Under the pieces are notes generated by a model. It was given only the letters and a program-made list of their open reading frames with translations, did not search any database and was not told the origin of the DNA. From positions 1 to 48,394 of the forward strand of contig JAGASY010000070.1 in assembly GCA_017621515.1 (NCBI GenBank): a stretch of 48,394 bases of DNA. The letters are read 5' to 3'. A program made the position numbers and the translations under genes. Of this stretch, positions 1 to 48,394 are shown one piece after another; positions within the stretch are counted from its first letter, which is position 1, and each line of letters opens with the position of its first letter. Source of the DNA: Bacteroidaceae bacterium (GTDB lineage: Bacteria; Bacteroidota; Bacteroidia; Bacteroidales; Bacteroidaceae).

Positions 1-68
1 GGTATATAGGCTCCTCCCCTAAGTTAGGGGAGGTGGCGCGATAGCGACGGAGGAGTCTGTCAAAAACA
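1..68 (+). repeat. Short intergenic repeat, right half of an inverted-repeat element
   Basis: This GC-rich stretch reads through a small hairpin (CTCCCCTAAGTTAGGGGAG) and a GGTGGCGCGATAGCGACGG block into the core GGAGTCTGTC. It closely matches the right half of the element at 27274-27459, so the window probably starts inside another copy whose left half is cut off. It lies just past the 3' end of the minus-strand amidohydrolase gene. Confidence 0.75.
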
Positions 69-86
69 GCAATATGAAAAACTCAA

Positions 87-998
87 TCATTCCGACATAT
101 TCTTAATATACGGCAATACAGGTAGAGCACCGAATCCATAGAACCGTTCAGCGTTCTGCCCAAGGAACTTACGTTTTTCCTCCGCTGTCAGCTCATGAGA
201 CTTGAGTACAAAGTCGTATGACATCTTGTAAGTGATAGCCGTAATAGTACGTGGATAATCACTGCCCCACATCAGACAATCCATGCCCACAAGGTCGGCA
301 GCACGGCGAATACTCTTAATAGCAGTGGGGAAAGGATAGAACTCGCTATTGAAAAGCCATGTGATACCTCCCGATTCTATCCTCACATTCTCACTTTCTC
401 GTGCCAACATCACCTGACTCTCAAACGAAGGGGTAGTGACCATCCCGAAATGCCCGACAGCCACTTTCAGCCCGGGACATTCCTGAATCACTTCACGCAT
501 CTCGCCTATCTGGTGTTCATCGTCAGCCAGACAAACAGATAGTATCATGCCTCTCTTTTCCATATATCGGAACATGTCCATCAGCGTGTGGAGCGATACT
601 TTCAGCCGATGTCCCGGCAAAGCTATTCCCCGCAGCCCCATAGAGTCTATGGCTATGGCATCCTGCTCTGCATGAGGCACAGAGCATTCGACAGTGAAAC
701 GCGGAGCACCCATACAAAAGAAACGGTCGGGATAGCGTCGCTGCACCTGAAGAAGATAGTCATTCTGATTTCCGTCGATGATTTCCTGCACCACCACAGC
801 CCCGCCCACTTGGGCATAGTCCATGTTCGACAGGAATATTTCGGCTGTATTCTCTCCTTCGGTCATGAACGGCGGCAGCATCTGCACCTCCTCATCCATG
901 AAGATGCTTCTGCCGTTCCTGAGCGAAAGAATACGCTTACCATCCACCCATGTGTCCTGTTTCAGCCACAGGTGTGAGTGTGCATCAATAATTGTCAT
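87..998 (-). CDS. Amidohydrolase 2 family metal-dependent hydrolase (sugar lactonase-like)
   Basis: The protein (303 aa) is a TIM-barrel hydrolase of the Amidohydro_2 family. It opens with the metal-binding motif DAHSHLW (His7 and His9). It also has VGHFGM, which supplies a later His, and WGSDYPRT, which carries the C-terminal Asp. The family includes L-fuconolactonase-like lactonases and some decarboxylases. I start it at the ATG at 998. An upstream in-frame ATG at 1055 would overlap the preceding gene and add a tail the family lacks. The aldo/keto reductase gene ends 22 bp upstream on the same strand, so the two are probably one operon. A sugar dehydrogenase followed by a lactonase is a plausible oxidative sugar route, but the substrate cannot be read from the sequence. 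Confidence 0.85.
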   Translation of the reverse strand: MTIIDAHSHLWLKQDTWVDGKRILSLRNGRSIFMDEEVQMLPPFMTEGENTAEIFLSNMDYAQVGGAVVVQEIIDGNQNDYLLQVQRRYPDRFFCMGAPRFTVECSVPHAEQDAIAIDSMGLRGIALPGHRLKVSLHTLMDMFRYMEKRGMILSVCLADDEHQIGEMREVIQECPGLKVAVGHFGMVTTPSFESQVMLARESENVRIESGGITWLFNSEFYPFPTAIKSIRRAADLVGMDCLMWGSDYPRTITAITYKMSYDFVLKSHELTAEEKRKFLGQNAERFYGFGALPVLPYIKNMSE

Positions 999-1020
999 AG
1001 CAATGCCCTTATTATATGAG

Positions 1021-1968
1021 CTATGAGTTCGCCCAGCTGACTCTCTGCTGCTCACCGATTACTTCCTTCACTTTCTCTATCAACTGCCAGTCAGGCTCTT
1101 CATTTGCCCACTCAATGTTTCGCTTCACATTCACAGGATTGGCAGACGAGAACAGTGTGCCGGCAATGCGTGGATTGCTCACCGAATACTGTATAGCCAG
1201 CTTCTCTATCGGATAGTTATGCTCCTTGCACAGCTTGGCAGCCTCAGCACAAGCCTCCACCAACGGCCTCGGAGCAGGATGCCAGCTCGGCACACCTCGC
1301 TCGGAAAGCAGTCCCATGCTGAGCGGAGAAGCATTGATTACACCGATATGCTTACTCTCAAAATAGTCGAGAAAGTCAACTAACTTATCATCATTCAGGC
1401 AGAAGTGGCAGAAGTTGAGCACACTTTCCACCGTGCCTTCTTCGCAGTGGTCTATGACCCACTTCAGGTTCTCTATCTGAAGGTCGGTTATGCCGACATG
1501 CCCCACCATGCCTTTCTTCTTCAGTTCGACAAGTGCGGGCAGCGTCTCATCCACCACCTTCTGCAGCCCGCCGGGAAGCGAAGCCTGAAACTCAATGTCA
1601 TGCACATTGATAAGGTCAATGTAGTCTATGCCGAGACGTTCCATACTCTCCGCCACACTTTCCGTAGCTCTCTTGCCGGAATAGTCCCATGTGTTCACTC
1701 CGTCTTTCCCATAGCGTCCCACCTTGGTACTCAAAAAATATTTGTCGCGAGGAATGCGTTTCAATGCCTTGCCTAACACGGTCTCAGCCTTGTAGTGCCC
1801 ATAGTATGGGCTGACATCTATGAAGTTGATTCCTCCTTCTATAGCTGCTTCTACAGCCTCAATACTTTCGTTCTCTTTTGTCTCTCGGAATACGCTGCCC
1901 AGCGATGATGCGCCGAAACAGATGTGGGAAATCTTCATTCCCGTGTTGCCCAATTCTGTGTATCTCAT
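1021..1968 (-). CDS. Aldo/keto reductase (L-galactose/L-fucose dehydrogenase-like)
   Basis: This 315-aa protein is a complete aldo/keto reductase of the NAD(P)-dependent (alpha/beta)8-barrel type. The catalytic tetrad is visible as Asp51 and Tyr56 (FIDVSPYYGH), Lys82 (STKVGR) and His123 (NVHD). The N-terminal half resembles plant L-galactose dehydrogenase and bacterial D-threo-aldose (L-fucose) 1-dehydrogenases, which oxidise sugars to lactones. It is the first gene of a two-gene minus-strand unit with the amidohydrolase, so an aldose-to-lactone-to-acid pathway is a reasonable inference. A -7 box lies about 30 bp upstream of the ATG. The family is clear and the sugar is not. Confidence 0.88.
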   Translation of the reverse strand: MRYTELGNTGMKISHICFGASSLGSVFRETKENESIEAVEAAIEGGINFIDVSPYYGHYKAETVLGKALKRIPRDKYFLSTKVGRYGKDGVNTWDYSGKRATESVAESMERLGIDYIDLINVHDIEFQASLPGGLQKVVDETLPALVELKKKGMVGHVGITDLQIENLKWVIDHCEEGTVESVLNFCHFCLNDDKLVDFLDYFESKHIGVINASPLSMGLLSERGVPSWHPAPRPLVEACAEAAKLCKEHNYPIEKLAIQYSVSNPRIAGTLFSSANPVNVKRNIEWANEEPDWQLIEKVKEVIGEQQRVSWANS

Positions 1969-1997
1969 ATCAATTAGGTTGTGATTATTATTTTTTT

Positions 1998-2005
1998 CAA
2001 AGGTA
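1998..2005 (-). promoter_or_regulatory. -7 promoter box for the aldo/keto reductase gene
   Basis: Read on the minus strand this is TACCTTTG, a match to the Bacteroidetes primary-sigma -7 consensus TAnnTTTG. It sits about 30 bp upstream of the ATG at 1968. No clear -33 TTG is found at the expected spacing. Confidence 0.5.
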
Positions 2006-2140
2006 GGGCATTTTGAGAGTTAAATAATAGCACTATTTAGGGGATAAAATAGGACAATATTGACAAGTAGCAGTTTCGGAAGTAGAATGTTTGCTATAAA
2101 GCATGGCTATTTACGGCAAACACAGGGTATCTAAGAGGGC

Positions 2141-2230
2141 ATATTCACGGACTCCTCATATAAAAAGGAGTATTGTCTTCTACAAATATACCTACCTAAA
2201 CATGAAGAGTCTGTCGAATACACCCACTTA
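2141..2230. repeat. Short GGAGTCTGTC-family repeat, inverted pair
   Basis: A minus-oriented unit (ATTCACGGACTCCTCA, around 2143-2158) faces a plus-oriented unit at 2203-2230 (GAAGAGTCTGTCGAATACAC and onward to CCACTTA). It immediately precedes long repeat copy A. The same pairing of short and long repeats occurs around copies B and C. Confidence 0.75.
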
Positions 2231-2240
2231 AATACCCACA

Positions 2241-3060
2241 TAACACTCCCATAACAAAATTTTTTATATGCATTTTTTAACAAAAATATTTTCTGACAAA
2301 ATGATAGCATATTTCGGCAAACAAAGTCTTATTTACTTATTTTTAATTAAAATACTTTCTTTTTGATTTTACCAAATGTTAAAATCCCAAGCCCTCTGGA
2401 ACGCTCCAAAATGAAGCCCATCGAACTTTTCTCAAAGAATGGGGCTTTTATGCGCATTTCGTGAAGCCTCATAAAATTGTGAAATAGTGTTTCATTTTTG
2501 GACGGTTCTTTTACATTTGTTTATTTTCAGCGAAGAGTCTTTGAAAAAAAATTACTAAGTTTTCAAATCTCCAGCGCACTGTCGTCATATTTTCAGCGCA
2601 CTGCAATTTTCTTCACAGCGCACTGGAAATTCTCTCACTGTGCGCTGAAAATTTGAAAACAGCGCGCTGAAAATAAAATTGCAGTGGGAAGCAGAGAAAA
2701 AGACAATTTGCTTCAGTTGAAATGTTAAGAAGTGTGTAAATCTCGGCTTTGGAAGTGTGTCTGAACAGAAACTTAAAAGTGAATGGATTTTTGGGAGTAT
2801 TAGAGGGTGGAAATAATCAATTCAGCTGTAAACTATTAATAATCAATAAATTACCAAAGCATCCAAATTTTTCAAAAAATGATGTCTGATGCGTTTTTTG
2901 AGCATTTGGAGCAAAATTATATTCAATTGATTATCAATGTTTTATCTTCATGATAAAAATTTCGTCTTTTCGCCCTCGGCAAAAATCCGCTTGAAGTGTT
3001 AAATTTTCATTTTGACCGAAAATATCATTTTGTCATTTTGAAGAACGGCTTTTTAGCGTG
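2241..3060 (+). repeat. Long intergenic repeat, copy A
   Basis: About 820 bp of AT-rich non-coding DNA fill the gap between the divergent aldo/keto reductase and ychF genes. It shares ordered conserved blocks with copies B, C, D and E: CCATAACAAAATTTTT at the start, CCAAGCCCTCTGG, GTGAAATAGTGTTTC, TTTACATTTRTTTA, the 22-bp ladder of boxes, a distal pair of complementary arms (2839-2847 with 2926-2934), and TTAAATTTTCATTTT near the end. No reading frame is convincingly conserved. The boundaries are estimated from where similarity to the other copies fades. Confidence 0.85.
2528..2691 (+). other. 22-bp-pitch box ladder in long repeat A
   Basis: Eight 10-bp boxes start at 2528, 2550, 2572, 2594, 2616, 2638, 2660 and 2682, each exactly 22 bp after the last. 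In order they read CAGCGAAGAG, AATTACTAAG, CAGCGCACTG (three times), CTGTGCGCTG (inverted form), CAGCGCGCTG and CAGTGGGAAG. The 12-bp spacers differ and are mostly A/T. The central boxes are near-palindromes, as expected of dimer-binding sites. That reading is an inference. Confidence 0.8.
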
Positions 3061-3167
3061 ATTCTTGCTGTTGAATACATCCGCTCACCCCAACCGAATA
3101 CAAACACTAAAACATAGCCCCACGCTTAAAAAGTGAATTAAAAAAACAGCATCTTGACAAAAAAGCG

Positions 3168-3190
3168 TAACTTTGCGGAAATTAACTTTG
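3168..3190 (+). promoter_or_regulatory. Two candidate -7 boxes upstream of ychF
   Basis: TAACTTTG occurs twice, at 3168-3175 and 3183-3190, about 40-60 bp upstream of the ychF ATG. Both match TAnnTTTG. A TTGAC at 3154 is too close to the first box and too far from the second for ideal spacing, so which one is used is unclear. Confidence 0.45.
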
Positions 3191-3229
3191 CTACAGAATA
3201 TTACAAAATAGAAAAAACATAAAAATAGT

Positions 3230-4333
3230 ATGGCATTAAAAGCAGGTATAGTAGGACTTCCGAATGTCGGTAAATCAACTCTTTTCAATTGCCTGTCGAG
3301 CGCGAAGGCACAGGCAGCCAATTTTCCGTTTTGCACAATAGATGCGCAGCTGGGACAAATATCTGTTCCTGACGAGCGACTGACCAAACTTGCAGAGCTT
3401 GTACACCCGGGACGTATCGTTCCTGCCACATGCGACATAGTAGATATAGCAGGACTCGTGAAGGGAGCAAGCCGCGGAGAAGGACTGGGCAACCAGTTCC
3501 TTGGTAACATACGCGAATGTGACGCAATCATACATGTGCTCCGCTGCTTCGACAATGGGAACATCGTGCATGTTGACGGCTCTGTTGACCCTGTACGCGA
3601 CAAGGAAATCATTGACACTGAGCTTCAGCTCAAAGACCTTGAAACGGTGGAGAGCCGCATCAAGAGAGTCGAAAAGATTGCCAACGTAGGCGGCGACAAG
3701 CAGGCAAAGGTAGAACTCGAACTGCTGCTCCGCTACAAGGCTGCCCTCGAACAGGGACTGAGCGCACGCACCGTGGAGCTTGAGACGGAAGAGGAAATCG
3801 CAGCAGCGAAGAACATGTTCCTTCTCACCACCAAGCCGGTACTCTATGTCTGCAACGTAGATGACGCAAGTGCAAAAAGCGGCAATGCCTATACGGAGGC
3901 GGTGCGCAATGCCATTAAAGACGAAAATGCGGAGATGATTATCATTTCGGCACAGACAGAGGCGGACATCGCAGAACTGGAGACATACGAAGAGAAGCAG
4001 ATGTTCCTTGAAGACCTCGGACTGAGCGAAAGCGGATGCAACCGCCTCATCAAAGCCATATACTCGCTCCTGAACCTTGAAACCTTCATCACGGCAGGAG
4101 AAATGGAAGTGAAGGCATGGACTTACCGCAAAGGCTGGAAAGCTCCTCAGTGCGCTGGAGTGATACACACAGACTTCGAAAAGGGATTTATCAGGGCTGA
4201 GGTCATCAAATATGAGGACTACATCAAGTACGGCTCTGAATCGGCAGTGCGCGAAGCCGGAAAACTCGGTGTAGAAGGCAAGGAATATGTGGTACAGGAC
4301 GGCGACATCATGCACTTCAGATTCAATGTATAA
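3230..4333 (+). CDS. ychF: Ribosome-binding ATPase YchF
   Basis: The 367-aa product is a full-length YchF/OLA1, a universally conserved Obg-family P-loop protein that hydrolyses ATP rather than GTP and binds ribosomes. The G1 loop GLPNVGKS is at residues 9-16 and the switch II motif DIAGL starts near residue 72. The position usually occupied by NKxD reads NVDD, in keeping with the altered nucleotide specificity of this subfamily. The C-terminus has the TGS-type end with AWTYRKGWKAPQCAGVIHTD and VVQDGDIMHFRFNV. It stands alone, downstream of long repeat A, with TAACTTTG-type -7 boxes at 3168 and 3183 in its leader. Confidence 0.97.
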   Translation: MALKAGIVGLPNVGKSTLFNCLSSAKAQAANFPFCTIDAQLGQISVPDERLTKLAELVHPGRIVPATCDIVDIAGLVKGASRGEGLGNQFLGNIRECDAIIHVLRCFDNGNIVHVDGSVDPVRDKEIIDTELQLKDLETVESRIKRVEKIANVGGDKQAKVELELLLRYKAALEQGLSARTVELETEEEIAAAKNMFLLTTKPVLYVCNVDDASAKSGNAYTEAVRNAIKDENAEMIIISAQTEADIAELETYEEKQMFLEDLGLSESGCNRLIKAIYSLLNLETFITAGEMEVKAWTYRKGWKAPQCAGVIHTDFEKGFIRAEVIKYEDYIKYGSESAVREAGKLGVEGKEYVVQDGDIMHFRFNV

Positions 4334-4362
4334 GGCATCATGCCTCTACGGCAGAAGAACAT

Positions 4363-4413
4363 GGAAATACGGAGACACGGAGAAGAAGGAAACAATCCGT
4401 ATCTCCGTTTTCC
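4363..4413 (+). terminator. Hairpin terminator after ychF
   Basis: GGAAATACGGAGACACGG (4363-4380) is nearly complementary to CCGTATCTCCGTTTTCC (4397-4413), giving a long imperfect stem 30 bp past the ychF stop. There is no strong T tract directly after it. Confidence 0.5.
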
Positions 4414-4440
4414 GATAATTCACATCATTATGTATTTAGA

Positions 4441-4531
4441 AACTGTTTAAAAATTATGTGGATGTATTCAGCAGACTCCTCCATTTGTTTGGTAAGTCTG
4501 TCGAATACAATCACTAAAATTTAAAACAGTT
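4441..4531. repeat. Short GGAGTCTGTC-family repeat, inverted pair ending in AACTGTTT/AAACAGTT
   Basis: Left arm 4441-4479 and right arm 4493-4531 are imperfect inverted copies, each about 39 bp. The outer ends are AACTGTTT and AAACAGTT, and the inner ends carry the AGACTCC / AAGTCTG part of the short repeat. The element lies between ychF and lgt and looks like a small non-autonomous insertion, although no target duplication is obvious. Confidence 0.65.
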
Positions 4532-4576
4532 CTTATATTTCCACCCAAACACATTTTTCAAAAAAAACCAAAGAAT

Positions 4577-5506
4577 ATGTCAACACTTTGTTTCATAGAC
4601 TGGCAACCAAGTCTTGAGATTCTAAAAATAGGCGGCTTCTCACTCCGATGGTATTCCTTCCTGTGGTGTGTAGGACTGCTGTTTGCCTACCTCATCGTAC
4701 AGAAGCTCTACAAGCAGCAGAAGATAGCAGACGAGAAGTTTGAGCCGTTGTTTCTCTACTGTTTCTTCGGAGTTCTTATCGGTGCACGTCTCGGACACTG
4801 CCTGTTCTACGAACCGGAGTATTATCTCGGCTCTGTGAAAGGAGTCATGGAAATGATTCTGCCTGTCCGCTTCGCCCCTGACACATGGGACTGGGAGTTT
4901 CGCGGCTATGAAGGACTTGCCAGCCACGGAGGCGCGATAGGGCTGACTGCTGCACTGATTCTCTATGTAAGGAAGATAAAAGTGCCTGTACTGACCGTCC
5001 TCGACAATGTGGCGATAGCGACTCCGCTCACAGCATGTTGCATAAGACTGGGCAACCTGATGAACTCGGAGATAATCGGCAGTCCGACAGACCTGCCGTG
5101 GGGATTCCTGTTCCACACACGCGATACTCTTGTCGAAGGAGTGCTTGTACCCCGACACCCGGCACAGCTGTATGAAGCACTGGCATATCTCTGTATTTTC
5201 ATTGCAGAAATCGCCATATACCGGAAGTTCGGCATCCAAGACACACACAGCCACAAGCCAATAATGCCGCAGACAAGCACGGAGAAGCACACCGGAAGCA
5301 TGTCCGCCGGAACAGGCTTCTATTTCGGCTTCTGTCTCACCACCATCTTTGTGTTCCGCTTCTTTGTCGAATTCATAAAGAAAGAACAGGTGGATTTTGA
5401 AGAAGGTATGCTTCTCGACATGGGACAGCTGCTCAGTATTCCGTTCATCATAGCAGGCATCATATTTATGCTCAGAAGCAAACAAGCAGCTACACAGAAC
5501 AAATAA
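4577..5506 (+). CDS. lgt: Prolipoprotein diacylglyceryl transferase
   Basis: This 309-aa inner-membrane enzyme transfers diacylglycerol from phosphatidylglycerol to the lipobox cysteine of prolipoproteins, the first step of lipoprotein maturation. The Lgt signature is present as RLGNLMNSEIIGSP (residues 157-170), followed by the conserved HPAQLYE (from residue 195) and an early RLGHCLFYEP. Multiple hydrophobic segments fit the seven-helix fold. An extra hydrophilic stretch with THSHKP and KHTGSM near residues 243-262 comes before the last helices. The next gene, a large secreted protein, begins 11 bp after the stop, so they are probably co-transcribed. Confidence 0.97.
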   Translation: MSTLCFIDWQPSLEILKIGGFSLRWYSFLWCVGLLFAYLIVQKLYKQQKIADEKFEPLFLYCFFGVLIGARLGHCLFYEPEYYLGSVKGVMEMILPVRFAPDTWDWEFRGYEGLASHGGAIGLTAALILYVRKIKVPVLTVLDNVAIATPLTACCIRLGNLMNSEIIGSPTDLPWGFLFHTRDTLVEGVLVPRHPAQLYEALAYLCIFIAEIAIYRKFGIQDTHSHKPIMPQTSTEKHTGSMSAGTGFYFGFCLTTIFVFRFFVEFIKKEQVDFEEGMLLDMGQLLSIPFIIAGIIFMLRSKQAATQNK

Positions 5507-5517
5507 AAACTCATCAC

Positions 5518-8500
5518 ATGAAAAAATCAACCATCCTTATCGGCATTATATGGTTCTGTCTGGGAGCCTATGCACAGAAAATTCAGAAACCCGTCATCAC
5601 AGACATCAGCAAAAGCAATATCCGTTATAAGATTTCGGGGAACACCGTATGGGAAATCACCAACTCATCGGTGGTAACAAACCACGAGACAGGGGTGTCG
5701 TTTGACCTTCTGACACAGGAAGAGAAGGACGCGGGACACACATGCAGAATATCCGACATAAACGAGGCGGGAACAGCCGCTATCGGAAGCTACGACAGCA
5801 AAAGCGCCTACTGGTCGAAAGAAAACGGAGGATGGAGACTGCTTGAAATGCCTGAAGACCGAGAAGGAAACATTACGGCTATGTCCGACAACGGTAAATT
5901 TGCGGTGGGAAGCATCCCTCCGTCTGCCGATGATATATACAAGGAAGAAGCTGTTATATGGGATCTTACCACGGGAAAGATGATCAGTCCGGAAGGAATA
6001 CCGGAACTGGACATGCAACATGACAATCAGGAACAGAACAGATTCACAGACATATCGCCGGACGGACGCTACATACTCGGAAGCATGTCGTTCTCATACG
6101 TATATCCGATAGCACTTTTCAGCTACATATACGACAGGGAAGAAAAGACTTACCATGCCATAGGATTCACTCCGGACGATATGCGCCCTTGGCAACCTCA
6201 CTATGAGAGTCTGCTTTTCACAGACTTCCCGCAGATGAGCCACAACGGAAAATGGGTGACCGGACAGGCATATATAGGCAAGGAGATACCGGGAAGCCAG
6301 TTTCTGAATGAATATCGGGTGGCTTTCAGATACAATGTCGTCACCAAGGAGACAGAAGTGTTCGACACAGAGGACGGACAGGATATCACCGGTTATCAGA
6401 TTGATGACAACGGAAACGTATATGGTGCCACACCAACAAATGTGCCGCTGCGCGAATGGTATATCCATACGGGAAAATACTGGATTGGCGGACAGCAAAT
6501 CTATTCACAAAAATACGGAATCGACTTTTACAGCTATACAGGATTTAACTATACAGGTACTCCCACCGCTATCACCGGCGACGGACGGTATATGCTGTGC
6601 CTTGTAGATCCGAATATGACAGAAAGCTATTTTGTCGAATTTCCGAATCCCATCCCAGAAGAATGCAAGAGCATCAACCTTCTCGGGAACTACAGAGTCA
6701 ATCCGGAAAGTGGTTCTTCTTTCACCACACTGAGAAACATCGACGTCACTTTCAGTCGGAATATCAATATCATAGCCGATGGAAACAGTGTGGAACTACA
6801 GGATGAAGAAGGTAACGTCATAAGAAAATCCCTCAGCATCAAAACCACGGACAACAGCAAGAATAAGATAAGAATTGCATTCAGAACGCAGAATCTGGAG
6901 CAAGGAAAGAAATATTTCATCGTCATCCCTGCAGGTACAGTAAGTATCAGCGAGGATGTTTCAATGACAAACGAAGAAATCAAGATTGAATACACCGGAC
7001 GAGAAAACAAGCCGGTATCAATGCAATCCGTTTATCCGGCTGATGGTTCTGCTATCGCAAAAATAGACTACTCGGCTAATCCGGTGATTCTGACCATGAA
7101 CACCCATGTGGCACTGACAGACACAGCATCCGCCTATCTGTACAGCACAACAGACGGCAAATATATATGCAACATGACTCTTGCGCGTAACGGCGACAGA
7201 GTGGCTGCATATCCGACAGGCACGCAATATTTGTTTGAAGGCAACAGCTACACTATTGTCATTGAAGAAGGTTCTATCACAGACATCACAGGAGGGTGTC
7301 CAAACGAAGAAATACGGATTAACTACAACGGACTATATGTAAGAGAGATAAATTCAGACGAGCATATTCTGTTCAGCTGCGACTTCAACAAGATGGATGT
7401 TTCGCTACAGACATTCCTGTTGTACGAAGGAGACCACAACACACCAACCTCAGATATGCAAAGTCTGGAGTTTAACAAAGACAACACACCGTGGAATTTC
7501 TCCATACGCGAATCTATCGCTTCTTCAGACTTCTGCGCCGCTTCACACTCTTCTTATTTCCCGGCAGGAAAGAGCGACGACTGGATGGTCACTCCGCAAT
7601 TGTATATTCCTGACGAGAAATGTATCCTGAGTTTCGATGCCCAAAGCTACCGAAACGGATGCGAAGACCGGATAAAAGTAATTATATTTGAAAGCGACGA
7701 ATCATACAACTATCTCACAGCGAATACCATAGAGAAGATGAAGCGTGAGGGCAAGGTTGTGGTCAACGAAGTTCTTTCTCCCGGGCTGTCGGAAGAAGAC
7801 CTGAGTGACGACTGGCAGAACTTTTCTGTGAGCCTTGCAGAATACAGCGGCAAAAACATTTACATCGCATTTCTGAATGACAACGAGAATCAGAGCATGA
7901 TTTTCGTGGATAATATCACAGTGGAACACAATACACTCCATACCATCGCTCTCAACAATCCGCAAACCGTCATAGGCAAAGAAAGTGAAGTAATATCCGG
8001 ACTCATCGGCATCAACTCCACAGCAGAAGAATATACGACAGTGGAACTCACGCTTAAAGACAATGACGGCAACGTCATAGACCAAATATCGGAAAACGGA
8101 ATCAACCTCAAAAAGGGAGATACCTACCGGTTTGCTTTCAACAAGCCGCTTCCACTGACTGTCGGCGAAACCACTATATTCAGTATCGAGACCCGGTTGA
8201 ACGACTATACTCACACCACAACAAGCTTCATAAAGAGCCTCATGTTTGAAACAACCAAACGCATTGTTCTTGAAGAATACACCGGAGCCGACTGCGGAAA
8301 CTGCCCTATGGGAATACTCGCCATCGAAAATCTCGAAAAGAACTTAGGCGACAGGTTTATCCCGATTTCCATCCACACATACGGCTCTGACCGCCTGAGC
8401 GTGGGACTCGGCAATTATACGTCTTATCTCGGACTCATAGGTGCTCCGAGCGGAATCATCAACAGAAACGGGATTATCAGCTATCCTATGTGGCAGAATC

Positions 8501-9288
8501 CGGACGACACACACTTCTACTTCAACAATGAAGAAACAAACGAGACATGGGCGGACATGGCACAGCAGGAACTCACTACATTGGCAGAGTTTGACATCAA
8601 CGCTGATGCCATCTACAATGTAGAAAACGGTACTGCTGACTTGACTGTTTCGGTACGCAGTGCCATAAATGCTACAAATCTGAACCTGAACATCTTCACC
8701 GTTGTGCTGGAAGACAAACTGTTCAACTACCAGACCAATTACTTCTCCAAATATACAGACCCAATATTCGGAGAATGGGGAGAAGGCGGCATCTACGGCA
8801 GTTCAACCACCACTTATCTGAACAATGATGTGGCAAGAGGATGTTCATCCCTTTTTGGCGGAACCGGAGGATATTTCCCGCAGAAGATGGAAGCAGGTCA
8901 TACATATACGGCAAACATGTCTGTAACGCTTCCTCAGAATATATCCGACATCAACAATACCAAAGTGGTGGTCATGCTTATCGATGCCAACACAGACAAG
9001 ATGATTAATGCTGCACGCACTTCTATCAGTACGGAAGGCACCGGCATACATGGAACTGACGCAGAGAATGCAGCGTTGAATATATCTTGCGACAACAACA
9101 GTATTATCGTGTCTGCTACAGACGACACACAGGTAACAGCTATATTGTACAGTCTCGACGGTCAGATTATATCTGCAAATACCGGCACACGACAGGTAAC
9201 TGTCAATACAAACGGCTACAAAGGTGTCACTATCATCAAAACCATCACGGACAAACAAACGACAGTAAGCAAGTTCTTGATAAGATAG
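5518..9288 (+). CDS. Very large secreted modular protein with Omp28-like thioredoxin-fold domain
   Basis: The protein (1256 aa) starts with a signal peptide (MKKSTILIGI, then a cut after GAYAQ) and has no lipobox. Residues about 75-360 hold repeated SDNGKFAVGS-like motifs typical of beta-propeller-type extracellular repeats. Residues about 395-600 look like two Big_5-type Ig-like domains. Residues about 615-800 resemble a cleaved-adhesin/choice-of-anchor J jelly roll (DDWMVTPQLYIP). A domain beginning VLEEYTGADCGNCPMG matches Omp28-related thioredoxin-fold proteins, with CGNC at 926-929. The last 70 residues (ILYSLDGQII...KGVTIIK) resemble a type IX-style C-terminal sorting domain. It is probably surface-exposed or secreted, function unknown. 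The domain order is my reading, not a search result. Confidence 0.85.
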   Translation: MKKSTILIGIIWFCLGAYAQKIQKPVITDISKSNIRYKISGNTVWEITNSSVVTNHETGVSFDLLTQEEKDAGHTCRISDINEAGTAAIGSYDSKSAYWSKENGGWRLLEMPEDREGNITAMSDNGKFAVGSIPPSADDIYKEEAVIWDLTTGKMISPEGIPELDMQHDNQEQNRFTDISPDGRYILGSMSFSYVYPIALFSYIYDREEKTYHAIGFTPDDMRPWQPHYESLLFTDFPQMSHNGKWVTGQAYIGKEIPGSQFLNEYRVAFRYNVVTKETEVFDTEDGQDITGYQIDDNGNVYGATPTNVPLREWYIHTGKYWIGGQQIYSQKYGIDFYSYTGFNYTGTPTAITGDGRYMLCLVDPNMTESYFVEFPNPIPEECKSINLLGNYRVNPESGSSFTTLRNIDVTFSRNINIIADGNSVELQDEEGNVIRKSLSIKTTDNSKNKIRIAFRTQNLEQGKKYFIVIPAGTVSISEDVSMTNEEIKIEYTGRENKPVSMQSVYPADGSAIAKIDYSANPVILTMNTHVALTDTASAYLYSTTDGKYICNMTLARNGDRVAAYPTGTQYLFEGNSYTIVIEEGSITDITGGCPNEEIRINYNGLYVREINSDEHILFSCDFNKMDVSLQTFLLYEGDHNTPTSDMQSLEFNKDNTPWNFSIRESIASSDFCAASHSSYFPAGKSDDWMVTPQLYIPDEKCILSFDAQSYRNGCEDRIKVIIFESDESYNYLTANTIEKMKREGKVVVNEVLSPGLSEEDLSDDWQNFSVSLAEYSGKNIYIAFLNDNENQSMIFVDNITVEHNTLHTIALNNPQTVIGKESEVISGLIGINSTAEEYTTVELTLKDNDGNVIDQISENGINLKKGDTYRFAFNKPLPLTVGETTIFSIETRLNDYTHTTTSFIKSLMFETTKRIVLEEYTGADCGNCPMGILAIENLEKNLGDRFIPISIHTYGSDRLSVGLGNYTSYLGLIGAPSGIINRNGIISYPMWQNPDDTHFYFNNEETNETWADMAQQELTTLAEFDINADAIYNVENGTADLTVSVRSAINATNLNLNIFTVVLEDKLFNYQTNYFSKYTDPIFGEWGEGGIYGSSTTTYLNNDVARGCSSLFGGTGGYFPQKMEAGHTYTANMSVTLPQNISDINNTKVVVMLIDANTDKMINAARTSISTEGTGIHGTDAENAALNISCDNNSIIVSATDDTQVTAILYSLDGQIISANTGTRQVTVNTNGYKGVTIIKTITDKQTTVSKFLIR

Positions 9289-9413
9289 CATAAAAATAGA
9301 CCAACAGAGTAGGGAATGACCTTTCATGTGAATATTGCGGCAACAGCAGTTTCATCCCCCCTTACGGAAAAACTGTCGGCATGACTTTAGTGTAAATTAA
9401 GCTGATTTAGAAT

Positions 9414-10529
9414 ATGATTAACTTCGATGAATACATCCGTAACGGAGAGCCTGACAAAAAAGAAAAGGCTCTCGCTTGGAAAACAGCAATCGGTCTTCAG
9501 GCTGTAGATGGTTTGCAAACCTCCAATTATCTGAAAGACACAGCCACCAAACATATTGAGGGTAAAATCAGTATTGACGAGGTAAAAGCCCTTATTAATG
9601 GATATTACCAGTCCAAGACTGTACGTATTCCGAATGAAGAGGATACAGAGGAAGCAGACAAAGTTTCTGCCAACATTGCCCGAATCTTAAATGAGAAATC
9701 ATTTGCTTTTTCTGTTGCCGGATTCACTTCAATTCATCGAAGATTGTTTGAGGGTGTGTTTAAATTTGCAGGTAAAATTCGGGACTACGACATCACAAAA
9801 AAAGAATGGGTACTTCGTGGGGATACCGTATTGTACGTCAATGCAGAGGACTTGCGTCGGGCGATAGAATACGATTTGGAGCAAGAAAAGAACTTTTCTT
9901 ATAAAGGATTATCCATAGATGAAGTAGTTGCACACATTGCAAAGTTCGTTTCAAACCTTTGGCAAATACATCCATTCGGAGAAGGAAACACCAGAACAAC
10001 AGCCGTATTCACCATCAAATATTTAAGAAGTATCGGCTTCGACGTAAACAATGATTTATTTGCAGAACACTCTTGGTATTTCCGTAATGCACTGGTTCGC
10101 GCCAACTACCGTAATGTGCATAAAGGTATCGATCCCGATATGAGTTTTCTGAATCTGTTCTTCAGGAACTTGATGATGGGCGAACATAATGAATTAAAGA
10201 ATCGGTATATGGTTATAAATCCTCCATCAGAATGGGCTGGGAACACAAACCCGACAAGTACCCGACAAGTACCCGACAAGTACCCGACAAGTTCAACAAC
10301 CATACAAACACTGATTGAAATATTGGCAGAACAACAATTATCAATCAAAGAAATGCTTGCAGCCATAAAGCTGAAAGACCGCGAAAACTTTATGGCAAAC
10401 TATCTGAACCCTGCAATGAATAAAGGTTTTGTTACGATGCTCTATCCTAACAACCCGAAACATCCTCGTCAGAAATATCTGTTGACTGTAAAAGGATTGG
10501 CAGCTTACCATGACAAGAAGCTGCTTTAA
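9414..10529 (+). CDS. Fic-domain AMPylase-like protein with antitoxin-like N-terminus
   Basis: The 371-aa protein carries the Fic active-site motif HPFGEGNTRT at residues 186-195 (HPFx[D/E]GNxR), so it should transfer AMP or another nucleotide-derived group to a target hydroxyl. Residues 17-65 resemble the VbhA antitoxin domain usually encoded separately or fused at the N-terminus of Fic toxins. The aligned inhibitory position reads LQAVDG instead of S/TxxxEG, while a TKHIEG match occurs further on at 45-50. The C-terminal 80 residues look like a winged-helix domain and are joined by a linker encoded by a tandem 11-bp repeat. It is a single gene, convergent with the permease. The target is unknown. 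Confidence 0.9.
   Translation: MINFDEYIRNGEPDKKEKALAWKTAIGLQAVDGLQTSNYLKDTATKHIEGKISIDEVKALINGYYQSKTVRIPNEEDTEEADKVSANIARILNEKSFAFSVAGFTSIHRRLFEGVFKFAGKIRDYDITKKEWVLRGDTVLYVNAEDLRRAIEYDLEQEKNFSYKGLSIDEVVAHIAKFVSNLWQIHPFGEGNTRTTAVFTIKYLRSIGFDVNNDLFAEHSWYFRNALVRANYRNVHKGIDPDMSFLNLFFRNLMMGEHNELKNRYMVINPPSEWAGNTNPTSTRQVPDKYPTSSTTIQTLIEILAEQQLSIKEMLAAIKLKDRENFMANYLNPAMNKGFVTMLYPNNPKHPRQKYLLTVKGLAAYHDKKLL
10250..10293 (+). repeat. Four tandem 11-bp repeats inside the fic gene
   Basis: CCCGACAAGTA occurs three times in a row, followed by CCCGACAAGTT (10250-10260, 10261-10271, 10272-10282, 10283-10293). Because 11 is not a multiple of three, the unit is read in all three frames, giving PTST, RQVP, DKYP and TSS in the linker after the Fic domain. 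Gain or loss of one unit would shift the frame and remove the C-terminal winged-helix domain. Confidence 0.97.
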
Positions 10530-10544
10530 ATTAATCTATTAAAG

Positions 10545-10601
10545 TTATGCGGGCGCATTTACAGACTTAAGCTTGAAGAGTCTGTAAATGCGCCCGCATA
10601 A
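10545..10601. terminator. Perfect 23-bp stem between convergent fic and permease genes
   Basis: The arms at 10545-10567 and 10579-10601 are perfectly complementary over 23 bp with an 11-nt loop (TAAGCTTGAAG). Part of the arm (AGTCTGTAAATGCG) resembles the short repeat family. Its position 15 bp after fic and 39 bp after the permease stop suggests a bidirectional terminator. Confidence 0.8.
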
Positions 10602-10640
10602 GCAAGAAAATCCTACGAAGTATTTTAAAGCAATCAGCGG

Positions 10641-11921
10641 CTATTTCTCATGCTTATACTTAAATAACAGAGCAAACAGCACACCTACCACCAGTGCGTA
10701 TGCAGAGAATATGAACCATGACGTACTCCATCCTGCCAACTGCTCCTCCATAGGACGAGAATAGACAAAACGATTGATTACCTCACCGGCGCACAAGGAA
10801 CCGACAGTCGCCCCGAGACCATTGGTCATAATCATGAACAAGCCCTGTGCACTTGAACGTATGGCAGGATCCGTCTCCTTATCTACAAACAAAGAACCGC
10901 TCACATTGAAAAAGTCGAAGGCAACCCCATAGACAATCATCGAAAGAATGAAAAGCCACACACCGCTTCCGGGATTTCCCACGGCAAAGAATCCGAACCG
11001 CAAAACCCACGCGAACATGGCTATCAGCATCACATTCTTGATACCATAACGGTGCAAAAAGAACGGTATCAGCAGTATGCACAATGTTTCCGACATCTGA
11101 GAAAGCGATATGAGCTGATTGGCATGTTCCACAAAATACAGCCCCTTATACGCATCGACAGCGGAGAAGCTCTGTATGAACGGATTGGCATAACCATTTG
11201 TAATCTGAAGAGAGACTCCAAGAAGAAAAGAGAAGATGAAGAAATAAGCCATCTTCTTCTCCCGGAACAAGGTGAACGCACGAAGCCCGAGAGCCTCTGT
11301 CACAGATTTATGTCCGCCATCCGCCTGCGTTCCGCTGCTTACGGCGCACGGAGGAAGCGTCTGCGCATATACGGCAAGCACGAGGCTCAGACCTGCCGAC
11401 ACAAGAAACTGCATATAAGTGTTCTGATAACCGAGAAAGTCAACGGCTATCATTGCACAGATAAAGCCGATAGTGCCGAACACACGTATAGGCGGGAAAT
11501 GTATGACCGTATCCATCTTTGCCCCTTCAAGAGCCGAATAAGCCACAGAATTTGACAGTGCAAGCGTCGGCATATAGAAAGCCACGCTCAACGAATAAAG
11601 AGTGAACAGTCCGGAGAACTCCACCTCCTGACCGCCGTTCAGTCCGTAGAATGCAGCCCCACCCATAAATACGGCTGCCAGAAAGTGACACAACCCAAGC
11701 ATACGCTGTGCCGGAATCCACCTGTCACTGATGATTCCAATCAATGCCGGCATGAATATGGACACAATGCCCTGTATGGCATAAAACCAACTGATGTTCT
11801 CGGCAAGACCTACATTGACAAGATAACTGCCCATAGAAGTGAGGTACGCACCCCATACTGCAAATTGCAGGAAATTCATCACTAAAAGTCTGACTTTCAG
11901 TTTCAAATTATTATTTTCCAT
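10641..11921 (-). CDS. MFS nucleoside permease, NupG/XapB-like (nucleoside:H+ symporter family)
   Basis: This 426-aa polytopic membrane protein has about twelve hydrophobic helices. It starts with LRLLVMNFLQFAVWGAYLTS-like sequence (LLVMNFLQFAVWGAYL) and carries IGIISDRWIPAQRML after the second helix, both typical of the nucleoside:H+ symporter branch of the major facilitator superfamily. It would import nucleosides using the proton gradient. The start at 11921 fits the N-terminus of relatives. It has its own promoter (-33 TTG, 20-bp spacer, TACTTTTG) and no operon partner. Substrate range is inferred from family only. Confidence 0.88.
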   Translation of the reverse strand: MENNNLKLKVRLLVMNFLQFAVWGAYLTSMGSYLVNVGLAENISWFYAIQGIVSIFMPALIGIISDRWIPAQRMLGLCHFLAAVFMGGAAFYGLNGGQEVEFSGLFTLYSLSVAFYMPTLALSNSVAYSALEGAKMDTVIHFPPIRVFGTIGFICAMIAVDFLGYQNTYMQFLVSAGLSLVLAVYAQTLPPCAVSSGTQADGGHKSVTEALGLRAFTLFREKKMAYFFIFSFLLGVSLQITNGYANPFIQSFSAVDAYKGLYFVEHANQLISLSQMSETLCILLIPFFLHRYGIKNVMLIAMFAWVLRFGFFAVGNPGSGVWLFILSMIVYGVAFDFFNVSGSLFVDKETDPAIRSSAQGLFMIMTNGLGATVGSLCAGEVINRFVYSRPMEEQLAGWSTSWFIFSAYALVVGVLFALLFKYKHEK

Positions 11922-11947
11922 GATAATATATCAGATTTGTACTTGTG

Positions 11948-11978
11948 CAAAAGTAGATATTTTCAGTTTCTCACACAA
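11948..11978 (-). promoter_or_regulatory. Bacteroidetes-type promoter for the nucleoside permease
   Basis: On the minus strand TTG (11978-11976) is followed after 20 bp by TACTTTTG (11955-11948), which fits the TTG/TAnnTTTG spacing of the primary sigma factor in this phylum. The transcript would have a leader of about 20 nt before the ATG at 11921. Confidence 0.65.
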
Positions 11979-12004
11979 GATTTTACAATTCTTTTGTGTA
12001 TTTA

Positions 12005-12079
12005 GCGGGTGTATTCGACAGATTCCTTATGCTTTAAATGTGTGCGATAACGACAGAGGAGTCTGTCGAAGACATCCGC
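12005..12079. repeat. Short GGAGTCTGTC-family repeat, inverted pair
   Basis: The left unit 12005-12027 (GCGGGTGTATTCGACAGATT, then CCT) and the right unit 12057-12079 are inverted copies with a few mismatches. It lies on the upstream side of long repeat B. Confidence 0.75.
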
Positions 12080-12083
12080 ATGG

Positions 12084-12118
12084 CTATAACAAATGAATTT
12101 AAAACAACTTCTTAATGA
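12084..12118 (+). repeat. Small dispersed repeat matching 43495-43529
   Basis: The stretch CTATAACAAATGAATTTAAA and onward to TTCTTAATGA matches 43495-43529 over about 33 bp with few differences. A shorter related piece ends the element at 4441-4531. It follows directly after a short-repeat pair. Confidence 0.5.
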
Positions 12119-12122
12119 AAAA

Positions 12123-12945
12123 GAGCCCCATAACAAAATTTTTTATATACCTTTTTTAACAAAATTATTTTCTGACAAAAAGAAAGTAATTTAGACTGAT
12201 TTAACTTCTATTTGTTAGTTTTACTTCGAAATACTATCTTTTTGATTTTGCCAAATGTTAAAATTCCAAGCCCTCTGGCACGCGTCAAAATGAGGCATGC
12301 CGAACTTTTCTCGCAGAACGGAGATTCCGTACGCATTTCGGGAAGCTTCAGCGAATTGTGAAATAGTGTTTCGTTTTGGAACAGTTCTTTCACATTTATT
12401 TATCTCCCGCAAAGAGTCTTCTGAAAAAAACTACTAAGTTTTCAAATTTCCAGCGCACTGTCGCCAAATTTTCAGCGCACTGTAATTTTATTTTCAGTGC
12501 GCTACAATTTTAAAAACTTAGTAGTTTGGAGAAAATTTCAGCGTAGAGTTTTTGAAAAAGTACCGGGAAACAGGAAAAAAGTCAGTGGAGTTCGTTAAAA
12601 ATGTTAAGAAATGTATAACTGGCGATTTTGAAAGTGTGTCTGAACAAGAACTGAAAAACAAGTGGATTTGAAACGATGTTTGAGGGTGAAAGCGGAGAGA
12701 TTTATCGTAACACACTAATAATCAAAAGATTATAAAAACACTCAGAAATCTTGAAAAATTGCGTCCGGCATGTTTTTTTGAACGATTTTTACAAAATTGT
12801 ATTCTATTGATTGTCAATCAGTTATCTTTATAGCAAAATTTTCATCTCTTTGTCATCAACAAAAAACCGCCTCAAGTGTTAAATTTTCATTTTGGGCGAA
12901 AATATCATTTTGTCAAATTGGAAAAGTCGGTTTTTGCAGTTTTTA
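12123..12945 (+). repeat. Long intergenic repeat, copy B
   Basis: About 820 bp lie between the divergent permease and ftsX genes, with the same block order and orientation as copy A. The opening (CCATAACAAAATTTTTTATA), CCAAGCCCTCTGG, GTGAAATAGTGTTTCG, the ladder, the distal complementary arms (12718-12725 with 12807-12814, one G-T wobble) and the closing TTAAATTTTCATTTTGG are all present. Short repeats bracket it on both sides (12005-12079 and 12947-13019), giving a composite-like arrangement. I see no convincing gene in it. Confidence 0.85.
12407..12592 (+). other. 22-bp-pitch box ladder in long repeat B
   Basis: Boxes start at 12407, 12429, 12451, 12473, 12495, 12517, 12539, 12561 and 12583, always 22 bp apart. 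They read CCGCAAAGAG, AACTACTAAG, CAGCGCACTG (twice), CAGTGCGCTA, CTTAGTAGTT, CAGCGTAGAG, TACCGGGAAA and CAGTGGAGTT. AACTACTAAG and CTTAGTAGTT are exact reverse complements that bracket the three central dyads. Confidence 0.8.
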
Positions 12946-12946
12946 G

Positions 12947-13019
12947 TGGTTGTGTTCACAGACTCCTCTTGATGTCTTGAATGGATATTCTCAACGGAGG
13001 AGTCTGTCAAAGACAACCA
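12947..13019. repeat. Short GGAGTCTGTC-family repeat, inverted pair
   Basis: The left unit 12947-12967 (TGGTTGTGTTCACAGACTCC) faces the right unit 12998-13019 (AGGAGTCTGTCAAAGACAAC). The arms differ at a few positions around a 30-bp middle. The pair directly follows long repeat B. Confidence 0.75.
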
Positions 13020-13121
13020 TCCAAAATCCATTTTTTTAATATCAAAATGATAATGTCTGATAAAATTAAGCTCCAGACAGCCATTTATCTCCTTTTATTC
13101 GTTTATTACAGATAAAATCCG

Positions 13122-13129
13122 TACTTTTG
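13122..13129 (+). promoter_or_regulatory. -7 box upstream of the ftsX operon
   Basis: TACTTTTG matches TAnnTTTG and would start transcription about 65 nt before the ftsX ATG at 13200. The -33 element is not clear. Confidence 0.45.
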
Positions 13130-13199
13130 TGACTTAAATAGATTATCATGGCATATTACTTGCATTTTGCAAGTTCGCATATTAATTCACTATTCATAT

Positions 13200-14075
13200 A
13201 TGGCAAAAAGATATAAAAGGTCTTGGCTGTTGAATACACAATTTACCACTTCATGTATAAGCACGACACTTGTGCTTGTGCTTCTTGGTACGATTGTGCT
13301 ATTTGTTTTTACAGCGCGTAATCTTTCAGTATATATGCGTGAGAACATCAATGTAAGCATTTTGTTGTCTGACGATATGGATGGCAATGAAATAGCCGGG
13401 ATGGAGAAGGAGATAGCAAACAAGCCGTATATCAAGAACATTGAATACATATCGAAGGAGCAGGCGATAGAGGAGGAGTGCAAGGCTATGGGTACAGACC
13501 CGATGGAGTTTCTCGGATACAACCCTTTCACGGCCTCTTTTGAAATCAACATCAACGCAGACTATTCGGACAGGGACAGCATGGCAGTGATTGTAAACGG
13601 ACTGAAGAACGACTCCAGAGTCGTTGACGTCATTTACCAAAAGGAGCTTATCGACTCAGTAAACCGAAACATCGGTAAGGCAAGTATCATACTGTTAGTC
13701 ATTGCAGCTCTTTTCACCTATATTTCCTTCGCGTTGATACACAACACAGTGAGAATGTCTATTTTTTCCCACCGTTTCATCATCAACACCATGAAGTTGG
13801 TCGGTGCGAATTGGGGATTCATACGTCGTCCTTTCCTTCGGGATGCATTTTTTCTTGCCATAATATCTTCCGTTGCAGCCGACGGAATCATTTTCGCAGG
13901 GCTTCACGGGCTGCAAAAATATGAGCCGGAAATAAACGCTGTCATCAATACAAATGTGATAGGGGTGGTGTCCGTCTCCGTACTGTTGTTCGGCCTTATC
14001 ATCACTTTCATCTGTACGTACTTCTCGCTCAATAAGTTTCTGAGGATGAACAGCAATGAACTTTATTATGTATAG
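13200..14075 (+). CDS. ftsX: Cell division protein FtsX (ABC transporter permease-like)
   Basis: The product (291 aa) has the FtsX layout: a short cytoplasmic N-terminus, a first helix (VLVLLGTIVLFVF), a periplasmic domain containing DPMEFLGYNPF, then three C-terminal helices. FtsX pairs with the ATPase FtsE to couple the divisome to peptidoglycan hydrolases. No ftsE is next to it here. I use the ATG at 13200 (MAKRYKRSW) because the residues encoded upstream do not resemble the family. It heads a tight operon with DUF3098, uppP, truB and queA. Confidence 0.92.
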   Translation: MAKRYKRSWLLNTQFTTSCISTTLVLVLLGTIVLFVFTARNLSVYMRENINVSILLSDDMDGNEIAGMEKEIANKPYIKNIEYISKEQAIEEECKAMGTDPMEFLGYNPFTASFEININADYSDRDSMAVIVNGLKNDSRVVDVIYQKELIDSVNRNIGKASIILLVIAALFTYISFALIHNTVRMSIFSHRFIINTMKLVGANWGFIRRPFLRDAFFLAIISSVAADGIIFAGLHGLQKYEPEINAVINTNVIGVVSVSVLLFGLIITFICTYFSLNKFLRMNSNELYYV

Positions 14076-14105
14076 GTAGAAACAAGATAACAAACTAAAC
14101 ACAAT

Positions 14106-14381
14106 ATGGATAATTCTAATTTCGCTTTTGGTAAAATCAACTACATACTGCTTGTAGTGGGTATGCTTATTGTTGTGTCCGGATTCATATTAATGTCCGG
14201 AGATGGAACAACGGAAGAAGCTTTTAACCCGGAAATTTTCAGCAACACACGCATAAAGGTGGCACCTATGACCTGTCTCTTCGGGTTCATCTTCGTGGTT
14301 GCAGCTGTTGTATGGAAGCCGGGACATCGTGAAATACGCTATTTTGAGTCAGCAGAACCGAAAGAAGAGGAGGAGGCATAA
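14106..14381 (+). CDS. DUF3098 small membrane protein
   Basis: This 91-aa protein has two hydrophobic segments ([18 protein letters not shown] and [14 protein letters not shown]) separated by a short loop, and a charged acidic tail (EPKEEEEA). It matches the DUF3098 family, which is restricted to Bacteroidetes and sits between ftsX and uppP. It is therefore likely an envelope protein linked to division or cell-wall synthesis, function unknown. It starts 30 bp after ftsX and its stop lies 2 bp before the uppP start. Confidence 0.85.
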
Positions 14382-14383
14382 CG

Positions 14384-15226
14384 ATGGATTGGTTACAAGC
14401 CCTGCTAATGGGCATTTTTCAGGGACTGACAGAATATCTGCCGGTCAGCAGCAGTGGTCATCTTGCTCTTGCCGCAGAACTTCTCGGTGTGGAAGACCCG
14501 GAGAAAATCATGGCTTTCACCATTGCCGTACATGTGGCTACAGTTTTGAGTACGCTGGTCATACTGTGGAAAGAAATAGAATGGCTGTTCAAAGGTCTTT
14601 TCAAGTTTGGCAGCCACATCAAGCCAAGTCCATACGGAATACGCACACTGAATGAAGAGCAGAACTACATGCTCAACATCATTGTTTCGATGATTCCGAT
14701 AGGAATTGTAGGACTTTGCTTCAAGGATGCCATAGAGGACTATTTCAACAGCCTTATGGTTGTGGGTGTATGCTTGCTCGTCACGGCGGCATTGCTTTCA
14801 TTTTCTTATTTTGCACACCCGCGCACCAAGAAGCATATCAGTATGCTCGATGCGTTTATTATAGGAATAGCTCAGTCAATAGCTGTTCTTCCGGGACTGT
14901 CTCGTTCCGGTTCCACCATCGGTACCGGTCTTCTTCTCGGAAACAACAAAGAAAAGCTGGCGCAGTTCTCTTTTCTCATGGTCATCCCGCCAATACTCGG
15001 CGAGGCTCTTCTCGACATCATGAAGGCTGCCAAAGAGGGCATGGAGACCGTGATGAACGGTATATCCGTTGGAGTATTGCTGACAGGTTTTTTGGCAGCA
15101 TTCATCACGGGGTGCATTGCATGCAAGCTTATGATAAATATCGTCAAGAAAGGCAAGCTTATTTATTTTGCCATTTATTGTGCCATTGTCGGCTGTGCTA
15201 CCATCATCTGGCAGTTAGTCTGCTGA
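14384..15226 (+). CDS. uppP: Undecaprenyl-diphosphatase UppP (BacA)
   Basis: This 280-aa membrane enzyme removes a phosphate from undecaprenyl pyrophosphate to recycle the lipid carrier for peptidoglycan and other surface glycans. It confers bacitracin tolerance in other bacteria. The two family signatures are clear: [14 protein letters not shown] near residues 14-27 and [18 protein letters not shown] in the middle. Length and helix pattern are normal for the family. It follows the DUF3098 gene by 2 bp, so translation is probably coupled. Confidence 0.97.
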
Positions 15227-15249
15227 GAATATAAAAGATAAAAACCATA

Positions 15250-15969
15250 ATGAACCCATTGAAAGGCGAGATATTCTGTTTCAACAAACCATATACATGG
15301 ACTTCTTTTGATGTCGTGTCATACGTGCGCAATATTCTGATTAGAAGACTAAAAGAAGTGAATCCGGCAATCAAGAAGCTGAAGGTTGGTCATGCCGGCA
15401 CTCTCGACCCTCTTGCTACAGGTGTGCTGATTGTCTGCACAGGAAAAGCCACAAAGAGAATTGATGAGTTGCAGGCACACACGAAAGAGTATATAGCCAC
15501 ATTGAAGTTCGGAGCCACGACCCCCAGTTTTGACAAAGAGACGGAGGAGGATGCTGTTTATCCGACAGCGCACATCACGAAAGAACTGCTGGAAGATGTG
15601 TTGAAGAAATTTGTCGGGGCAATAGAGCAGGTACCTCCTGCATTTTCTGCGGTCAAGGTCAACGGGAAACGTGCCTACGAGTTGGCAAGAAAAGGTGAAG
15701 ATGTCAGTCTCAAGACCAAGACGCTTGTCATAGATGAGATTGAAATAATCGGCTATGAGTCGCCCGAGAATGTGAAAATACGGGTTGTATGCAGCAAAGG
15801 AACCTACATACGTGCTTTAGCGCGCGACATAGGGCAAGCCATCGGCTCGGGAGCCTATCTCACCGATCTTGTACGCACACGCATCGGCGATTATAAGATA
15901 GAGAATTGTCTTGATGTAAAAGAATTTGCCGATTACTTGTCCGGACAAACCATAGACATAGAAGAATAA
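15250..15969 (+). CDS. truB: tRNA pseudouridine(55) synthase TruB
   Basis: The 239-aa product forms pseudouridine at position 55 in the T-loop of tRNAs. The catalytic aspartate is Asp53 in HAGTLDPLATGVL. KGTYIRALARDIGQAIG is another conserved family stretch. It is on the short side because it lacks the C-terminal PUA extension of the E. coli enzyme, as is usual for Bacteroidetes. It lies 23 bp after uppP and 51 bp before queA in the same operon. Confidence 0.97.
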   Translation: MNPLKGEIFCFNKPYTWTSFDVVSYVRNILIRRLKEVNPAIKKLKVGHAGTLDPLATGVLIVCTGKATKRIDELQAHTKEYIATLKFGATTPSFDKETEEDAVYPTAHITKELLEDVLKKFVGAIEQVPPAFSAVKVNGKRAYELARKGEDVSLKTKTLVIDEIEIIGYESPENVKIRVVCSKGTYIRALARDIGQAIGSGAYLTDLVRTRIGDYKIENCLDVKEFADYLSGQTIDIEE

Positions 15970-16020
15970 AATGCGATTCAGCTATTCAGAAAAAACAAAA
16001 CAATAAAAATATAGATAGAT

Positions 16021-17079
16021 ATGAAACTGTCACAATTCAAATTCAAGCTTCCTGAAGACAAAATTTCGTTGTATCCACCTACTCACCGCGACGAAGCGCG
16101 GCTCATGGTGGTTCACAAGAAAACAGGAGAAATAGAGCACAGGCTATTTAAGGACATACTTGAATATTTCGATGAGAAAGATACTTTCATATTCAATGAC
16201 ACACAGGTTTTCCCGGCACGTCTCTATGGAAACAAAGAGAAGACCGGTGCAAGAATCGAGGTATTCCTTCTTCGTGAGTTGAACGAGGAGCTTCGACTCT
16301 GGGACGTGCTTGTCGATCCGGCAAGAAAAATCCGTATCGGAAACAAATTGTATTTCGGTGAGGACAATTCTATGGTTGCCGAGGTTATTGACAACACGAC
16401 TTCGAGAGGACGCACATTGAGATTCCTGTACGACGGTCCGCACGATGAGTTCAAGGCAGCTCTGTATGCTTTGGGAGAGGCTCCGCTGCCAGATGATGTA
16501 CGCAGCAGACGCGCGGCTGAACCGGAGGACATGGAGCGTTTCCAAACTATATACGCACGACATGAAGGTGCTGTAACTGCACCTGCTACAGGACTCCATT
16601 TCTCTCGTGAACTCATGAAGCGCATGGAAATAAAAGGGGTAGAACAAGCTTTCATTACGCTTCATGCCGGTCTTGGAAACTTCCGTTCCATTGATGTGGA
16701 AGACCTCACTAAGCATAAGACAGACAGCGAACAGATGTTTGTGACGAAAGAAGCTTGTGACCTTGTAAATGCTACAAAAGACAGCGGACATAAAGTTTGT
16801 GCAGTAGGTACTACCGTGCTGAGAGCCATAGAAACCGCTGTCGGTCCGGGAGGACACATCAAGGAATTTGAAGGTTGGACCAACAAATTCATATTCCCGC
16901 CTTACGATTTCACTGTGGCAGACGCTCTGATTGCCAATTTCCAGATGCCGTTATCTACGATGCTCATGCTCGTCACAGCCTTCGGAGGTTACGATGTAGT
17001 GATGGCGGCTTACAACGTGGCTCTTAAAGAAGATTATCACTTCGGCACCTACGGTGATGCCATGCTGATAATCGATTGA
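16021..17079 (+). CDS. queA: S-adenosylmethionine:tRNA ribosyltransferase-isomerase QueA
   Basis: The 352-aa product moves the ribosyl part of S-adenosylmethionine onto preQ1 in tRNA, forming epoxyqueuosine in queuosine synthesis. Full-length QueA features are present, including [13 protein letters not shown] near the N-terminus, AAPTAGLHF-type sequence ([10 protein letters not shown]), [10 protein letters not shown] and TTVLRAIET. It ends the ftsX operon and a hairpin follows 24 bp later. In relatives I recall folK following queA directly. Here a 3-kb polysaccharide gene separates them. Confidence 0.97.
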
Positions 17080-17102
17080 AAAGTCTAAAGAAGATAAAAT
17101 GT

Positions 17103-17144
17103 GTTCCAAGTGCAACCCAAACATGAATTGGTTACGCTTGGAAC
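17103..17144 (+). terminator. Hairpin after queA
   Basis: GTTCCAAGTGCAACC (17103-17117) pairs with GGTTACGCTTGGAAC (17130-17144) with two mismatched or wobble positions and a 12-nt loop. A second weaker hairpin around 17160-17195 ends in a T-rich run. Together they probably end the ftsX-queA operon. Confidence 0.6.
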
Positions 17145-17267
17145 AATCTTTAAAACAGAATCTCTCAAAAAGCCCGACATGTCTTTTTTGAGATTCATTT
17201 AAGTGTTTTTGTTACATTATCCGTATGTAATATTATAAAAATCTTGGATTACTTTAATATAAAAACT

Positions 17268-20200
17268 ATGGCTAATTACAAAAACTTGGTTTGCAGACTG
17301 TGTATCTTTTGTCTGGTCATGTGCGGAGCATTCTTTGCTCATGCACGTAAATTTGTTCATCCGGGAATTATCAGCACACCCCGGAGTATAGAACGTATGC
17401 AGCGTCAAATTACCCAAAAAGAATACCCTGCATACGGCTCTTTTGTGGCTTTGAGAAATCATCATTGCTCACAAGCCGACTATCAGCCTTTCGGACCGTT
17501 TGAGACGATAGCGAGAGACGGAGAGTTTCGTTATACCAAATCATCTTTTGAGCAAGACTTCAGTGCGGCTTATCAGAACGCTCTGATGTGGGCTTTGACC
17601 GGCAATAAAAAACATGCGGAGAAGTCGCTCGACATTCTTTTAGGCTATGCCCGTACCCTGAAAAGGATTCCCGACACCAACGACGCTCCGCTGTTGGCAG
17701 GTCTTGAAGGGTGGAAAATTGCCTATACTGCCGAGATATTGCGTCACACCTACGAAGAAATGAGCGATGGTCAGTTCAAGGAAATTTCCGCCATGCTTCG
17801 CAATGTCTTCATTCCCGTCATGGACACGTTCTATAGCCGGAAAGCATATACTAACGGCAACTGGGGACCTATTGTGACCAAAGCATACATGGCAGCAGCC
17901 ATTCTCTTCGACAATCACAAAATGTATAACAGAGCCGTGAAATTCTATCTACATGGCAATGACAACGGCACGATAGAGAATTACATCGACGGCAATACCG
18001 GGCAGATTCAGGAGAGCGGTCGCGACCAATCCCATTGTATGCTTGGAATCGGAGCGATGGCGACAGTCTGCGAAATGGCATGGCAACAGGGAGATGACCT
18101 CTACGGCGCGCTTGACAACCGGCTCATGAAAGGATTTGAATACGTGGCGAAGTATAACATCGGCGAGGAAGTTCCGTTCTTTCAGTGGAAAGATGTCACC
18201 GGAAAATATTGTGAATGGTCTGTGATTTCAGACAAGGGAAGAGGACGATTTATGCCTGTGTTCGAAATGGCATACAACCATTATAATGGTAGGAAAAAGC
18301 AGGAAATGCCATACACGAAGAGAGTGTTGGAACTTATCAGACCCGAAGGATTCGACCGCGATCAGCCCGGATTCGGCACTCTGCTGTTCAATGAAAGTGA
18401 ACCGGAAGCGGTCAAAATACATGCATACTCACCGTTCGTAGTTCCAGAGACAAGTGCAACAGGAGAAGCATATCCGTCCCATGTGAGAAGCGATGCGCTG
18501 TCTGTCCGCTTCGGTGTGAAGGTTGAAAACTGTGATGTGGCGGCTGTGTGCTATGACAACACCGGCTTCGGAAATCAGGGACACAACGTCGATGTGGCAC
18601 GTTTTGCCTCTAACAGCCTTACTCCTAAGGTAGAAATCCGCCTGAAGGAAGGAGAGGATATTGAAAATGTCACTATCCATCCGGTACGTTTCTACCCTAA
18701 AAATGCAATAGAGATAGGTGCAGACCGAAAATCTTTTACCTTCCGGATGGACGACAGGCTTCCTTATGCGATTGTGGCTATCAACGGTGGCGACCCTCAG
18801 GACGCTTCCGCCGCAAATCCGCAGCTTGTTTTGATTAACGACCCTTTGGAAAAGAAAGAGAACAAACCGAACATTTCGGATAAGAACGTTTTGGATTTCA
18901 AGTCTTTTGCCGAAGACTATCTTCGGACACACCCCATAACAGATAAAGTTGGGGAAGTCTGTCGGGCAGCCGGAAGTGTCGAGGATGCAAGTCTCAATGA
19001 CGATAGGATTTTTACTTGGAGGCACGACGAGGGAAAATTTGTACCATATAATAAAAAGGCGGTAGCTTTTCCGGATAAAAGAGCAAGAAACATTAACGAC
19101 TGTTCTGATGCCTTACAGGCAGCTTTAGAGAAGATAAAGAACACTCCGGAACTTAACACTCTTTATATCGGTCCGGGAATCTATCTGTGGTCGGGGCTGA
19201 GAATCATAGATTGGAATGGCGATGTGACCAAAGGAGGAAAGCCGCTTTACATATACACCGACGAGAATGCACTGATGGTAAATCGGCTGAAAGAATGCAG
19301 GGAAGCCAACGAGCCTGCCATCCTTATCAAAAGGTCAAGCCATGTGACAATATCGGGGCGCGGTATGCACGACGCACAGGGATGTTTCACTTTTGCTACC
19401 GACCGGAAGGATGCCCGCAACACTCCTCATCAGGGAGGTGTAGTGGTGTTCAAATCGCAGAACATCACTTTCAACGACACTTACATGCGCGACAGCCAGC
19501 AGTGGAACTGGGAGACCCACAGTGTCAAAAATATTGTCTATAACAACATAAAGGGACTCTCTCCTTACAACCACGGATGGATTGACGGACTGAACTTTTC
19601 GAGTGGCAGAAACATCACTGTCAACGGTTCTCTCACTCTCGGTAATGACGACACTTTCGCAACCGGACATTATAATCCTTCAGACGAATTTCCGCAGCGA
19701 ACTTATCTTGAAAACCGATGGATAGATTTGCAGAACACGGATGCCAATCCGGCGGAAATCAGAAACACCTTCGCAGCAGCTGCAATCTACAACAGTGACC
19801 GTCTCCAGTGGAGCACTGACGATTCGGAAAATATCCGTGTGAACAATGCGATGGGATGGACGCGTACTGCCCATTGCATTCGGGCGGGAAGTAATCTGTG
19901 CCCTGACAAATCATGGACAAGCGAAAAAGGAATGTCTCTCAAAAGCTATTATTTCAACAATTTCCATTCGGTAGCCGGTAAGAAAGCAGGAGGAATGATC
20001 AGATTTCAGAACGGAGCTTGCCCTGCAGTGCCTTCCTACGATGAGATTGTCATTAAGAACTGCTCTTTCTGGACACCAGCAAGCACATGGTTGCTGCTGA
20101 CTGCAGACGATAGCAATGAACACTTGATTAAGAAGGTGGAGCTTGACAATGTGTATCTTGTGAATCCTATCAACAATCCGACCCCGGAGGTTCATGGAGT

Positions 20201-20324
20201 GGAGAACTTTACAATCAAGAACCTTCATGTAGGCGGTGACAAAGTGAATTCGCCGAAATCTGTCGGGCTTCCGGAAAAGCTCAGACGAGTGACGAACTTC
20301 TCAAATGATTTCAGCACATTTTAA
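17268..20324 (+). CDS. Secreted polysaccharide enzyme: alginate-lyase-superfamily (PL38-like) domain fused to a parallel beta-helix
   Basis: The protein (1018 aa) has a signal peptide (LCIFCLVMCGAFFAHA). Residues about 30-380 form an alpha-toroid lyase-like domain with NGNWG (196-200) and ESGRDQSH (249-256), motifs of the alginate lyase superfamily and of PL38 glucuronan lyases. A linker leads to a right-handed beta-helix (about 600-990) with DGLNFSSGRNITVNG and LGNDDTFATGHY, as in GH28/GH49-like enzymes. It probably attacks a uronate-containing polymer with two activities, or uses the beta-helix for binding. I choose the ATG at 17268 because it gives a clean signal peptide. An upstream in-frame TTG at 17244 is less likely. 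folK follows 19 bp later. Exact family numbers are my recollection. Confidence 0.8.
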   Translation: MANYKNLVCRLCIFCLVMCGAFFAHARKFVHPGIISTPRSIERMQRQITQKEYPAYGSFVALRNHHCSQADYQPFGPFETIARDGEFRYTKSSFEQDFSAAYQNALMWALTGNKKHAEKSLDILLGYARTLKRIPDTNDAPLLAGLEGWKIAYTAEILRHTYEEMSDGQFKEISAMLRNVFIPVMDTFYSRKAYTNGNWGPIVTKAYMAAAILFDNHKMYNRAVKFYLHGNDNGTIENYIDGNTGQIQESGRDQSHCMLGIGAMATVCEMAWQQGDDLYGALDNRLMKGFEYVAKYNIGEEVPFFQWKDVTGKYCEWSVISDKGRGRFMPVFEMAYNHYNGRKKQEMPYTKRVLELIRPEGFDRDQPGFGTLLFNESEPEAVKIHAYSPFVVPETSATGEAYPSHVRSDALSVRFGVKVENCDVAAVCYDNTGFGNQGHNVDVARFASNSLTPKVEIRLKEGEDIENVTIHPVRFYPKNAIEIGADRKSFTFRMDDRLPYAIVAINGGDPQDASAANPQLVLINDPLEKKENKPNISDKNVLDFKSFAEDYLRTHPITDKVGEVCRAAGSVEDASLNDDRIFTWRHDEGKFVPYNKKAVAFPDKRARNINDCSDALQAALEKIKNTPELNTLYIGPGIYLWSGLRIIDWNGDVTKGGKPLYIYTDENALMVNRLKECREANEPAILIKRSSHVTISGRGMHDAQGCFTFATDRKDARNTPHQGGVVVFKSQNITFNDTYMRDSQQWNWETHSVKNIVYNNIKGLSPYNHGWIDGLNFSSGRNITVNGSLTLGNDDTFATGHYNPSDEFPQRTYLENRWIDLQNTDANPAEIRNTFAAAAIYNSDRLQWSTDDSENIRVNNAMGWTRTAHCIRAGSNLCPDKSWTSEKGMSLKSYYFNNFHSVAGKKAGGMIRFQNGACPAVPSYDEIVIKNCSFWTPASTWLLLTADDSNEHLIKKVELDNVYLVNPINNPTPEVHGVENFTIKNLHVGGDKVNSPKSVGLPEKLRRVTNFSNDFSTF

Positions 20325-20343
20325 TTTATCTAAATAGTATCAG

Positions 20344-20823
20344 ATGACTTCATCCTTTATGCACACGACTTATCTTGCGCTTGGCACCAATCTTGGCGAC
20401 AAACGGGCAATGATGAATACAGCCATTGATGAAATAGGCAGAAGAGTGGGTTTTGTCAAAGCGTGTTCTTCGTTCATGGAGACACTCCCTTGGGGATTTG
20501 AAAGCTACAATTCGTTCCTCAATGCCGCAATATGCGTGGAGACACCGTTGTCGGCAGAAGCATTGCTTGTTGCCACACAGGAGATAGAGCGTGACATGGG
20601 AAGGACATTGAAGTCTGTGAACGGAATATATCATGACCGTATTATAGACATTGACATATTGTTGTATGATGACAAGATTCTGTCCTGTCAGAATCTTGCC
20701 ATACCTCATCCGCAGATGCATCTGCGGCGGTTTGTGCTGGAACCGCTTGCAGAGATTGCATCCGATGTGGTTGTACCGGGTAGAAACAACACAGTCGGTG
20801 AATTACTTTCCATGCTTGAGTGA
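20344..20823 (+). CDS. folK: 2-amino-4-hydroxy-6-hydroxymethyldihydropteridine diphosphokinase (HPPK)
   Basis: The 159-aa product transfers pyrophosphate from ATP to 6-hydroxymethyl-dihydropterin in folate synthesis. It has the usual HPPK features: LALGTNLGDK at the start, ETLPWGF-type loop (METLPWGFESYNSFLNA), DRIIDIDILLYDD with the metal-binding aspartates, and IPHPQMHLRRFVLEPL. It starts 19 bp after the lyase/beta-helix gene and is followed by a gap before the minus-strand AraC gene. Confidence 0.95.
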   Translation: MTSSFMHTTYLALGTNLGDKRAMMNTAIDEIGRRVGFVKACSSFMETLPWGFESYNSFLNAAICVETPLSAEALLVATQEIERDMGRTLKSVNGIYHDRIIDIDILLYDDKILSCQNLAIPHPQMHLRRFVLEPLAEIASDVVVPGRNNTVGELLSMLE

Positions 20824-20928
20824 TTTTGACACACTTTTCTTGTCTATATGAAGAATCTGTGAATATATCTGCAAAGACAAATAAAAGCCTGTTGAAAACA
20901 GCCGTATAGCCGCAGCACAAATAAATCC

Positions 20929-21834
20929 CTATTTGTTTGTGTTGCGGTATTCGTTTGGAGTCATGCCCGTAGCGGTTTTGAAAGCACGGGTAAAATATTG
21001 CGGATACTGATAGCCGAGTGAATAGGCAATCTCACTTATGCTGAGTCCGGGCTGCCATAGCAGTTCCTTTGCCACACTCAGGCTCTTTGCTTGGATATAT
21101 TCTTTGGGAGACTTTCCTGTTTCCTTTCTTATAAGGTCGCCGAAGTAGTTGGGTGACAAATGTAATTTCTCAGCACACCAGTTCACAGTCAGAGTACCAA
21201 GTTCCTGTGCTTTTCCGGTTGCATAGTAGTCATCAACCAGTTCCTCAAAAGAAGTTATGACATCTTTATTTGCATTCTTGCGTGTGGTGAACTGTCTGTC
21301 ATAGAATCTGGCACAGTAGTTCAAGAACAGCTCTATGGCAGAGGCTATGATTCTGTTGCTATGGCGGTCGCTTCCGTCGGCTATTTCTTTGTCTATTTTG
21401 CGAAGACAATCTATTATTGTCTGACGTTCCTGATGAGAAATGTGCAAAGCTTCATTGATGGCATAAGAAAAGAACTTATAGTCTTTCATTCTTCCGGCAA
21501 GCGATGTGCCACGCAGCAGCTCCGGACTGAAGTACAGACACCACCCCATTGCCTGAAATGTGGTTCCGTCTGCCGGATGCCCGAGAACTTGTCCGGGACC
21601 GACAAACACCAATGTGTTCTCCTGAAAATCATATTCTCTGCGTCCGTAAGCAATGCTGTCGGCGCAGATGATGTCTTTTATGTAAACCACATATACGTTA
21701 AAGCGTTTGCGGCAATGGGCTACTGGTGTAGGAATTTTTTCGCCCTCTATTACATTCACAAGAGGATGGCGGGTGCTGACTCCCCATATACGGTCGAAAT
21801 CAGCCACTGTATCAACAGGAACTATGTGATCCAT
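20929..21834 (-). CDS. AraC-family transcriptional regulator
   Basis: The protein (301 aa) has an N-terminal cupin-like ligand-binding half and a C-terminal double helix-turn-helix (about residues 200-298) with LHLSPNYFGDLIRKETGKSP and ISEIAYSLGYQYPQYFTRAF. I start it at the ATG at 21834. A longer frame to 21954 would include the promoter region. It is divergent from the GH51 arabinofuranosidase (204 bp between the start codons), so it probably controls that gene and perhaps the GH127 gene in response to an arabinose-type signal. The inducer is inferred from context only. Confidence 0.88.
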   Translation of the reverse strand: MDHIVPVDTVADFDRIWGVSTRHPLVNVIEGEKIPTPVAHCRKRFNVYVVYIKDIICADSIAYGRREYDFQENTLVFVGPGQVLGHPADGTTFQAMGWCLYFSPELLRGTSLAGRMKDYKFFSYAINEALHISHQERQTIIDCLRKIDKEIADGSDRHSNRIIASAIELFLNYCARFYDRQFTTRKNANKDVITSFEELVDDYYATGKAQELGTLTVNWCAEKLHLSPNYFGDLIRKETGKSPKEYIQAKSLSVAKELLWQPGLSISEIAYSLGYQYPQYFTRAFKTATGMTPNEYRNTNK

Positions 21835-21863
21835 ATCATATTGGTTATTGATTTTCGGTGGCG

Positions 21864-21871
21864 CAAAGTTA
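21864..21871 (-). promoter_or_regulatory. -7 box for the AraC-family gene
   Basis: On the minus strand this reads TAACTTTG and lies 29 bp upstream of the ATG at 21834. Its presence in the coding frame of the longer open frame supports the shorter start. Confidence 0.5.
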
Positions 21872-21957
21872 ATTATTTTATTATATACAGAATGTTTACA
21901 AGTAAAAATCATAGTTCTTTCAGTAATTTTGATAATCTTTGTACAAACAGACAACTG

Positions 21958-21965
21958 TAATTTTG
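21958..21965 (+). promoter_or_regulatory. Candidate -7 box for the GH51 gene
   Basis: TAATTTTG matches TAnnTTTG. A TTTG at 21938-21941 gives a 16-bp spacer, shorter than ideal. A second TAATTTTG is at 21924-21931. Either would leave a leader of roughly 65-100 nt before the ATG at 22039. Confidence 0.4.
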
Positions 21966-22038
21966 CATGGCGAGAAAATGTAGTGCCATGATTACTACGA
22001 ATAGACAGAACATAAACTTTTCTAAAAACTTAATAATT

Positions 22039-23580
22039 ATGCGTAAGACAATCAGTGTATTAATGGGCTTTTTTGCCATCTTCATGCCAAAAGATGTGTT
22101 GGCAGAGAATCAAATCAGTATCATTCAAGATTCATCCAAGATTGAATATAATCACATGATATTCGGTCATTTTATTGAACATTTCCATACCCAGATATAT
22201 GGCGGAATATACGATCCGGGGTCAAAGTTCTCCGATGAGAACGGTTTCAGAACCGATGTCATAGAGGCTCTCAAAGAAATAAAGACTCCGATAGTCCGAT
22301 GGCCGGGCGGATGTTTCGTGTCAACCTATCATTGGCTCGACGGTGTAGGGTCTGAACGCACTCCTGTATATGACAAGAGTTGGCAGGTGGAAGACCCGAA
22401 TACATTCGGTACGGACGAATATATAAAGTGGTGCAGAGCCATTGGGGCGGAACCATACATCTGTACCAATGCCGGTACCGGTACTCCGGAAGAGATGAGC
22501 GACTGGGTGGAATACTGTAATCTTAATATCGGTAAATACGGCCGCCGACGTATTGCCAACGGTTATGCAGAACCGTACAACGTGAAATACTGGAGTGTAG
22601 GCAATGAGAACTATGGAGAGTGGGAACTCGGAGCCAGAACGGTTGAAGAGTGGGGGCCTATGGTTCGGGAGTCAGCCAAGCTGATACGCAGCGTGACGAA
22701 AGATGCCAAACTCTTTGCTGCCGGCCGTGCAGACCGCGCATGGACACTGCCTCTGCTGAGAAATGCCGGTCGCCATCTGGATTACATATCGCTTCATGGC
22801 TATTACGATCCGCGTCCTCTGTTCCACTACGACACTCCTTCGCCATATATCGATTGTATGATGCAGACTGAACGTCCGGAAAAGGAAATTGCCGAGACCA
22901 TATCCATCCTTGAAGAAACTGGGTTCAGAGGAAAAATCAAGATTGCTTTCGATGAATGGAATCTGCGCTACTGGCATCATCCTTGGCACGGCGATTTGCG
23001 CAAAGGTTTTGAAATCGAGGCGCGCGACAAGAATGACCGTAATGCTACTTACACAATGGCTGATGCGGTGTTCTCTGCCTGCTTCCTCAATTCATGTCTG
23101 CGCAATGCTGCCGACGTTGAGATTGCCTGTTTCTCGCCTATCGTCAATACGAGAGGCGGCATATATGTTCATCCTGACGGTATCGTGAAACGTACAACAT
23201 TCCATACGTTCAAGATGTATGCCAATCTTTTGGAGGATTATGTGGTGCCAGTCAATGTAAACAGCGACAGGCTGTATTCCGGCGATAATTCAGTTTCCGT
23301 CATCGACTGTATTCTGACTTCTAATGCAGACAACAGCCGCTATGTCTTGGCTGTAGTGAATAAAGACCCGTCGAAAGAGCAGTCCGTAAAGCTCGACATT
23401 CCAGAGATAAAGACTTCCAAACGTCTCAAAAACTACGTGCTCAGTGGCAACTCGGTTGATGACTACAATGATATAGGTGCAGAAAACCGTGTTGTTCCTC
23501 AAGAAACAAGCTTGCGGGTCAATAAAGGCAACATCGTTGTTCCGCCCCACTCTATCAATCTAATTGTGATTGAAAGGTAA
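22039..23580 (+). CDS. Secreted alpha-L-arabinofuranosidase, GH51
   Basis: The enzyme (513 aa) begins with a signal peptide (MRKTISVLMGFFAIF, cut near DVLAEN). It matches GH51 along its length: FGHFIEHFHTQIYGGIYDPG, RWPGGCFVSTYHW, the acid/base Glu190 in GNENYGEWE, and the nucleophile Glu306 in AFDEWN. It should release terminal alpha-L-arabinofuranosyl residues from arabinan or arabinoxylan fragments in the periplasm or outside. I start it at the ATG at 22039 because the longer frame to 21967 begins with unrelated residues. It is divergent from the AraC regulator and near a second arabinofuranosidase, GH127. Confidence 0.93.
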   Translation: MRKTISVLMGFFAIFMPKDVLAENQISIIQDSSKIEYNHMIFGHFIEHFHTQIYGGIYDPGSKFSDENGFRTDVIEALKEIKTPIVRWPGGCFVSTYHWLDGVGSERTPVYDKSWQVEDPNTFGTDEYIKWCRAIGAEPYICTNAGTGTPEEMSDWVEYCNLNIGKYGRRRIANGYAEPYNVKYWSVGNENYGEWELGARTVEEWGPMVRESAKLIRSVTKDAKLFAAGRADRAWTLPLLRNAGRHLDYISLHGYYDPRPLFHYDTPSPYIDCMMQTERPEKEIAETISILEETGFRGKIKIAFDEWNLRYWHHPWHGDLRKGFEIEARDKNDRNATYTMADAVFSACFLNSCLRNAADVEIACFSPIVNTRGGIYVHPDGIVKRTTFHTFKMYANLLEDYVVPVNVNSDRLYSGDNSVSVIDCILTSNADNSRYVLAVVNKDPSKEQSVKLDIPEIKTSKRLKNYVLSGNSVDDYNDIGAENRVVPQETSLRVNKGNIVVPPHSINLIVIER

Positions 23581-23583
23581 AGT

Positions 23584-23607
23584 GAGGAGTCTGTCAAAGA
23601 CAATCAT
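23584..23607 (+). repeat. Short GGAGTCTGTC-family repeat, single unit
   Basis: GAGGAGTCTGTCAAAGACAA followed by TCAT directly follows the GH51 stop codon. No inverted partner is seen nearby. Confidence 0.8.
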
Positions 23608-23637
23608 ATGAACATGTGAATCCCCCACAACAAACAA

Positions 23638-23681
23638 GAAAGAAGAGGGACAGCCCGACCGCTCTCTGTCCCTCTTCTTTC
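23638..23681. terminator. Bidirectional terminator between GH51 and HU-like genes
   Basis: GAAAGAAGAGGGACAG (23638-23653) and CTGTCCCTCTTCTTTC (23666-23681) form a perfect 16-bp stem with a 12-nt loop. The A-rich left and T-rich right flanks fit termination in both directions between these convergent genes. Confidence 0.85.
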
Positions 23682-23710
23682 AATTCTCAACAAACAACTG
23701 TTTGTATATG

Positions 23711-24130
23711 TTATGCCTGTGTCTGTTCGCCGCCTGTCGTCGCCTCGGCAATCTCCTGCATTTCAAAACTACAGCTTCCTATCAGTTTCTTGAACTTAGG
23801 CGACGGGACAAACAGTACCTTCTTCCTGTAAATGTTATTTGCACTTACGTCTTCAGCCTTGTCAACCGACTTGCAGCATACACTCAAGCGGAATGTCCCC
23901 AGATGAGGAATTTCGACAGAGTGTCCGTTCAGAAGATAGTTCTGGAACTCGTTCATGATGGCATCACAGCCTGCGCTCACATGCCCCTTAGGGATTGCAC
24001 TGTTACGTGCAGCACTGTCTATCAGTTCATCAGAGGAGATTCTTGAAAATGTTATGACACGTGTGACAAATGCAGACTTGTCCTTGATTGCGATTCTCTG
24101 GAAATTTGATTTCAAACTTATTTTTCCCAT
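23711..24130 (-). CDS. HU-like DNA-binding protein (Bacteroidetes type)
   Basis: This 139-aa protein matches the Bacteroidetes HU-related family of histone-like proteins. After an N-terminal stretch (MGKISLKSNFQRIAIKDKSA) comes the HU core with helix-forming residues (FQNYLLNGHSVEIPHLGTFRLS). The beta-arm region then carries VSANNIYRKKVLFVPSPKFKK. A short Q/E/T tail ends the protein. Such proteins bend or bind DNA with little sequence specificity. It sits between the two arabinofuranosidase genes with no obvious functional link and has its own -7 box and terminator. Confidence 0.88.
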   Translation of the reverse strand: MGKISLKSNFQRIAIKDKSAFVTRVITFSRISSDELIDSAARNSAIPKGHVSAGCDAIMNEFQNYLLNGHSVEIPHLGTFRLSVCCKSVDKAEDVSANNIYRKKVLFVPSPKFKKLIGSCSFEMQEIAEATTGGEQTQA

Positions 24131-24238
24131 TTTGTTTCTTTTTTTCTGTGTGAGTAAATGATTCTGACTACGAACCGCTGTGCACTCAGCCCGGCGATTT
24201 CAAAAGCGTTGCACACCCGTCTTTTTTCAATCACAATG

Positions 24239-24246
24239 CAAAGATA
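24239..24246 (-). promoter_or_regulatory. -7 box for the HU-like gene
   Basis: On the minus strand this reads TATCTTTG, about 110 bp upstream of the ATG at 24130. The rest of the 309-bp gap up to the GH127 stop at 24440 is AT-rich and shows no gene. Confidence 0.5.
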
Positions 24247-24439
24247 AGGCATTTGCACACACCAGATTTTTCATCCAAATATATTTTCCACTTTTTACGA
24301 AAAAAATATATATTACAGTGTAATAATTTGATTATCAGAGAGAAATTTATTTCTTGTCATAACTATTCTTTTTACAATCCAGCTGCTTGTACTATTCTTA
24401 ATATATATGTATGGACATACCCACATCTTTATTATAACC

Positions 24440-26367
24440 CTATTTTTCATATTCCAAGTTCCAATACACCACGTAACGTTGGCGGTGTAAATCATAGAGA
24501 GGAATGATGACATCCCCTTGTGGCGTGGTGAACTTTAATTCTTTGCCTATGCGTTGCAAAGCTCGTTCCGGATGCTTGCGGTCTATGCAAAGGGTTGTTT
24601 TCAAGTCGGCAGGCACGTGATAGTCATAAGTGTAATAATCATTGTACAGCTTAGAATCGGAAAAAGGTGCCGGAACTTGCATCGCTTCTGTGCCTCGTTC
24701 ACCAGCCAACACCAATGGTCCGTAAAGCAAAGCTCCTCTATTCGGAGTGTCAGGAGTGGTTTCCAGATATACTTGCATTGGATAGGTCACTTCAATACGG
24801 TCGCCTTCTTTCCACTGACGGTTTAGGGCAATGTAAGAATTAGCTTGTCGTTTGGCAGCCACCGCTTTGCCGTTTATCTTCACCTTCACCTTGCTGCTCC
24901 ATGAAGGATAGCGCAGATAGATGGTAGTCTGTATGGGATGATGAGCATGGCTGACAGTCAGCACAGTGGTTTCTTCAGCAGGAAAAGCGGTTTCTTGACG
25001 AAGAGTTATGCCTTTCGCCTCCCAACGCACTTCGGAAGGAATAAAAAGATTTACATAGATACCTTTGTCGTTGTGATAGTAAATGGCCTCTCCGTATTTG
25101 GCATTGCTCTCAAAACCGCTACCCACGCAACACCAAAAAGAGTTCTCCTTGGTGCTATATACTTTGTATGCCCCATTCAGCAGCGGAAGGAAGTAGCACA
25201 ACATGCCTGATTCCGGATCTTGCTGACCGAGAATGTGGTTGTAGAGTGCCCGCTCGTAGTAGTCCGCCACCTTGGCTTCTCCTGTCCAGCAGAACAAATG
25301 ACGAGAAAGTTTCAGCATATTATAAGTACAGCAAGTTTCGCCAGTATATCCGTTCAGGAACTTAGAAAAGTGTGCCGTATCGAAAAAATGCTCTTTTTGG
25401 CTGCTGCACCCCGGAGCAAAAGTATGATGGTCTATCATCGTGTGCCAAAAGAACTCGGTCAGCTTGCGGCTCGTCTCGTCCTTTGTAAGTTCGTAGTTAC
25501 GGGCCTCAGCAATCACTTTCGGGATGAACGTATTGGTATGTTTAGTGCCCAAATCGTCTTTCAGCCCTTTCAGAGGGTCAATGACATCGTTGTGGTAGAA
25601 ATAACCTGCCAGCCAGCGGTAATCTTCATTTCCCGTAATGGCATAAAGGTTGTAGAACGATTCGTTGATTCCGCCGAACTCGTTGCGTATCATCTTGCGG
25701 CGAGTCTCCTCACTCTGCGGCTTCAGTTTTCGGTATGCCCAGTCGCCCATCCCCTTCACAACCTCCAATGCCTCCATGTTGTCGGCATAGAGATATTGAT
25801 CTATCAGCCCGGAAAAGAGCTTGTGCAACGTGTACCACGGCGCCCAGACGCTGCCACCGCGTAGGTTGCGATTTATCAGTTCTTCAGGGAAAGCACTCAG
25901 ATAGCCGCTGCCCAGTGCAGTCTGTACCTCAGCGAGTCCGCTTACCAGACTGTCACCTTTAAGTTTAAAGATTTCACTGCCGGTAGCAGCATACATCAAT
26001 CCATAGGCAGAGAGCAGATGTCCTGTGATATGCCCGCGAAGCTCGCAGTCCAACGACTCCCAACCACCCAGCTTCTTCACTGTCATATAGCCGCCCTCAC
26101 GTCCGGCAAACACACCGGCATTAGTGCGGAAACTATGCAACAGAGATTCACCTCGATGGATGCCATCCAGGCTGAATCACGCATCATGTTCTCACGGAAA
26201 CGGCTCGGCAGCAGCCGGACATCCTTTAAATCGAAACTTTCCGCCCAAAGCGGAATGGTGGTTTCCTTCTCCATTTTTCCCCGATGCTGACCGGGATAGA
26301 CCGACTGTGCCGAAATCGTGCTGGATATGCCTATGCACACGGCTAAAATAATGTTCTTGTAATTCAT
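24440..26367 (-). pseudogene. Beta-L-arabinofuranosidase, GH127, interrupted by a frameshift
   Basis: The gene would encode about 642 aa. The first part (from the ATG at 26367) has a signal peptide (IILAVCIGISSTISAQ) and the GH127 start FDLKDVRLLPSRFREN. The frame is then lost near 26141-26150. The rest continues in another frame as LHSFRTNAGVFAGREGG through GGWESLDCELRGHITGHLLSAY to the end. Restoring one base between 26145 and 26144 would give VNRLLHSFRTNAG, the expected family sequence. The zinc/cysteine active site survives downstream (GETCCTYNML and FWCCVGSGFE). Either it is a recent pseudogene or the base was missed in sequencing. It would complement GH51 in arabinan or arabinose-glycan breakdown. 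Confidence 0.85.
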
Positions 26368-26435
26368 ATTATTCTGTCTTTTATAGAAAAATACGAATAT
26401 GGGCATAAATTTACTTAGATAGAGGCTATATTTTT

Positions 26436-27265
26436 ACTCCTATAAAAAATTTTTGACATCGTTTTTGAAAGAGATTGTTCATTCTAACAAAATGATGCAG
26501 TATTTCGTAAAACAGAATCTTTTTTTATGAATTATGGCTATAATGCTATCTTTTTGATTTCTTCAAATGTTAAAATTCCAAGCCCTCTGGAACGCTTCAA
26601 AATGAAGCGCACCGAACTTTTCTCGGAGAACGGGGATTTTATGCGCATTTCGTGAGGCTTTCGAGAAATGTGAAATAGTGTTTCGTTTTAGAGTAGTTCT
26701 TTTACATTTATTTACCTCCTGTGAAGAGTCTTTCGGAAAAAACTACTAAGTTCTCAAATTTTCAGCGCGCTGTCGTCACATTTTCAGCGCACTGCAATTT
26801 TAAGCACAGCGCACTGGAAATTCTCTCACTGTGCGCTGAAAATTTCAAAACAGCGCACTGAAAATAAAAAAACACAGGGAAGCGGAAAAAAAGTCAGCGG
26901 ACTTCGGTCAAAATGTTAAAAGATGTATAATTGACTGTTTGGAAAGAGTGTCTGAACAGAAATTGAAAAGTAGGCGGATTTCGGGCGGTATTTGAGGACA
27001 AGAATTACGGATTTGGATGTAATAAATTAATAATCAGCATATTATTAGAAATTTCAAAAAGTTTGAAAAATTACGTCTGGCACGTTTTTTTGAGCGATTT
27101 TTACAAAATTGTATTTTGCTGATTATCAATAATTTATCTTTAAGTCAAAATTTTTATATTTTCGACATCAGCAAAAAAACATCCGAAATGTTAAATTTTC
27201 ATTTTGGGCGAAAATATCATTTTGTCATTTCAGAAAAGTTGATTTTAGCTGTTATTTTGCTGTTT
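26436..27265 (+). repeat. Long intergenic repeat, copy C
   Basis: About 830 bp between the divergent GH127 and ompH genes. It has the same orientation and block order as copies A and B, including CCAAGCCCTCTGGAACGC, GTGAAATAGTGTTTCG, the ladder, and TTAAATTTTCATTTTGGGCG. The distal complementary arms are ATAATCAGCA (27030-27039) and TGCTGATTAT (27117-27126), a perfect 10-bp pair whose sequence differs from copy A in a compensating way. A MITE-like short-repeat pair follows at once. Confidence 0.85.
26719..26904 (+). other. 22-bp-pitch box ladder in long repeat C
   Basis: Boxes start at 26719, 26741, 26763, 26785, 26807, 26829, 26851, 26873 and 26895, exactly 22 bp apart. They read CTGTGAAGAG, AACTACTAAG, CAGCGCGCTG, CAGCGCACTG (twice), CTGTGCGCTG, CAGCGCACTG, CACAGGGAAG and CAGCGGACTT. 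The central five boxes have the same orientation pattern as copy A. Confidence 0.8.
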
Positions 27266-27273
27266 TTAGTGAG

Positions 27274-27459
27274 TGTCTTCGACAGACTCCTCCGTCGCTA
27301 CCGCGCCACCTCCCCTAAGCTTAGAGGAAGAGCCTATATACCTCACCTTGAAAAGATTATGATGTGGGTGTATAGCACTGACGTCCAACATGGTAACTTG
27401 GCTCCTCCTCTAAGTTAAAGGAGGTGGCGCGGTAGCGACGGAGGAGTCTGTCGAAGACA
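27274..27459. mobile_element. MITE-like element with 40-bp perfect terminal inverted repeats
   Basis: The arms at 27274-27313 and 27420-27459 are perfect reverse complements over 40 bp (outer end TGTCTTCGACAGACTCCTCC). The 106-bp middle has no gene. Related right-half sequence opens the window at 1-68. The size, perfect arms and dispersed copies suggest a non-autonomous transposable element, although no transposase or clear target duplication is visible. A regulatory or terminator role is also possible. Confidence 0.65.
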
Positions 27460-27553
27460 TCCACTTAAACAACAAATCCCTCACACAACAAACAAATTGA
27501 AAACTGTATCTGAGTTTTGAGAACAAAATAATCTGTATATCATACTTTTTTCG

Positions 27554-27561
27554 TAAGTTTG
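27554..27561 (+). promoter_or_regulatory. -7 box for the ompH gene
   Basis: TAAGTTTG matches TAnnTTTG and lies 26 bp upstream of the ATG at 27587. No clear -33 TTG at the ideal distance. Confidence 0.5.
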
Positions 27562-27586
27562 CAGTATGAAATAAAAAAGGCATAAA

Positions 27587-28147
27587 ATGAAGAAAATATT
27601 TTTAATCCTGACTACAGTCTTTGCAACGACAATGTGTGTTGCGCAGACGGAGAGTGAACCGTCACCAGAAGTCCTTTCAGACAATCCTGTGACAACAGTA
27701 AAAGAGCAGCATTTCGGTTATTTGAGCTACAGCGAGGCTTTGAAGGCAATGCCGGGCTATGAGGAGGCGCAGAAAAGCATTGAGGCTTTGAAGGCTGACT
27801 ATGACAAGGAACTGGAACGTGCGGAACAGGAGTTCACAAAGAAGTTCAACGAATTTGTAGATGGTCAGAAGTCTTTCCCTGAAAATATTCTCCTCAAACG
27901 TCAGAAAGAGCTGCAAGTGCTCATGGAACAGAGCATACAGTTCAAGAACGAATCGCAGCGACTGCTGACTAAAGCAGAGAACGAACTTATGCAGCCTATT
28001 GTAGATAAGCTGAATGCAATTCTGCAAAAGATTGGTACGGAACGCAACTATGACTACATATTGAATACAGACTCAAACGCTTATCCTTTCGTGAATGTGA
28101 ACAGAGGGGACGACATAATGGAGTTTGTTATTTCAAACATAGAATAA
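27587..28147 (+). CDS. OmpH/Skp-family periplasmic chaperone
   Basis: The 186-aa protein starts with a signal peptide (IFLILTTVFATTMCVAQ). It has the Skp/OmpH layout: a short beta segment (HFGYLSYSEALKAMPGYEEA), a long charged coiled coil (about residues 60-150), then a closing beta part (NYDYILNTDSNAYPFVN). Skp-type chaperones carry unfolded outer-membrane proteins across the periplasm. ompH genes commonly precede murI in Bacteroidetes, as here, 196 bp upstream. Confidence 0.9.
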   Translation: MKKIFLILTTVFATTMCVAQTESEPSPEVLSDNPVTTVKEQHFGYLSYSEALKAMPGYEEAQKSIEALKADYDKELERAEQEFTKKFNEFVDGQKSFPENILLKRQKELQVLMEQSIQFKNESQRLLTKAENELMQPIVDKLNAILQKIGTERNYDYILNTDSNAYPFVNVNRGDDIMEFVISNIE

Positions 28148-28220
28148 GAGAGAAAGTGGAAGTGGCAGGATTCAGAAAATATAAACGCATGAATCTTGCC
28201 ATTTTTTTAATTGTAGTTAT

Positions 28221-28278
28221 GAGGAGTCTGTCGAGGACAACTGCAAAAACAAACGGAGGAGTCTGTTGAATACATCCA
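28221..28278 (+). repeat. Two direct short GGAGTCTGTC-family units
   Basis: The units GAGGAGTCTGTCGAGGACAA (from 28221) and GGAGGAGTCTGTTGAATACA (from 28255) lie in tandem in the same direction between ompH and murI. Other loci of the family have inverted pairs. Confidence 0.8.
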
Positions 28279-28343
28279 CTCAAACATAACACCCACATAA
28301 TTACAAAGAAATAATTAGAATAATCTTTAATAACAAACCCAGA

Positions 28344-29183
28344 ATGTCCGACTCCCAACTCCTCAGTGGTCCGATAGGAGTGTTTGACTCCGGATACGGA
28401 GGACTCACCATCCTTGACGGCATACGCACACTTATGCCGCAGTACGACTATATTTATCTTGGCGACAATGCACGTACCCCATACGGCACACGTTCTTTTG
28501 ACATTGTCTTTGAGTTCACTCTACAGGCAGTAAAGAAGTTGTTTAGTTTCGGATGTCCGTTGGTCATTCTCGGATGTAACACCGCCTCCGCCAAGGCACT
28601 CAGAAGCATACAGCAACAATATCTGCCCGACAATGCGCCAGACCGCCGTGTGCTCGGAGTCATACGGCCTACAGCCGAAACAGTCGGCAAACTGACCCGT
28701 ACACGTCATATCGGTGTGCTTGCCACAGAAGGAACCATACGTTCAGAATCATATACGCTTGAGATACAAAAACTTTATCCGGGCAGTGTCGTTGTAGGTC
28801 AGGCATGTCCGATGTGGGTTCCGCTCGTGGAAAACGGAGAGGCGGACAAGCCCGGTGCGGACTATTTCGTGCGCGACAGCATCAAGAAACTGCTGGAAAA
28901 GGATGCTCTTATAGACACCATCATACTTGGCTGCACTCATTATCCTCTGCTTATGCCGAAAATCACGAAATATTGTCCGGAAGGAATTACGATAGTACCG
29001 CAAGGAGAGTATATTGCAAGAAGTCTTGAAGATTATCTGAAACGGCACGAGGAAATGAACCGCCGTATCACACGAGGCGGAACTTGTCGGTATTTCACTT
29101 CGGAATCGACACATAAGTTTCACGAGTGCGCCTCGATATTCCTCAAGGAAGAAGTAGAGGCGGAGCATGTGTGCCTGATTTAA
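28344..29183 (+). CDS. murI: Glutamate racemase
   Basis: The 279-aa enzyme interconverts L- and D-glutamate for peptidoglycan. The first catalytic cysteine is Cys78 in LGCNTASAKALR and the second is in LGCTHYPLL. The entry motif GVFDSGYGGLTIL with Asp15 and the loop YLGDNARTPYG are both present. Length is normal. It follows ompH, the usual Bacteroidetes arrangement, but short repeats interrupt the gap on both sides. Confidence 0.97.
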   Translation: MSDSQLLSGPIGVFDSGYGGLTILDGIRTLMPQYDYIYLGDNARTPYGTRSFDIVFEFTLQAVKKLFSFGCPLVILGCNTASAKALRSIQQQYLPDNAPDRRVLGVIRPTAETVGKLTRTRHIGVLATEGTIRSESYTLEIQKLYPGSVVVGQACPMWVPLVENGEADKPGADYFVRDSIKKLLEKDALIDTIILGCTHYPLLMPKITKYCPEGITIVPQGEYIARSLEDYLKRHEEMNRRITRGGTCRYFTSESTHKFHECASIFLKEEVEAEHVCLI

Positions 29184-29250
29184 TTGCCGGAATGGCAGGG
29201 ACACTCAATGTTGCAGGCGGATGTGTTCGACAGATTTCTCTCTACTGTTT

Positions 29251-29374
29251 TAAGTGGATGTACTTGACAGACTCTCATGCGTTAAATAGGCGCGTAGCGA
29301 CGGAGGAGTCTGTCGAATACATCCGCTAATGCACCTATTTAACGCATGAGGAGTCTGTTGAAGACACCCACTTA
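29251..29374. repeat. Short GGAGTCTGTC-family inverted pair with a third unit in the middle
   Basis: The arms 29251-29290 and 29334-29374 are imperfect inverted copies (several mismatches and one indel). Their inner ends contain ATGCGTTAAATAGG and its complement, so a long hairpin is possible. The middle (29291-29333) holds another plus-oriented unit with GTAGCGACGGAGGAGTCTGT. It lies between murI and the CPBP gene. Confidence 0.75.
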
Positions 29375-29437
29375 AAAACACAGCAAGCAATCACATAAAC
29401 AATAAAAACAGATTTTCAATCAAAACATAAATAATAT

Positions 29438-30244
29438 ATGAAAAAGTTTTTCAAATCATTGTCTCTTCCTGCACTGGCATTAGTCATATACATTGTTGTG
29501 CAGTCCATCGTTCTTTCCGTAGTAGCAGTAATTGCCAAAATCACAGGCTCTCCAATGTCTGTCGGAGCAATGTCCGCTGTTTTAATCATTTCTTCCGTGA
29601 TAACGGCTTTTATATTAATGACCGTCAAAAAATTCGGACTGAGACTGTCTTTCTCATCCATAGGATGCTCGCCACAGATGTTGGTTTTGTCCATAACAGC
29701 GGCCATACTGGGAATGTTCGCCACAGACCTTGCCAACGAACAACTCAACCTGAAGAATATTCTCGAGGAACAATTCATAGGCATGTCTTCAAACATCTAT
29801 GGCATATTGGCAATCAGTCTGGTAGGGCCGGTGATGGAAGAAATTTTGTTTCGCGGGGCAATCATGTCACCAATGTTGCGCAAAGGAATACATCCTTGGT
29901 TAGTAATTGTTTTCTCTGCACTTGTTTTTGGCATTATACATGCGAATCCCGCCCAGATACCTTTCGCCTTTATAGTGGGTGTGATACTTGCCATAATTTA
30001 TTATAAGACAGGCAGTCTTGTGGGTTCTTCTATCTGTCATATAATCAACAACAGCATGTCCGTATATCTGATGAACAGATACGGCGAAGAACTGAAGGAT
30101 ATCAAATGGGAAAATATACTGGGCGGCACGACGGCTGCTTATACCGTGATGGCTGTCTGTGCCGCTTTATCCGTATGGCTGCTCGTAATCTTCTGGAAGA
30201 AACAAGACGGAAACAGATTTCTTGTGGAAGAAAACCAACAATAA
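29438..30244 (+). CDS. CPBP-family intramembrane glutamic/metallo protease
   Basis: This 268-aa polytopic membrane protein belongs to the CPBP (Abi/CAAX protease) family. Motif 1 is EEILFR (Glu134, Glu135, Arg139), motif 2 is FGIIHAN with His168, and motif 3 is HIINN (His201, Asn205). Members cleave membrane-embedded or prenylated substrates, or act in peptide immunity. The substrate here is unknown. It stands alone between short repeats and the helicase leader. Confidence 0.9.
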   Translation: MKKFFKSLSLPALALVIYIVVQSIVLSVVAVIAKITGSPMSVGAMSAVLIISSVITAFILMTVKKFGLRLSFSSIGCSPQMLVLSITAAILGMFATDLANEQLNLKNILEEQFIGMSSNIYGILAISLVGPVMEEILFRGAIMSPMLRKGIHPWLVIVFSALVFGIIHANPAQIPFAFIVGVILAIIYYKTGSLVGSSICHIINNSMSVYLMNRYGEELKDIKWENILGGTTAAYTVMAVCAALSVWLLVIFWKKQDGNRFLVEENQQ

Positions 30245-30350
30245 GTCTTTTCGGAAAGTTTTCTGATTGTTAGAGAAGATAAAAAGGTTTATTTTGCCTC
30301 TCGTTGAAATTATTTTGTGCTTTTAAGGTGGGTAAACGATTATTAATCAC

Positions 30351-30358
30351 TATCTTTG
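30351..30358 (+). promoter_or_regulatory. -7 box with a long leader for the DEAD-box helicase
   Basis: TATCTTTG matches TAnnTTTG. If used, the transcript has an untranslated leader of about 190 nt (to 30555), which is long for this window. RNA helicase genes with cold-shock-type control often have such leaders. The 30245-30555 gap holds no gene. Confidence 0.5.
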
Positions 30359-30555
30359 CAAAATAATTACTGAACGGTAGAAAGATTTTTAGATTATAGA
30401 CAGACGAGTTAGTGGGTGAACTATGCGAAAAAAACTGTAACCGACTATTTGTAGTTTTTATTTCTATAGAACTACAGAAAACAGATTTGGTGTGGATTAG
30501 CCATTCACTCTTCAACTATAAGTTTTTTTAATACATACATTAAAAAGTTACAATT

Positions 30556-32478
30556 TTGAAGACATTTGAAGAATTGGGAGTTCGTGACGAAATTCTCAAA
30601 GCGATTAAGGAGATGGGGTATGAACAGCCTATGCCTGTTCAGGAAGAGGTTATACCATATCTTTTGGGAAACAACAATGATGTGGTGGCTTTGGCACAGA
30701 CCGGTACGGGAAAGACTGCTGCATACGGATTGCCTGTATTGCAGAAGATTGACACAGAAAGCAAAGAGACTCAGGCGGTGATTATATCACCTACACGTGA
30801 GTTGTGTCTGCAAATTACAGATGACTTGAAAGAGTATTCCAAGTACATTGACGGGCTGTATGTGCTGGCTGTATATGGAGGTGCAAGCATCGAGACACAG
30901 ATTCGCCAGTTGAAGAAAGGGGTGCAAGTGATTGTGGCTACCCCGGGAAGACTTGTGGATTTGATGAACCGTGGGGTTGCGGATTTGAGTCGTGTGCAGA
31001 ACGTGGTACTCGATGAAGCGGACGAAATGCTGAACATGGGATTCTCAGAAAGTATCGACGAGATACTTGCCGGAGTACCAAAAGACAGGAACACACTGTT
31101 GTTCTCTGCTACCATGAGCAAAGAAATAGAGCGCATAAGCAAGAACTATCTTAATAATGCCAAGGAAATAGTTGTAGGTTCACGCAACGAAGGTGCAGAG
31201 AAAGTGAACCATATCTACTATCTCGTACAGGCTAAAGACAAATACAAGGCTCTCAAGCGTGTGGCAGATTTCTATCCGGAAATATATGCCATTATCTTCT
31301 GCCGTACACGTATGGAGACTCAGGAGATTGCGGACAAGTTGATTCAGGACGGATATAATGCCGACTCGCTTCACGGCGAACTTTCTCAAGCTCAGCGAGA
31401 CCTTACCATGCAGAAATTCCGCCAGCACCGCATCCAGCTGCTTGTGGCAACTGACGTGGCTGCCCGTGGTCTGGACGTAGATAGCCTTACTCATGTTATC
31501 AACTACGGTTTGCCTGACGATATAGAGAGCTATACTCACCGAAGCGGACGTACAGGACGTGCAGGAAAGACCGGAACAAGTATCTGTATTATCCATGTGC
31601 GCGAAAAGTCTAAAGTTCGTGCTATAGAGAAGCAGATTGGTAAAGATTTCGTTGCAGGAACACTGCCTTCAGGACATCAGATTTGTGAGAAGCAGTTGTA
31701 TAAAGTTATCGACGACATTGAGAAGGTTGAGATTAATGAAGAGGAAATAGCACCGTTCCTTCCGTCAATATACCGTAAGTTTGAACTTATGGAAAAGGAA
31801 GACATCATTAAGAGAATGGTGTCTATGGAGTTCAATACATTCCTCAACTACTACAAGAATGCTCCAGAGATAGAAGTTCCACAGGAAGGCGGAAAAGGTC
31901 GTGAGCGCGGCGAACGCAGGGAACGCGGTGAGCGCAGAGAACGTAGCCGCAATGCCGAGCCGGGATACAAGCGTTTGTTCATCAACCTCGGAAAAGTAGA
32001 TAATCTTCATCCGCGCGAACTGATGGGACTTGTGAACCGCTATTCAAACGGTGCACGTGTTGATTTCGGTCGTATAGACCTGATGAAAACATTCTCATTC
32101 TTTGAAGTTCCAGAGAAACAGGCAGAAGTTGTTTTGCGCTCACTCAAGAATGCAGAGTTTGACGGTCGTAAAGTGAATGTGGAACTGTCTGAAGGTTCTT
32201 CTTCCAAAGGTTCGGAAGGCGGACGCGGAAGAGGCGGCAGAGGACGTTCCGAGCGCAGCGAAGAAAGCCATTCACGTCGTTCCTCCGAGCGTGGCGGCAA
32301 ACGCAAGTCTGAAGATCCTTTTGCAAAAGTAAGGAAGAAAGGACGTGATTCTTCAGAAGGTTCTTCTCGTCGTTCTTCCGGCGGACATCCGGAATGGGCA
32401 CAGTTCTTCGACGGTGACACTGTAGATGAGCCGTTCTACAATGAGTTTGCAAAGAAGAAAAGAAAGAAGAAGAAATAA
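30556..32478 (+). CDS. DEAD-box ATP-dependent RNA helicase (DeaD/CsdA-like)
   Basis: The 640-aa protein has all core motifs: Q motif region, AQTGTGKT (47-54), PTREL, TPGR, DEAD (153-156), SAT and HRSGRTGRAGK. After the helicase core comes an RGERRERGERRERSRN linker, a DbpA-type RNA-binding domain (YKRLFINLGKVDNLHPRELM), an Arg/Gly/Ser-rich tail and a conserved HPEWAQFFDGD-type end with a lysine run. It probably remodels rRNA or mRNA structure, for example in the cold. The start codon is TTG (30556). The sequence MKTFEELGV from that codon is the usual family N-terminus, so TTG is preferred over later ATGs. Confidence 0.95.
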   Translation: MKTFEELGVRDEILKAIKEMGYEQPMPVQEEVIPYLLGNNNDVVALAQTGTGKTAAYGLPVLQKIDTESKETQAVIISPTRELCLQITDDLKEYSKYIDGLYVLAVYGGASIETQIRQLKKGVQVIVATPGRLVDLMNRGVADLSRVQNVVLDEADEMLNMGFSESIDEILAGVPKDRNTLLFSATMSKEIERISKNYLNNAKEIVVGSRNEGAEKVNHIYYLVQAKDKYKALKRVADFYPEIYAIIFCRTRMETQEIADKLIQDGYNADSLHGELSQAQRDLTMQKFRQHRIQLLVATDVAARGLDVDSLTHVINYGLPDDIESYTHRSGRTGRAGKTGTSICIIHVREKSKVRAIEKQIGKDFVAGTLPSGHQICEKQLYKVIDDIEKVEINEEEIAPFLPSIYRKFELMEKEDIIKRMVSMEFNTFLNYYKNAPEIEVPQEGGKGRERGERRERGERRERSRNAEPGYKRLFINLGKVDNLHPRELMGLVNRYSNGARVDFGRIDLMKTFSFFEVPEKQAEVVLRSLKNAEFDGRKVNVELSEGSSSKGSEGGRGRGGRGRSERSEESHSRRSSERGGKRKSEDPFAKVRKKGRDSSEGSSRRSSGGHPEWAQFFDGDTVDEPFYNEFAKKKRKKKK

Positions 32479-32493
32479 ATATTCATAACTATC

Positions 32494-32522
32494 GGGGTTT
32501 GGGCACATCATGCCCAAATCCC
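32494..32522 (+). terminator. Terminator after the helicase gene
   Basis: GGGGTTTGGGCA (32494-32505) pairs with TGCCCAAATCCC (32511-32522), with one imperfect position. The stem is followed by TATTTTGTTT. Confidence 0.7.
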
Positions 32523-32569
32523 TATTTTGTTTCTAAATACATAATATAAATATAATAAATAGGTGCCGT

Positions 32570-33532
32570 ATGAAAGTTTTTCAGCATGTCAGTGATATCG
32601 GTGATTTGAAAACAGCTCTTGCAGAAGCTTTTGAGATAAAAGAAAACCGTTTCAAATATAGTGAGTTAGGAAAGAACAAAACTGCTCTTCTTATTTTTTT
32701 CAACAACAGCCTCCGTACCCGCCTCAGCACGCAAAAGGCAGCCATGAATTTAGGCATGAATGTCATCGTGCTTGATGTCAATCAGGGAGCATGGAAGCTC
32801 GAAACAGAACGCGGAGTCATCATGGACGGTGACAAGAGCGAACATCTGCTTGAAGCAATACCGGTTATGGGAAGCTATTGTGACATAATAGGAGTTCGTT
32901 CATTTGCCACTTTCGAAAGCCGTAAGGATGATTATGAGGAAAAGATACTGAATCAGTTCATAAAATATTCGGGACGTCCGGTATTTTTCATGGAAAGTGC
33001 CACCGTTCATCCGTTGCAGTCTTTTGCAGATTTGATAACGATAGAGGAATACAAGCGTACTTCACGTCCGAAAGTGGTTCTTACGTGGGCACCTCATCCA
33101 AAAGCTCTTCCGCAGGCTGTACCAAACTCATTCGCCCAGTGGATGAATGCCGCCGACGTTGATTTTGTCATCACACATCCGGAAGGTTATGAACTGGATC
33201 CTGCTTTTGCCGGAAATGCCTGTGTAGAATACGACCAGATGAAAGCCTTTGAGGGTGCGGACTTCATCTATGCGAAGAATTGGAGCTGTCCGGGTGTTAC
33301 CCGCCCTGAGGATTACGGCAAGGTGTTGTCAAAAGATATGAGCTGGACAGTGGATGCACGGCACATGGCTGTGACAAACAATGCCTTCTTTATGCACTGT
33401 CTGCCTGTCCGCCGCAACATGATTGTAAGCGACGATGTGATAGAAGCTCCGACTTCCCTTGTCATACCCGAAGCAGCCAATCGCGAAATCTCTGCCACAG
33501 TCGTATTGAAACGTATGCTTCAGGCATTATAA
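32570..33532 (+). CDS. argF': N-succinylornithine (acetylornithine-like) carbamoyltransferase
   Basis: The 320-aa enzyme transfers the carbamoyl group to an acylated ornithine in the variant arginine pathway of Bacteroidetes. The carbamoyl-phosphate site SLRTR (47-51), HPLQ and HCLP motifs are present. It is close, from memory, to the Bacteroides fragilis succinylornithine enzyme along its whole length. Residue 90, the position that sets succinyl versus acetyl specificity (Pro in B. fragilis, Glu in Xanthomonas), is Ser here (GDKSEHLLE). It is preceded by the helicase terminator. No other arg genes are nearby. Confidence 0.92.
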   Translation: MKVFQHVSDIGDLKTALAEAFEIKENRFKYSELGKNKTALLIFFNNSLRTRLSTQKAAMNLGMNVIVLDVNQGAWKLETERGVIMDGDKSEHLLEAIPVMGSYCDIIGVRSFATFESRKDDYEEKILNQFIKYSGRPVFFMESATVHPLQSFADLITIEEYKRTSRPKVVLTWAPHPKALPQAVPNSFAQWMNAADVDFVITHPEGYELDPAFAGNACVEYDQMKAFEGADFIYAKNWSCPGVTRPEDYGKVLSKDMSWTVDARHMAVTNNAFFMHCLPVRRNMIVSDDVIEAPTSLVIPEAANREISATVVLKRMLQAL

Positions 33533-33657
33533 AACCTGTCGGAATGAGAAAAATACAGAATTTTGTATTCATGTAATAGGACAACCACGTAAGGGCATTG
33601 TGACTGAAAGTACAATCTCTGTGTTTTTTGAATGTAAGTTTTTCAACTCTTATATTA

Positions 33658-34998
33658 ATGGACACAAGACTGAATATACGGGACAGGCAGATACTGGCAA
33701 TAGCATTGCCTTCTATTGTATCTAATATCACAGTACCATTACTTGGTCTCATAGATGTTACGATAGTAGGGCATCTCGGTTCAGCGGCATATATAGGTGC
33801 AATCGCTGTAGGCGGGATGCTCTTTAATATAATGTACTGGCTGTTCGCATTCCTCCGCATGGGCACAAGCGGCATGGTTTCACAGGCATACGGAAGCCGG
33901 AACCTTGCCGAAACGGTGCGTCTGCTCATACGTGCAGTCAGCATTGCACTTGCCGTATCCGCATTCATAATATGTCTGCAAATTCCTTTGCGCGACACCG
34001 CCCTTCTGCTTATCAGCCCGACAAAAGAGGTGAGCGGACTCGCCATGTCATACTTTAATATATGTATATGGGGAGCACCCGCCGTACTTTCGCTCTATGT
34101 GCTTACCGGATGGTTCATAGGTATGCAAAATTCGCGCATCCCTATGGTGGTGGCAATTGTACAGAACATTGTAAACATATTGGCAAGCATCCTGTTCGTC
34201 TATGCGGCAGGGATGAAAGTGGAAGGGGTGGCATTGGGAACTCTCGTGGCTCAATATGTCGGACTGCTTACGGCTGTAGGCTTGTGGCTCAAACATTACG
34301 GACGCTTGCAAAAGAGAGCACCCTTAAGACTCGTCAACTTCAAGGACAGGAATGAACGTCGTGCGTTATGCCGCTTCTTCAATCTCAACCGCGATATATT
34401 TCTACGTACACTATGTCTGGTGGCAGTGACGCTGTTCTTCACATCAGCCGGAGCTTCTCAGGGAGATACCATACTGGCGGTAAATGCCTTGCTCATGCAA
34501 CTGTTTACATTATATTCATACGTGATGGACGGATTTGCCGTAGCCGGAGAAGCATTGGTCGGAAAAGCCGTCGGTGCCAACAATTCCGTCTTGTATTCGT
34601 CGTCTGTACGTCATCTCTTCATCTGGGGAGCTATCATGGCAGCTATGTTCACCATTGTTTATGCAGCCGGCGGAACCTCATTTCTTGGTCTCCTTACGAA
34701 TGAGCCGTCTGTAATATCCGCATCGTCCGCTTACCTTCCGTGGGCACTGCTTATTCCTATATGCGGAATGGCAGCCTTCATCTGGGACGGAATATTTATA
34801 GGAACTACGGCGACACGGCAGATGCTTATATCCATGTTTTCAGCCACAGTAGTATTTTTCATCACCTACTTTACGTTATATCACCCCCTTGCCAATCATG
34901 GGTTGTGGATTTCTTTTTTGTGTTATCTTGCGACACGCGGAATCGTACAGACCGTTCTATACAGAAATTCACGGCTGTTTGTCCAAAAAAGAAAATAA
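33658..34998 (+). CDS. MATE-family efflux transporter (DinF-like)
   Basis: This 446-aa polytopic membrane protein has about twelve helices in two halves. It starts with IRDRQILAIALPSIVSNITVPLLGL and has the MATE motif GLIDVTIVGHLGSAAYIGA near the N-terminus. The family exports cationic drugs and metabolites in exchange for Na+ or H+. I start it at the ATG at 33658. An upstream in-frame TTG at 33628 is less likely. dusB starts 41 bp after the stop, so the two may share a transcript. Confidence 0.9.
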   Translation: MDTRLNIRDRQILAIALPSIVSNITVPLLGLIDVTIVGHLGSAAYIGAIAVGGMLFNIMYWLFAFLRMGTSGMVSQAYGSRNLAETVRLLIRAVSIALAVSAFIICLQIPLRDTALLLISPTKEVSGLAMSYFNICIWGAPAVLSLYVLTGWFIGMQNSRIPMVVAIVQNIVNILASILFVYAAGMKVEGVALGTLVAQYVGLLTAVGLWLKHYGRLQKRAPLRLVNFKDRNERRALCRFFNLNRDIFLRTLCLVAVTLFFTSAGASQGDTILAVNALLMQLFTLYSYVMDGFAVAGEALVGKAVGANNSVLYSSSVRHLFIWGAIMAAMFTIVYAAGGTSFLGLLTNEPSVISASSAYLPWALLIPICGMAAFIWDGIFIGTTATRQMLISMFSATVVFFITYFTLYHPLANHGLWISFLCYLATRGIVQTVLYRNSRLFVQKRK

Positions 34999-35039
34999 AT
35001 GTCGATTGACACAGTTCTTAAAAGCTTAATTTATTTACA

Positions 35040-36032
35040 ATGAAGATTTCCGATATAGACTTTGGGGATAGACCCGTTTTTCTTGCACCGATGGAAGATG
35101 TCACAGACCAAGCCTTCAGGCTTCTGTGCAAAGAGTTCGGCGCATCGATGGTATATTCCGAGTTTGTCAATTCAGACGCGCTCATACGCTACGTAAACCG
35201 TTCATTGCAGAAAATCATGGTGTGTGAAGAAGAGCGTCCTGTAGCCATACAGATATACGGTCGTGATGTGGCTTCAATGGTGGAAGCCGCACAGATAGTC
35301 GCAGAACAAGCCCGTCCCGATGTGCTTGACATCAATTTCGGATGTCCTGTCAAGAAAGTGGCGGGCAAAGGAGCGGGAGCAGGTATGTTGCAGAACGTGC
35401 CTCTTATGCTGGAGATAACGCGCGCCGTGGTTGATGCGGTAAAGATACCGGTCACTGTGAAGACACGTCTGGGATGGGACAACGATTCCAAGATTATCGT
35501 GACACTTGCCGAACAGCTTCAAGACTGCGGCATACAGGCACTGACCGTCCACGGACGCACCCGGAGCCAGATGTACACCGGTAGTGCCGACTGGGAACTT
35601 ATCGGCAAGGTAAAGCAGAATCCCCGTATGAAGATACCTATCATCGGGAATGGCGACATAGACTCCCCGGAACGCGCAGAAGAGTGTTTCAGCAAATACG
35701 GTGTCGATGCCATCATGGTAGGAAGAGCCACATTCGGCAGACCGTGGATATTCAAAGAAATAAGACACTATCTCGACCACGGTTCACACTGCGAAGACAT
35801 GACCACAGCATGGAAACTCGATGTGCTCCGCCGCCAAATACTCAGAAGCGTGGAGTGCTCCCCAAAAGGAGAGCTTGGAGGAATCATACATGTGCGCCGC
35901 CATTTGGCTGCATCGCCTCTGTTCAAGGGCATTCCCGACTTCAGACAGACGCGCATACGGATGCTTCGTGCAGAGACGGTAGATGAACTGTTCGCTATAC
36001 TAAAGGAGATAGAAGAAAAATTCTTGTCGTAA
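35040..36032 (+). CDS. dusB: tRNA-dihydrouridine synthase (DusB-like)
   Basis: The 330-aa FMN enzyme reduces uridine to dihydrouridine in tRNA. Family motifs are visible: LAPMEDVTDQAFR near the N-terminus (phosphate and FMN region), NFGCPVKKVAGKGAGAGML with the catalytic Cys, TVKTRLGWD, LTVHGRTRSQMYTG, IGNGDI and MVGRATFGRPW. The DusB assignment over other Dus types is from general similarity. A bidirectional terminator follows. Confidence 0.92.
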   Translation: MKISDIDFGDRPVFLAPMEDVTDQAFRLLCKEFGASMVYSEFVNSDALIRYVNRSLQKIMVCEEERPVAIQIYGRDVASMVEAAQIVAEQARPDVLDINFGCPVKKVAGKGAGAGMLQNVPLMLEITRAVVDAVKIPVTVKTRLGWDNDSKIIVTLAEQLQDCGIQALTVHGRTRSQMYTGSADWELIGKVKQNPRMKIPIIGNGDIDSPERAEECFSKYGVDAIMVGRATFGRPWIFKEIRHYLDHGSHCEDMTTAWKLDVLRRQILRSVECSPKGELGGIIHVRRHLAASPLFKGIPDFRQTRIRMLRAETVDELFAILKEIEEKFLS

Positions 36033-36088
36033 AAGCCTCGATAGCAACATTGCATGATGGTTTTATAACGGAACTATAATAATACGAC

Positions 36089-36127
36089 AAAGACGGACTT
36101 GCTTCAATAGAAAGCAAATCCGTCTTT
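36089..36127. terminator. Bidirectional terminator between dusB and the outer-membrane barrel gene
   Basis: AAAGACGGACTTGCTT (36089-36104) pairs with AAGCAAATCCGTCTTT (36112-36127) with one G-T-type mismatch and a 7-nt loop, between convergent genes. Confidence 0.8.
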
Positions 36128-36144
36128 ACTGTAAATGGATGAAT

Positions 36145-36747
36145 TTAGAATTTGTAACCTATGGTCACATAAGCGGCAGCATTTTTGAGTCCTTCAGAAA
36201 ATTCTGTCAAACCTAATTCATACTCAGCACCGAGCACGAAACGATGATATTCAAAGTCAACTCCGAAGTCAAGACCAAGATCAAATCTTTTGGCATCGCC
36301 ATCATCAAACACATCAAAATCATCACTGTCATAATAATCCCCCATCGAATAATCTCCTTTCATTTTGCCGGAAATGGCATAAGCAAAATAAGGACCGGCT
36401 TTAAGCGTCATATTCCAGCTATCACTGAGGTTAAAACGATAAGCGGCTACGATAGGTAACTGAATATAGAACATATCCAAAGTCTCACTCGTTTTATAAT
36501 AATCATCTTCAATATAATCATACTTAGCACCTTTCCACGCAACTTCAAGAGAAGGCATCACAGACCAATTGGGAGCAAATGGCTTCTCTATTCCGACACC
36601 AATCTTTCCTACAAAGTGACTGCTCAAACCTTCAGCATCGCCATAACATGTAGCGAAACCTGCACCACCTTTCACATTCCACGTAATTTGTGCCGATGCT
36701 GTGATTGCAAACATGGCAACACACAATAAACTAAATAAATTTCTCAT
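36145..36747 (-). CDS. Small outer-membrane beta-barrel protein (PorT/OMP_b-brl type)
   Basis: The protein (200 aa) has a signal peptide (MRNLFSLLCVAMFAITASAQ) and then alternating strands typical of eight-stranded outer-membrane barrels, ending in YVTIGYKF with a terminal aromatic residue. An acidic, Asp/Tyr-rich loop (MGDYYDSDDFDVFDDGDA) would face outward and may bind cations. I start it at the ATG at 36747. The gene lies 66 bp downstream of the caspase-like gene on the same strand, so they are probably co-transcribed. Confidence 0.82.
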   Translation of the reverse strand: MRNLFSLLCVAMFAITASAQITWNVKGGAGFATCYGDAEGLSSHFVGKIGVGIEKPFAPNWSVMPSLEVAWKGAKYDYIEDDYYKTSETLDMFYIQLPIVAAYRFNLSDSWNMTLKAGPYFAYAISGKMKGDYSMGDYYDSDDFDVFDDGDAKRFDLGLDFGVDFEYHRFVLGAEYELGLTEFSEGLKNAAAYVTIGYKF

Positions 36748-36813
36748 AATAGTGAATTTAATAAATGAATAAAAAATATTGACCCCTTGACAGTCTAATT
36801 GCATTATTACAAA

Positions 36814-38187
36814 TTAAAACTGCAGTTCTTTCCACTTTGCGCTCATCCTCGGCGACACATTTACCGATGGTGTTTGTAGTTTGTCGTTCTCTAACATAGA
36901 GTTTTTCTTCACATCTAACGATATTGTAGAGAAAAATTCGCCAAATGATACTTTACCTTTAGTTTCTTTGAGCTTTTTCAACAGGAAATAGGTGAACATG
37001 CCATGACGCTTATTCTGATAAGCTAAAGCGGTTTCATCATCTGATGCCGCAGCGAAGACAACAACATTTCCGCTCAGTAGCTCCTCCTTCGGCTTGATGG
37101 CTACACCGCGGGCTGCCACAAGTGCCTGTCCGCTACCACGCTTGACACCACTAAAACAAGCGTCAAGCAATACAGTGACGCTCTTTGTCTTCAACTCGCC
37201 TAAACGACCATAAAACTCACTAAGTCTAAAACAAGTCGTGATGTCCTTGGGAAAGCCGTCCGTAGGAATGATATAAGCCGTCTTATCCGCCTCATTTGGC
37301 ATTCCATGACCGGCATAATAAAAAAGCATCTTCGACTGTCCCTCTGTCACATTGTCTATCGTCTCCATCCAGTTGAGAGCACGTTTGATGTCTGTATATG
37401 AAGCATTGATGAATGTTCTTATCTGTTTTTCCGGAATGCCGAGAGTCTTTATGCAGTACTCTTTGAACACCTCTCCATCACGTTGAGCGAACTCCACCTC
37501 CGGCACATCTTCATACTTTTCATTGGCTATGATGACACAATACGTATCCTTGTTCTTGTCCGTTGCAACCATCGGTATGTTCATATCCACATCAACAGGT
37601 AGTAATGCCGGTTCGGTTTCTTTTTCAGTTTTTACCGTCTTTTCATCCACCTTCTTTGTCTGCCGGACAGCTTCTTCTTCGGCTCGATTGCGGTCATTTT
37701 CTTCAGCACGATTGTTGGATACCATCAATTCACTTATGCTATCAGGACGACACTCTAACCCCTGACGTATGGCATTCTCGTCAAACGTAGCTGGTATGGT
37801 CAGCGTCATCATAGAGTTGTTGCGAAAGGCATTTTTCCCTATAAACTTTATAGATGGTGGCAACGATACATTACGAAGCTTTCTAAATTCATTAAAGCAG
37901 AACTTGTCTAAAGTTTCGATTCCATCCTCTAATGTAAGGTTTACTGTAAGATAATTGACACCATTAAGGAATGTGTTGACTTCTTTCACCGAATAGTCTA
38001 TGCCCTTATATGAAACAATAGCGGGTATGGTTACATTCGATGCCTTTACATTGAATCCGGTGATACAAACACCATTGTCTGCCACTTTACACTTGAACGT
38101 CACACCTTTATATATATACTCAAAGCGTTGAGCCATAGCCACTACAGCTATAACACAGCAAATAATTGACAATATGATTCTTTTCAT
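36814..38187 (-). CDS. Secreted caspase-like (C14) protease with an N-terminal BspA-type LRR segment
   Basis: The 457-aa protein has a signal peptide (IILSIICCVIAVVAMAQ). Residues about 22-135 resemble BspA-type leucine-rich repeats (LEDGIETLDKFCFNEF, LRNVSLPPSIKFIGKNAF). A charged Glu/Lys/Arg-rich linker (155-195) follows. Residues about 213-440 form a caspase-fold domain with the catalytic His294 in YYAGHG and Cys344 in LLDACFSG. An exported caspase-type protease is unusual, since most bacterial orthocaspases are cytoplasmic. It precedes a small outer-membrane barrel gene on the same strand. Target unknown. Confidence 0.9.
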   Translation of the reverse strand: MKRIILSIICCVIAVVAMAQRFEYIYKGVTFKCKVADNGVCITGFNVKASNVTIPAIVSYKGIDYSVKEVNTFLNGVNYLTVNLTLEDGIETLDKFCFNEFRKLRNVSLPPSIKFIGKNAFRNNSMMTLTIPATFDENAIRQGLECRPDSISELMVSNNRAEENDRNRAEEEAVRQTKKVDEKTVKTEKETEPALLPVDVDMNIPMVATDKNKDTYCVIIANEKYEDVPEVEFAQRDGEVFKEYCIKTLGIPEKQIRTFINASYTDIKRALNWMETIDNVTEGQSKMLFYYAGHGMPNEADKTAYIIPTDGFPKDITTCFRLSEFYGRLGELKTKSVTVLLDACFSGVKRGSGQALVAARGVAIKPKEELLSGNVVVFAAASDDETALAYQNKRHGMFTYFLLKKLKETKGKVSFGEFFSTISLDVKKNSMLENDKLQTPSVNVSPRMSAKWKELQF

Positions 38188-38699
38188 TCTTGTTTTAATA
38201 TAGTTGAAAGTTTTATCATCTTTGATTTCTCAACTTAATGCAGTTCTTAGTTTCTTAAATCACTTGGACAACAGTAAGTGCTCTGTATTATGTTATGTCA
38301 GGAATTTCACTTAAAATATAAAAATTTCAATGAAATGACAGTTTCCTACGACATTCCATTTATGCTCAATCTATTTCTATACCTTTTTTAGGTGTTATAA
38401 CTATTTCACTATTTTAATAGGGCATTATTCTTTTCATTTACTCTGTCTGCTTATGAAATATAAGCAAATATAAAATATTCACAAAGATAATGAAATTTAT
38501 TATTCCCCTATTGGTTGCCACGTTTTTTTTCGGAGTTTTACAGATTTTTTTCTCCGTAGTAGTGGCAACTACTCAGTTGTCCGAATAAATTGTCCATGAG
38601 ACGCTGAGGCTGTGTCGAAATTGGCGCAGTCTCTTTTTTCATCATTTCCCAGCAATACAGTTGTCACAAAAATAAGCACAATAACATCAAACAGAAACC

Positions 38700-39400
38700 A
38701 TTTATCTTATTTTATTATCTTTTTGTCACTTCAAAATTTTAACATTCTATTTACGAAAAAACGCGATTTTTCGGGCTTTTTCCGAGCGAGAGGAAGTTTC
38801 GTTGAAAAATACGCTTATTTTTGAATTTTCTGAAAGCCGCTCTCAAATGTGAAATAGTGTTTCGTTTTGAAGCGATTTGTTTACATTTATTTATATCCGG
38901 CGAAGAGCTGTTGGAAAAAAGTACTAAGTTTTCAAATTTCCAGCGCACTGTTTTTTTCTTGGATGCGCACTGTTTTTTCAACCGCAGCGCACTGCAATTT
39001 TAACTGCTTAGTAGATTGGAGAAATTTTCAGCGTAGAGTTTCTGAAAAAACACTGGGAAATGGGATAAAAAACAGTATTTTCAAGATTTTCTGTTAATGA
39101 ATGTAAATTTCTCTATTTGCCCGAAAATCTGTACAAAAATGGGCAAGAGAAATAAAAATTGATACGAATCAAGTATTATAAAGGCTAACATGCAGCAAAT
39201 CAATTGTTTACTATTTTAATCAGAGGTGCTGGTTTTAAAGGTAAAACTGATACCTTTTTCAAAAATGTTATCTTGTTGATTTATAAAGTATTAGCAAAAT
39301 AGGGCGGATTTTTCGAAGTGTAAATAAGTGTTTCAAATGTTAATTTTCGAGCAGGGGCGAAAATCAAAGTGTCAAAAATCCAAGAATGGCAGGAACGCAT
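38700..39400 (+). repeat. Long intergenic repeat, copy D (more divergent)
   Basis: About 700 bp within the 1332-bp gap between the divergent caspase-like and M16 genes. It keeps GTGAAATAGTGTTTCGTTTT, TTTACATTTATTTAT, the ladder, and weaker versions of the distal blocks. It lacks the CCAAGCCCTCTGG block and the opening block, so it looks older or partly decayed. The remaining flanks (38188-38699 and 39401-39480) are AT-rich with no gene that I can support. Confidence 0.75.
38898..39082 (+). other. 22-bp-pitch box ladder in long repeat D
   Basis: Boxes start at 38898, 38919, 38941, 38963, 38985, 39007, 39029, 39051 and 39073. All intervals are 22 bp except the first, which is 21. They read CGGCGAAGAG, AAGTACTAAG, CAGCGCACTG, ATGCGCACTG, CAGCGCACTG, CTTAGTAGAT, CAGCGTAGAG, CACTGGGAAA and CAGTATTTTC. 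The order matches copy B even though the spacers differ. Confidence 0.8.
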
Positions 39401-39482
39401 ATTTAGTGACAGTATGAGTAATTGAACATCTTAATAATTTACTCATTTATACACTTGCAAATTTCAGATGTAATGAACCGCT

Positions 39483-39512
39483 TTGATATTCAATGCAAAT
39501 TAAGTAACTTTG
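39483..39512 (+). promoter_or_regulatory. Promoter of the M16 peptidase gene with a near-absent leader
   Basis: TTG at 39483-39485 and TAACTTTG at 39505-39512 are 19 bp apart, a good match to the phylum consensus. The ATG at 39520 is only 8 bp after the -7 box, so the transcript would be leaderless or almost so. Confidence 0.6.
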
Positions 39513-39519
39513 CCCCACG

Positions 39520-40788
39520 ATGGAAAAGTTTAACACCTACACACTTAGCAACGGACTAAGGATTATTCATAAAACCTCACCGACTAATGTGGCATACTGC
39601 GGAATTGCAATCGATGCAGGCACGCGGGATGAAGAAGACACCGAATACGGAATAGCACATTTCTGCGAACATGTCATGTTCAAAGGCACAAAGAAGCGCA
39701 AGGCATGGCACATCTTGAACCGTATGGAACTTGTCGGAGGCGATTTGAATGCATATACCAACAAAGAGGAGACTGTGGTGTATGCCGCTTTCTTGAAAGA
39801 ACATTTTTCGAGGGCAGTGGAGCTTATCAGCGACATCGTTTTCAACAGCATATATCCGCAACATGAAATCGACAAGGAAGCAGAGGTGATAATCGACGAA
39901 ATTGAAAGCTACAACGACTCTCCTTCCGAACTCATATTCGACCGGTTTGAGAATATGATATACAATGGCCATCCTCTCGGACACGACATATTGGGCACTC
40001 CCGAGCGGGTGCGCAGCTATACCACGGAAGATGCGATGCGCTTCGTCCACCGCATGTATCGTCCTCAGAACATGGTATTCTTCGTATTCGGCAAGCTGTC
40101 TTTTGAAAGGGTGGTGAGCACGATAAAGAAATATTGCGGGGACATCATGATGTGCGAACCTGAAGACATGCCCGACGGAGATACACATGGGGATGTTTTC
40201 AACGGCAACAAGTGGAGACAGCCTCTGCCCGAGTATGTGCCGCAGCGGATAGAGGAGAACAAAGGTACGCATCAGGCCCATGTCATGCTCGGATGTAGAG
40301 CCTATCCATCTGACGACAAGCGAAGGACGGCACTCTATTTTCTTAACAACATCATCGGCGGACCCGGCATGAACTCTCGCCTGAATGTGGCTCTTCGTGA
40401 GCATTGCGGACTGGTATATACCGTGGAAAGCAGCCTGACTCACTATACCGACACCGGCACTTTCGGCATTTATTTCGGATGCGACCGCAAAGACGTTGAC
40501 CGCTGTCTGCAACTCATCCGAAGAGAACTCGATGTGTTGATGTCCGCCCCCATGACCCATAGGCAGTTCCAGATGGCATTGAAGCAGATAAAGGGGCAGA
40601 TAGGAGTGGCTTGCGACAACTTCGAGAACTATGCGCTTGACATGGCAAAGTGCTTCCTGCACTACAACAAGTTCGAAGGGGCCGAAGACACATTCCGCCG
40701 CCTGTCAGCTCTTACCCCCGAATTTATATGTCAGGTTGCCAAAGAAACTTTCGCTCCGGAGAACATGTCGGTAATCATTTACAAATAA
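39520..40788 (+). CDS. M16-family zinc peptidase (pitrilysin/processing-peptidase-like)
   Basis: The 422-aa protein has the inverted zinc motif HFCEH (47-51), with the third ligand expected in the EVIIDEIESYND stretch about 75 residues later. The C-terminal half contains the second M16 domain with the typical GGPGMNSRLNVALREHCGLVYTV-type signature (GGPGMNSRLN). No signal peptide is seen, so it is probably cytoplasmic. Members degrade short peptides or process precursors. The start is fixed by the promoter 8 bp upstream of the ATG. Confidence 0.93.
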   Translation: MEKFNTYTLSNGLRIIHKTSPTNVAYCGIAIDAGTRDEEDTEYGIAHFCEHVMFKGTKKRKAWHILNRMELVGGDLNAYTNKEETVVYAAFLKEHFSRAVELISDIVFNSIYPQHEIDKEAEVIIDEIESYNDSPSELIFDRFENMIYNGHPLGHDILGTPERVRSYTTEDAMRFVHRMYRPQNMVFFVFGKLSFERVVSTIKKYCGDIMMCEPEDMPDGDTHGDVFNGNKWRQPLPEYVPQRIEENKGTHQAHVMLGCRAYPSDDKRRTALYFLNNIIGGPGMNSRLNVALREHCGLVYTVESSLTHYTDTGTFGIYFGCDRKDVDRCLQLIRRELDVLMSAPMTHRQFQMALKQIKGQIGVACDNFENYALDMAKCFLHYNKFEGAEDTFRRLSALTPEFICQVAKETFAPENMSVIIYK

Positions 40789-40889
40789 TCAAGATGTGAT
40801 GAAACAAATATATCAAATTGAAAAAGTAATTTATGATTTATTAGGGATAAAATAGTAATTTAATCTGCTAACAAAATAGAATCATATTT

Positions 40890-42020
40890 ATGAGCGATCT
40901 ACAGGCATATACCAAGGCTGTAAGGATTATAAAGGAGGCAATATTGCGTAGTCAGTATCGTGCAGCATCTTCAGCAAATAAAGAGCAATTGTCATTATAC
41001 TATGGAATTGGTTGTTATGTTTCAAAGAACTCGCGTGGGAACTTTTGGGGCAAAGGTGCAATTGAGACCATCAGCCAACAACTACAAAGAGAACTGCCCG
41101 GACTCCGCGGATTCTCAGCCACAAACATAAAGAATATGCGTTCATTCTACGAAGAGTGGTCGTCTATCGTAAATCGCCAGCCAATGGCTGACGAAAATCA
41201 AGCACTAACTGCGATTAGCAATTCAGAACTTGACGAGCTGTTGTTACTTGCAAAAATTCGCCAGCCAATGGCTGATAAATTTAATTGGTCTGACTTTGTC
41301 GCTATTGGTTTTAGTCATCATATTGAGATTATAACAAAGGCGAAGTCATTAGATGCACGTCTATTTTATATCCACGAATCAGCTACGCGATTTTGGAATA
41401 AGTACACTTTGCGAGATTATCTCAAAGCTGATTTGTACAACCATCGAGGAATTCTTACAAATAATTTCACAACCACAATGCCAAGTACAAAGCAGGCATT
41501 GAAGGCTGTAAACACATTCAAGGATGAATATCTATTAGATTTTATCAATGTGGAAGAACTTGATACACAAGACGAGGATTTGAATGAGCGTGTACTTGAA
41601 AAATCGATTGTGGATAACATCAAAAGATTTATTATGACCTTTGGACAGGATTTCATCTTTATTGGCAACCAATATAGAGTGGAGGTTTCGGAAGAAGAGA
41701 TGTTTGTAGATTTGCTTTTCTTCAACCGTGAACTTAATTCGCTTGTTGCTGTCGAGCTGAAATCAGGCAAGTTTCGTTCATCATACTTAGGACAATTAAG
41801 TACATATCTATCTGCTCTTGATACGTATGTAAGGAAGCCGCACGAGAATCCCGCAATTGGTATCTTGTTATGCCGTGATATGAATCAATCATTTGTTGAG
41901 TTCGCCATCCGAGATTATGACAAACCTATGGGTGTTGCAACTTATAGAGCTACAAAAGATATGCCTGAACGATTACGCAATGCATTACCCGATATTGAGG
42001 AGTTAAAGAATTTGCTATAA
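40890..42020 (+). CDS. DUF1016 / YhcG-type protein with a PD-(D/E)XK nuclease domain
   Basis: This 376-aa protein has the DUF1016 N-terminal domain (ISQQLQRELPGLRGFSATNIKNMR) and a C-terminal PD-(D/E)XK nuclease-like domain with FVDLLFFNRELNSLVAVELK, which supplies the Asp and the ExK part. Relatives (YhcG, Rpn-type neighbours) are linked to defence islands and mobile DNA, though their role is unsettled. The hexapeptide RQPMAD occurs twice, 28 residues apart, encoded by an 18-bp direct repeat. Its base composition is more A/T-rich than its neighbours, suggesting transfer. The sigma factor gene starts 30 bp downstream. Confidence 0.88.
   Translation: MSDLQAYTKAVRIIKEAILRSQYRAASSANKEQLSLYYGIGCYVSKNSRGNFWGKGAIETISQQLQRELPGLRGFSATNIKNMRSFYEEWSSIVNRQPMADENQALTAISNSELDELLLLAKIRQPMADKFNWSDFVAIGFSHHIEIITKAKSLDARLFYIHESATRFWNKYTLRDYLKADLYNHRGILTNNFTTTMPSTKQALKAVNTFKDEYLLDFINVEELDTQDEDLNERVLEKSIVDNIKRFIMTFGQDFIFIGNQYRVEVSEEEMFVDLLFFNRELNSLVAVELKSGKFRSSYLGQLSTYLSALDTYVRKPHENPAIGILLCRDMNQSFVEFAIRDYDKPMGVATYRATKDMPERLRNALPDIEELKNLL
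41174..41275 (+). repeat. 18-bp direct repeat inside the DUF1016 gene
   Basis: TCGCCAGCCAATGGCTGA occurs at 41174-41191 and 41258-41275, 84 bp apart and in the same frame. It encodes RQPMAD twice and contains its own inverted repeat (CAGCCA-A-TGGCTG). Recombination between copies would delete exactly 28 codons. Confidence 0.95.
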
Positions 42021-42050
42021 GATTTATCACAAGAAAACACCACAGATAAT

Positions 42051-42656
42051 ATGTCAGACAATGAAATTGTGTGTGCACTAATTGAACGCAACAGGTTTGT
42101 CACTCGCCAGTTCTTCTATGTGAATTGTCGCCCGTTGTTCACAAGCATCATCCATCATGTGTTCGACTACCCTGTTGAGTATGACGAGTTTGTCAATGAA
42201 CTGTACGGACTGCTGATGAAAGATGATGCCAAAAGGCTCAGACAGTTCGATTTCAGAAGCTCCATATACCAATGGATCAAGACAGTGGCAATACGTCATT
42301 TCACCTACAAAAGGGATGAAATGATAGATAATACGTCTCATAATCATCTTTCTAATATAGACTTGTCTGCCCCGGAGAGCTATGCGGACACAGGTGACGG
42401 ACATGAAAGACTTGTCGATACCGAGTCGAAAATCGCCGCACACATAGACTTTGAGAATCTTCTTCTCCGAATGAAGAACAAACGTTATGCCGATGTAATC
42501 CGCCGGCTGGTGATTGAAGATGCCGAGCCCAAGAAACTTGCGGCAGAAATGAATGTGACGATAGAGAATCTCTATAACATAAAGAAAAGAGCTATGGCGG
42601 CATTCACCGACATAGTGCTGGGTGATATAGAAAAGTATAAAAACAAAGAAAATTGA
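42051..42656 (+). CDS. ECF-like RNA polymerase sigma factor
   Basis: The 201-aa protein has a sigma region 2-like part (DEFVNELYGLLMKDDAKRLR and FRSSIYQWIKTVAIRHFTY) and a region 4-like helix-turn-helix at the C-terminus (AAEMNVTIENLYNIKKRAM). A spacer rich in Asp and Ser joins them. It would redirect RNA polymerase to a small regulon. Its stop is 6 bp before the start of a gene encoding an anti-sigma-like/C39 protein, the usual position of a partner regulator. Confidence 0.82.
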   Translation: MSDNEIVCALIERNRFVTRQFFYVNCRPLFTSIIHHVFDYPVEYDEFVNELYGLLMKDDAKRLRQFDFRSSIYQWIKTVAIRHFTYKRDEMIDNTSHNHLSNIDLSAPESYADTGDGHERLVDTESKIAAHIDFENLLLRMKNKRYADVIRRLVIEDAEPKKLAAEMNVTIENLYNIKKRAMAAFTDIVLGDIEKYKNKEN

Positions 42657-42662
42657 TTATAT

Positions 42663-43367
42663 ATGCTGACAGACGAACTTATCTCCGCTTATATGGAAGG
42701 AAATACCAATGAAGCGGAAACAATGCTGGTAATAGAAGCCATGCAGTGTGACTCCCGACTCCGTGAGTTTATGCAGATGTCAGAAGATATAGACAACGAA
42801 CTGTACAGCGGGCATTCATGCAAGGCCGACGGCAGCTACAGACAGACAAAGGATATTCCGATGACGGCGGTGGCAGCCTCTGACGGAGATAAAAACCTGT
42901 GCGACATACAATGCGAGCATTTCATCATGCAGCGCAAAGGTATAGAAATCAGTGACAAGATGCTTGCAGAAGAGGCGACAAAGAATGAATGGCTATATTC
43001 GGAGGGTACACCTCTATATAATATAGGACGCTTATTAGCTTCGATGAACTTCCGTGTGGAGCGTCGGTTCCATTGCAGCCTGTCGGACATAGACGAAGCT
43101 TTGAAGAACAGACAGGACATTATTGTCATTGTAGATGGAGGTGAACTGACCGGCAACCGTGAGGCTGAGAAACTTGAAGACATACTTGTGGGCGAGATAC
43201 CAGACCATGCTGTGGTTGTCACTGCCCATGACGCAGAAAAGGGCACAGTCTGTGTGTATGACCCTCAGAGCCTCCATGAATGCGACACCTATCCCGAGGA
43301 ACAGTTTCTCGACGCTTGGGCTGACTCATGCAGTTATCTCGTTACTTGCGAATTTTTAGGCTTGTAG
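42663..43367 (+). CDS. Anti-sigma-like N-terminus joined to a papain-like C39-type peptidase domain
   Basis: The 234-aa protein starts with a short helical segment (LTDELISAYMEGNTNEAETM) of the type found at the head of anti-sigma factors (ELISAYLDGEL-like). Residues about 75-230 resemble a C39-like papain-fold peptidase. The putative catalytic residues are Cys80 in NLCDIQCEH (Cys84 is a second candidate), His182 in IPDHAVVVTAHD and Asp200 in VYDPQ. There is no membrane segment or signal peptide, so it should be cytoplasmic. It lies 6 bp after the sigma factor gene and is followed by a terminator. Whether it is active is unknown. Confidence 0.7.
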   Translation: MLTDELISAYMEGNTNEAETMLVIEAMQCDSRLREFMQMSEDIDNELYSGHSCKADGSYRQTKDIPMTAVAASDGDKNLCDIQCEHFIMQRKGIEISDKMLAEEATKNEWLYSEGTPLYNIGRLLASMNFRVERRFHCSLSDIDEALKNRQDIIVIVDGGELTGNREAEKLEDILVGEIPDHAVVVTAHDAEKGTVCVYDPQSLHECDTYPEEQFLDAWADSCSYLVTCEFLGL

Positions 43368-43395
43368 CCTTTTTATCAGTAGGACATAATTTTCA

Positions 43396-43427
43396 AAAAG
43401 GGGACAGATAGTTTTCTGTCTCCTTTT
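43396..43427 (+). terminator. Terminator after the C39-domain gene
   Basis: AAAAGGGGACAGA (43396-43408) pairs with TCTGTCTCCTTTT (43415-43427) with one G-T wobble. The stem runs directly into further Ts. Confidence 0.85.
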
Positions 43428-43494
43428 TTTGTTCGTATTTTTATAACCACAGGGGGAATACCGGGGACTTATATCTGTCCCAATAAATACATAG

Positions 43495-43529
43495 CTGTAA
43501 CAAATAAAATTAAAACAGTTTCTTAATGC
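43495..43529 (+). repeat. Small dispersed repeat matching 12084-12118
   Basis: The stretch CTGTAACAAATAAAATTAAA continuing to TTTCTTAATGC is about 33 bp long and close to the one after the short-repeat pair at 12005-12079. It sits just upstream of the TonB receptor promoter. Confidence 0.5.
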
Positions 43530-43559
43530 TTCTGATATTTTTATGAAACAACAGCAGGA

Positions 43560-43567
43560 TAATTTTG
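43560..43567 (+). promoter_or_regulatory. -7 box upstream of the TonB receptor gene
   Basis: TAATTTTG matches TAnnTTTG and is 21 bp before the ATG at 43589. No good -33 TTG is present, so an alternative sigma factor is not excluded. Confidence 0.4.
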
Positions 43568-43588
43568 CCGGTGAAAAAAAGTGAATGA

Positions 43589-46339
43589 ATGAATAAAAAA
43601 TTTTTTAAGCAGATTTCAAGCGCAACAATTCTTTGGATGCTGGTCACACCCAATATTAATGCAGCCGTTATCAAAGGAATCGTGACCGATCAGGAAACAA
43701 ATGAGCCTCTAATTGGTGCAACAGTATGGGTAACACCCTCAAATACGGGAGCCGTCACAGATTCGGATGGTATATATACTCTTCAGCTTCCCGAAGGAGA
43801 ATACAGTCTTACCGTCAAATATGTAGGATATGCCGATATAAACATGACCGGTGTGACATTGAATACCGACACACTGGTTGTCAATGTGATAATGAAGTCC
43901 GATGCCCATGTTCTGGGTGAAGTCAAGGTGGCAGCTTCGATGAGAAAGGATACTGAGATAAGCTTGATTCAGCAACAACGTGCCGGCTCGGTGGTCTTGT
44001 CCGGAATTTCCGCACAGCAGATAGAGAAGACACAGGACAAGGATGCTTCGGAAGTCATTCGCCGCGTGCCCGGCATTTCCATTATTGATGAGAATTTTGT
44101 GATGGTCAGAGGACTTTCCCAACGGTATAACAATGTGTGGATGAATGGCAGTGCAGTGCCAAGTTCCGAGGCAGACTCAAGAGCATTCTCTTTCGACATA
44201 GTGCCAAGCTCTCAGCTCGACAACATAACGATAGTAAAAAGTCCGGCACCCGAGTATCCGGCAGATTTCACCGGCGGATTCATCTTGGTCAATACAAAGC
44301 AACAGCCGAATGAAGGCGGATTCAACATAGGAGTCGGGACAGGGTTCAACGACCGAACACATTTCCGCAGTTTTCGTGCCACAAACGGGCATTCTCCTTT
44401 TCCGTCAAAATCACTTGTCACCTATCCGGGCTACAATGACAGAATCAGCATCACCGACAACCGTTTTGAAAACAACTGGCTTGTCAAGAAACTAAGTCCT
44501 ATTGCTGACCTGAAATTAAATTCGAGTTACACCCATACATGGGAAACAAAGGAGGGAATGAAGTTCGGACTATTGTCCTCAGTCAATTTCTCAAGTTCCT
44601 ATAAGACGATGCCCGACATGGAAAACTCTTTGTATGGACCTTACGACACGTCCAACGACAAAGATGTGGCATTGAGAAAGGCAACAGACAACCAATATGT
44701 CCATGACATACGGTTAGGAGCCATGCTGAATCTGTCGTTGCGTCCTTGTGACGAAAGGCACTTTTTTGAATGGAAGAATGTCTTCAATCTCATCACCAAA
44801 GACCGATATTCTGAACGCATCGGTTTCAATGCTCAGTCTGACAACATCAATGACACGGAATACTATTACTCCTCTCGTCCGACTTATAACACTCAGTTTA
44901 CCGGAAAACATACGTTTGACAATGACTACATAGACTGGAGTATGGGGTATGCGTTTGCCAGAAAAGATTTGCCCGACCGCCGACTCATCCAGCGTACAGA
45001 CCGCACGGAGCAGACTATGGGGATTTATCGAATCAGCCGTGAGTTTACCCGCCTTGACGAACATATAAGTTCACTAAATGCCAACTACCGCCATTCGTTC
45101 AGACTGTCAGGAACTGAACCAGAACTAAAAGCCGGTTTCTACGGTGAATATCGTACCCGCACTTACGACACACGGCAATTCCAATACGGATGGCAGCCGA
45201 ACAATTCGCTTGCACCGGGCTTTATGTTCAATCCTGATGTCCCCGGCAATGTACTCATCGACGAAAATTATGGTCCGGACAAACTGTATCTTTATGAAGA
45301 GGTGAACTATCTCAACAACTACAAAGGCAATCAGTCGCAAGCTTGCGGATACATCGGGATAAACCTCCCCATCAAACAGCTGTCGATATATGCCGGCACA
45401 AGATATGAATTCTGCCGTCAGGAACTGAAGATGAACACCCGTCAGTACGAAGAAAGTCTGCACAGCACAACTTACAACTACAGCGATTTCTTTCCGTCGG
45501 TCAACACCACTTATCGCTTCAACGATTTCCATCAGATACGAGCCGCATACGGCCGCTCCACCAACCGCCCCGAGTTCAGAGAATTATCCTCTTCCGTATT
45601 TTATGATTTTGACCTTGGAAGCTCCGTGATGGGCAATGCCGACTTGAAGGCAGCCTACATTGACAACGTGGATTTGAGGTATGAGTTCTATCCGTCAAAA
45701 GGAGAGATTATCTCTGTAGCGTTGTTCTACAAACACTTCAGCAACCCGATAGAATGGACATACACGGTAGCCGGAGGCACAGACCTTATCTATTCCTTTG
45801 TCAATGCCCACGGAGCAGACAATTATGGCATAGAGATAGACCTTCGGAAGTCGCTTGACTTCATAGGGCTGAAAGACTTCTCGCTGTCCTTCAACGGCGC
45901 ACTCATAAAAAGCAAAGTGACTTTCGATGAAGGTACAAATAACATTGACCGTCCGATGCAGGGACAATCGCCTTACCTCATCAATGCGGGAATATTCTAC
46001 AACAACAGCGACAAAGGCTGGAATGCCGCCGTCCTGTACAACCGTATAGGCAAACGTATTATTGGTGTCGGAAACAGATATGGCACATCTTCTGACGGAA
46101 CGGCCCGCAACATCCCTAATTCTTACGAAATGCCGCGCAACAGTATTGACATATCTGCCGGCAAAAAGTTCGGAAAATGGAACCTGAAACTGGCTGTCAG
46201 AGACATTCTTGCTGAACGCTATCTGTTCAAGCAGATTGAAGAAGTGTCTGTAAATTCACAGAAAAAAAGCATAGAAGAGACCACCCGAAGCTACCGGCCG
46301 GGAAGAAACTTCAATCTGTCGCTCTCGTATGAGTTTTAA
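43589..46339 (+). CDS. TonB-dependent outer-membrane receptor
   Basis: The 916-aa protein has a signal peptide (ATILWMLVTPNINA), a carboxypeptidase-regulatory-like domain (residues about 28-105, IKGIVTDQETNEPLIGATV), a plug domain (about 130-235, DASEVIRRVPGISIID, VRGLSQRYNNVWMNG) and a long beta-barrel ending in FNLSLSYEF. It imports a bulky nutrient using TonB energy. The plug sequence and length differ from SusC-type glycan receptors, and no SusD gene follows. The next gene, 37 bp away, encodes a lipoprotein likely to be its surface partner. The ATG at 43589 is used because the ATG 4 bp earlier hits a stop at once. Confidence 0.93.
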   Translation: MNKKFFKQISSATILWMLVTPNINAAVIKGIVTDQETNEPLIGATVWVTPSNTGAVTDSDGIYTLQLPEGEYSLTVKYVGYADINMTGVTLNTDTLVVNVIMKSDAHVLGEVKVAASMRKDTEISLIQQQRAGSVVLSGISAQQIEKTQDKDASEVIRRVPGISIIDENFVMVRGLSQRYNNVWMNGSAVPSSEADSRAFSFDIVPSSQLDNITIVKSPAPEYPADFTGGFILVNTKQQPNEGGFNIGVGTGFNDRTHFRSFRATNGHSPFPSKSLVTYPGYNDRISITDNRFENNWLVKKLSPIADLKLNSSYTHTWETKEGMKFGLLSSVNFSSSYKTMPDMENSLYGPYDTSNDKDVALRKATDNQYVHDIRLGAMLNLSLRPCDERHFFEWKNVFNLITKDRYSERIGFNAQSDNINDTEYYYSSRPTYNTQFTGKHTFDNDYIDWSMGYAFARKDLPDRRLIQRTDRTEQTMGIYRISREFTRLDEHISSLNANYRHSFRLSGTEPELKAGFYGEYRTRTYDTRQFQYGWQPNNSLAPGFMFNPDVPGNVLIDENYGPDKLYLYEEVNYLNNYKGNQSQACGYIGINLPIKQLSIYAGTRYEFCRQELKMNTRQYEESLHSTTYNYSDFFPSVNTTYRFNDFHQIRAAYGRSTNRPEFRELSSSVFYDFDLGSSVMGNADLKAAYIDNVDLRYEFYPSKGEIISVALFYKHFSNPIEWTYTVAGGTDLIYSFVNAHGADNYGIEIDLRKSLDFIGLKDFSLSFNGALIKSKVTFDEGTNNIDRPMQGQSPYLINAGIFYNNSDKGWNAAVLYNRIGKRIIGVGNRYGTSSDGTARNIPNSYEMPRNSIDISAGKKFGKWNLKLAVRDILAERYLFKQIEEVSVNSQKKSIEETTRSYRPGRNFNLSLSYEF

Positions 46340-46376
46340 CCACAACAAATAACAATCTTATTTTATTAACAAAAGT

Positions 46377-47861
46377 ATGAAGATTAGATTTATGCAAAAA
46401 GGAAAGCTGCTGATGACCGGAATAGTCGTTGCGGCAGGGTTTATGATGAGTTCATGTTCGTCCGACGAGTCTGCACCTTCAGACACTAAAGAGCCGGAGG
46501 TCACTTACAAAGGCAATGTAGCTTATAGCAACGGAATCTTGTTCAATGGTGGGACAGAACTGGGAAACGGAACACAGAACTTCCACTTCACCGGTGACGT
46601 GACACTTGAAAAAGGAACCTATCTGCTGAAAGGATGGGTGTATGTCGATGCTGGTGCGAAGCTGACAATCCCGGCAGGAACCATCATCAAAGGCGACAAG
46701 CAGACAATGGCGTCGCTCATTGTAGAGCCGGGCGGATATGTGGAAATGAAAGGCACTAAGAACGAGCCTATAGTGATGACTTCGGCACAGGCTCCGGGTA
46801 ACCGCCGTCCCGGAGACTGGGGCGGTCTCATCATTTGCGGAAAAGCCCGCAACAACCAGATTACGATGCAGATAGAGGGAGGTCCTACTACCATTCATGG
46901 AGGAGACAACGACAATGACAATTCCGGCATATACCAGTATGTGCGTGTAGAGTTTGCTGGCTATCCGTTTGATACAGACAAGGAAATCAACGGCGTCACT
47001 TTCGGCTCCGTGGGACGTGGCACGACAATAGACCACCTTCAGGTGTCGTACTCTAATGACGACTCATACGAGTGGTTCGGTGGAACTGTCGATTGCAAGT
47101 ATCTCGTGGCATACAAGGGATGGGACGATGAATTTGATACAGACAACGGATTCAGCGGAACCGTAGAATATTGTCTGTCGATACGTAACCCGAGAATTGC
47201 CGACACATCGCAGTCCAACGGTTTCGAGAGCGACAATAACGCAAGCGGCTCAGAAACAATGCCTTTCACTTCAGCCATGTTCCGCCATGTCACATTCATC
47301 GGTCCGATGACAGCCGAAAATGCCGGTTTCCGCAACAGTTCCGAATATATCACGGCAGGGAACGTATTTCCCGGCAATGGCTCAAAGCTCGGACTCTTCC
47401 AATCAGCCATACAGATTCGCCGAAGCAGCAAACTGAATGTAGAGAACCTTTTGGCGGTAGGCTATCCCATTGGTCTCATCATAGACGGAGAGAAGGGCAG
47501 CACTGTGAAATACGCTTCGCAGGGAGAGTTCAAACTCGACAACATCATTTTTGCCGGAATGGGAATCATCGGCAGCGACAAGAACAAATTGTATGAAGAC
47601 TATCTTTACGACTTTGCCACCGGAACAGAAGACAAATCTGTGGAGTCGTTCTCTCACACATTCTTCCTGTCGAATCCTAACAACAAGATAATGGATGAGG
47701 CTGCATTGCAGCTGTCAGACCCGATGAAAACCGGTCAGAACTACTGCCCTTCATCGGTTTTATACGACAGCAAAGGCGGCTATATAGGTGCCTTTAGAGA
47801 TATTTCTGACAATTGGCTTGAAGGATGGACTAATTTTGATCCTCAGAATACAATCTATTGA
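46377..47861 (+). CDS. Surface lipoprotein with a parallel beta-helix fold
   Basis: The 494-aa protein has a lipoprotein signal with the cysteine at residue 27 (GFMMSSCSSDES). The mature part contains repeated helix-turn motifs of a right-handed parallel beta-helix (VYVDAGAKLTIPAGTIIKGD, RRPGDWGGLIICG, YVRVEFAGY). It lies 37 bp after the TonB receptor gene and should be the cell-surface partner that binds the ligand or caps the barrel. The ligand is unknown. A strong terminator follows. Similar proteins are sometimes mislabelled as transporters in databases. Confidence 0.85.
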   Translation: MKIRFMQKGKLLMTGIVVAAGFMMSSCSSDESAPSDTKEPEVTYKGNVAYSNGILFNGGTELGNGTQNFHFTGDVTLEKGTYLLKGWVYVDAGAKLTIPAGTIIKGDKQTMASLIVEPGGYVEMKGTKNEPIVMTSAQAPGNRRPGDWGGLIICGKARNNQITMQIEGGPTTIHGGDNDNDNSGIYQYVRVEFAGYPFDTDKEINGVTFGSVGRGTTIDHLQVSYSNDDSYEWFGGTVDCKYLVAYKGWDDEFDTDNGFSGTVEYCLSIRNPRIADTSQSNGFESDNNASGSETMPFTSAMFRHVTFIGPMTAENAGFRNSSEYITAGNVFPGNGSKLGLFQSAIQIRRSSKLNVENLLAVGYPIGLIIDGEKGSTVKYASQGEFKLDNIIFAGMGIIGSDKNKLYEDYLYDFATGTEDKSVESFSHTFFLSNPNNKIMDEAALQLSDPMKTGQNYCPSSVLYDSKGGYIGAFRDISDNWLEGWTNFDPQNTIY

Positions 47862-47894
47862 TATTGCGACAAAACAAGAATAATAGTCTTCTAA

Positions 47895-47935
47895 CTGCAC
47901 TCCGAAAGTTTTCGTACCTAACTTTTGGAGTGCAG
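47895..47935 (+). terminator. Terminator after the lipoprotein gene
   Basis: CTGCACTCCGAAAGTT (47895-47910) pairs with AACTTTTGGAGTGCAG (47920-47935) with one G-T wobble and a 9-nt loop. Confidence 0.8.
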
Positions 47936-47990
47936 CTCTGTTTAGCTCAAGATACAATCTGTTTCACTTTAGACTACGGTCTAACGCAGA

Positions 47991-48394
47991 AGTCCCATAA
48001 CAAAATTTTTGACATCGCTTTTTGGAATGTAGTTCTATTTTGACAAAATGACAGTATTTTTGTAATTTTAGTTTCAATTTAATGGTTTTGTGTCAAAATA
48101 TTATCTTTCTGATTTTGTCAAATGTTAAAAATCCAAGCCCTCTGGCACGCGTCAAAATGAAGCTCGCCGGACTTTTCTCGAAGAATGGGGATTCTGTGCG
48201 CATTTTCTGAAGCCTCCGCAAAATGTGAAATAGTGTTTCGTTTTGAAGCCGTTCTTTTACATTTATTTATCTCCGGCGAAGAGTTTCTGAAAAAAAACTA
48301 CTAAGTTTTCAAAATTCCAGCGCACTGTCGTCACATTTCCAGCGCACTGTTTTTTTTGCCACAGTGCGCTACTTTTTTATTTGCTGTGCGCTGA
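47991..48394 (+). repeat. Long intergenic repeat, copy E (cut by the window end)
   Basis: The copy begins with CCCATAACAAAATTTTTGAC and carries CCAAGCCCTCTGGCACGCG, GTGAAATAGTGTTTCG, TTTACATTTATTTAT and the first six ladder boxes before the window stops. The next gene lies outside the window, so whether this copy is also between divergent genes cannot be seen. Confidence 0.85.
48274..48394 (+). other. 22-bp-pitch box ladder in long repeat E (partial)
   Basis: Boxes start at 48274, 48296, 48318, 48340, 48362 and 48384, all 22 bp apart: CGGCGAAGAG, AACTACTAAG, CAGCGCACTG (twice), CAGTGCGCTA and CTGTGCGCTG. The ladder runs off the end of the window. Confidence 0.8.

What the first reader, a model, noticed from the sequence alone, without database searches (positions are those of the whole stretch)
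2528..48394. Five intergenic ladders of 10-bp boxes at a strict 22-bp pitch
In every long repeat, 10-bp boxes start 22 bp apart (sets beginning at 2528, 12407, 26719, 38898 and 48274; the only exception I found is the first interval of the fourth set, 21 bp). The 12-bp spacers vary freely, and boxes may be inverted (CAGCGCACTG versus CAGTGCGCTA or CTGTGCGCTG) or of another type, yet the pitch holds. 22 bp is close to two turns of B-DNA, so all boxes face the same side of the helix. The central boxes are near-palindromes (CAGYGCRCTG), fitting a dimeric protein binding cooperatively. Such an array could be a nucleoid-organising, partition or anchoring site. I know of no described Bacteroidales system like this.
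Basis: partly seen in the sequence, partly recalled or inferred. Interest (0 to 1): 0.92.

Follow-up and report, generated by a model that had tools for sequence, protein, structure and literature searches.

The report
Two-turn DNA ladders tiling a chromosome
A bacterium related to Bacteroides carries, on average every 11,000 letters in the fifth of its genome examined, a short ladder of near-mirror-image DNA sites set 22 (in a second family 21) letters apart, about two helix turns, which are likely landing pads for a protein that would help organise the chromosome.

Summary
The five ladders are the core of an intergenic repeat of about 800 bp. In 720 kb of this genome (21%) there are 57; of 175 intervals between neighbouring boxes 160 are 22 bp, 14 are 44 and 1 is 66. 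The copies are old (about 183 substitutions but 2 indels per 730 bp). Two congeners carry the same architecture with other boxes (CACCGCGGTG; CAAGG-type), mostly again at 22 bp. Different, mostly palindromic ladders at 21-23 bp occur in intergenic DNA of other Bacteroidaceae. This genome has a second ladder family (21-bp pitch); together 67 ladders, mean gap 11.0 kb, no neighbours under 5 kb (21.9 expected). In another genus the listed ladders of two families with unrelated boxes stay at least 9.9 kb apart over 1.2 Mb. No convincing RNA fold was found, and in the second family only one of two dyad position pairs covaries, which favours a dimeric protein over hairpins. Best reading: helically phased, cooperative protein-binding arrays that space or anchor the chromosome, carried by MITE-like repeats. 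The protein is unknown and binding untested. Main rival: a selfish repeat with target immunity. Nearest published relative: BrickBuilt of Porphyromonas gingivalis.

The parts
2247..3037 (+). Repeat copy R1 (leader, ladder, tail), family 1
   Evidence: Conserved block in 48 aligned copies, almost without gaps
2528..2669 (+). Ladder of R1: boxes at 2528, 2550, 2572, 2594, 2616, 2638, 2660 (pitch 22)
2294..2306 (+). Left inverted-repeat-like end TGACAAAATGATA of R1
   Evidence: outer block 2247-2293 is also conserved, so the true left end is uncertain
3023..3035 (-). Right inverted-repeat-like end TATCATTTTGTCA of R1; matches the junction of a G001 insertion
2841..2853 (+). IHF-consensus-like site (WATCAANNNNTTR), present in 28 of 48 copies at this place
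   Evidence: the consensus is recalled, binding untested
2932..2944 (+). IHF-consensus-like site, present in 30 of 48 copies at this place
12126..12916 (+). Repeat copy R2; ladder 12407-12548 in the mirror-symmetric form
   Evidence: an element also stands beside the left neighbour gene in G001 and beside the right neighbour gene in G002
26438..27228 (+). Repeat copy R3; ladder 26719-26860
38700..39380 (+). Repeat copy R4 (divergent); ladder 38898-39039, first interval 21 bp
47994..48394 (+). Repeat copy R5, cut by the end of the contig; ladder 48274-48393

Best explanation
The ladders are the core of a dispersed intergenic repeat whose near-palindromic boxes, 22 bp apart, are predicted to be bound side by side on one face of the helix by a dimeric protein, and which likely works as a chromosome spacer or anchor placed about every 11 kb. 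Shown here: the fixed pitch, the dyad symmetry, the length constraint of the whole element, other boxes at the same pitch in sister species, and the regular genomic spacing that holds even between ladder families with different boxes. Inferred: a dimer per box; cooperative filling of the ladder with an AT-rich spacer between dimers; help from an IHF-like bending protein at two fixed sites in the tail; and, as the purpose, delimiting or anchoring chromosomal segments (loop or supercoil domains). The elements themselves appear to spread as MITE-like units (inverted-repeat-like ends, filled and empty sites between species) and to be kept where they do not crowd another ladder.
For: Pitch: 160 of 175 intervals 22 bp, the rest multiples of 22. 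Constraint: 183 substitutions against 2.2 indel events per 730 bp, 47 copies compared with R1. Sister species: CACCGCGGTG-type boxes in 8 of 8 G001 loci read, with 16 of 18 intervals 22 bp, one 44 and one 42 (one locus seen twice counted once); CAAGG-type boxes in G002. Syntenic stretches are 89-95% (G001) and 73-87% (G002) identical. 49 of 57 ladders have a predicted gene on both sides and all 49 are intergenic (ORFs under 450 bp that overlap a ladder were set aside), in the same mix of gene orientations as other intergenic regions (26 co-directional, 14 divergent, 9 convergent), so no tie to promoters or terminators. Spacing: family 1 alone CV 0.39 against 0.86 for random intergenic places, 0 of 2000 nulls as regular. 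Families 1 and 2 together: 57 gaps, mean 11.0 kb, CV 0.36, minimum 5.5 kb; none of 20,000 uniform redraws of family 2 stayed as far from family 1; adjacent pairs under 5 kb 0 observed, 21.9 expected, while an unrelated small repeat clusters beside ladders (15 of 22 within 1 kb, expected 3.7). G010: 32 A ladders and the 21 listed C ladders, unrelated boxes, never within 9.9 kb over 1.23 Mb, circular-shift P 0.002-0.004. Protein rather than hairpin: in 31 family-2 copies one dyad pair of positions covaries (A-T or C-G, 0.87 against 0.53 in box 1), the other (purine/pyrimidine) does not; no convincing RNA fold in 48 copies; no Rfam match.
Against: No protein has been identified and no binding or chromosome-conformation data exist. 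Regular spacing could also come from target immunity of a transposable element. In G010 three box families would need three proteins or a broad one. Exceptions to pitch: 21 bp in R4, one 42-bp step (20+22) in G001. Exceptions to spacing in G010: a B ladder at 704.4 kb lies 3.8 kb from an A ladder, two C ladders are 5.9 kb apart, and two A ladders 228 bp apart (a tandem duplication) were merged before counting; the C list was cut. In G002 the gaps are regular overall (P 0.0008) but family 2 does not lie farther from family 1 than random on average (P 0.48). Positions are only partly shared between species. G002 boxes are not palindromic, and 11 of 38 ladders of other genomes have a dyad score under 0.6.
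Confidence: 0.48

Rival explanations
1. Selfish MITE with target immunity: the boxes bind a trans-acting transposase, which refuses sites near existing copies, so the copies come to lie evenly without serving the host.
For: MITE-like anatomy with inverted-repeat-like ends; presence/absence differences between species, one with a sharp junction at the right end; even spacing; family 2 ends in family-1-like boxes, so the two could share a protein; 22-bp multi-site binding of transposases such as MuA and TnsB (recalled).
Against: In G010 families with unrelated boxes exclude each other, which would need cross-immunity; the ladder is in the middle, not at the ends; length and pitch are kept in old copies; no copy with an internal gene was seen among the 55 matches of 250 bp or more in 720 kb (the 7 partial ones all lie at contig ends); beside ychF all three species have an element.
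Confidence: 0.32
2. Gyrase or topoisomerase sites of the REP/BIME sort: the ladder traps or recruits gyrase rather than a dedicated dimeric protein.
For: About 11-kb spacing, intergenic position, palindromes, high copy number; BIMEs have regularly spaced REPs and bind several proteins (PMC2817692, start of abstract in a listing).
Against: Box sequences differ between species and families while the pitch stays at 21-22 bp; REPs are longer and are not set at two-turn pitch (recalled).
Confidence: 0.1
3. RNA or cruciform structure: transcripts or supercoiled DNA fold the palindromes, serving as terminators or regulators.
For: Palindromes in most ladder families; some alignment windows fold better than column shuffles (z -5 to -10 near and over the ladder, and -41.5 at the right end, but energies of only -2 to -9.5 kcal/mol per 150 columns); BrickBuilt has bidirectional promoter activity (PMC4596501, abstract).
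Against: No extended conserved fold; one of two dyad pairs does not covary; no bias for convergent or divergent gene pairs; G002 boxes are not palindromic.
Confidence: 0.05
4. Iteron-like or phage-origin-like decoys that titrate plasmid or phage replication initiators.
For: Tetrads of palindromes at about two turns resemble the lambda origin and plasmid iterons (recalled).
Against: R1 has no similar DNA in 50,697 phage and 72,556 plasmid records; box-pair patterns of five ladder families gave no ladder in viral contigs, only two chance hits for one of them; even spacing is not explained.
Confidence: 0.03

Closest known systems
BrickBuilt MITE of Porphyromonas gingivalis (PMC4596501; abstract, sections 5, 9, 13 and the first part of section 7 read)
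   Same: Bacteroidales; intergenic; leader, tandem core of about two helix turns per unit (23 nt), tail; short inverted-repeat ends; the unit has a conserved and a variable part.
   Different: 19 copies against an extrapolated 270; 1 to 22.8 units against about five to seven boxes; 23 against 22 bp; IS5-type ends GAGACC... are not the conserved ends here; the word palindrom does not occur in its main text, and even genomic spacing or exclusion between families is not reported in the parts read.
REP/BIME elements with REP-associated transposases (PMC2817692, start of abstract in a listing)
   Same: High-copy intergenic palindromes, regularly spaced within an element.
   Different: No two-turn pitch with free spacers (recalled); no RAYT search done here; an evenly tiled chromosome is not part of the definition.
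matS/MatP and maoS/MaoP macrodomain systems of E. coli (PMC3330122, PMC5441646, PMC5023128; starts of abstracts in listings)
   Same: Dispersed sites bound by a protein that organise a chromosome region; A ladders of G010 are confined to one third of the chromosome.
   Different: matS is a single 13-bp site, not a ladder; each marks one region; no MatP or MaoP homologue was sought.
22- and 23-nt tandem repeats of P. gingivalis W83 (cited in PMC4596501)
   Same: Order, unit length.
   Different: Their exact locations were not given in that report, according to PMC4596501.

Membership tests
BrickBuilt MITE | Intergenic element with leader, tandem core and tail | tested here: met
BrickBuilt MITE | 23-nt direct repeat unit without spacers | tested here: not met
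   22-bp pitch, 10-bp boxes with free 12-bp spacers
BrickBuilt MITE | Terminal inverted repeats GAGACCTTTGCA (IS5 type) | tested here: not met
   Conserved ends read TGACAAAATGATA / TATCATTTTGTCA
MITE in general | Inverted-repeat ends and filled/empty sites | tested here: inconclusive
   One sharp junction at the right end (G001, L111) and an empty site in G002, but the left end is uncertain and no target duplication could be read
MITE in general | A parent transposase with matching ends | not tested
   No search for a parent transposon was made beyond the 720 kb
REP/BIME | REP consensus and associated RAYT transposase | not tested
   -
matS/MatP-like macrodomain marker | Confinement to one chromosomal region | tested here: inconclusive
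   Not testable in this draft genome; in G010 one family (46 box pairs, full list) lies wholly within 10-1229 kb of 3706 kb, another is spread wider
matS/MatP-like macrodomain marker | Cognate binding protein | not testable with these tools
   No protein identified
Structured RNA | Conserved base-paired fold | tested here: not met
   Only weak local pairing, partial covariation, no Rfam match

The most novel reading that the evidence does not exclude
Bacteroidaceae mark their chromosomes with a ruler: phased palindrome ladders of several unrelated box families, each with its own binding protein, are interchangeable posts kept about 5-20 kb apart along the chromosome; the boxes and their proteins coevolve fast, so that sister species use different posts, some of them beside the same genes.
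Probability: 0.33. Interest if true: 0.95.

Novelty: new variant of a known kind. Interest (0 to 1): 0.8.

Why it matters
How the chromosomes of Bacteroidales, major gut bacteria, are folded and segregated seems little studied; the one literature search aimed at this listed 12 of 104 papers, mostly on E. coli and mycobacteria and none on Bacteroides by title. A set of defined, sequence-recognisable posts every 11 kb or so would make domain structure directly testable, and spacing shared between ladder families is a rare sign that position, not box sequence, is what is kept. If instead the spacing is transposon immunity, these would be an unusually clean record of it.

Tried and rejected
RNA: Rfam scans of the window and of L327, L098, L091 gave nothing. 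RNAalifold on 48 copies gave only short local pairings; several windows have z from -5 to -10, and one -41.5, because shuffled columns fold to almost nothing; the lowest energy is -9.5 kcal/mol per 150 columns.

Coding: no 3-bp period in conservation, and no ORF of 100 aa or more overlaps any of the five ladders.

Phage or plasmid origin: all negative or chance.

Cognate regulator via solo boxes: of 6 perfect boxes outside ladders in 720 kb, 3 are at contig ends, 1 is inside ychF, and 2 are the flanks of family-2 ladders; this led to family 2 but to no regulator gene.

Autonomous copy with a gene inside: none among 55 matches of 250 bp or more in 720 kb.

One search shows less: beside ychF (R1) yes, inverted in G001; for R2 an element stands beside the left neighbour in G001 and the right neighbour in G002, while the other neighbour lies on another contig, without an element in the 3.7 kb held (G001, L110) or with an inverted one about 2 kb off (G002, L113).

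Rows dropped or limits: one search scored only 40 of 309 candidates. Searches used the 48 matches of 650 bp or more; the 7 shorter ones lie at contig ends. One search counts 49 of 57 ladders. One search used typed positions: 46 A pairs merged to 32 ladders (one tandem duplicate 228 bp away merged), C only those listed with up to 2 mismatches below 1.62 Mb (the listing of 204 pairs was cut), B left out. One search's null is uniform along contigs, not limited to intergenic places. One search counts 38 ladders, some of them simple repeats; 23 of 38 exceed their own palindrome null; no two are copies of one locus. Absence from other families rests on only 220 kb, and on 100 kb of E. coli, where about 4 and 2 would be expected at the family rate. 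The intergenic filter is a crude ORF mask; of 49 ladders of other genomes checked for neighbours, 12 fell inside an ORF or at an edge.

Literature: eight searches; two papers opened. PMC5771137: passages only. PMC4596501: abstract, sections 5, 9, 13 and part 1 of 2 of section 7. PMC2817692, PMC3330122, PMC5441646, PMC5023128: listing and start of abstract only. That ladders of this sort are not in print rests on these searches of an open-access library.
Full report
Observation. The window (contig 41 of a 3.39-Mb draft in 133 contigs) holds five intergenic copies of a repeat, each with a ladder of 10-bp boxes. CAGYGCRCTG with up to one mismatch occurs 21 times, 3.89 expected. I took nine further contigs as stretches; with the window this is 720,294 bp. 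In it are 57 clusters of boxes; intervals between consecutive boxes are 22 (160), 44 (14) and 66 (1), no other value. In 48 aligned copies the boxes carry 1.75 bits per column and the spacers 1.17; boxes are 33% and spacers 79% A+T. A genome-wide pattern search gave 209 box pairs; the pattern read backwards gave 0.

The element. The aligned copies share about 800 bp (window 2247-3037 in R1). Against R1, 47 copies show on average 183 substitutions and 2.2 indel events in 730 bp: old copies whose length is kept. Conserved inverted-repeat-like ends read TGACAAAATGATA and TATCATTTTGTCA; two sites fitting the IHF consensus (recalled) sit at fixed places in 28 and 30 of 48 copies, against 0.17 per kb over the 720 kb. 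Only weak local RNA pairing is predicted and no Rfam family matches.

Where they lie. Of 57 ladders, 49 have a predicted gene on both sides and all 49 are intergenic (ORFs under 450 bp overlapping a ladder were set aside), 26 between co-directional, 14 divergent and 9 convergent genes, much as other intergenic regions of 150 bp or more (78, 27, 20). Gaps between family-1 ladders (47 gaps, mean 13.2 kb, minimum 6.2 kb) have CV 0.39; random intergenic places give 0.86, and none of 2000 was as even.

Sister species. CAGYGCRCTG pairs occur in none of the other 119 genomes of a search of 120, two congeners included. Yet G001 has the element (best match 71% identical) with CACCGCGGTG-type boxes in 8 of 8 loci read; 16 of 18 intervals are 22 bp, one is 44 and one 42. 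G002 has a distant form with CAAGG-type boxes: 30 of 40 intervals are 22 bp and one 44, the other nine coming from four chance clusters of CAAGG. Syntenic stretches between G000 and G001 are 89-95% identical (a 1.1-kb match on another contig is 73%), those with G002 73-87%. An element stands beside ychF (right of R1) in all three species, inverted in G001; for R2 one stands beside the left neighbour in G001 and the right neighbour in G002, the other neighbours being elsewhere. Other places differ: an element in G001 follows sharply on window position 20,819 where G000 has none; G002 has 152 bp where G000 contig 2 has a copy at 25 kb, and it shows none beside the gene next to the G000 contig-80 copy at 53.8 kb. 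So positions are partly shared and partly turned over, while the boxes differ between species and the pitch is kept.

Family-wide ladders. An autocorrelation scan needs no box sequence. Over 80 named loci around ychF, mostly Bacteroidaceae and Prevotellaceae by title (1.37 Mb), hits in mostly non-ORF DNA have lag 22 (21), 21 (8) or 23 (2); each other lag has 5 or fewer (28 in all), and shuffles give 0. With 13 stretches of 12 genomes of the same family (580 kb) there are 38 ladders of lag 21-23; their dyad symmetry is 0.683 against 0.555 (sd 0.0095) for column-permuted ladders, 23 of 38 above their own 95% null. Eleven stretches of eight genomes of other families (220 kb) and 100 kb of E. coli had none, which is weak evidence of absence. 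Many ladders have about four units and their own palindrome; no two of the 38 are copies of one locus.

Second family here. Two solo boxes led to a second ladder family in this genome: four boxes C(A/C)RCASTGY(T/G)G at 21-bp pitch inside a larger inverted repeat that ends in family-1-like boxes. Of ten copies in the 720 kb, nine lie between two family-1 ladders, mostly in the long gaps, and one beyond the last on its contig. Together there are 67 ladders, 57 gaps, mean 11.0 kb, CV 0.36, minimum 5.5 kb; no redraw in 20,000 of the family-2 places kept as large a minimum distance from family 1, and the mean distance has P 0.00035. Adjacent pairs under 5 kb: 0 observed, 21.9 expected. A control repeat (GAGTCTGTC-type, 22 loci) behaves oppositely: CV 1.11, and 15 of 22 within 1 kb of a ladder. 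In 31 aligned copies the first arm position covaries with its dyad partner (A with T, C with G), most strongly within a box, but the second (purine/pyrimidine) does not. Base-paired hairpins would need both; a protein reading half-sites with one discriminated position would not.

Other genomes. In G002 the second family is present too; on its 132-kb contig 49, 12 ladders of both families lie 7.0-17.9 kb apart (CV 0.24). Over three contigs the spacing is more even than random (P 0.0008), but family 2 is not on average farther from family 1 than random (P 0.48). In G010 (main contig 3.71 Mb) family A (CGGACGCGTCCG) has 46 pairs, all within 10-1229 kb; family C (AAACAATATTGTTT) has 204 pairs, of which the listing showed a part, and conserved flanks in most of seven copies; B (AAGTATWATACTT) was met four times in the sampled stretches. 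In the first 1.23 Mb no A and listed C ladder are within 9.9 kb; circular shifts give P 0.002-0.004. Exceptions (a B ladder 3.8 kb from an A, two C 5.9 kb apart, a tandem A duplicate) are told above. GC skew over 25 sampled stretches is mixed in sign between 0.44 and 0.80 Mb, positive from 0.97 to 2.26 Mb and negative from 2.45 Mb through the end to 0.25 Mb, and the only parS-like match is at 463,671, though the control pattern had 2 matches; so A may be origin-proximal, an inference.

Mechanism. Fixed two-turn pitch, dyad boxes, conserved length and box sequences that differ between species and families fit an array of protein dimers stacked on one face of the DNA. Even genomic spacing, shared between families with different boxes, fits posts that matter by position: chromosome spacing or anchoring. 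Binding, the protein, and any effect on chromosome folding are untested. Target immunity of a MITE is the main alternative.

Known relatives. BrickBuilt of P. gingivalis (PMC4596501) shares the leader, tandem core and tail, but has 23-nt units without spacers, different ends and 19 copies. REP/BIME and matS/maoS share parts of the function proposed. I file the element as a new variant of dispersed intergenic repeats; the tiling across families would be new in kind if its function is shown.

Noticed in passing
window 24-68, 12044-12074, 27264-27318, 27415-27469, 28244-28279, 29291-29369: A second small intergenic repeat (GGAGGAGTCTGTCGAAGACA with a GGGGAGGTGGCGC arm) in direct and inverted copies, enriched beside ladders (15 of 22 loci within 1 kb in 720 kb).
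   Followed up: partly
window 2690-3040 and aligned copies: Conservation in the tail has a period of about 12.95 bp (block-shuffle P 0.004 over the whole tail, 0.08 and 0.35 in its halves), not seen in G002; unexplained.
   Followed up: partly
window 2374, 2720, 2993: AARTGTTAA occurs three times per element, most often 346 and 275 bp apart; in two G001 copies the first distance is 322-324, about one ladder unit less.
   Followed up: partly
G010:C1 10-1229 kb: One ladder family is confined to a third of the chromosome that includes the most GC-rich stretches sampled and a parS-like site; possible macrodomain.
   Followed up: partly
ends of the window contig (48394) and of G000 C3, C4, C7, C10, C11, C99, C124, C132: Several contigs of the draft assembly end inside or within about 100 bp of ladders, so the assembly breaks at these elements and copy counts are minimum values.
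   Followed up: no
L111 (G001:C164) 2966: In G001 an element follows directly on the last codons of a gene (window 20344-20823 in G000), whose frame would read on into the element.
   Followed up: no
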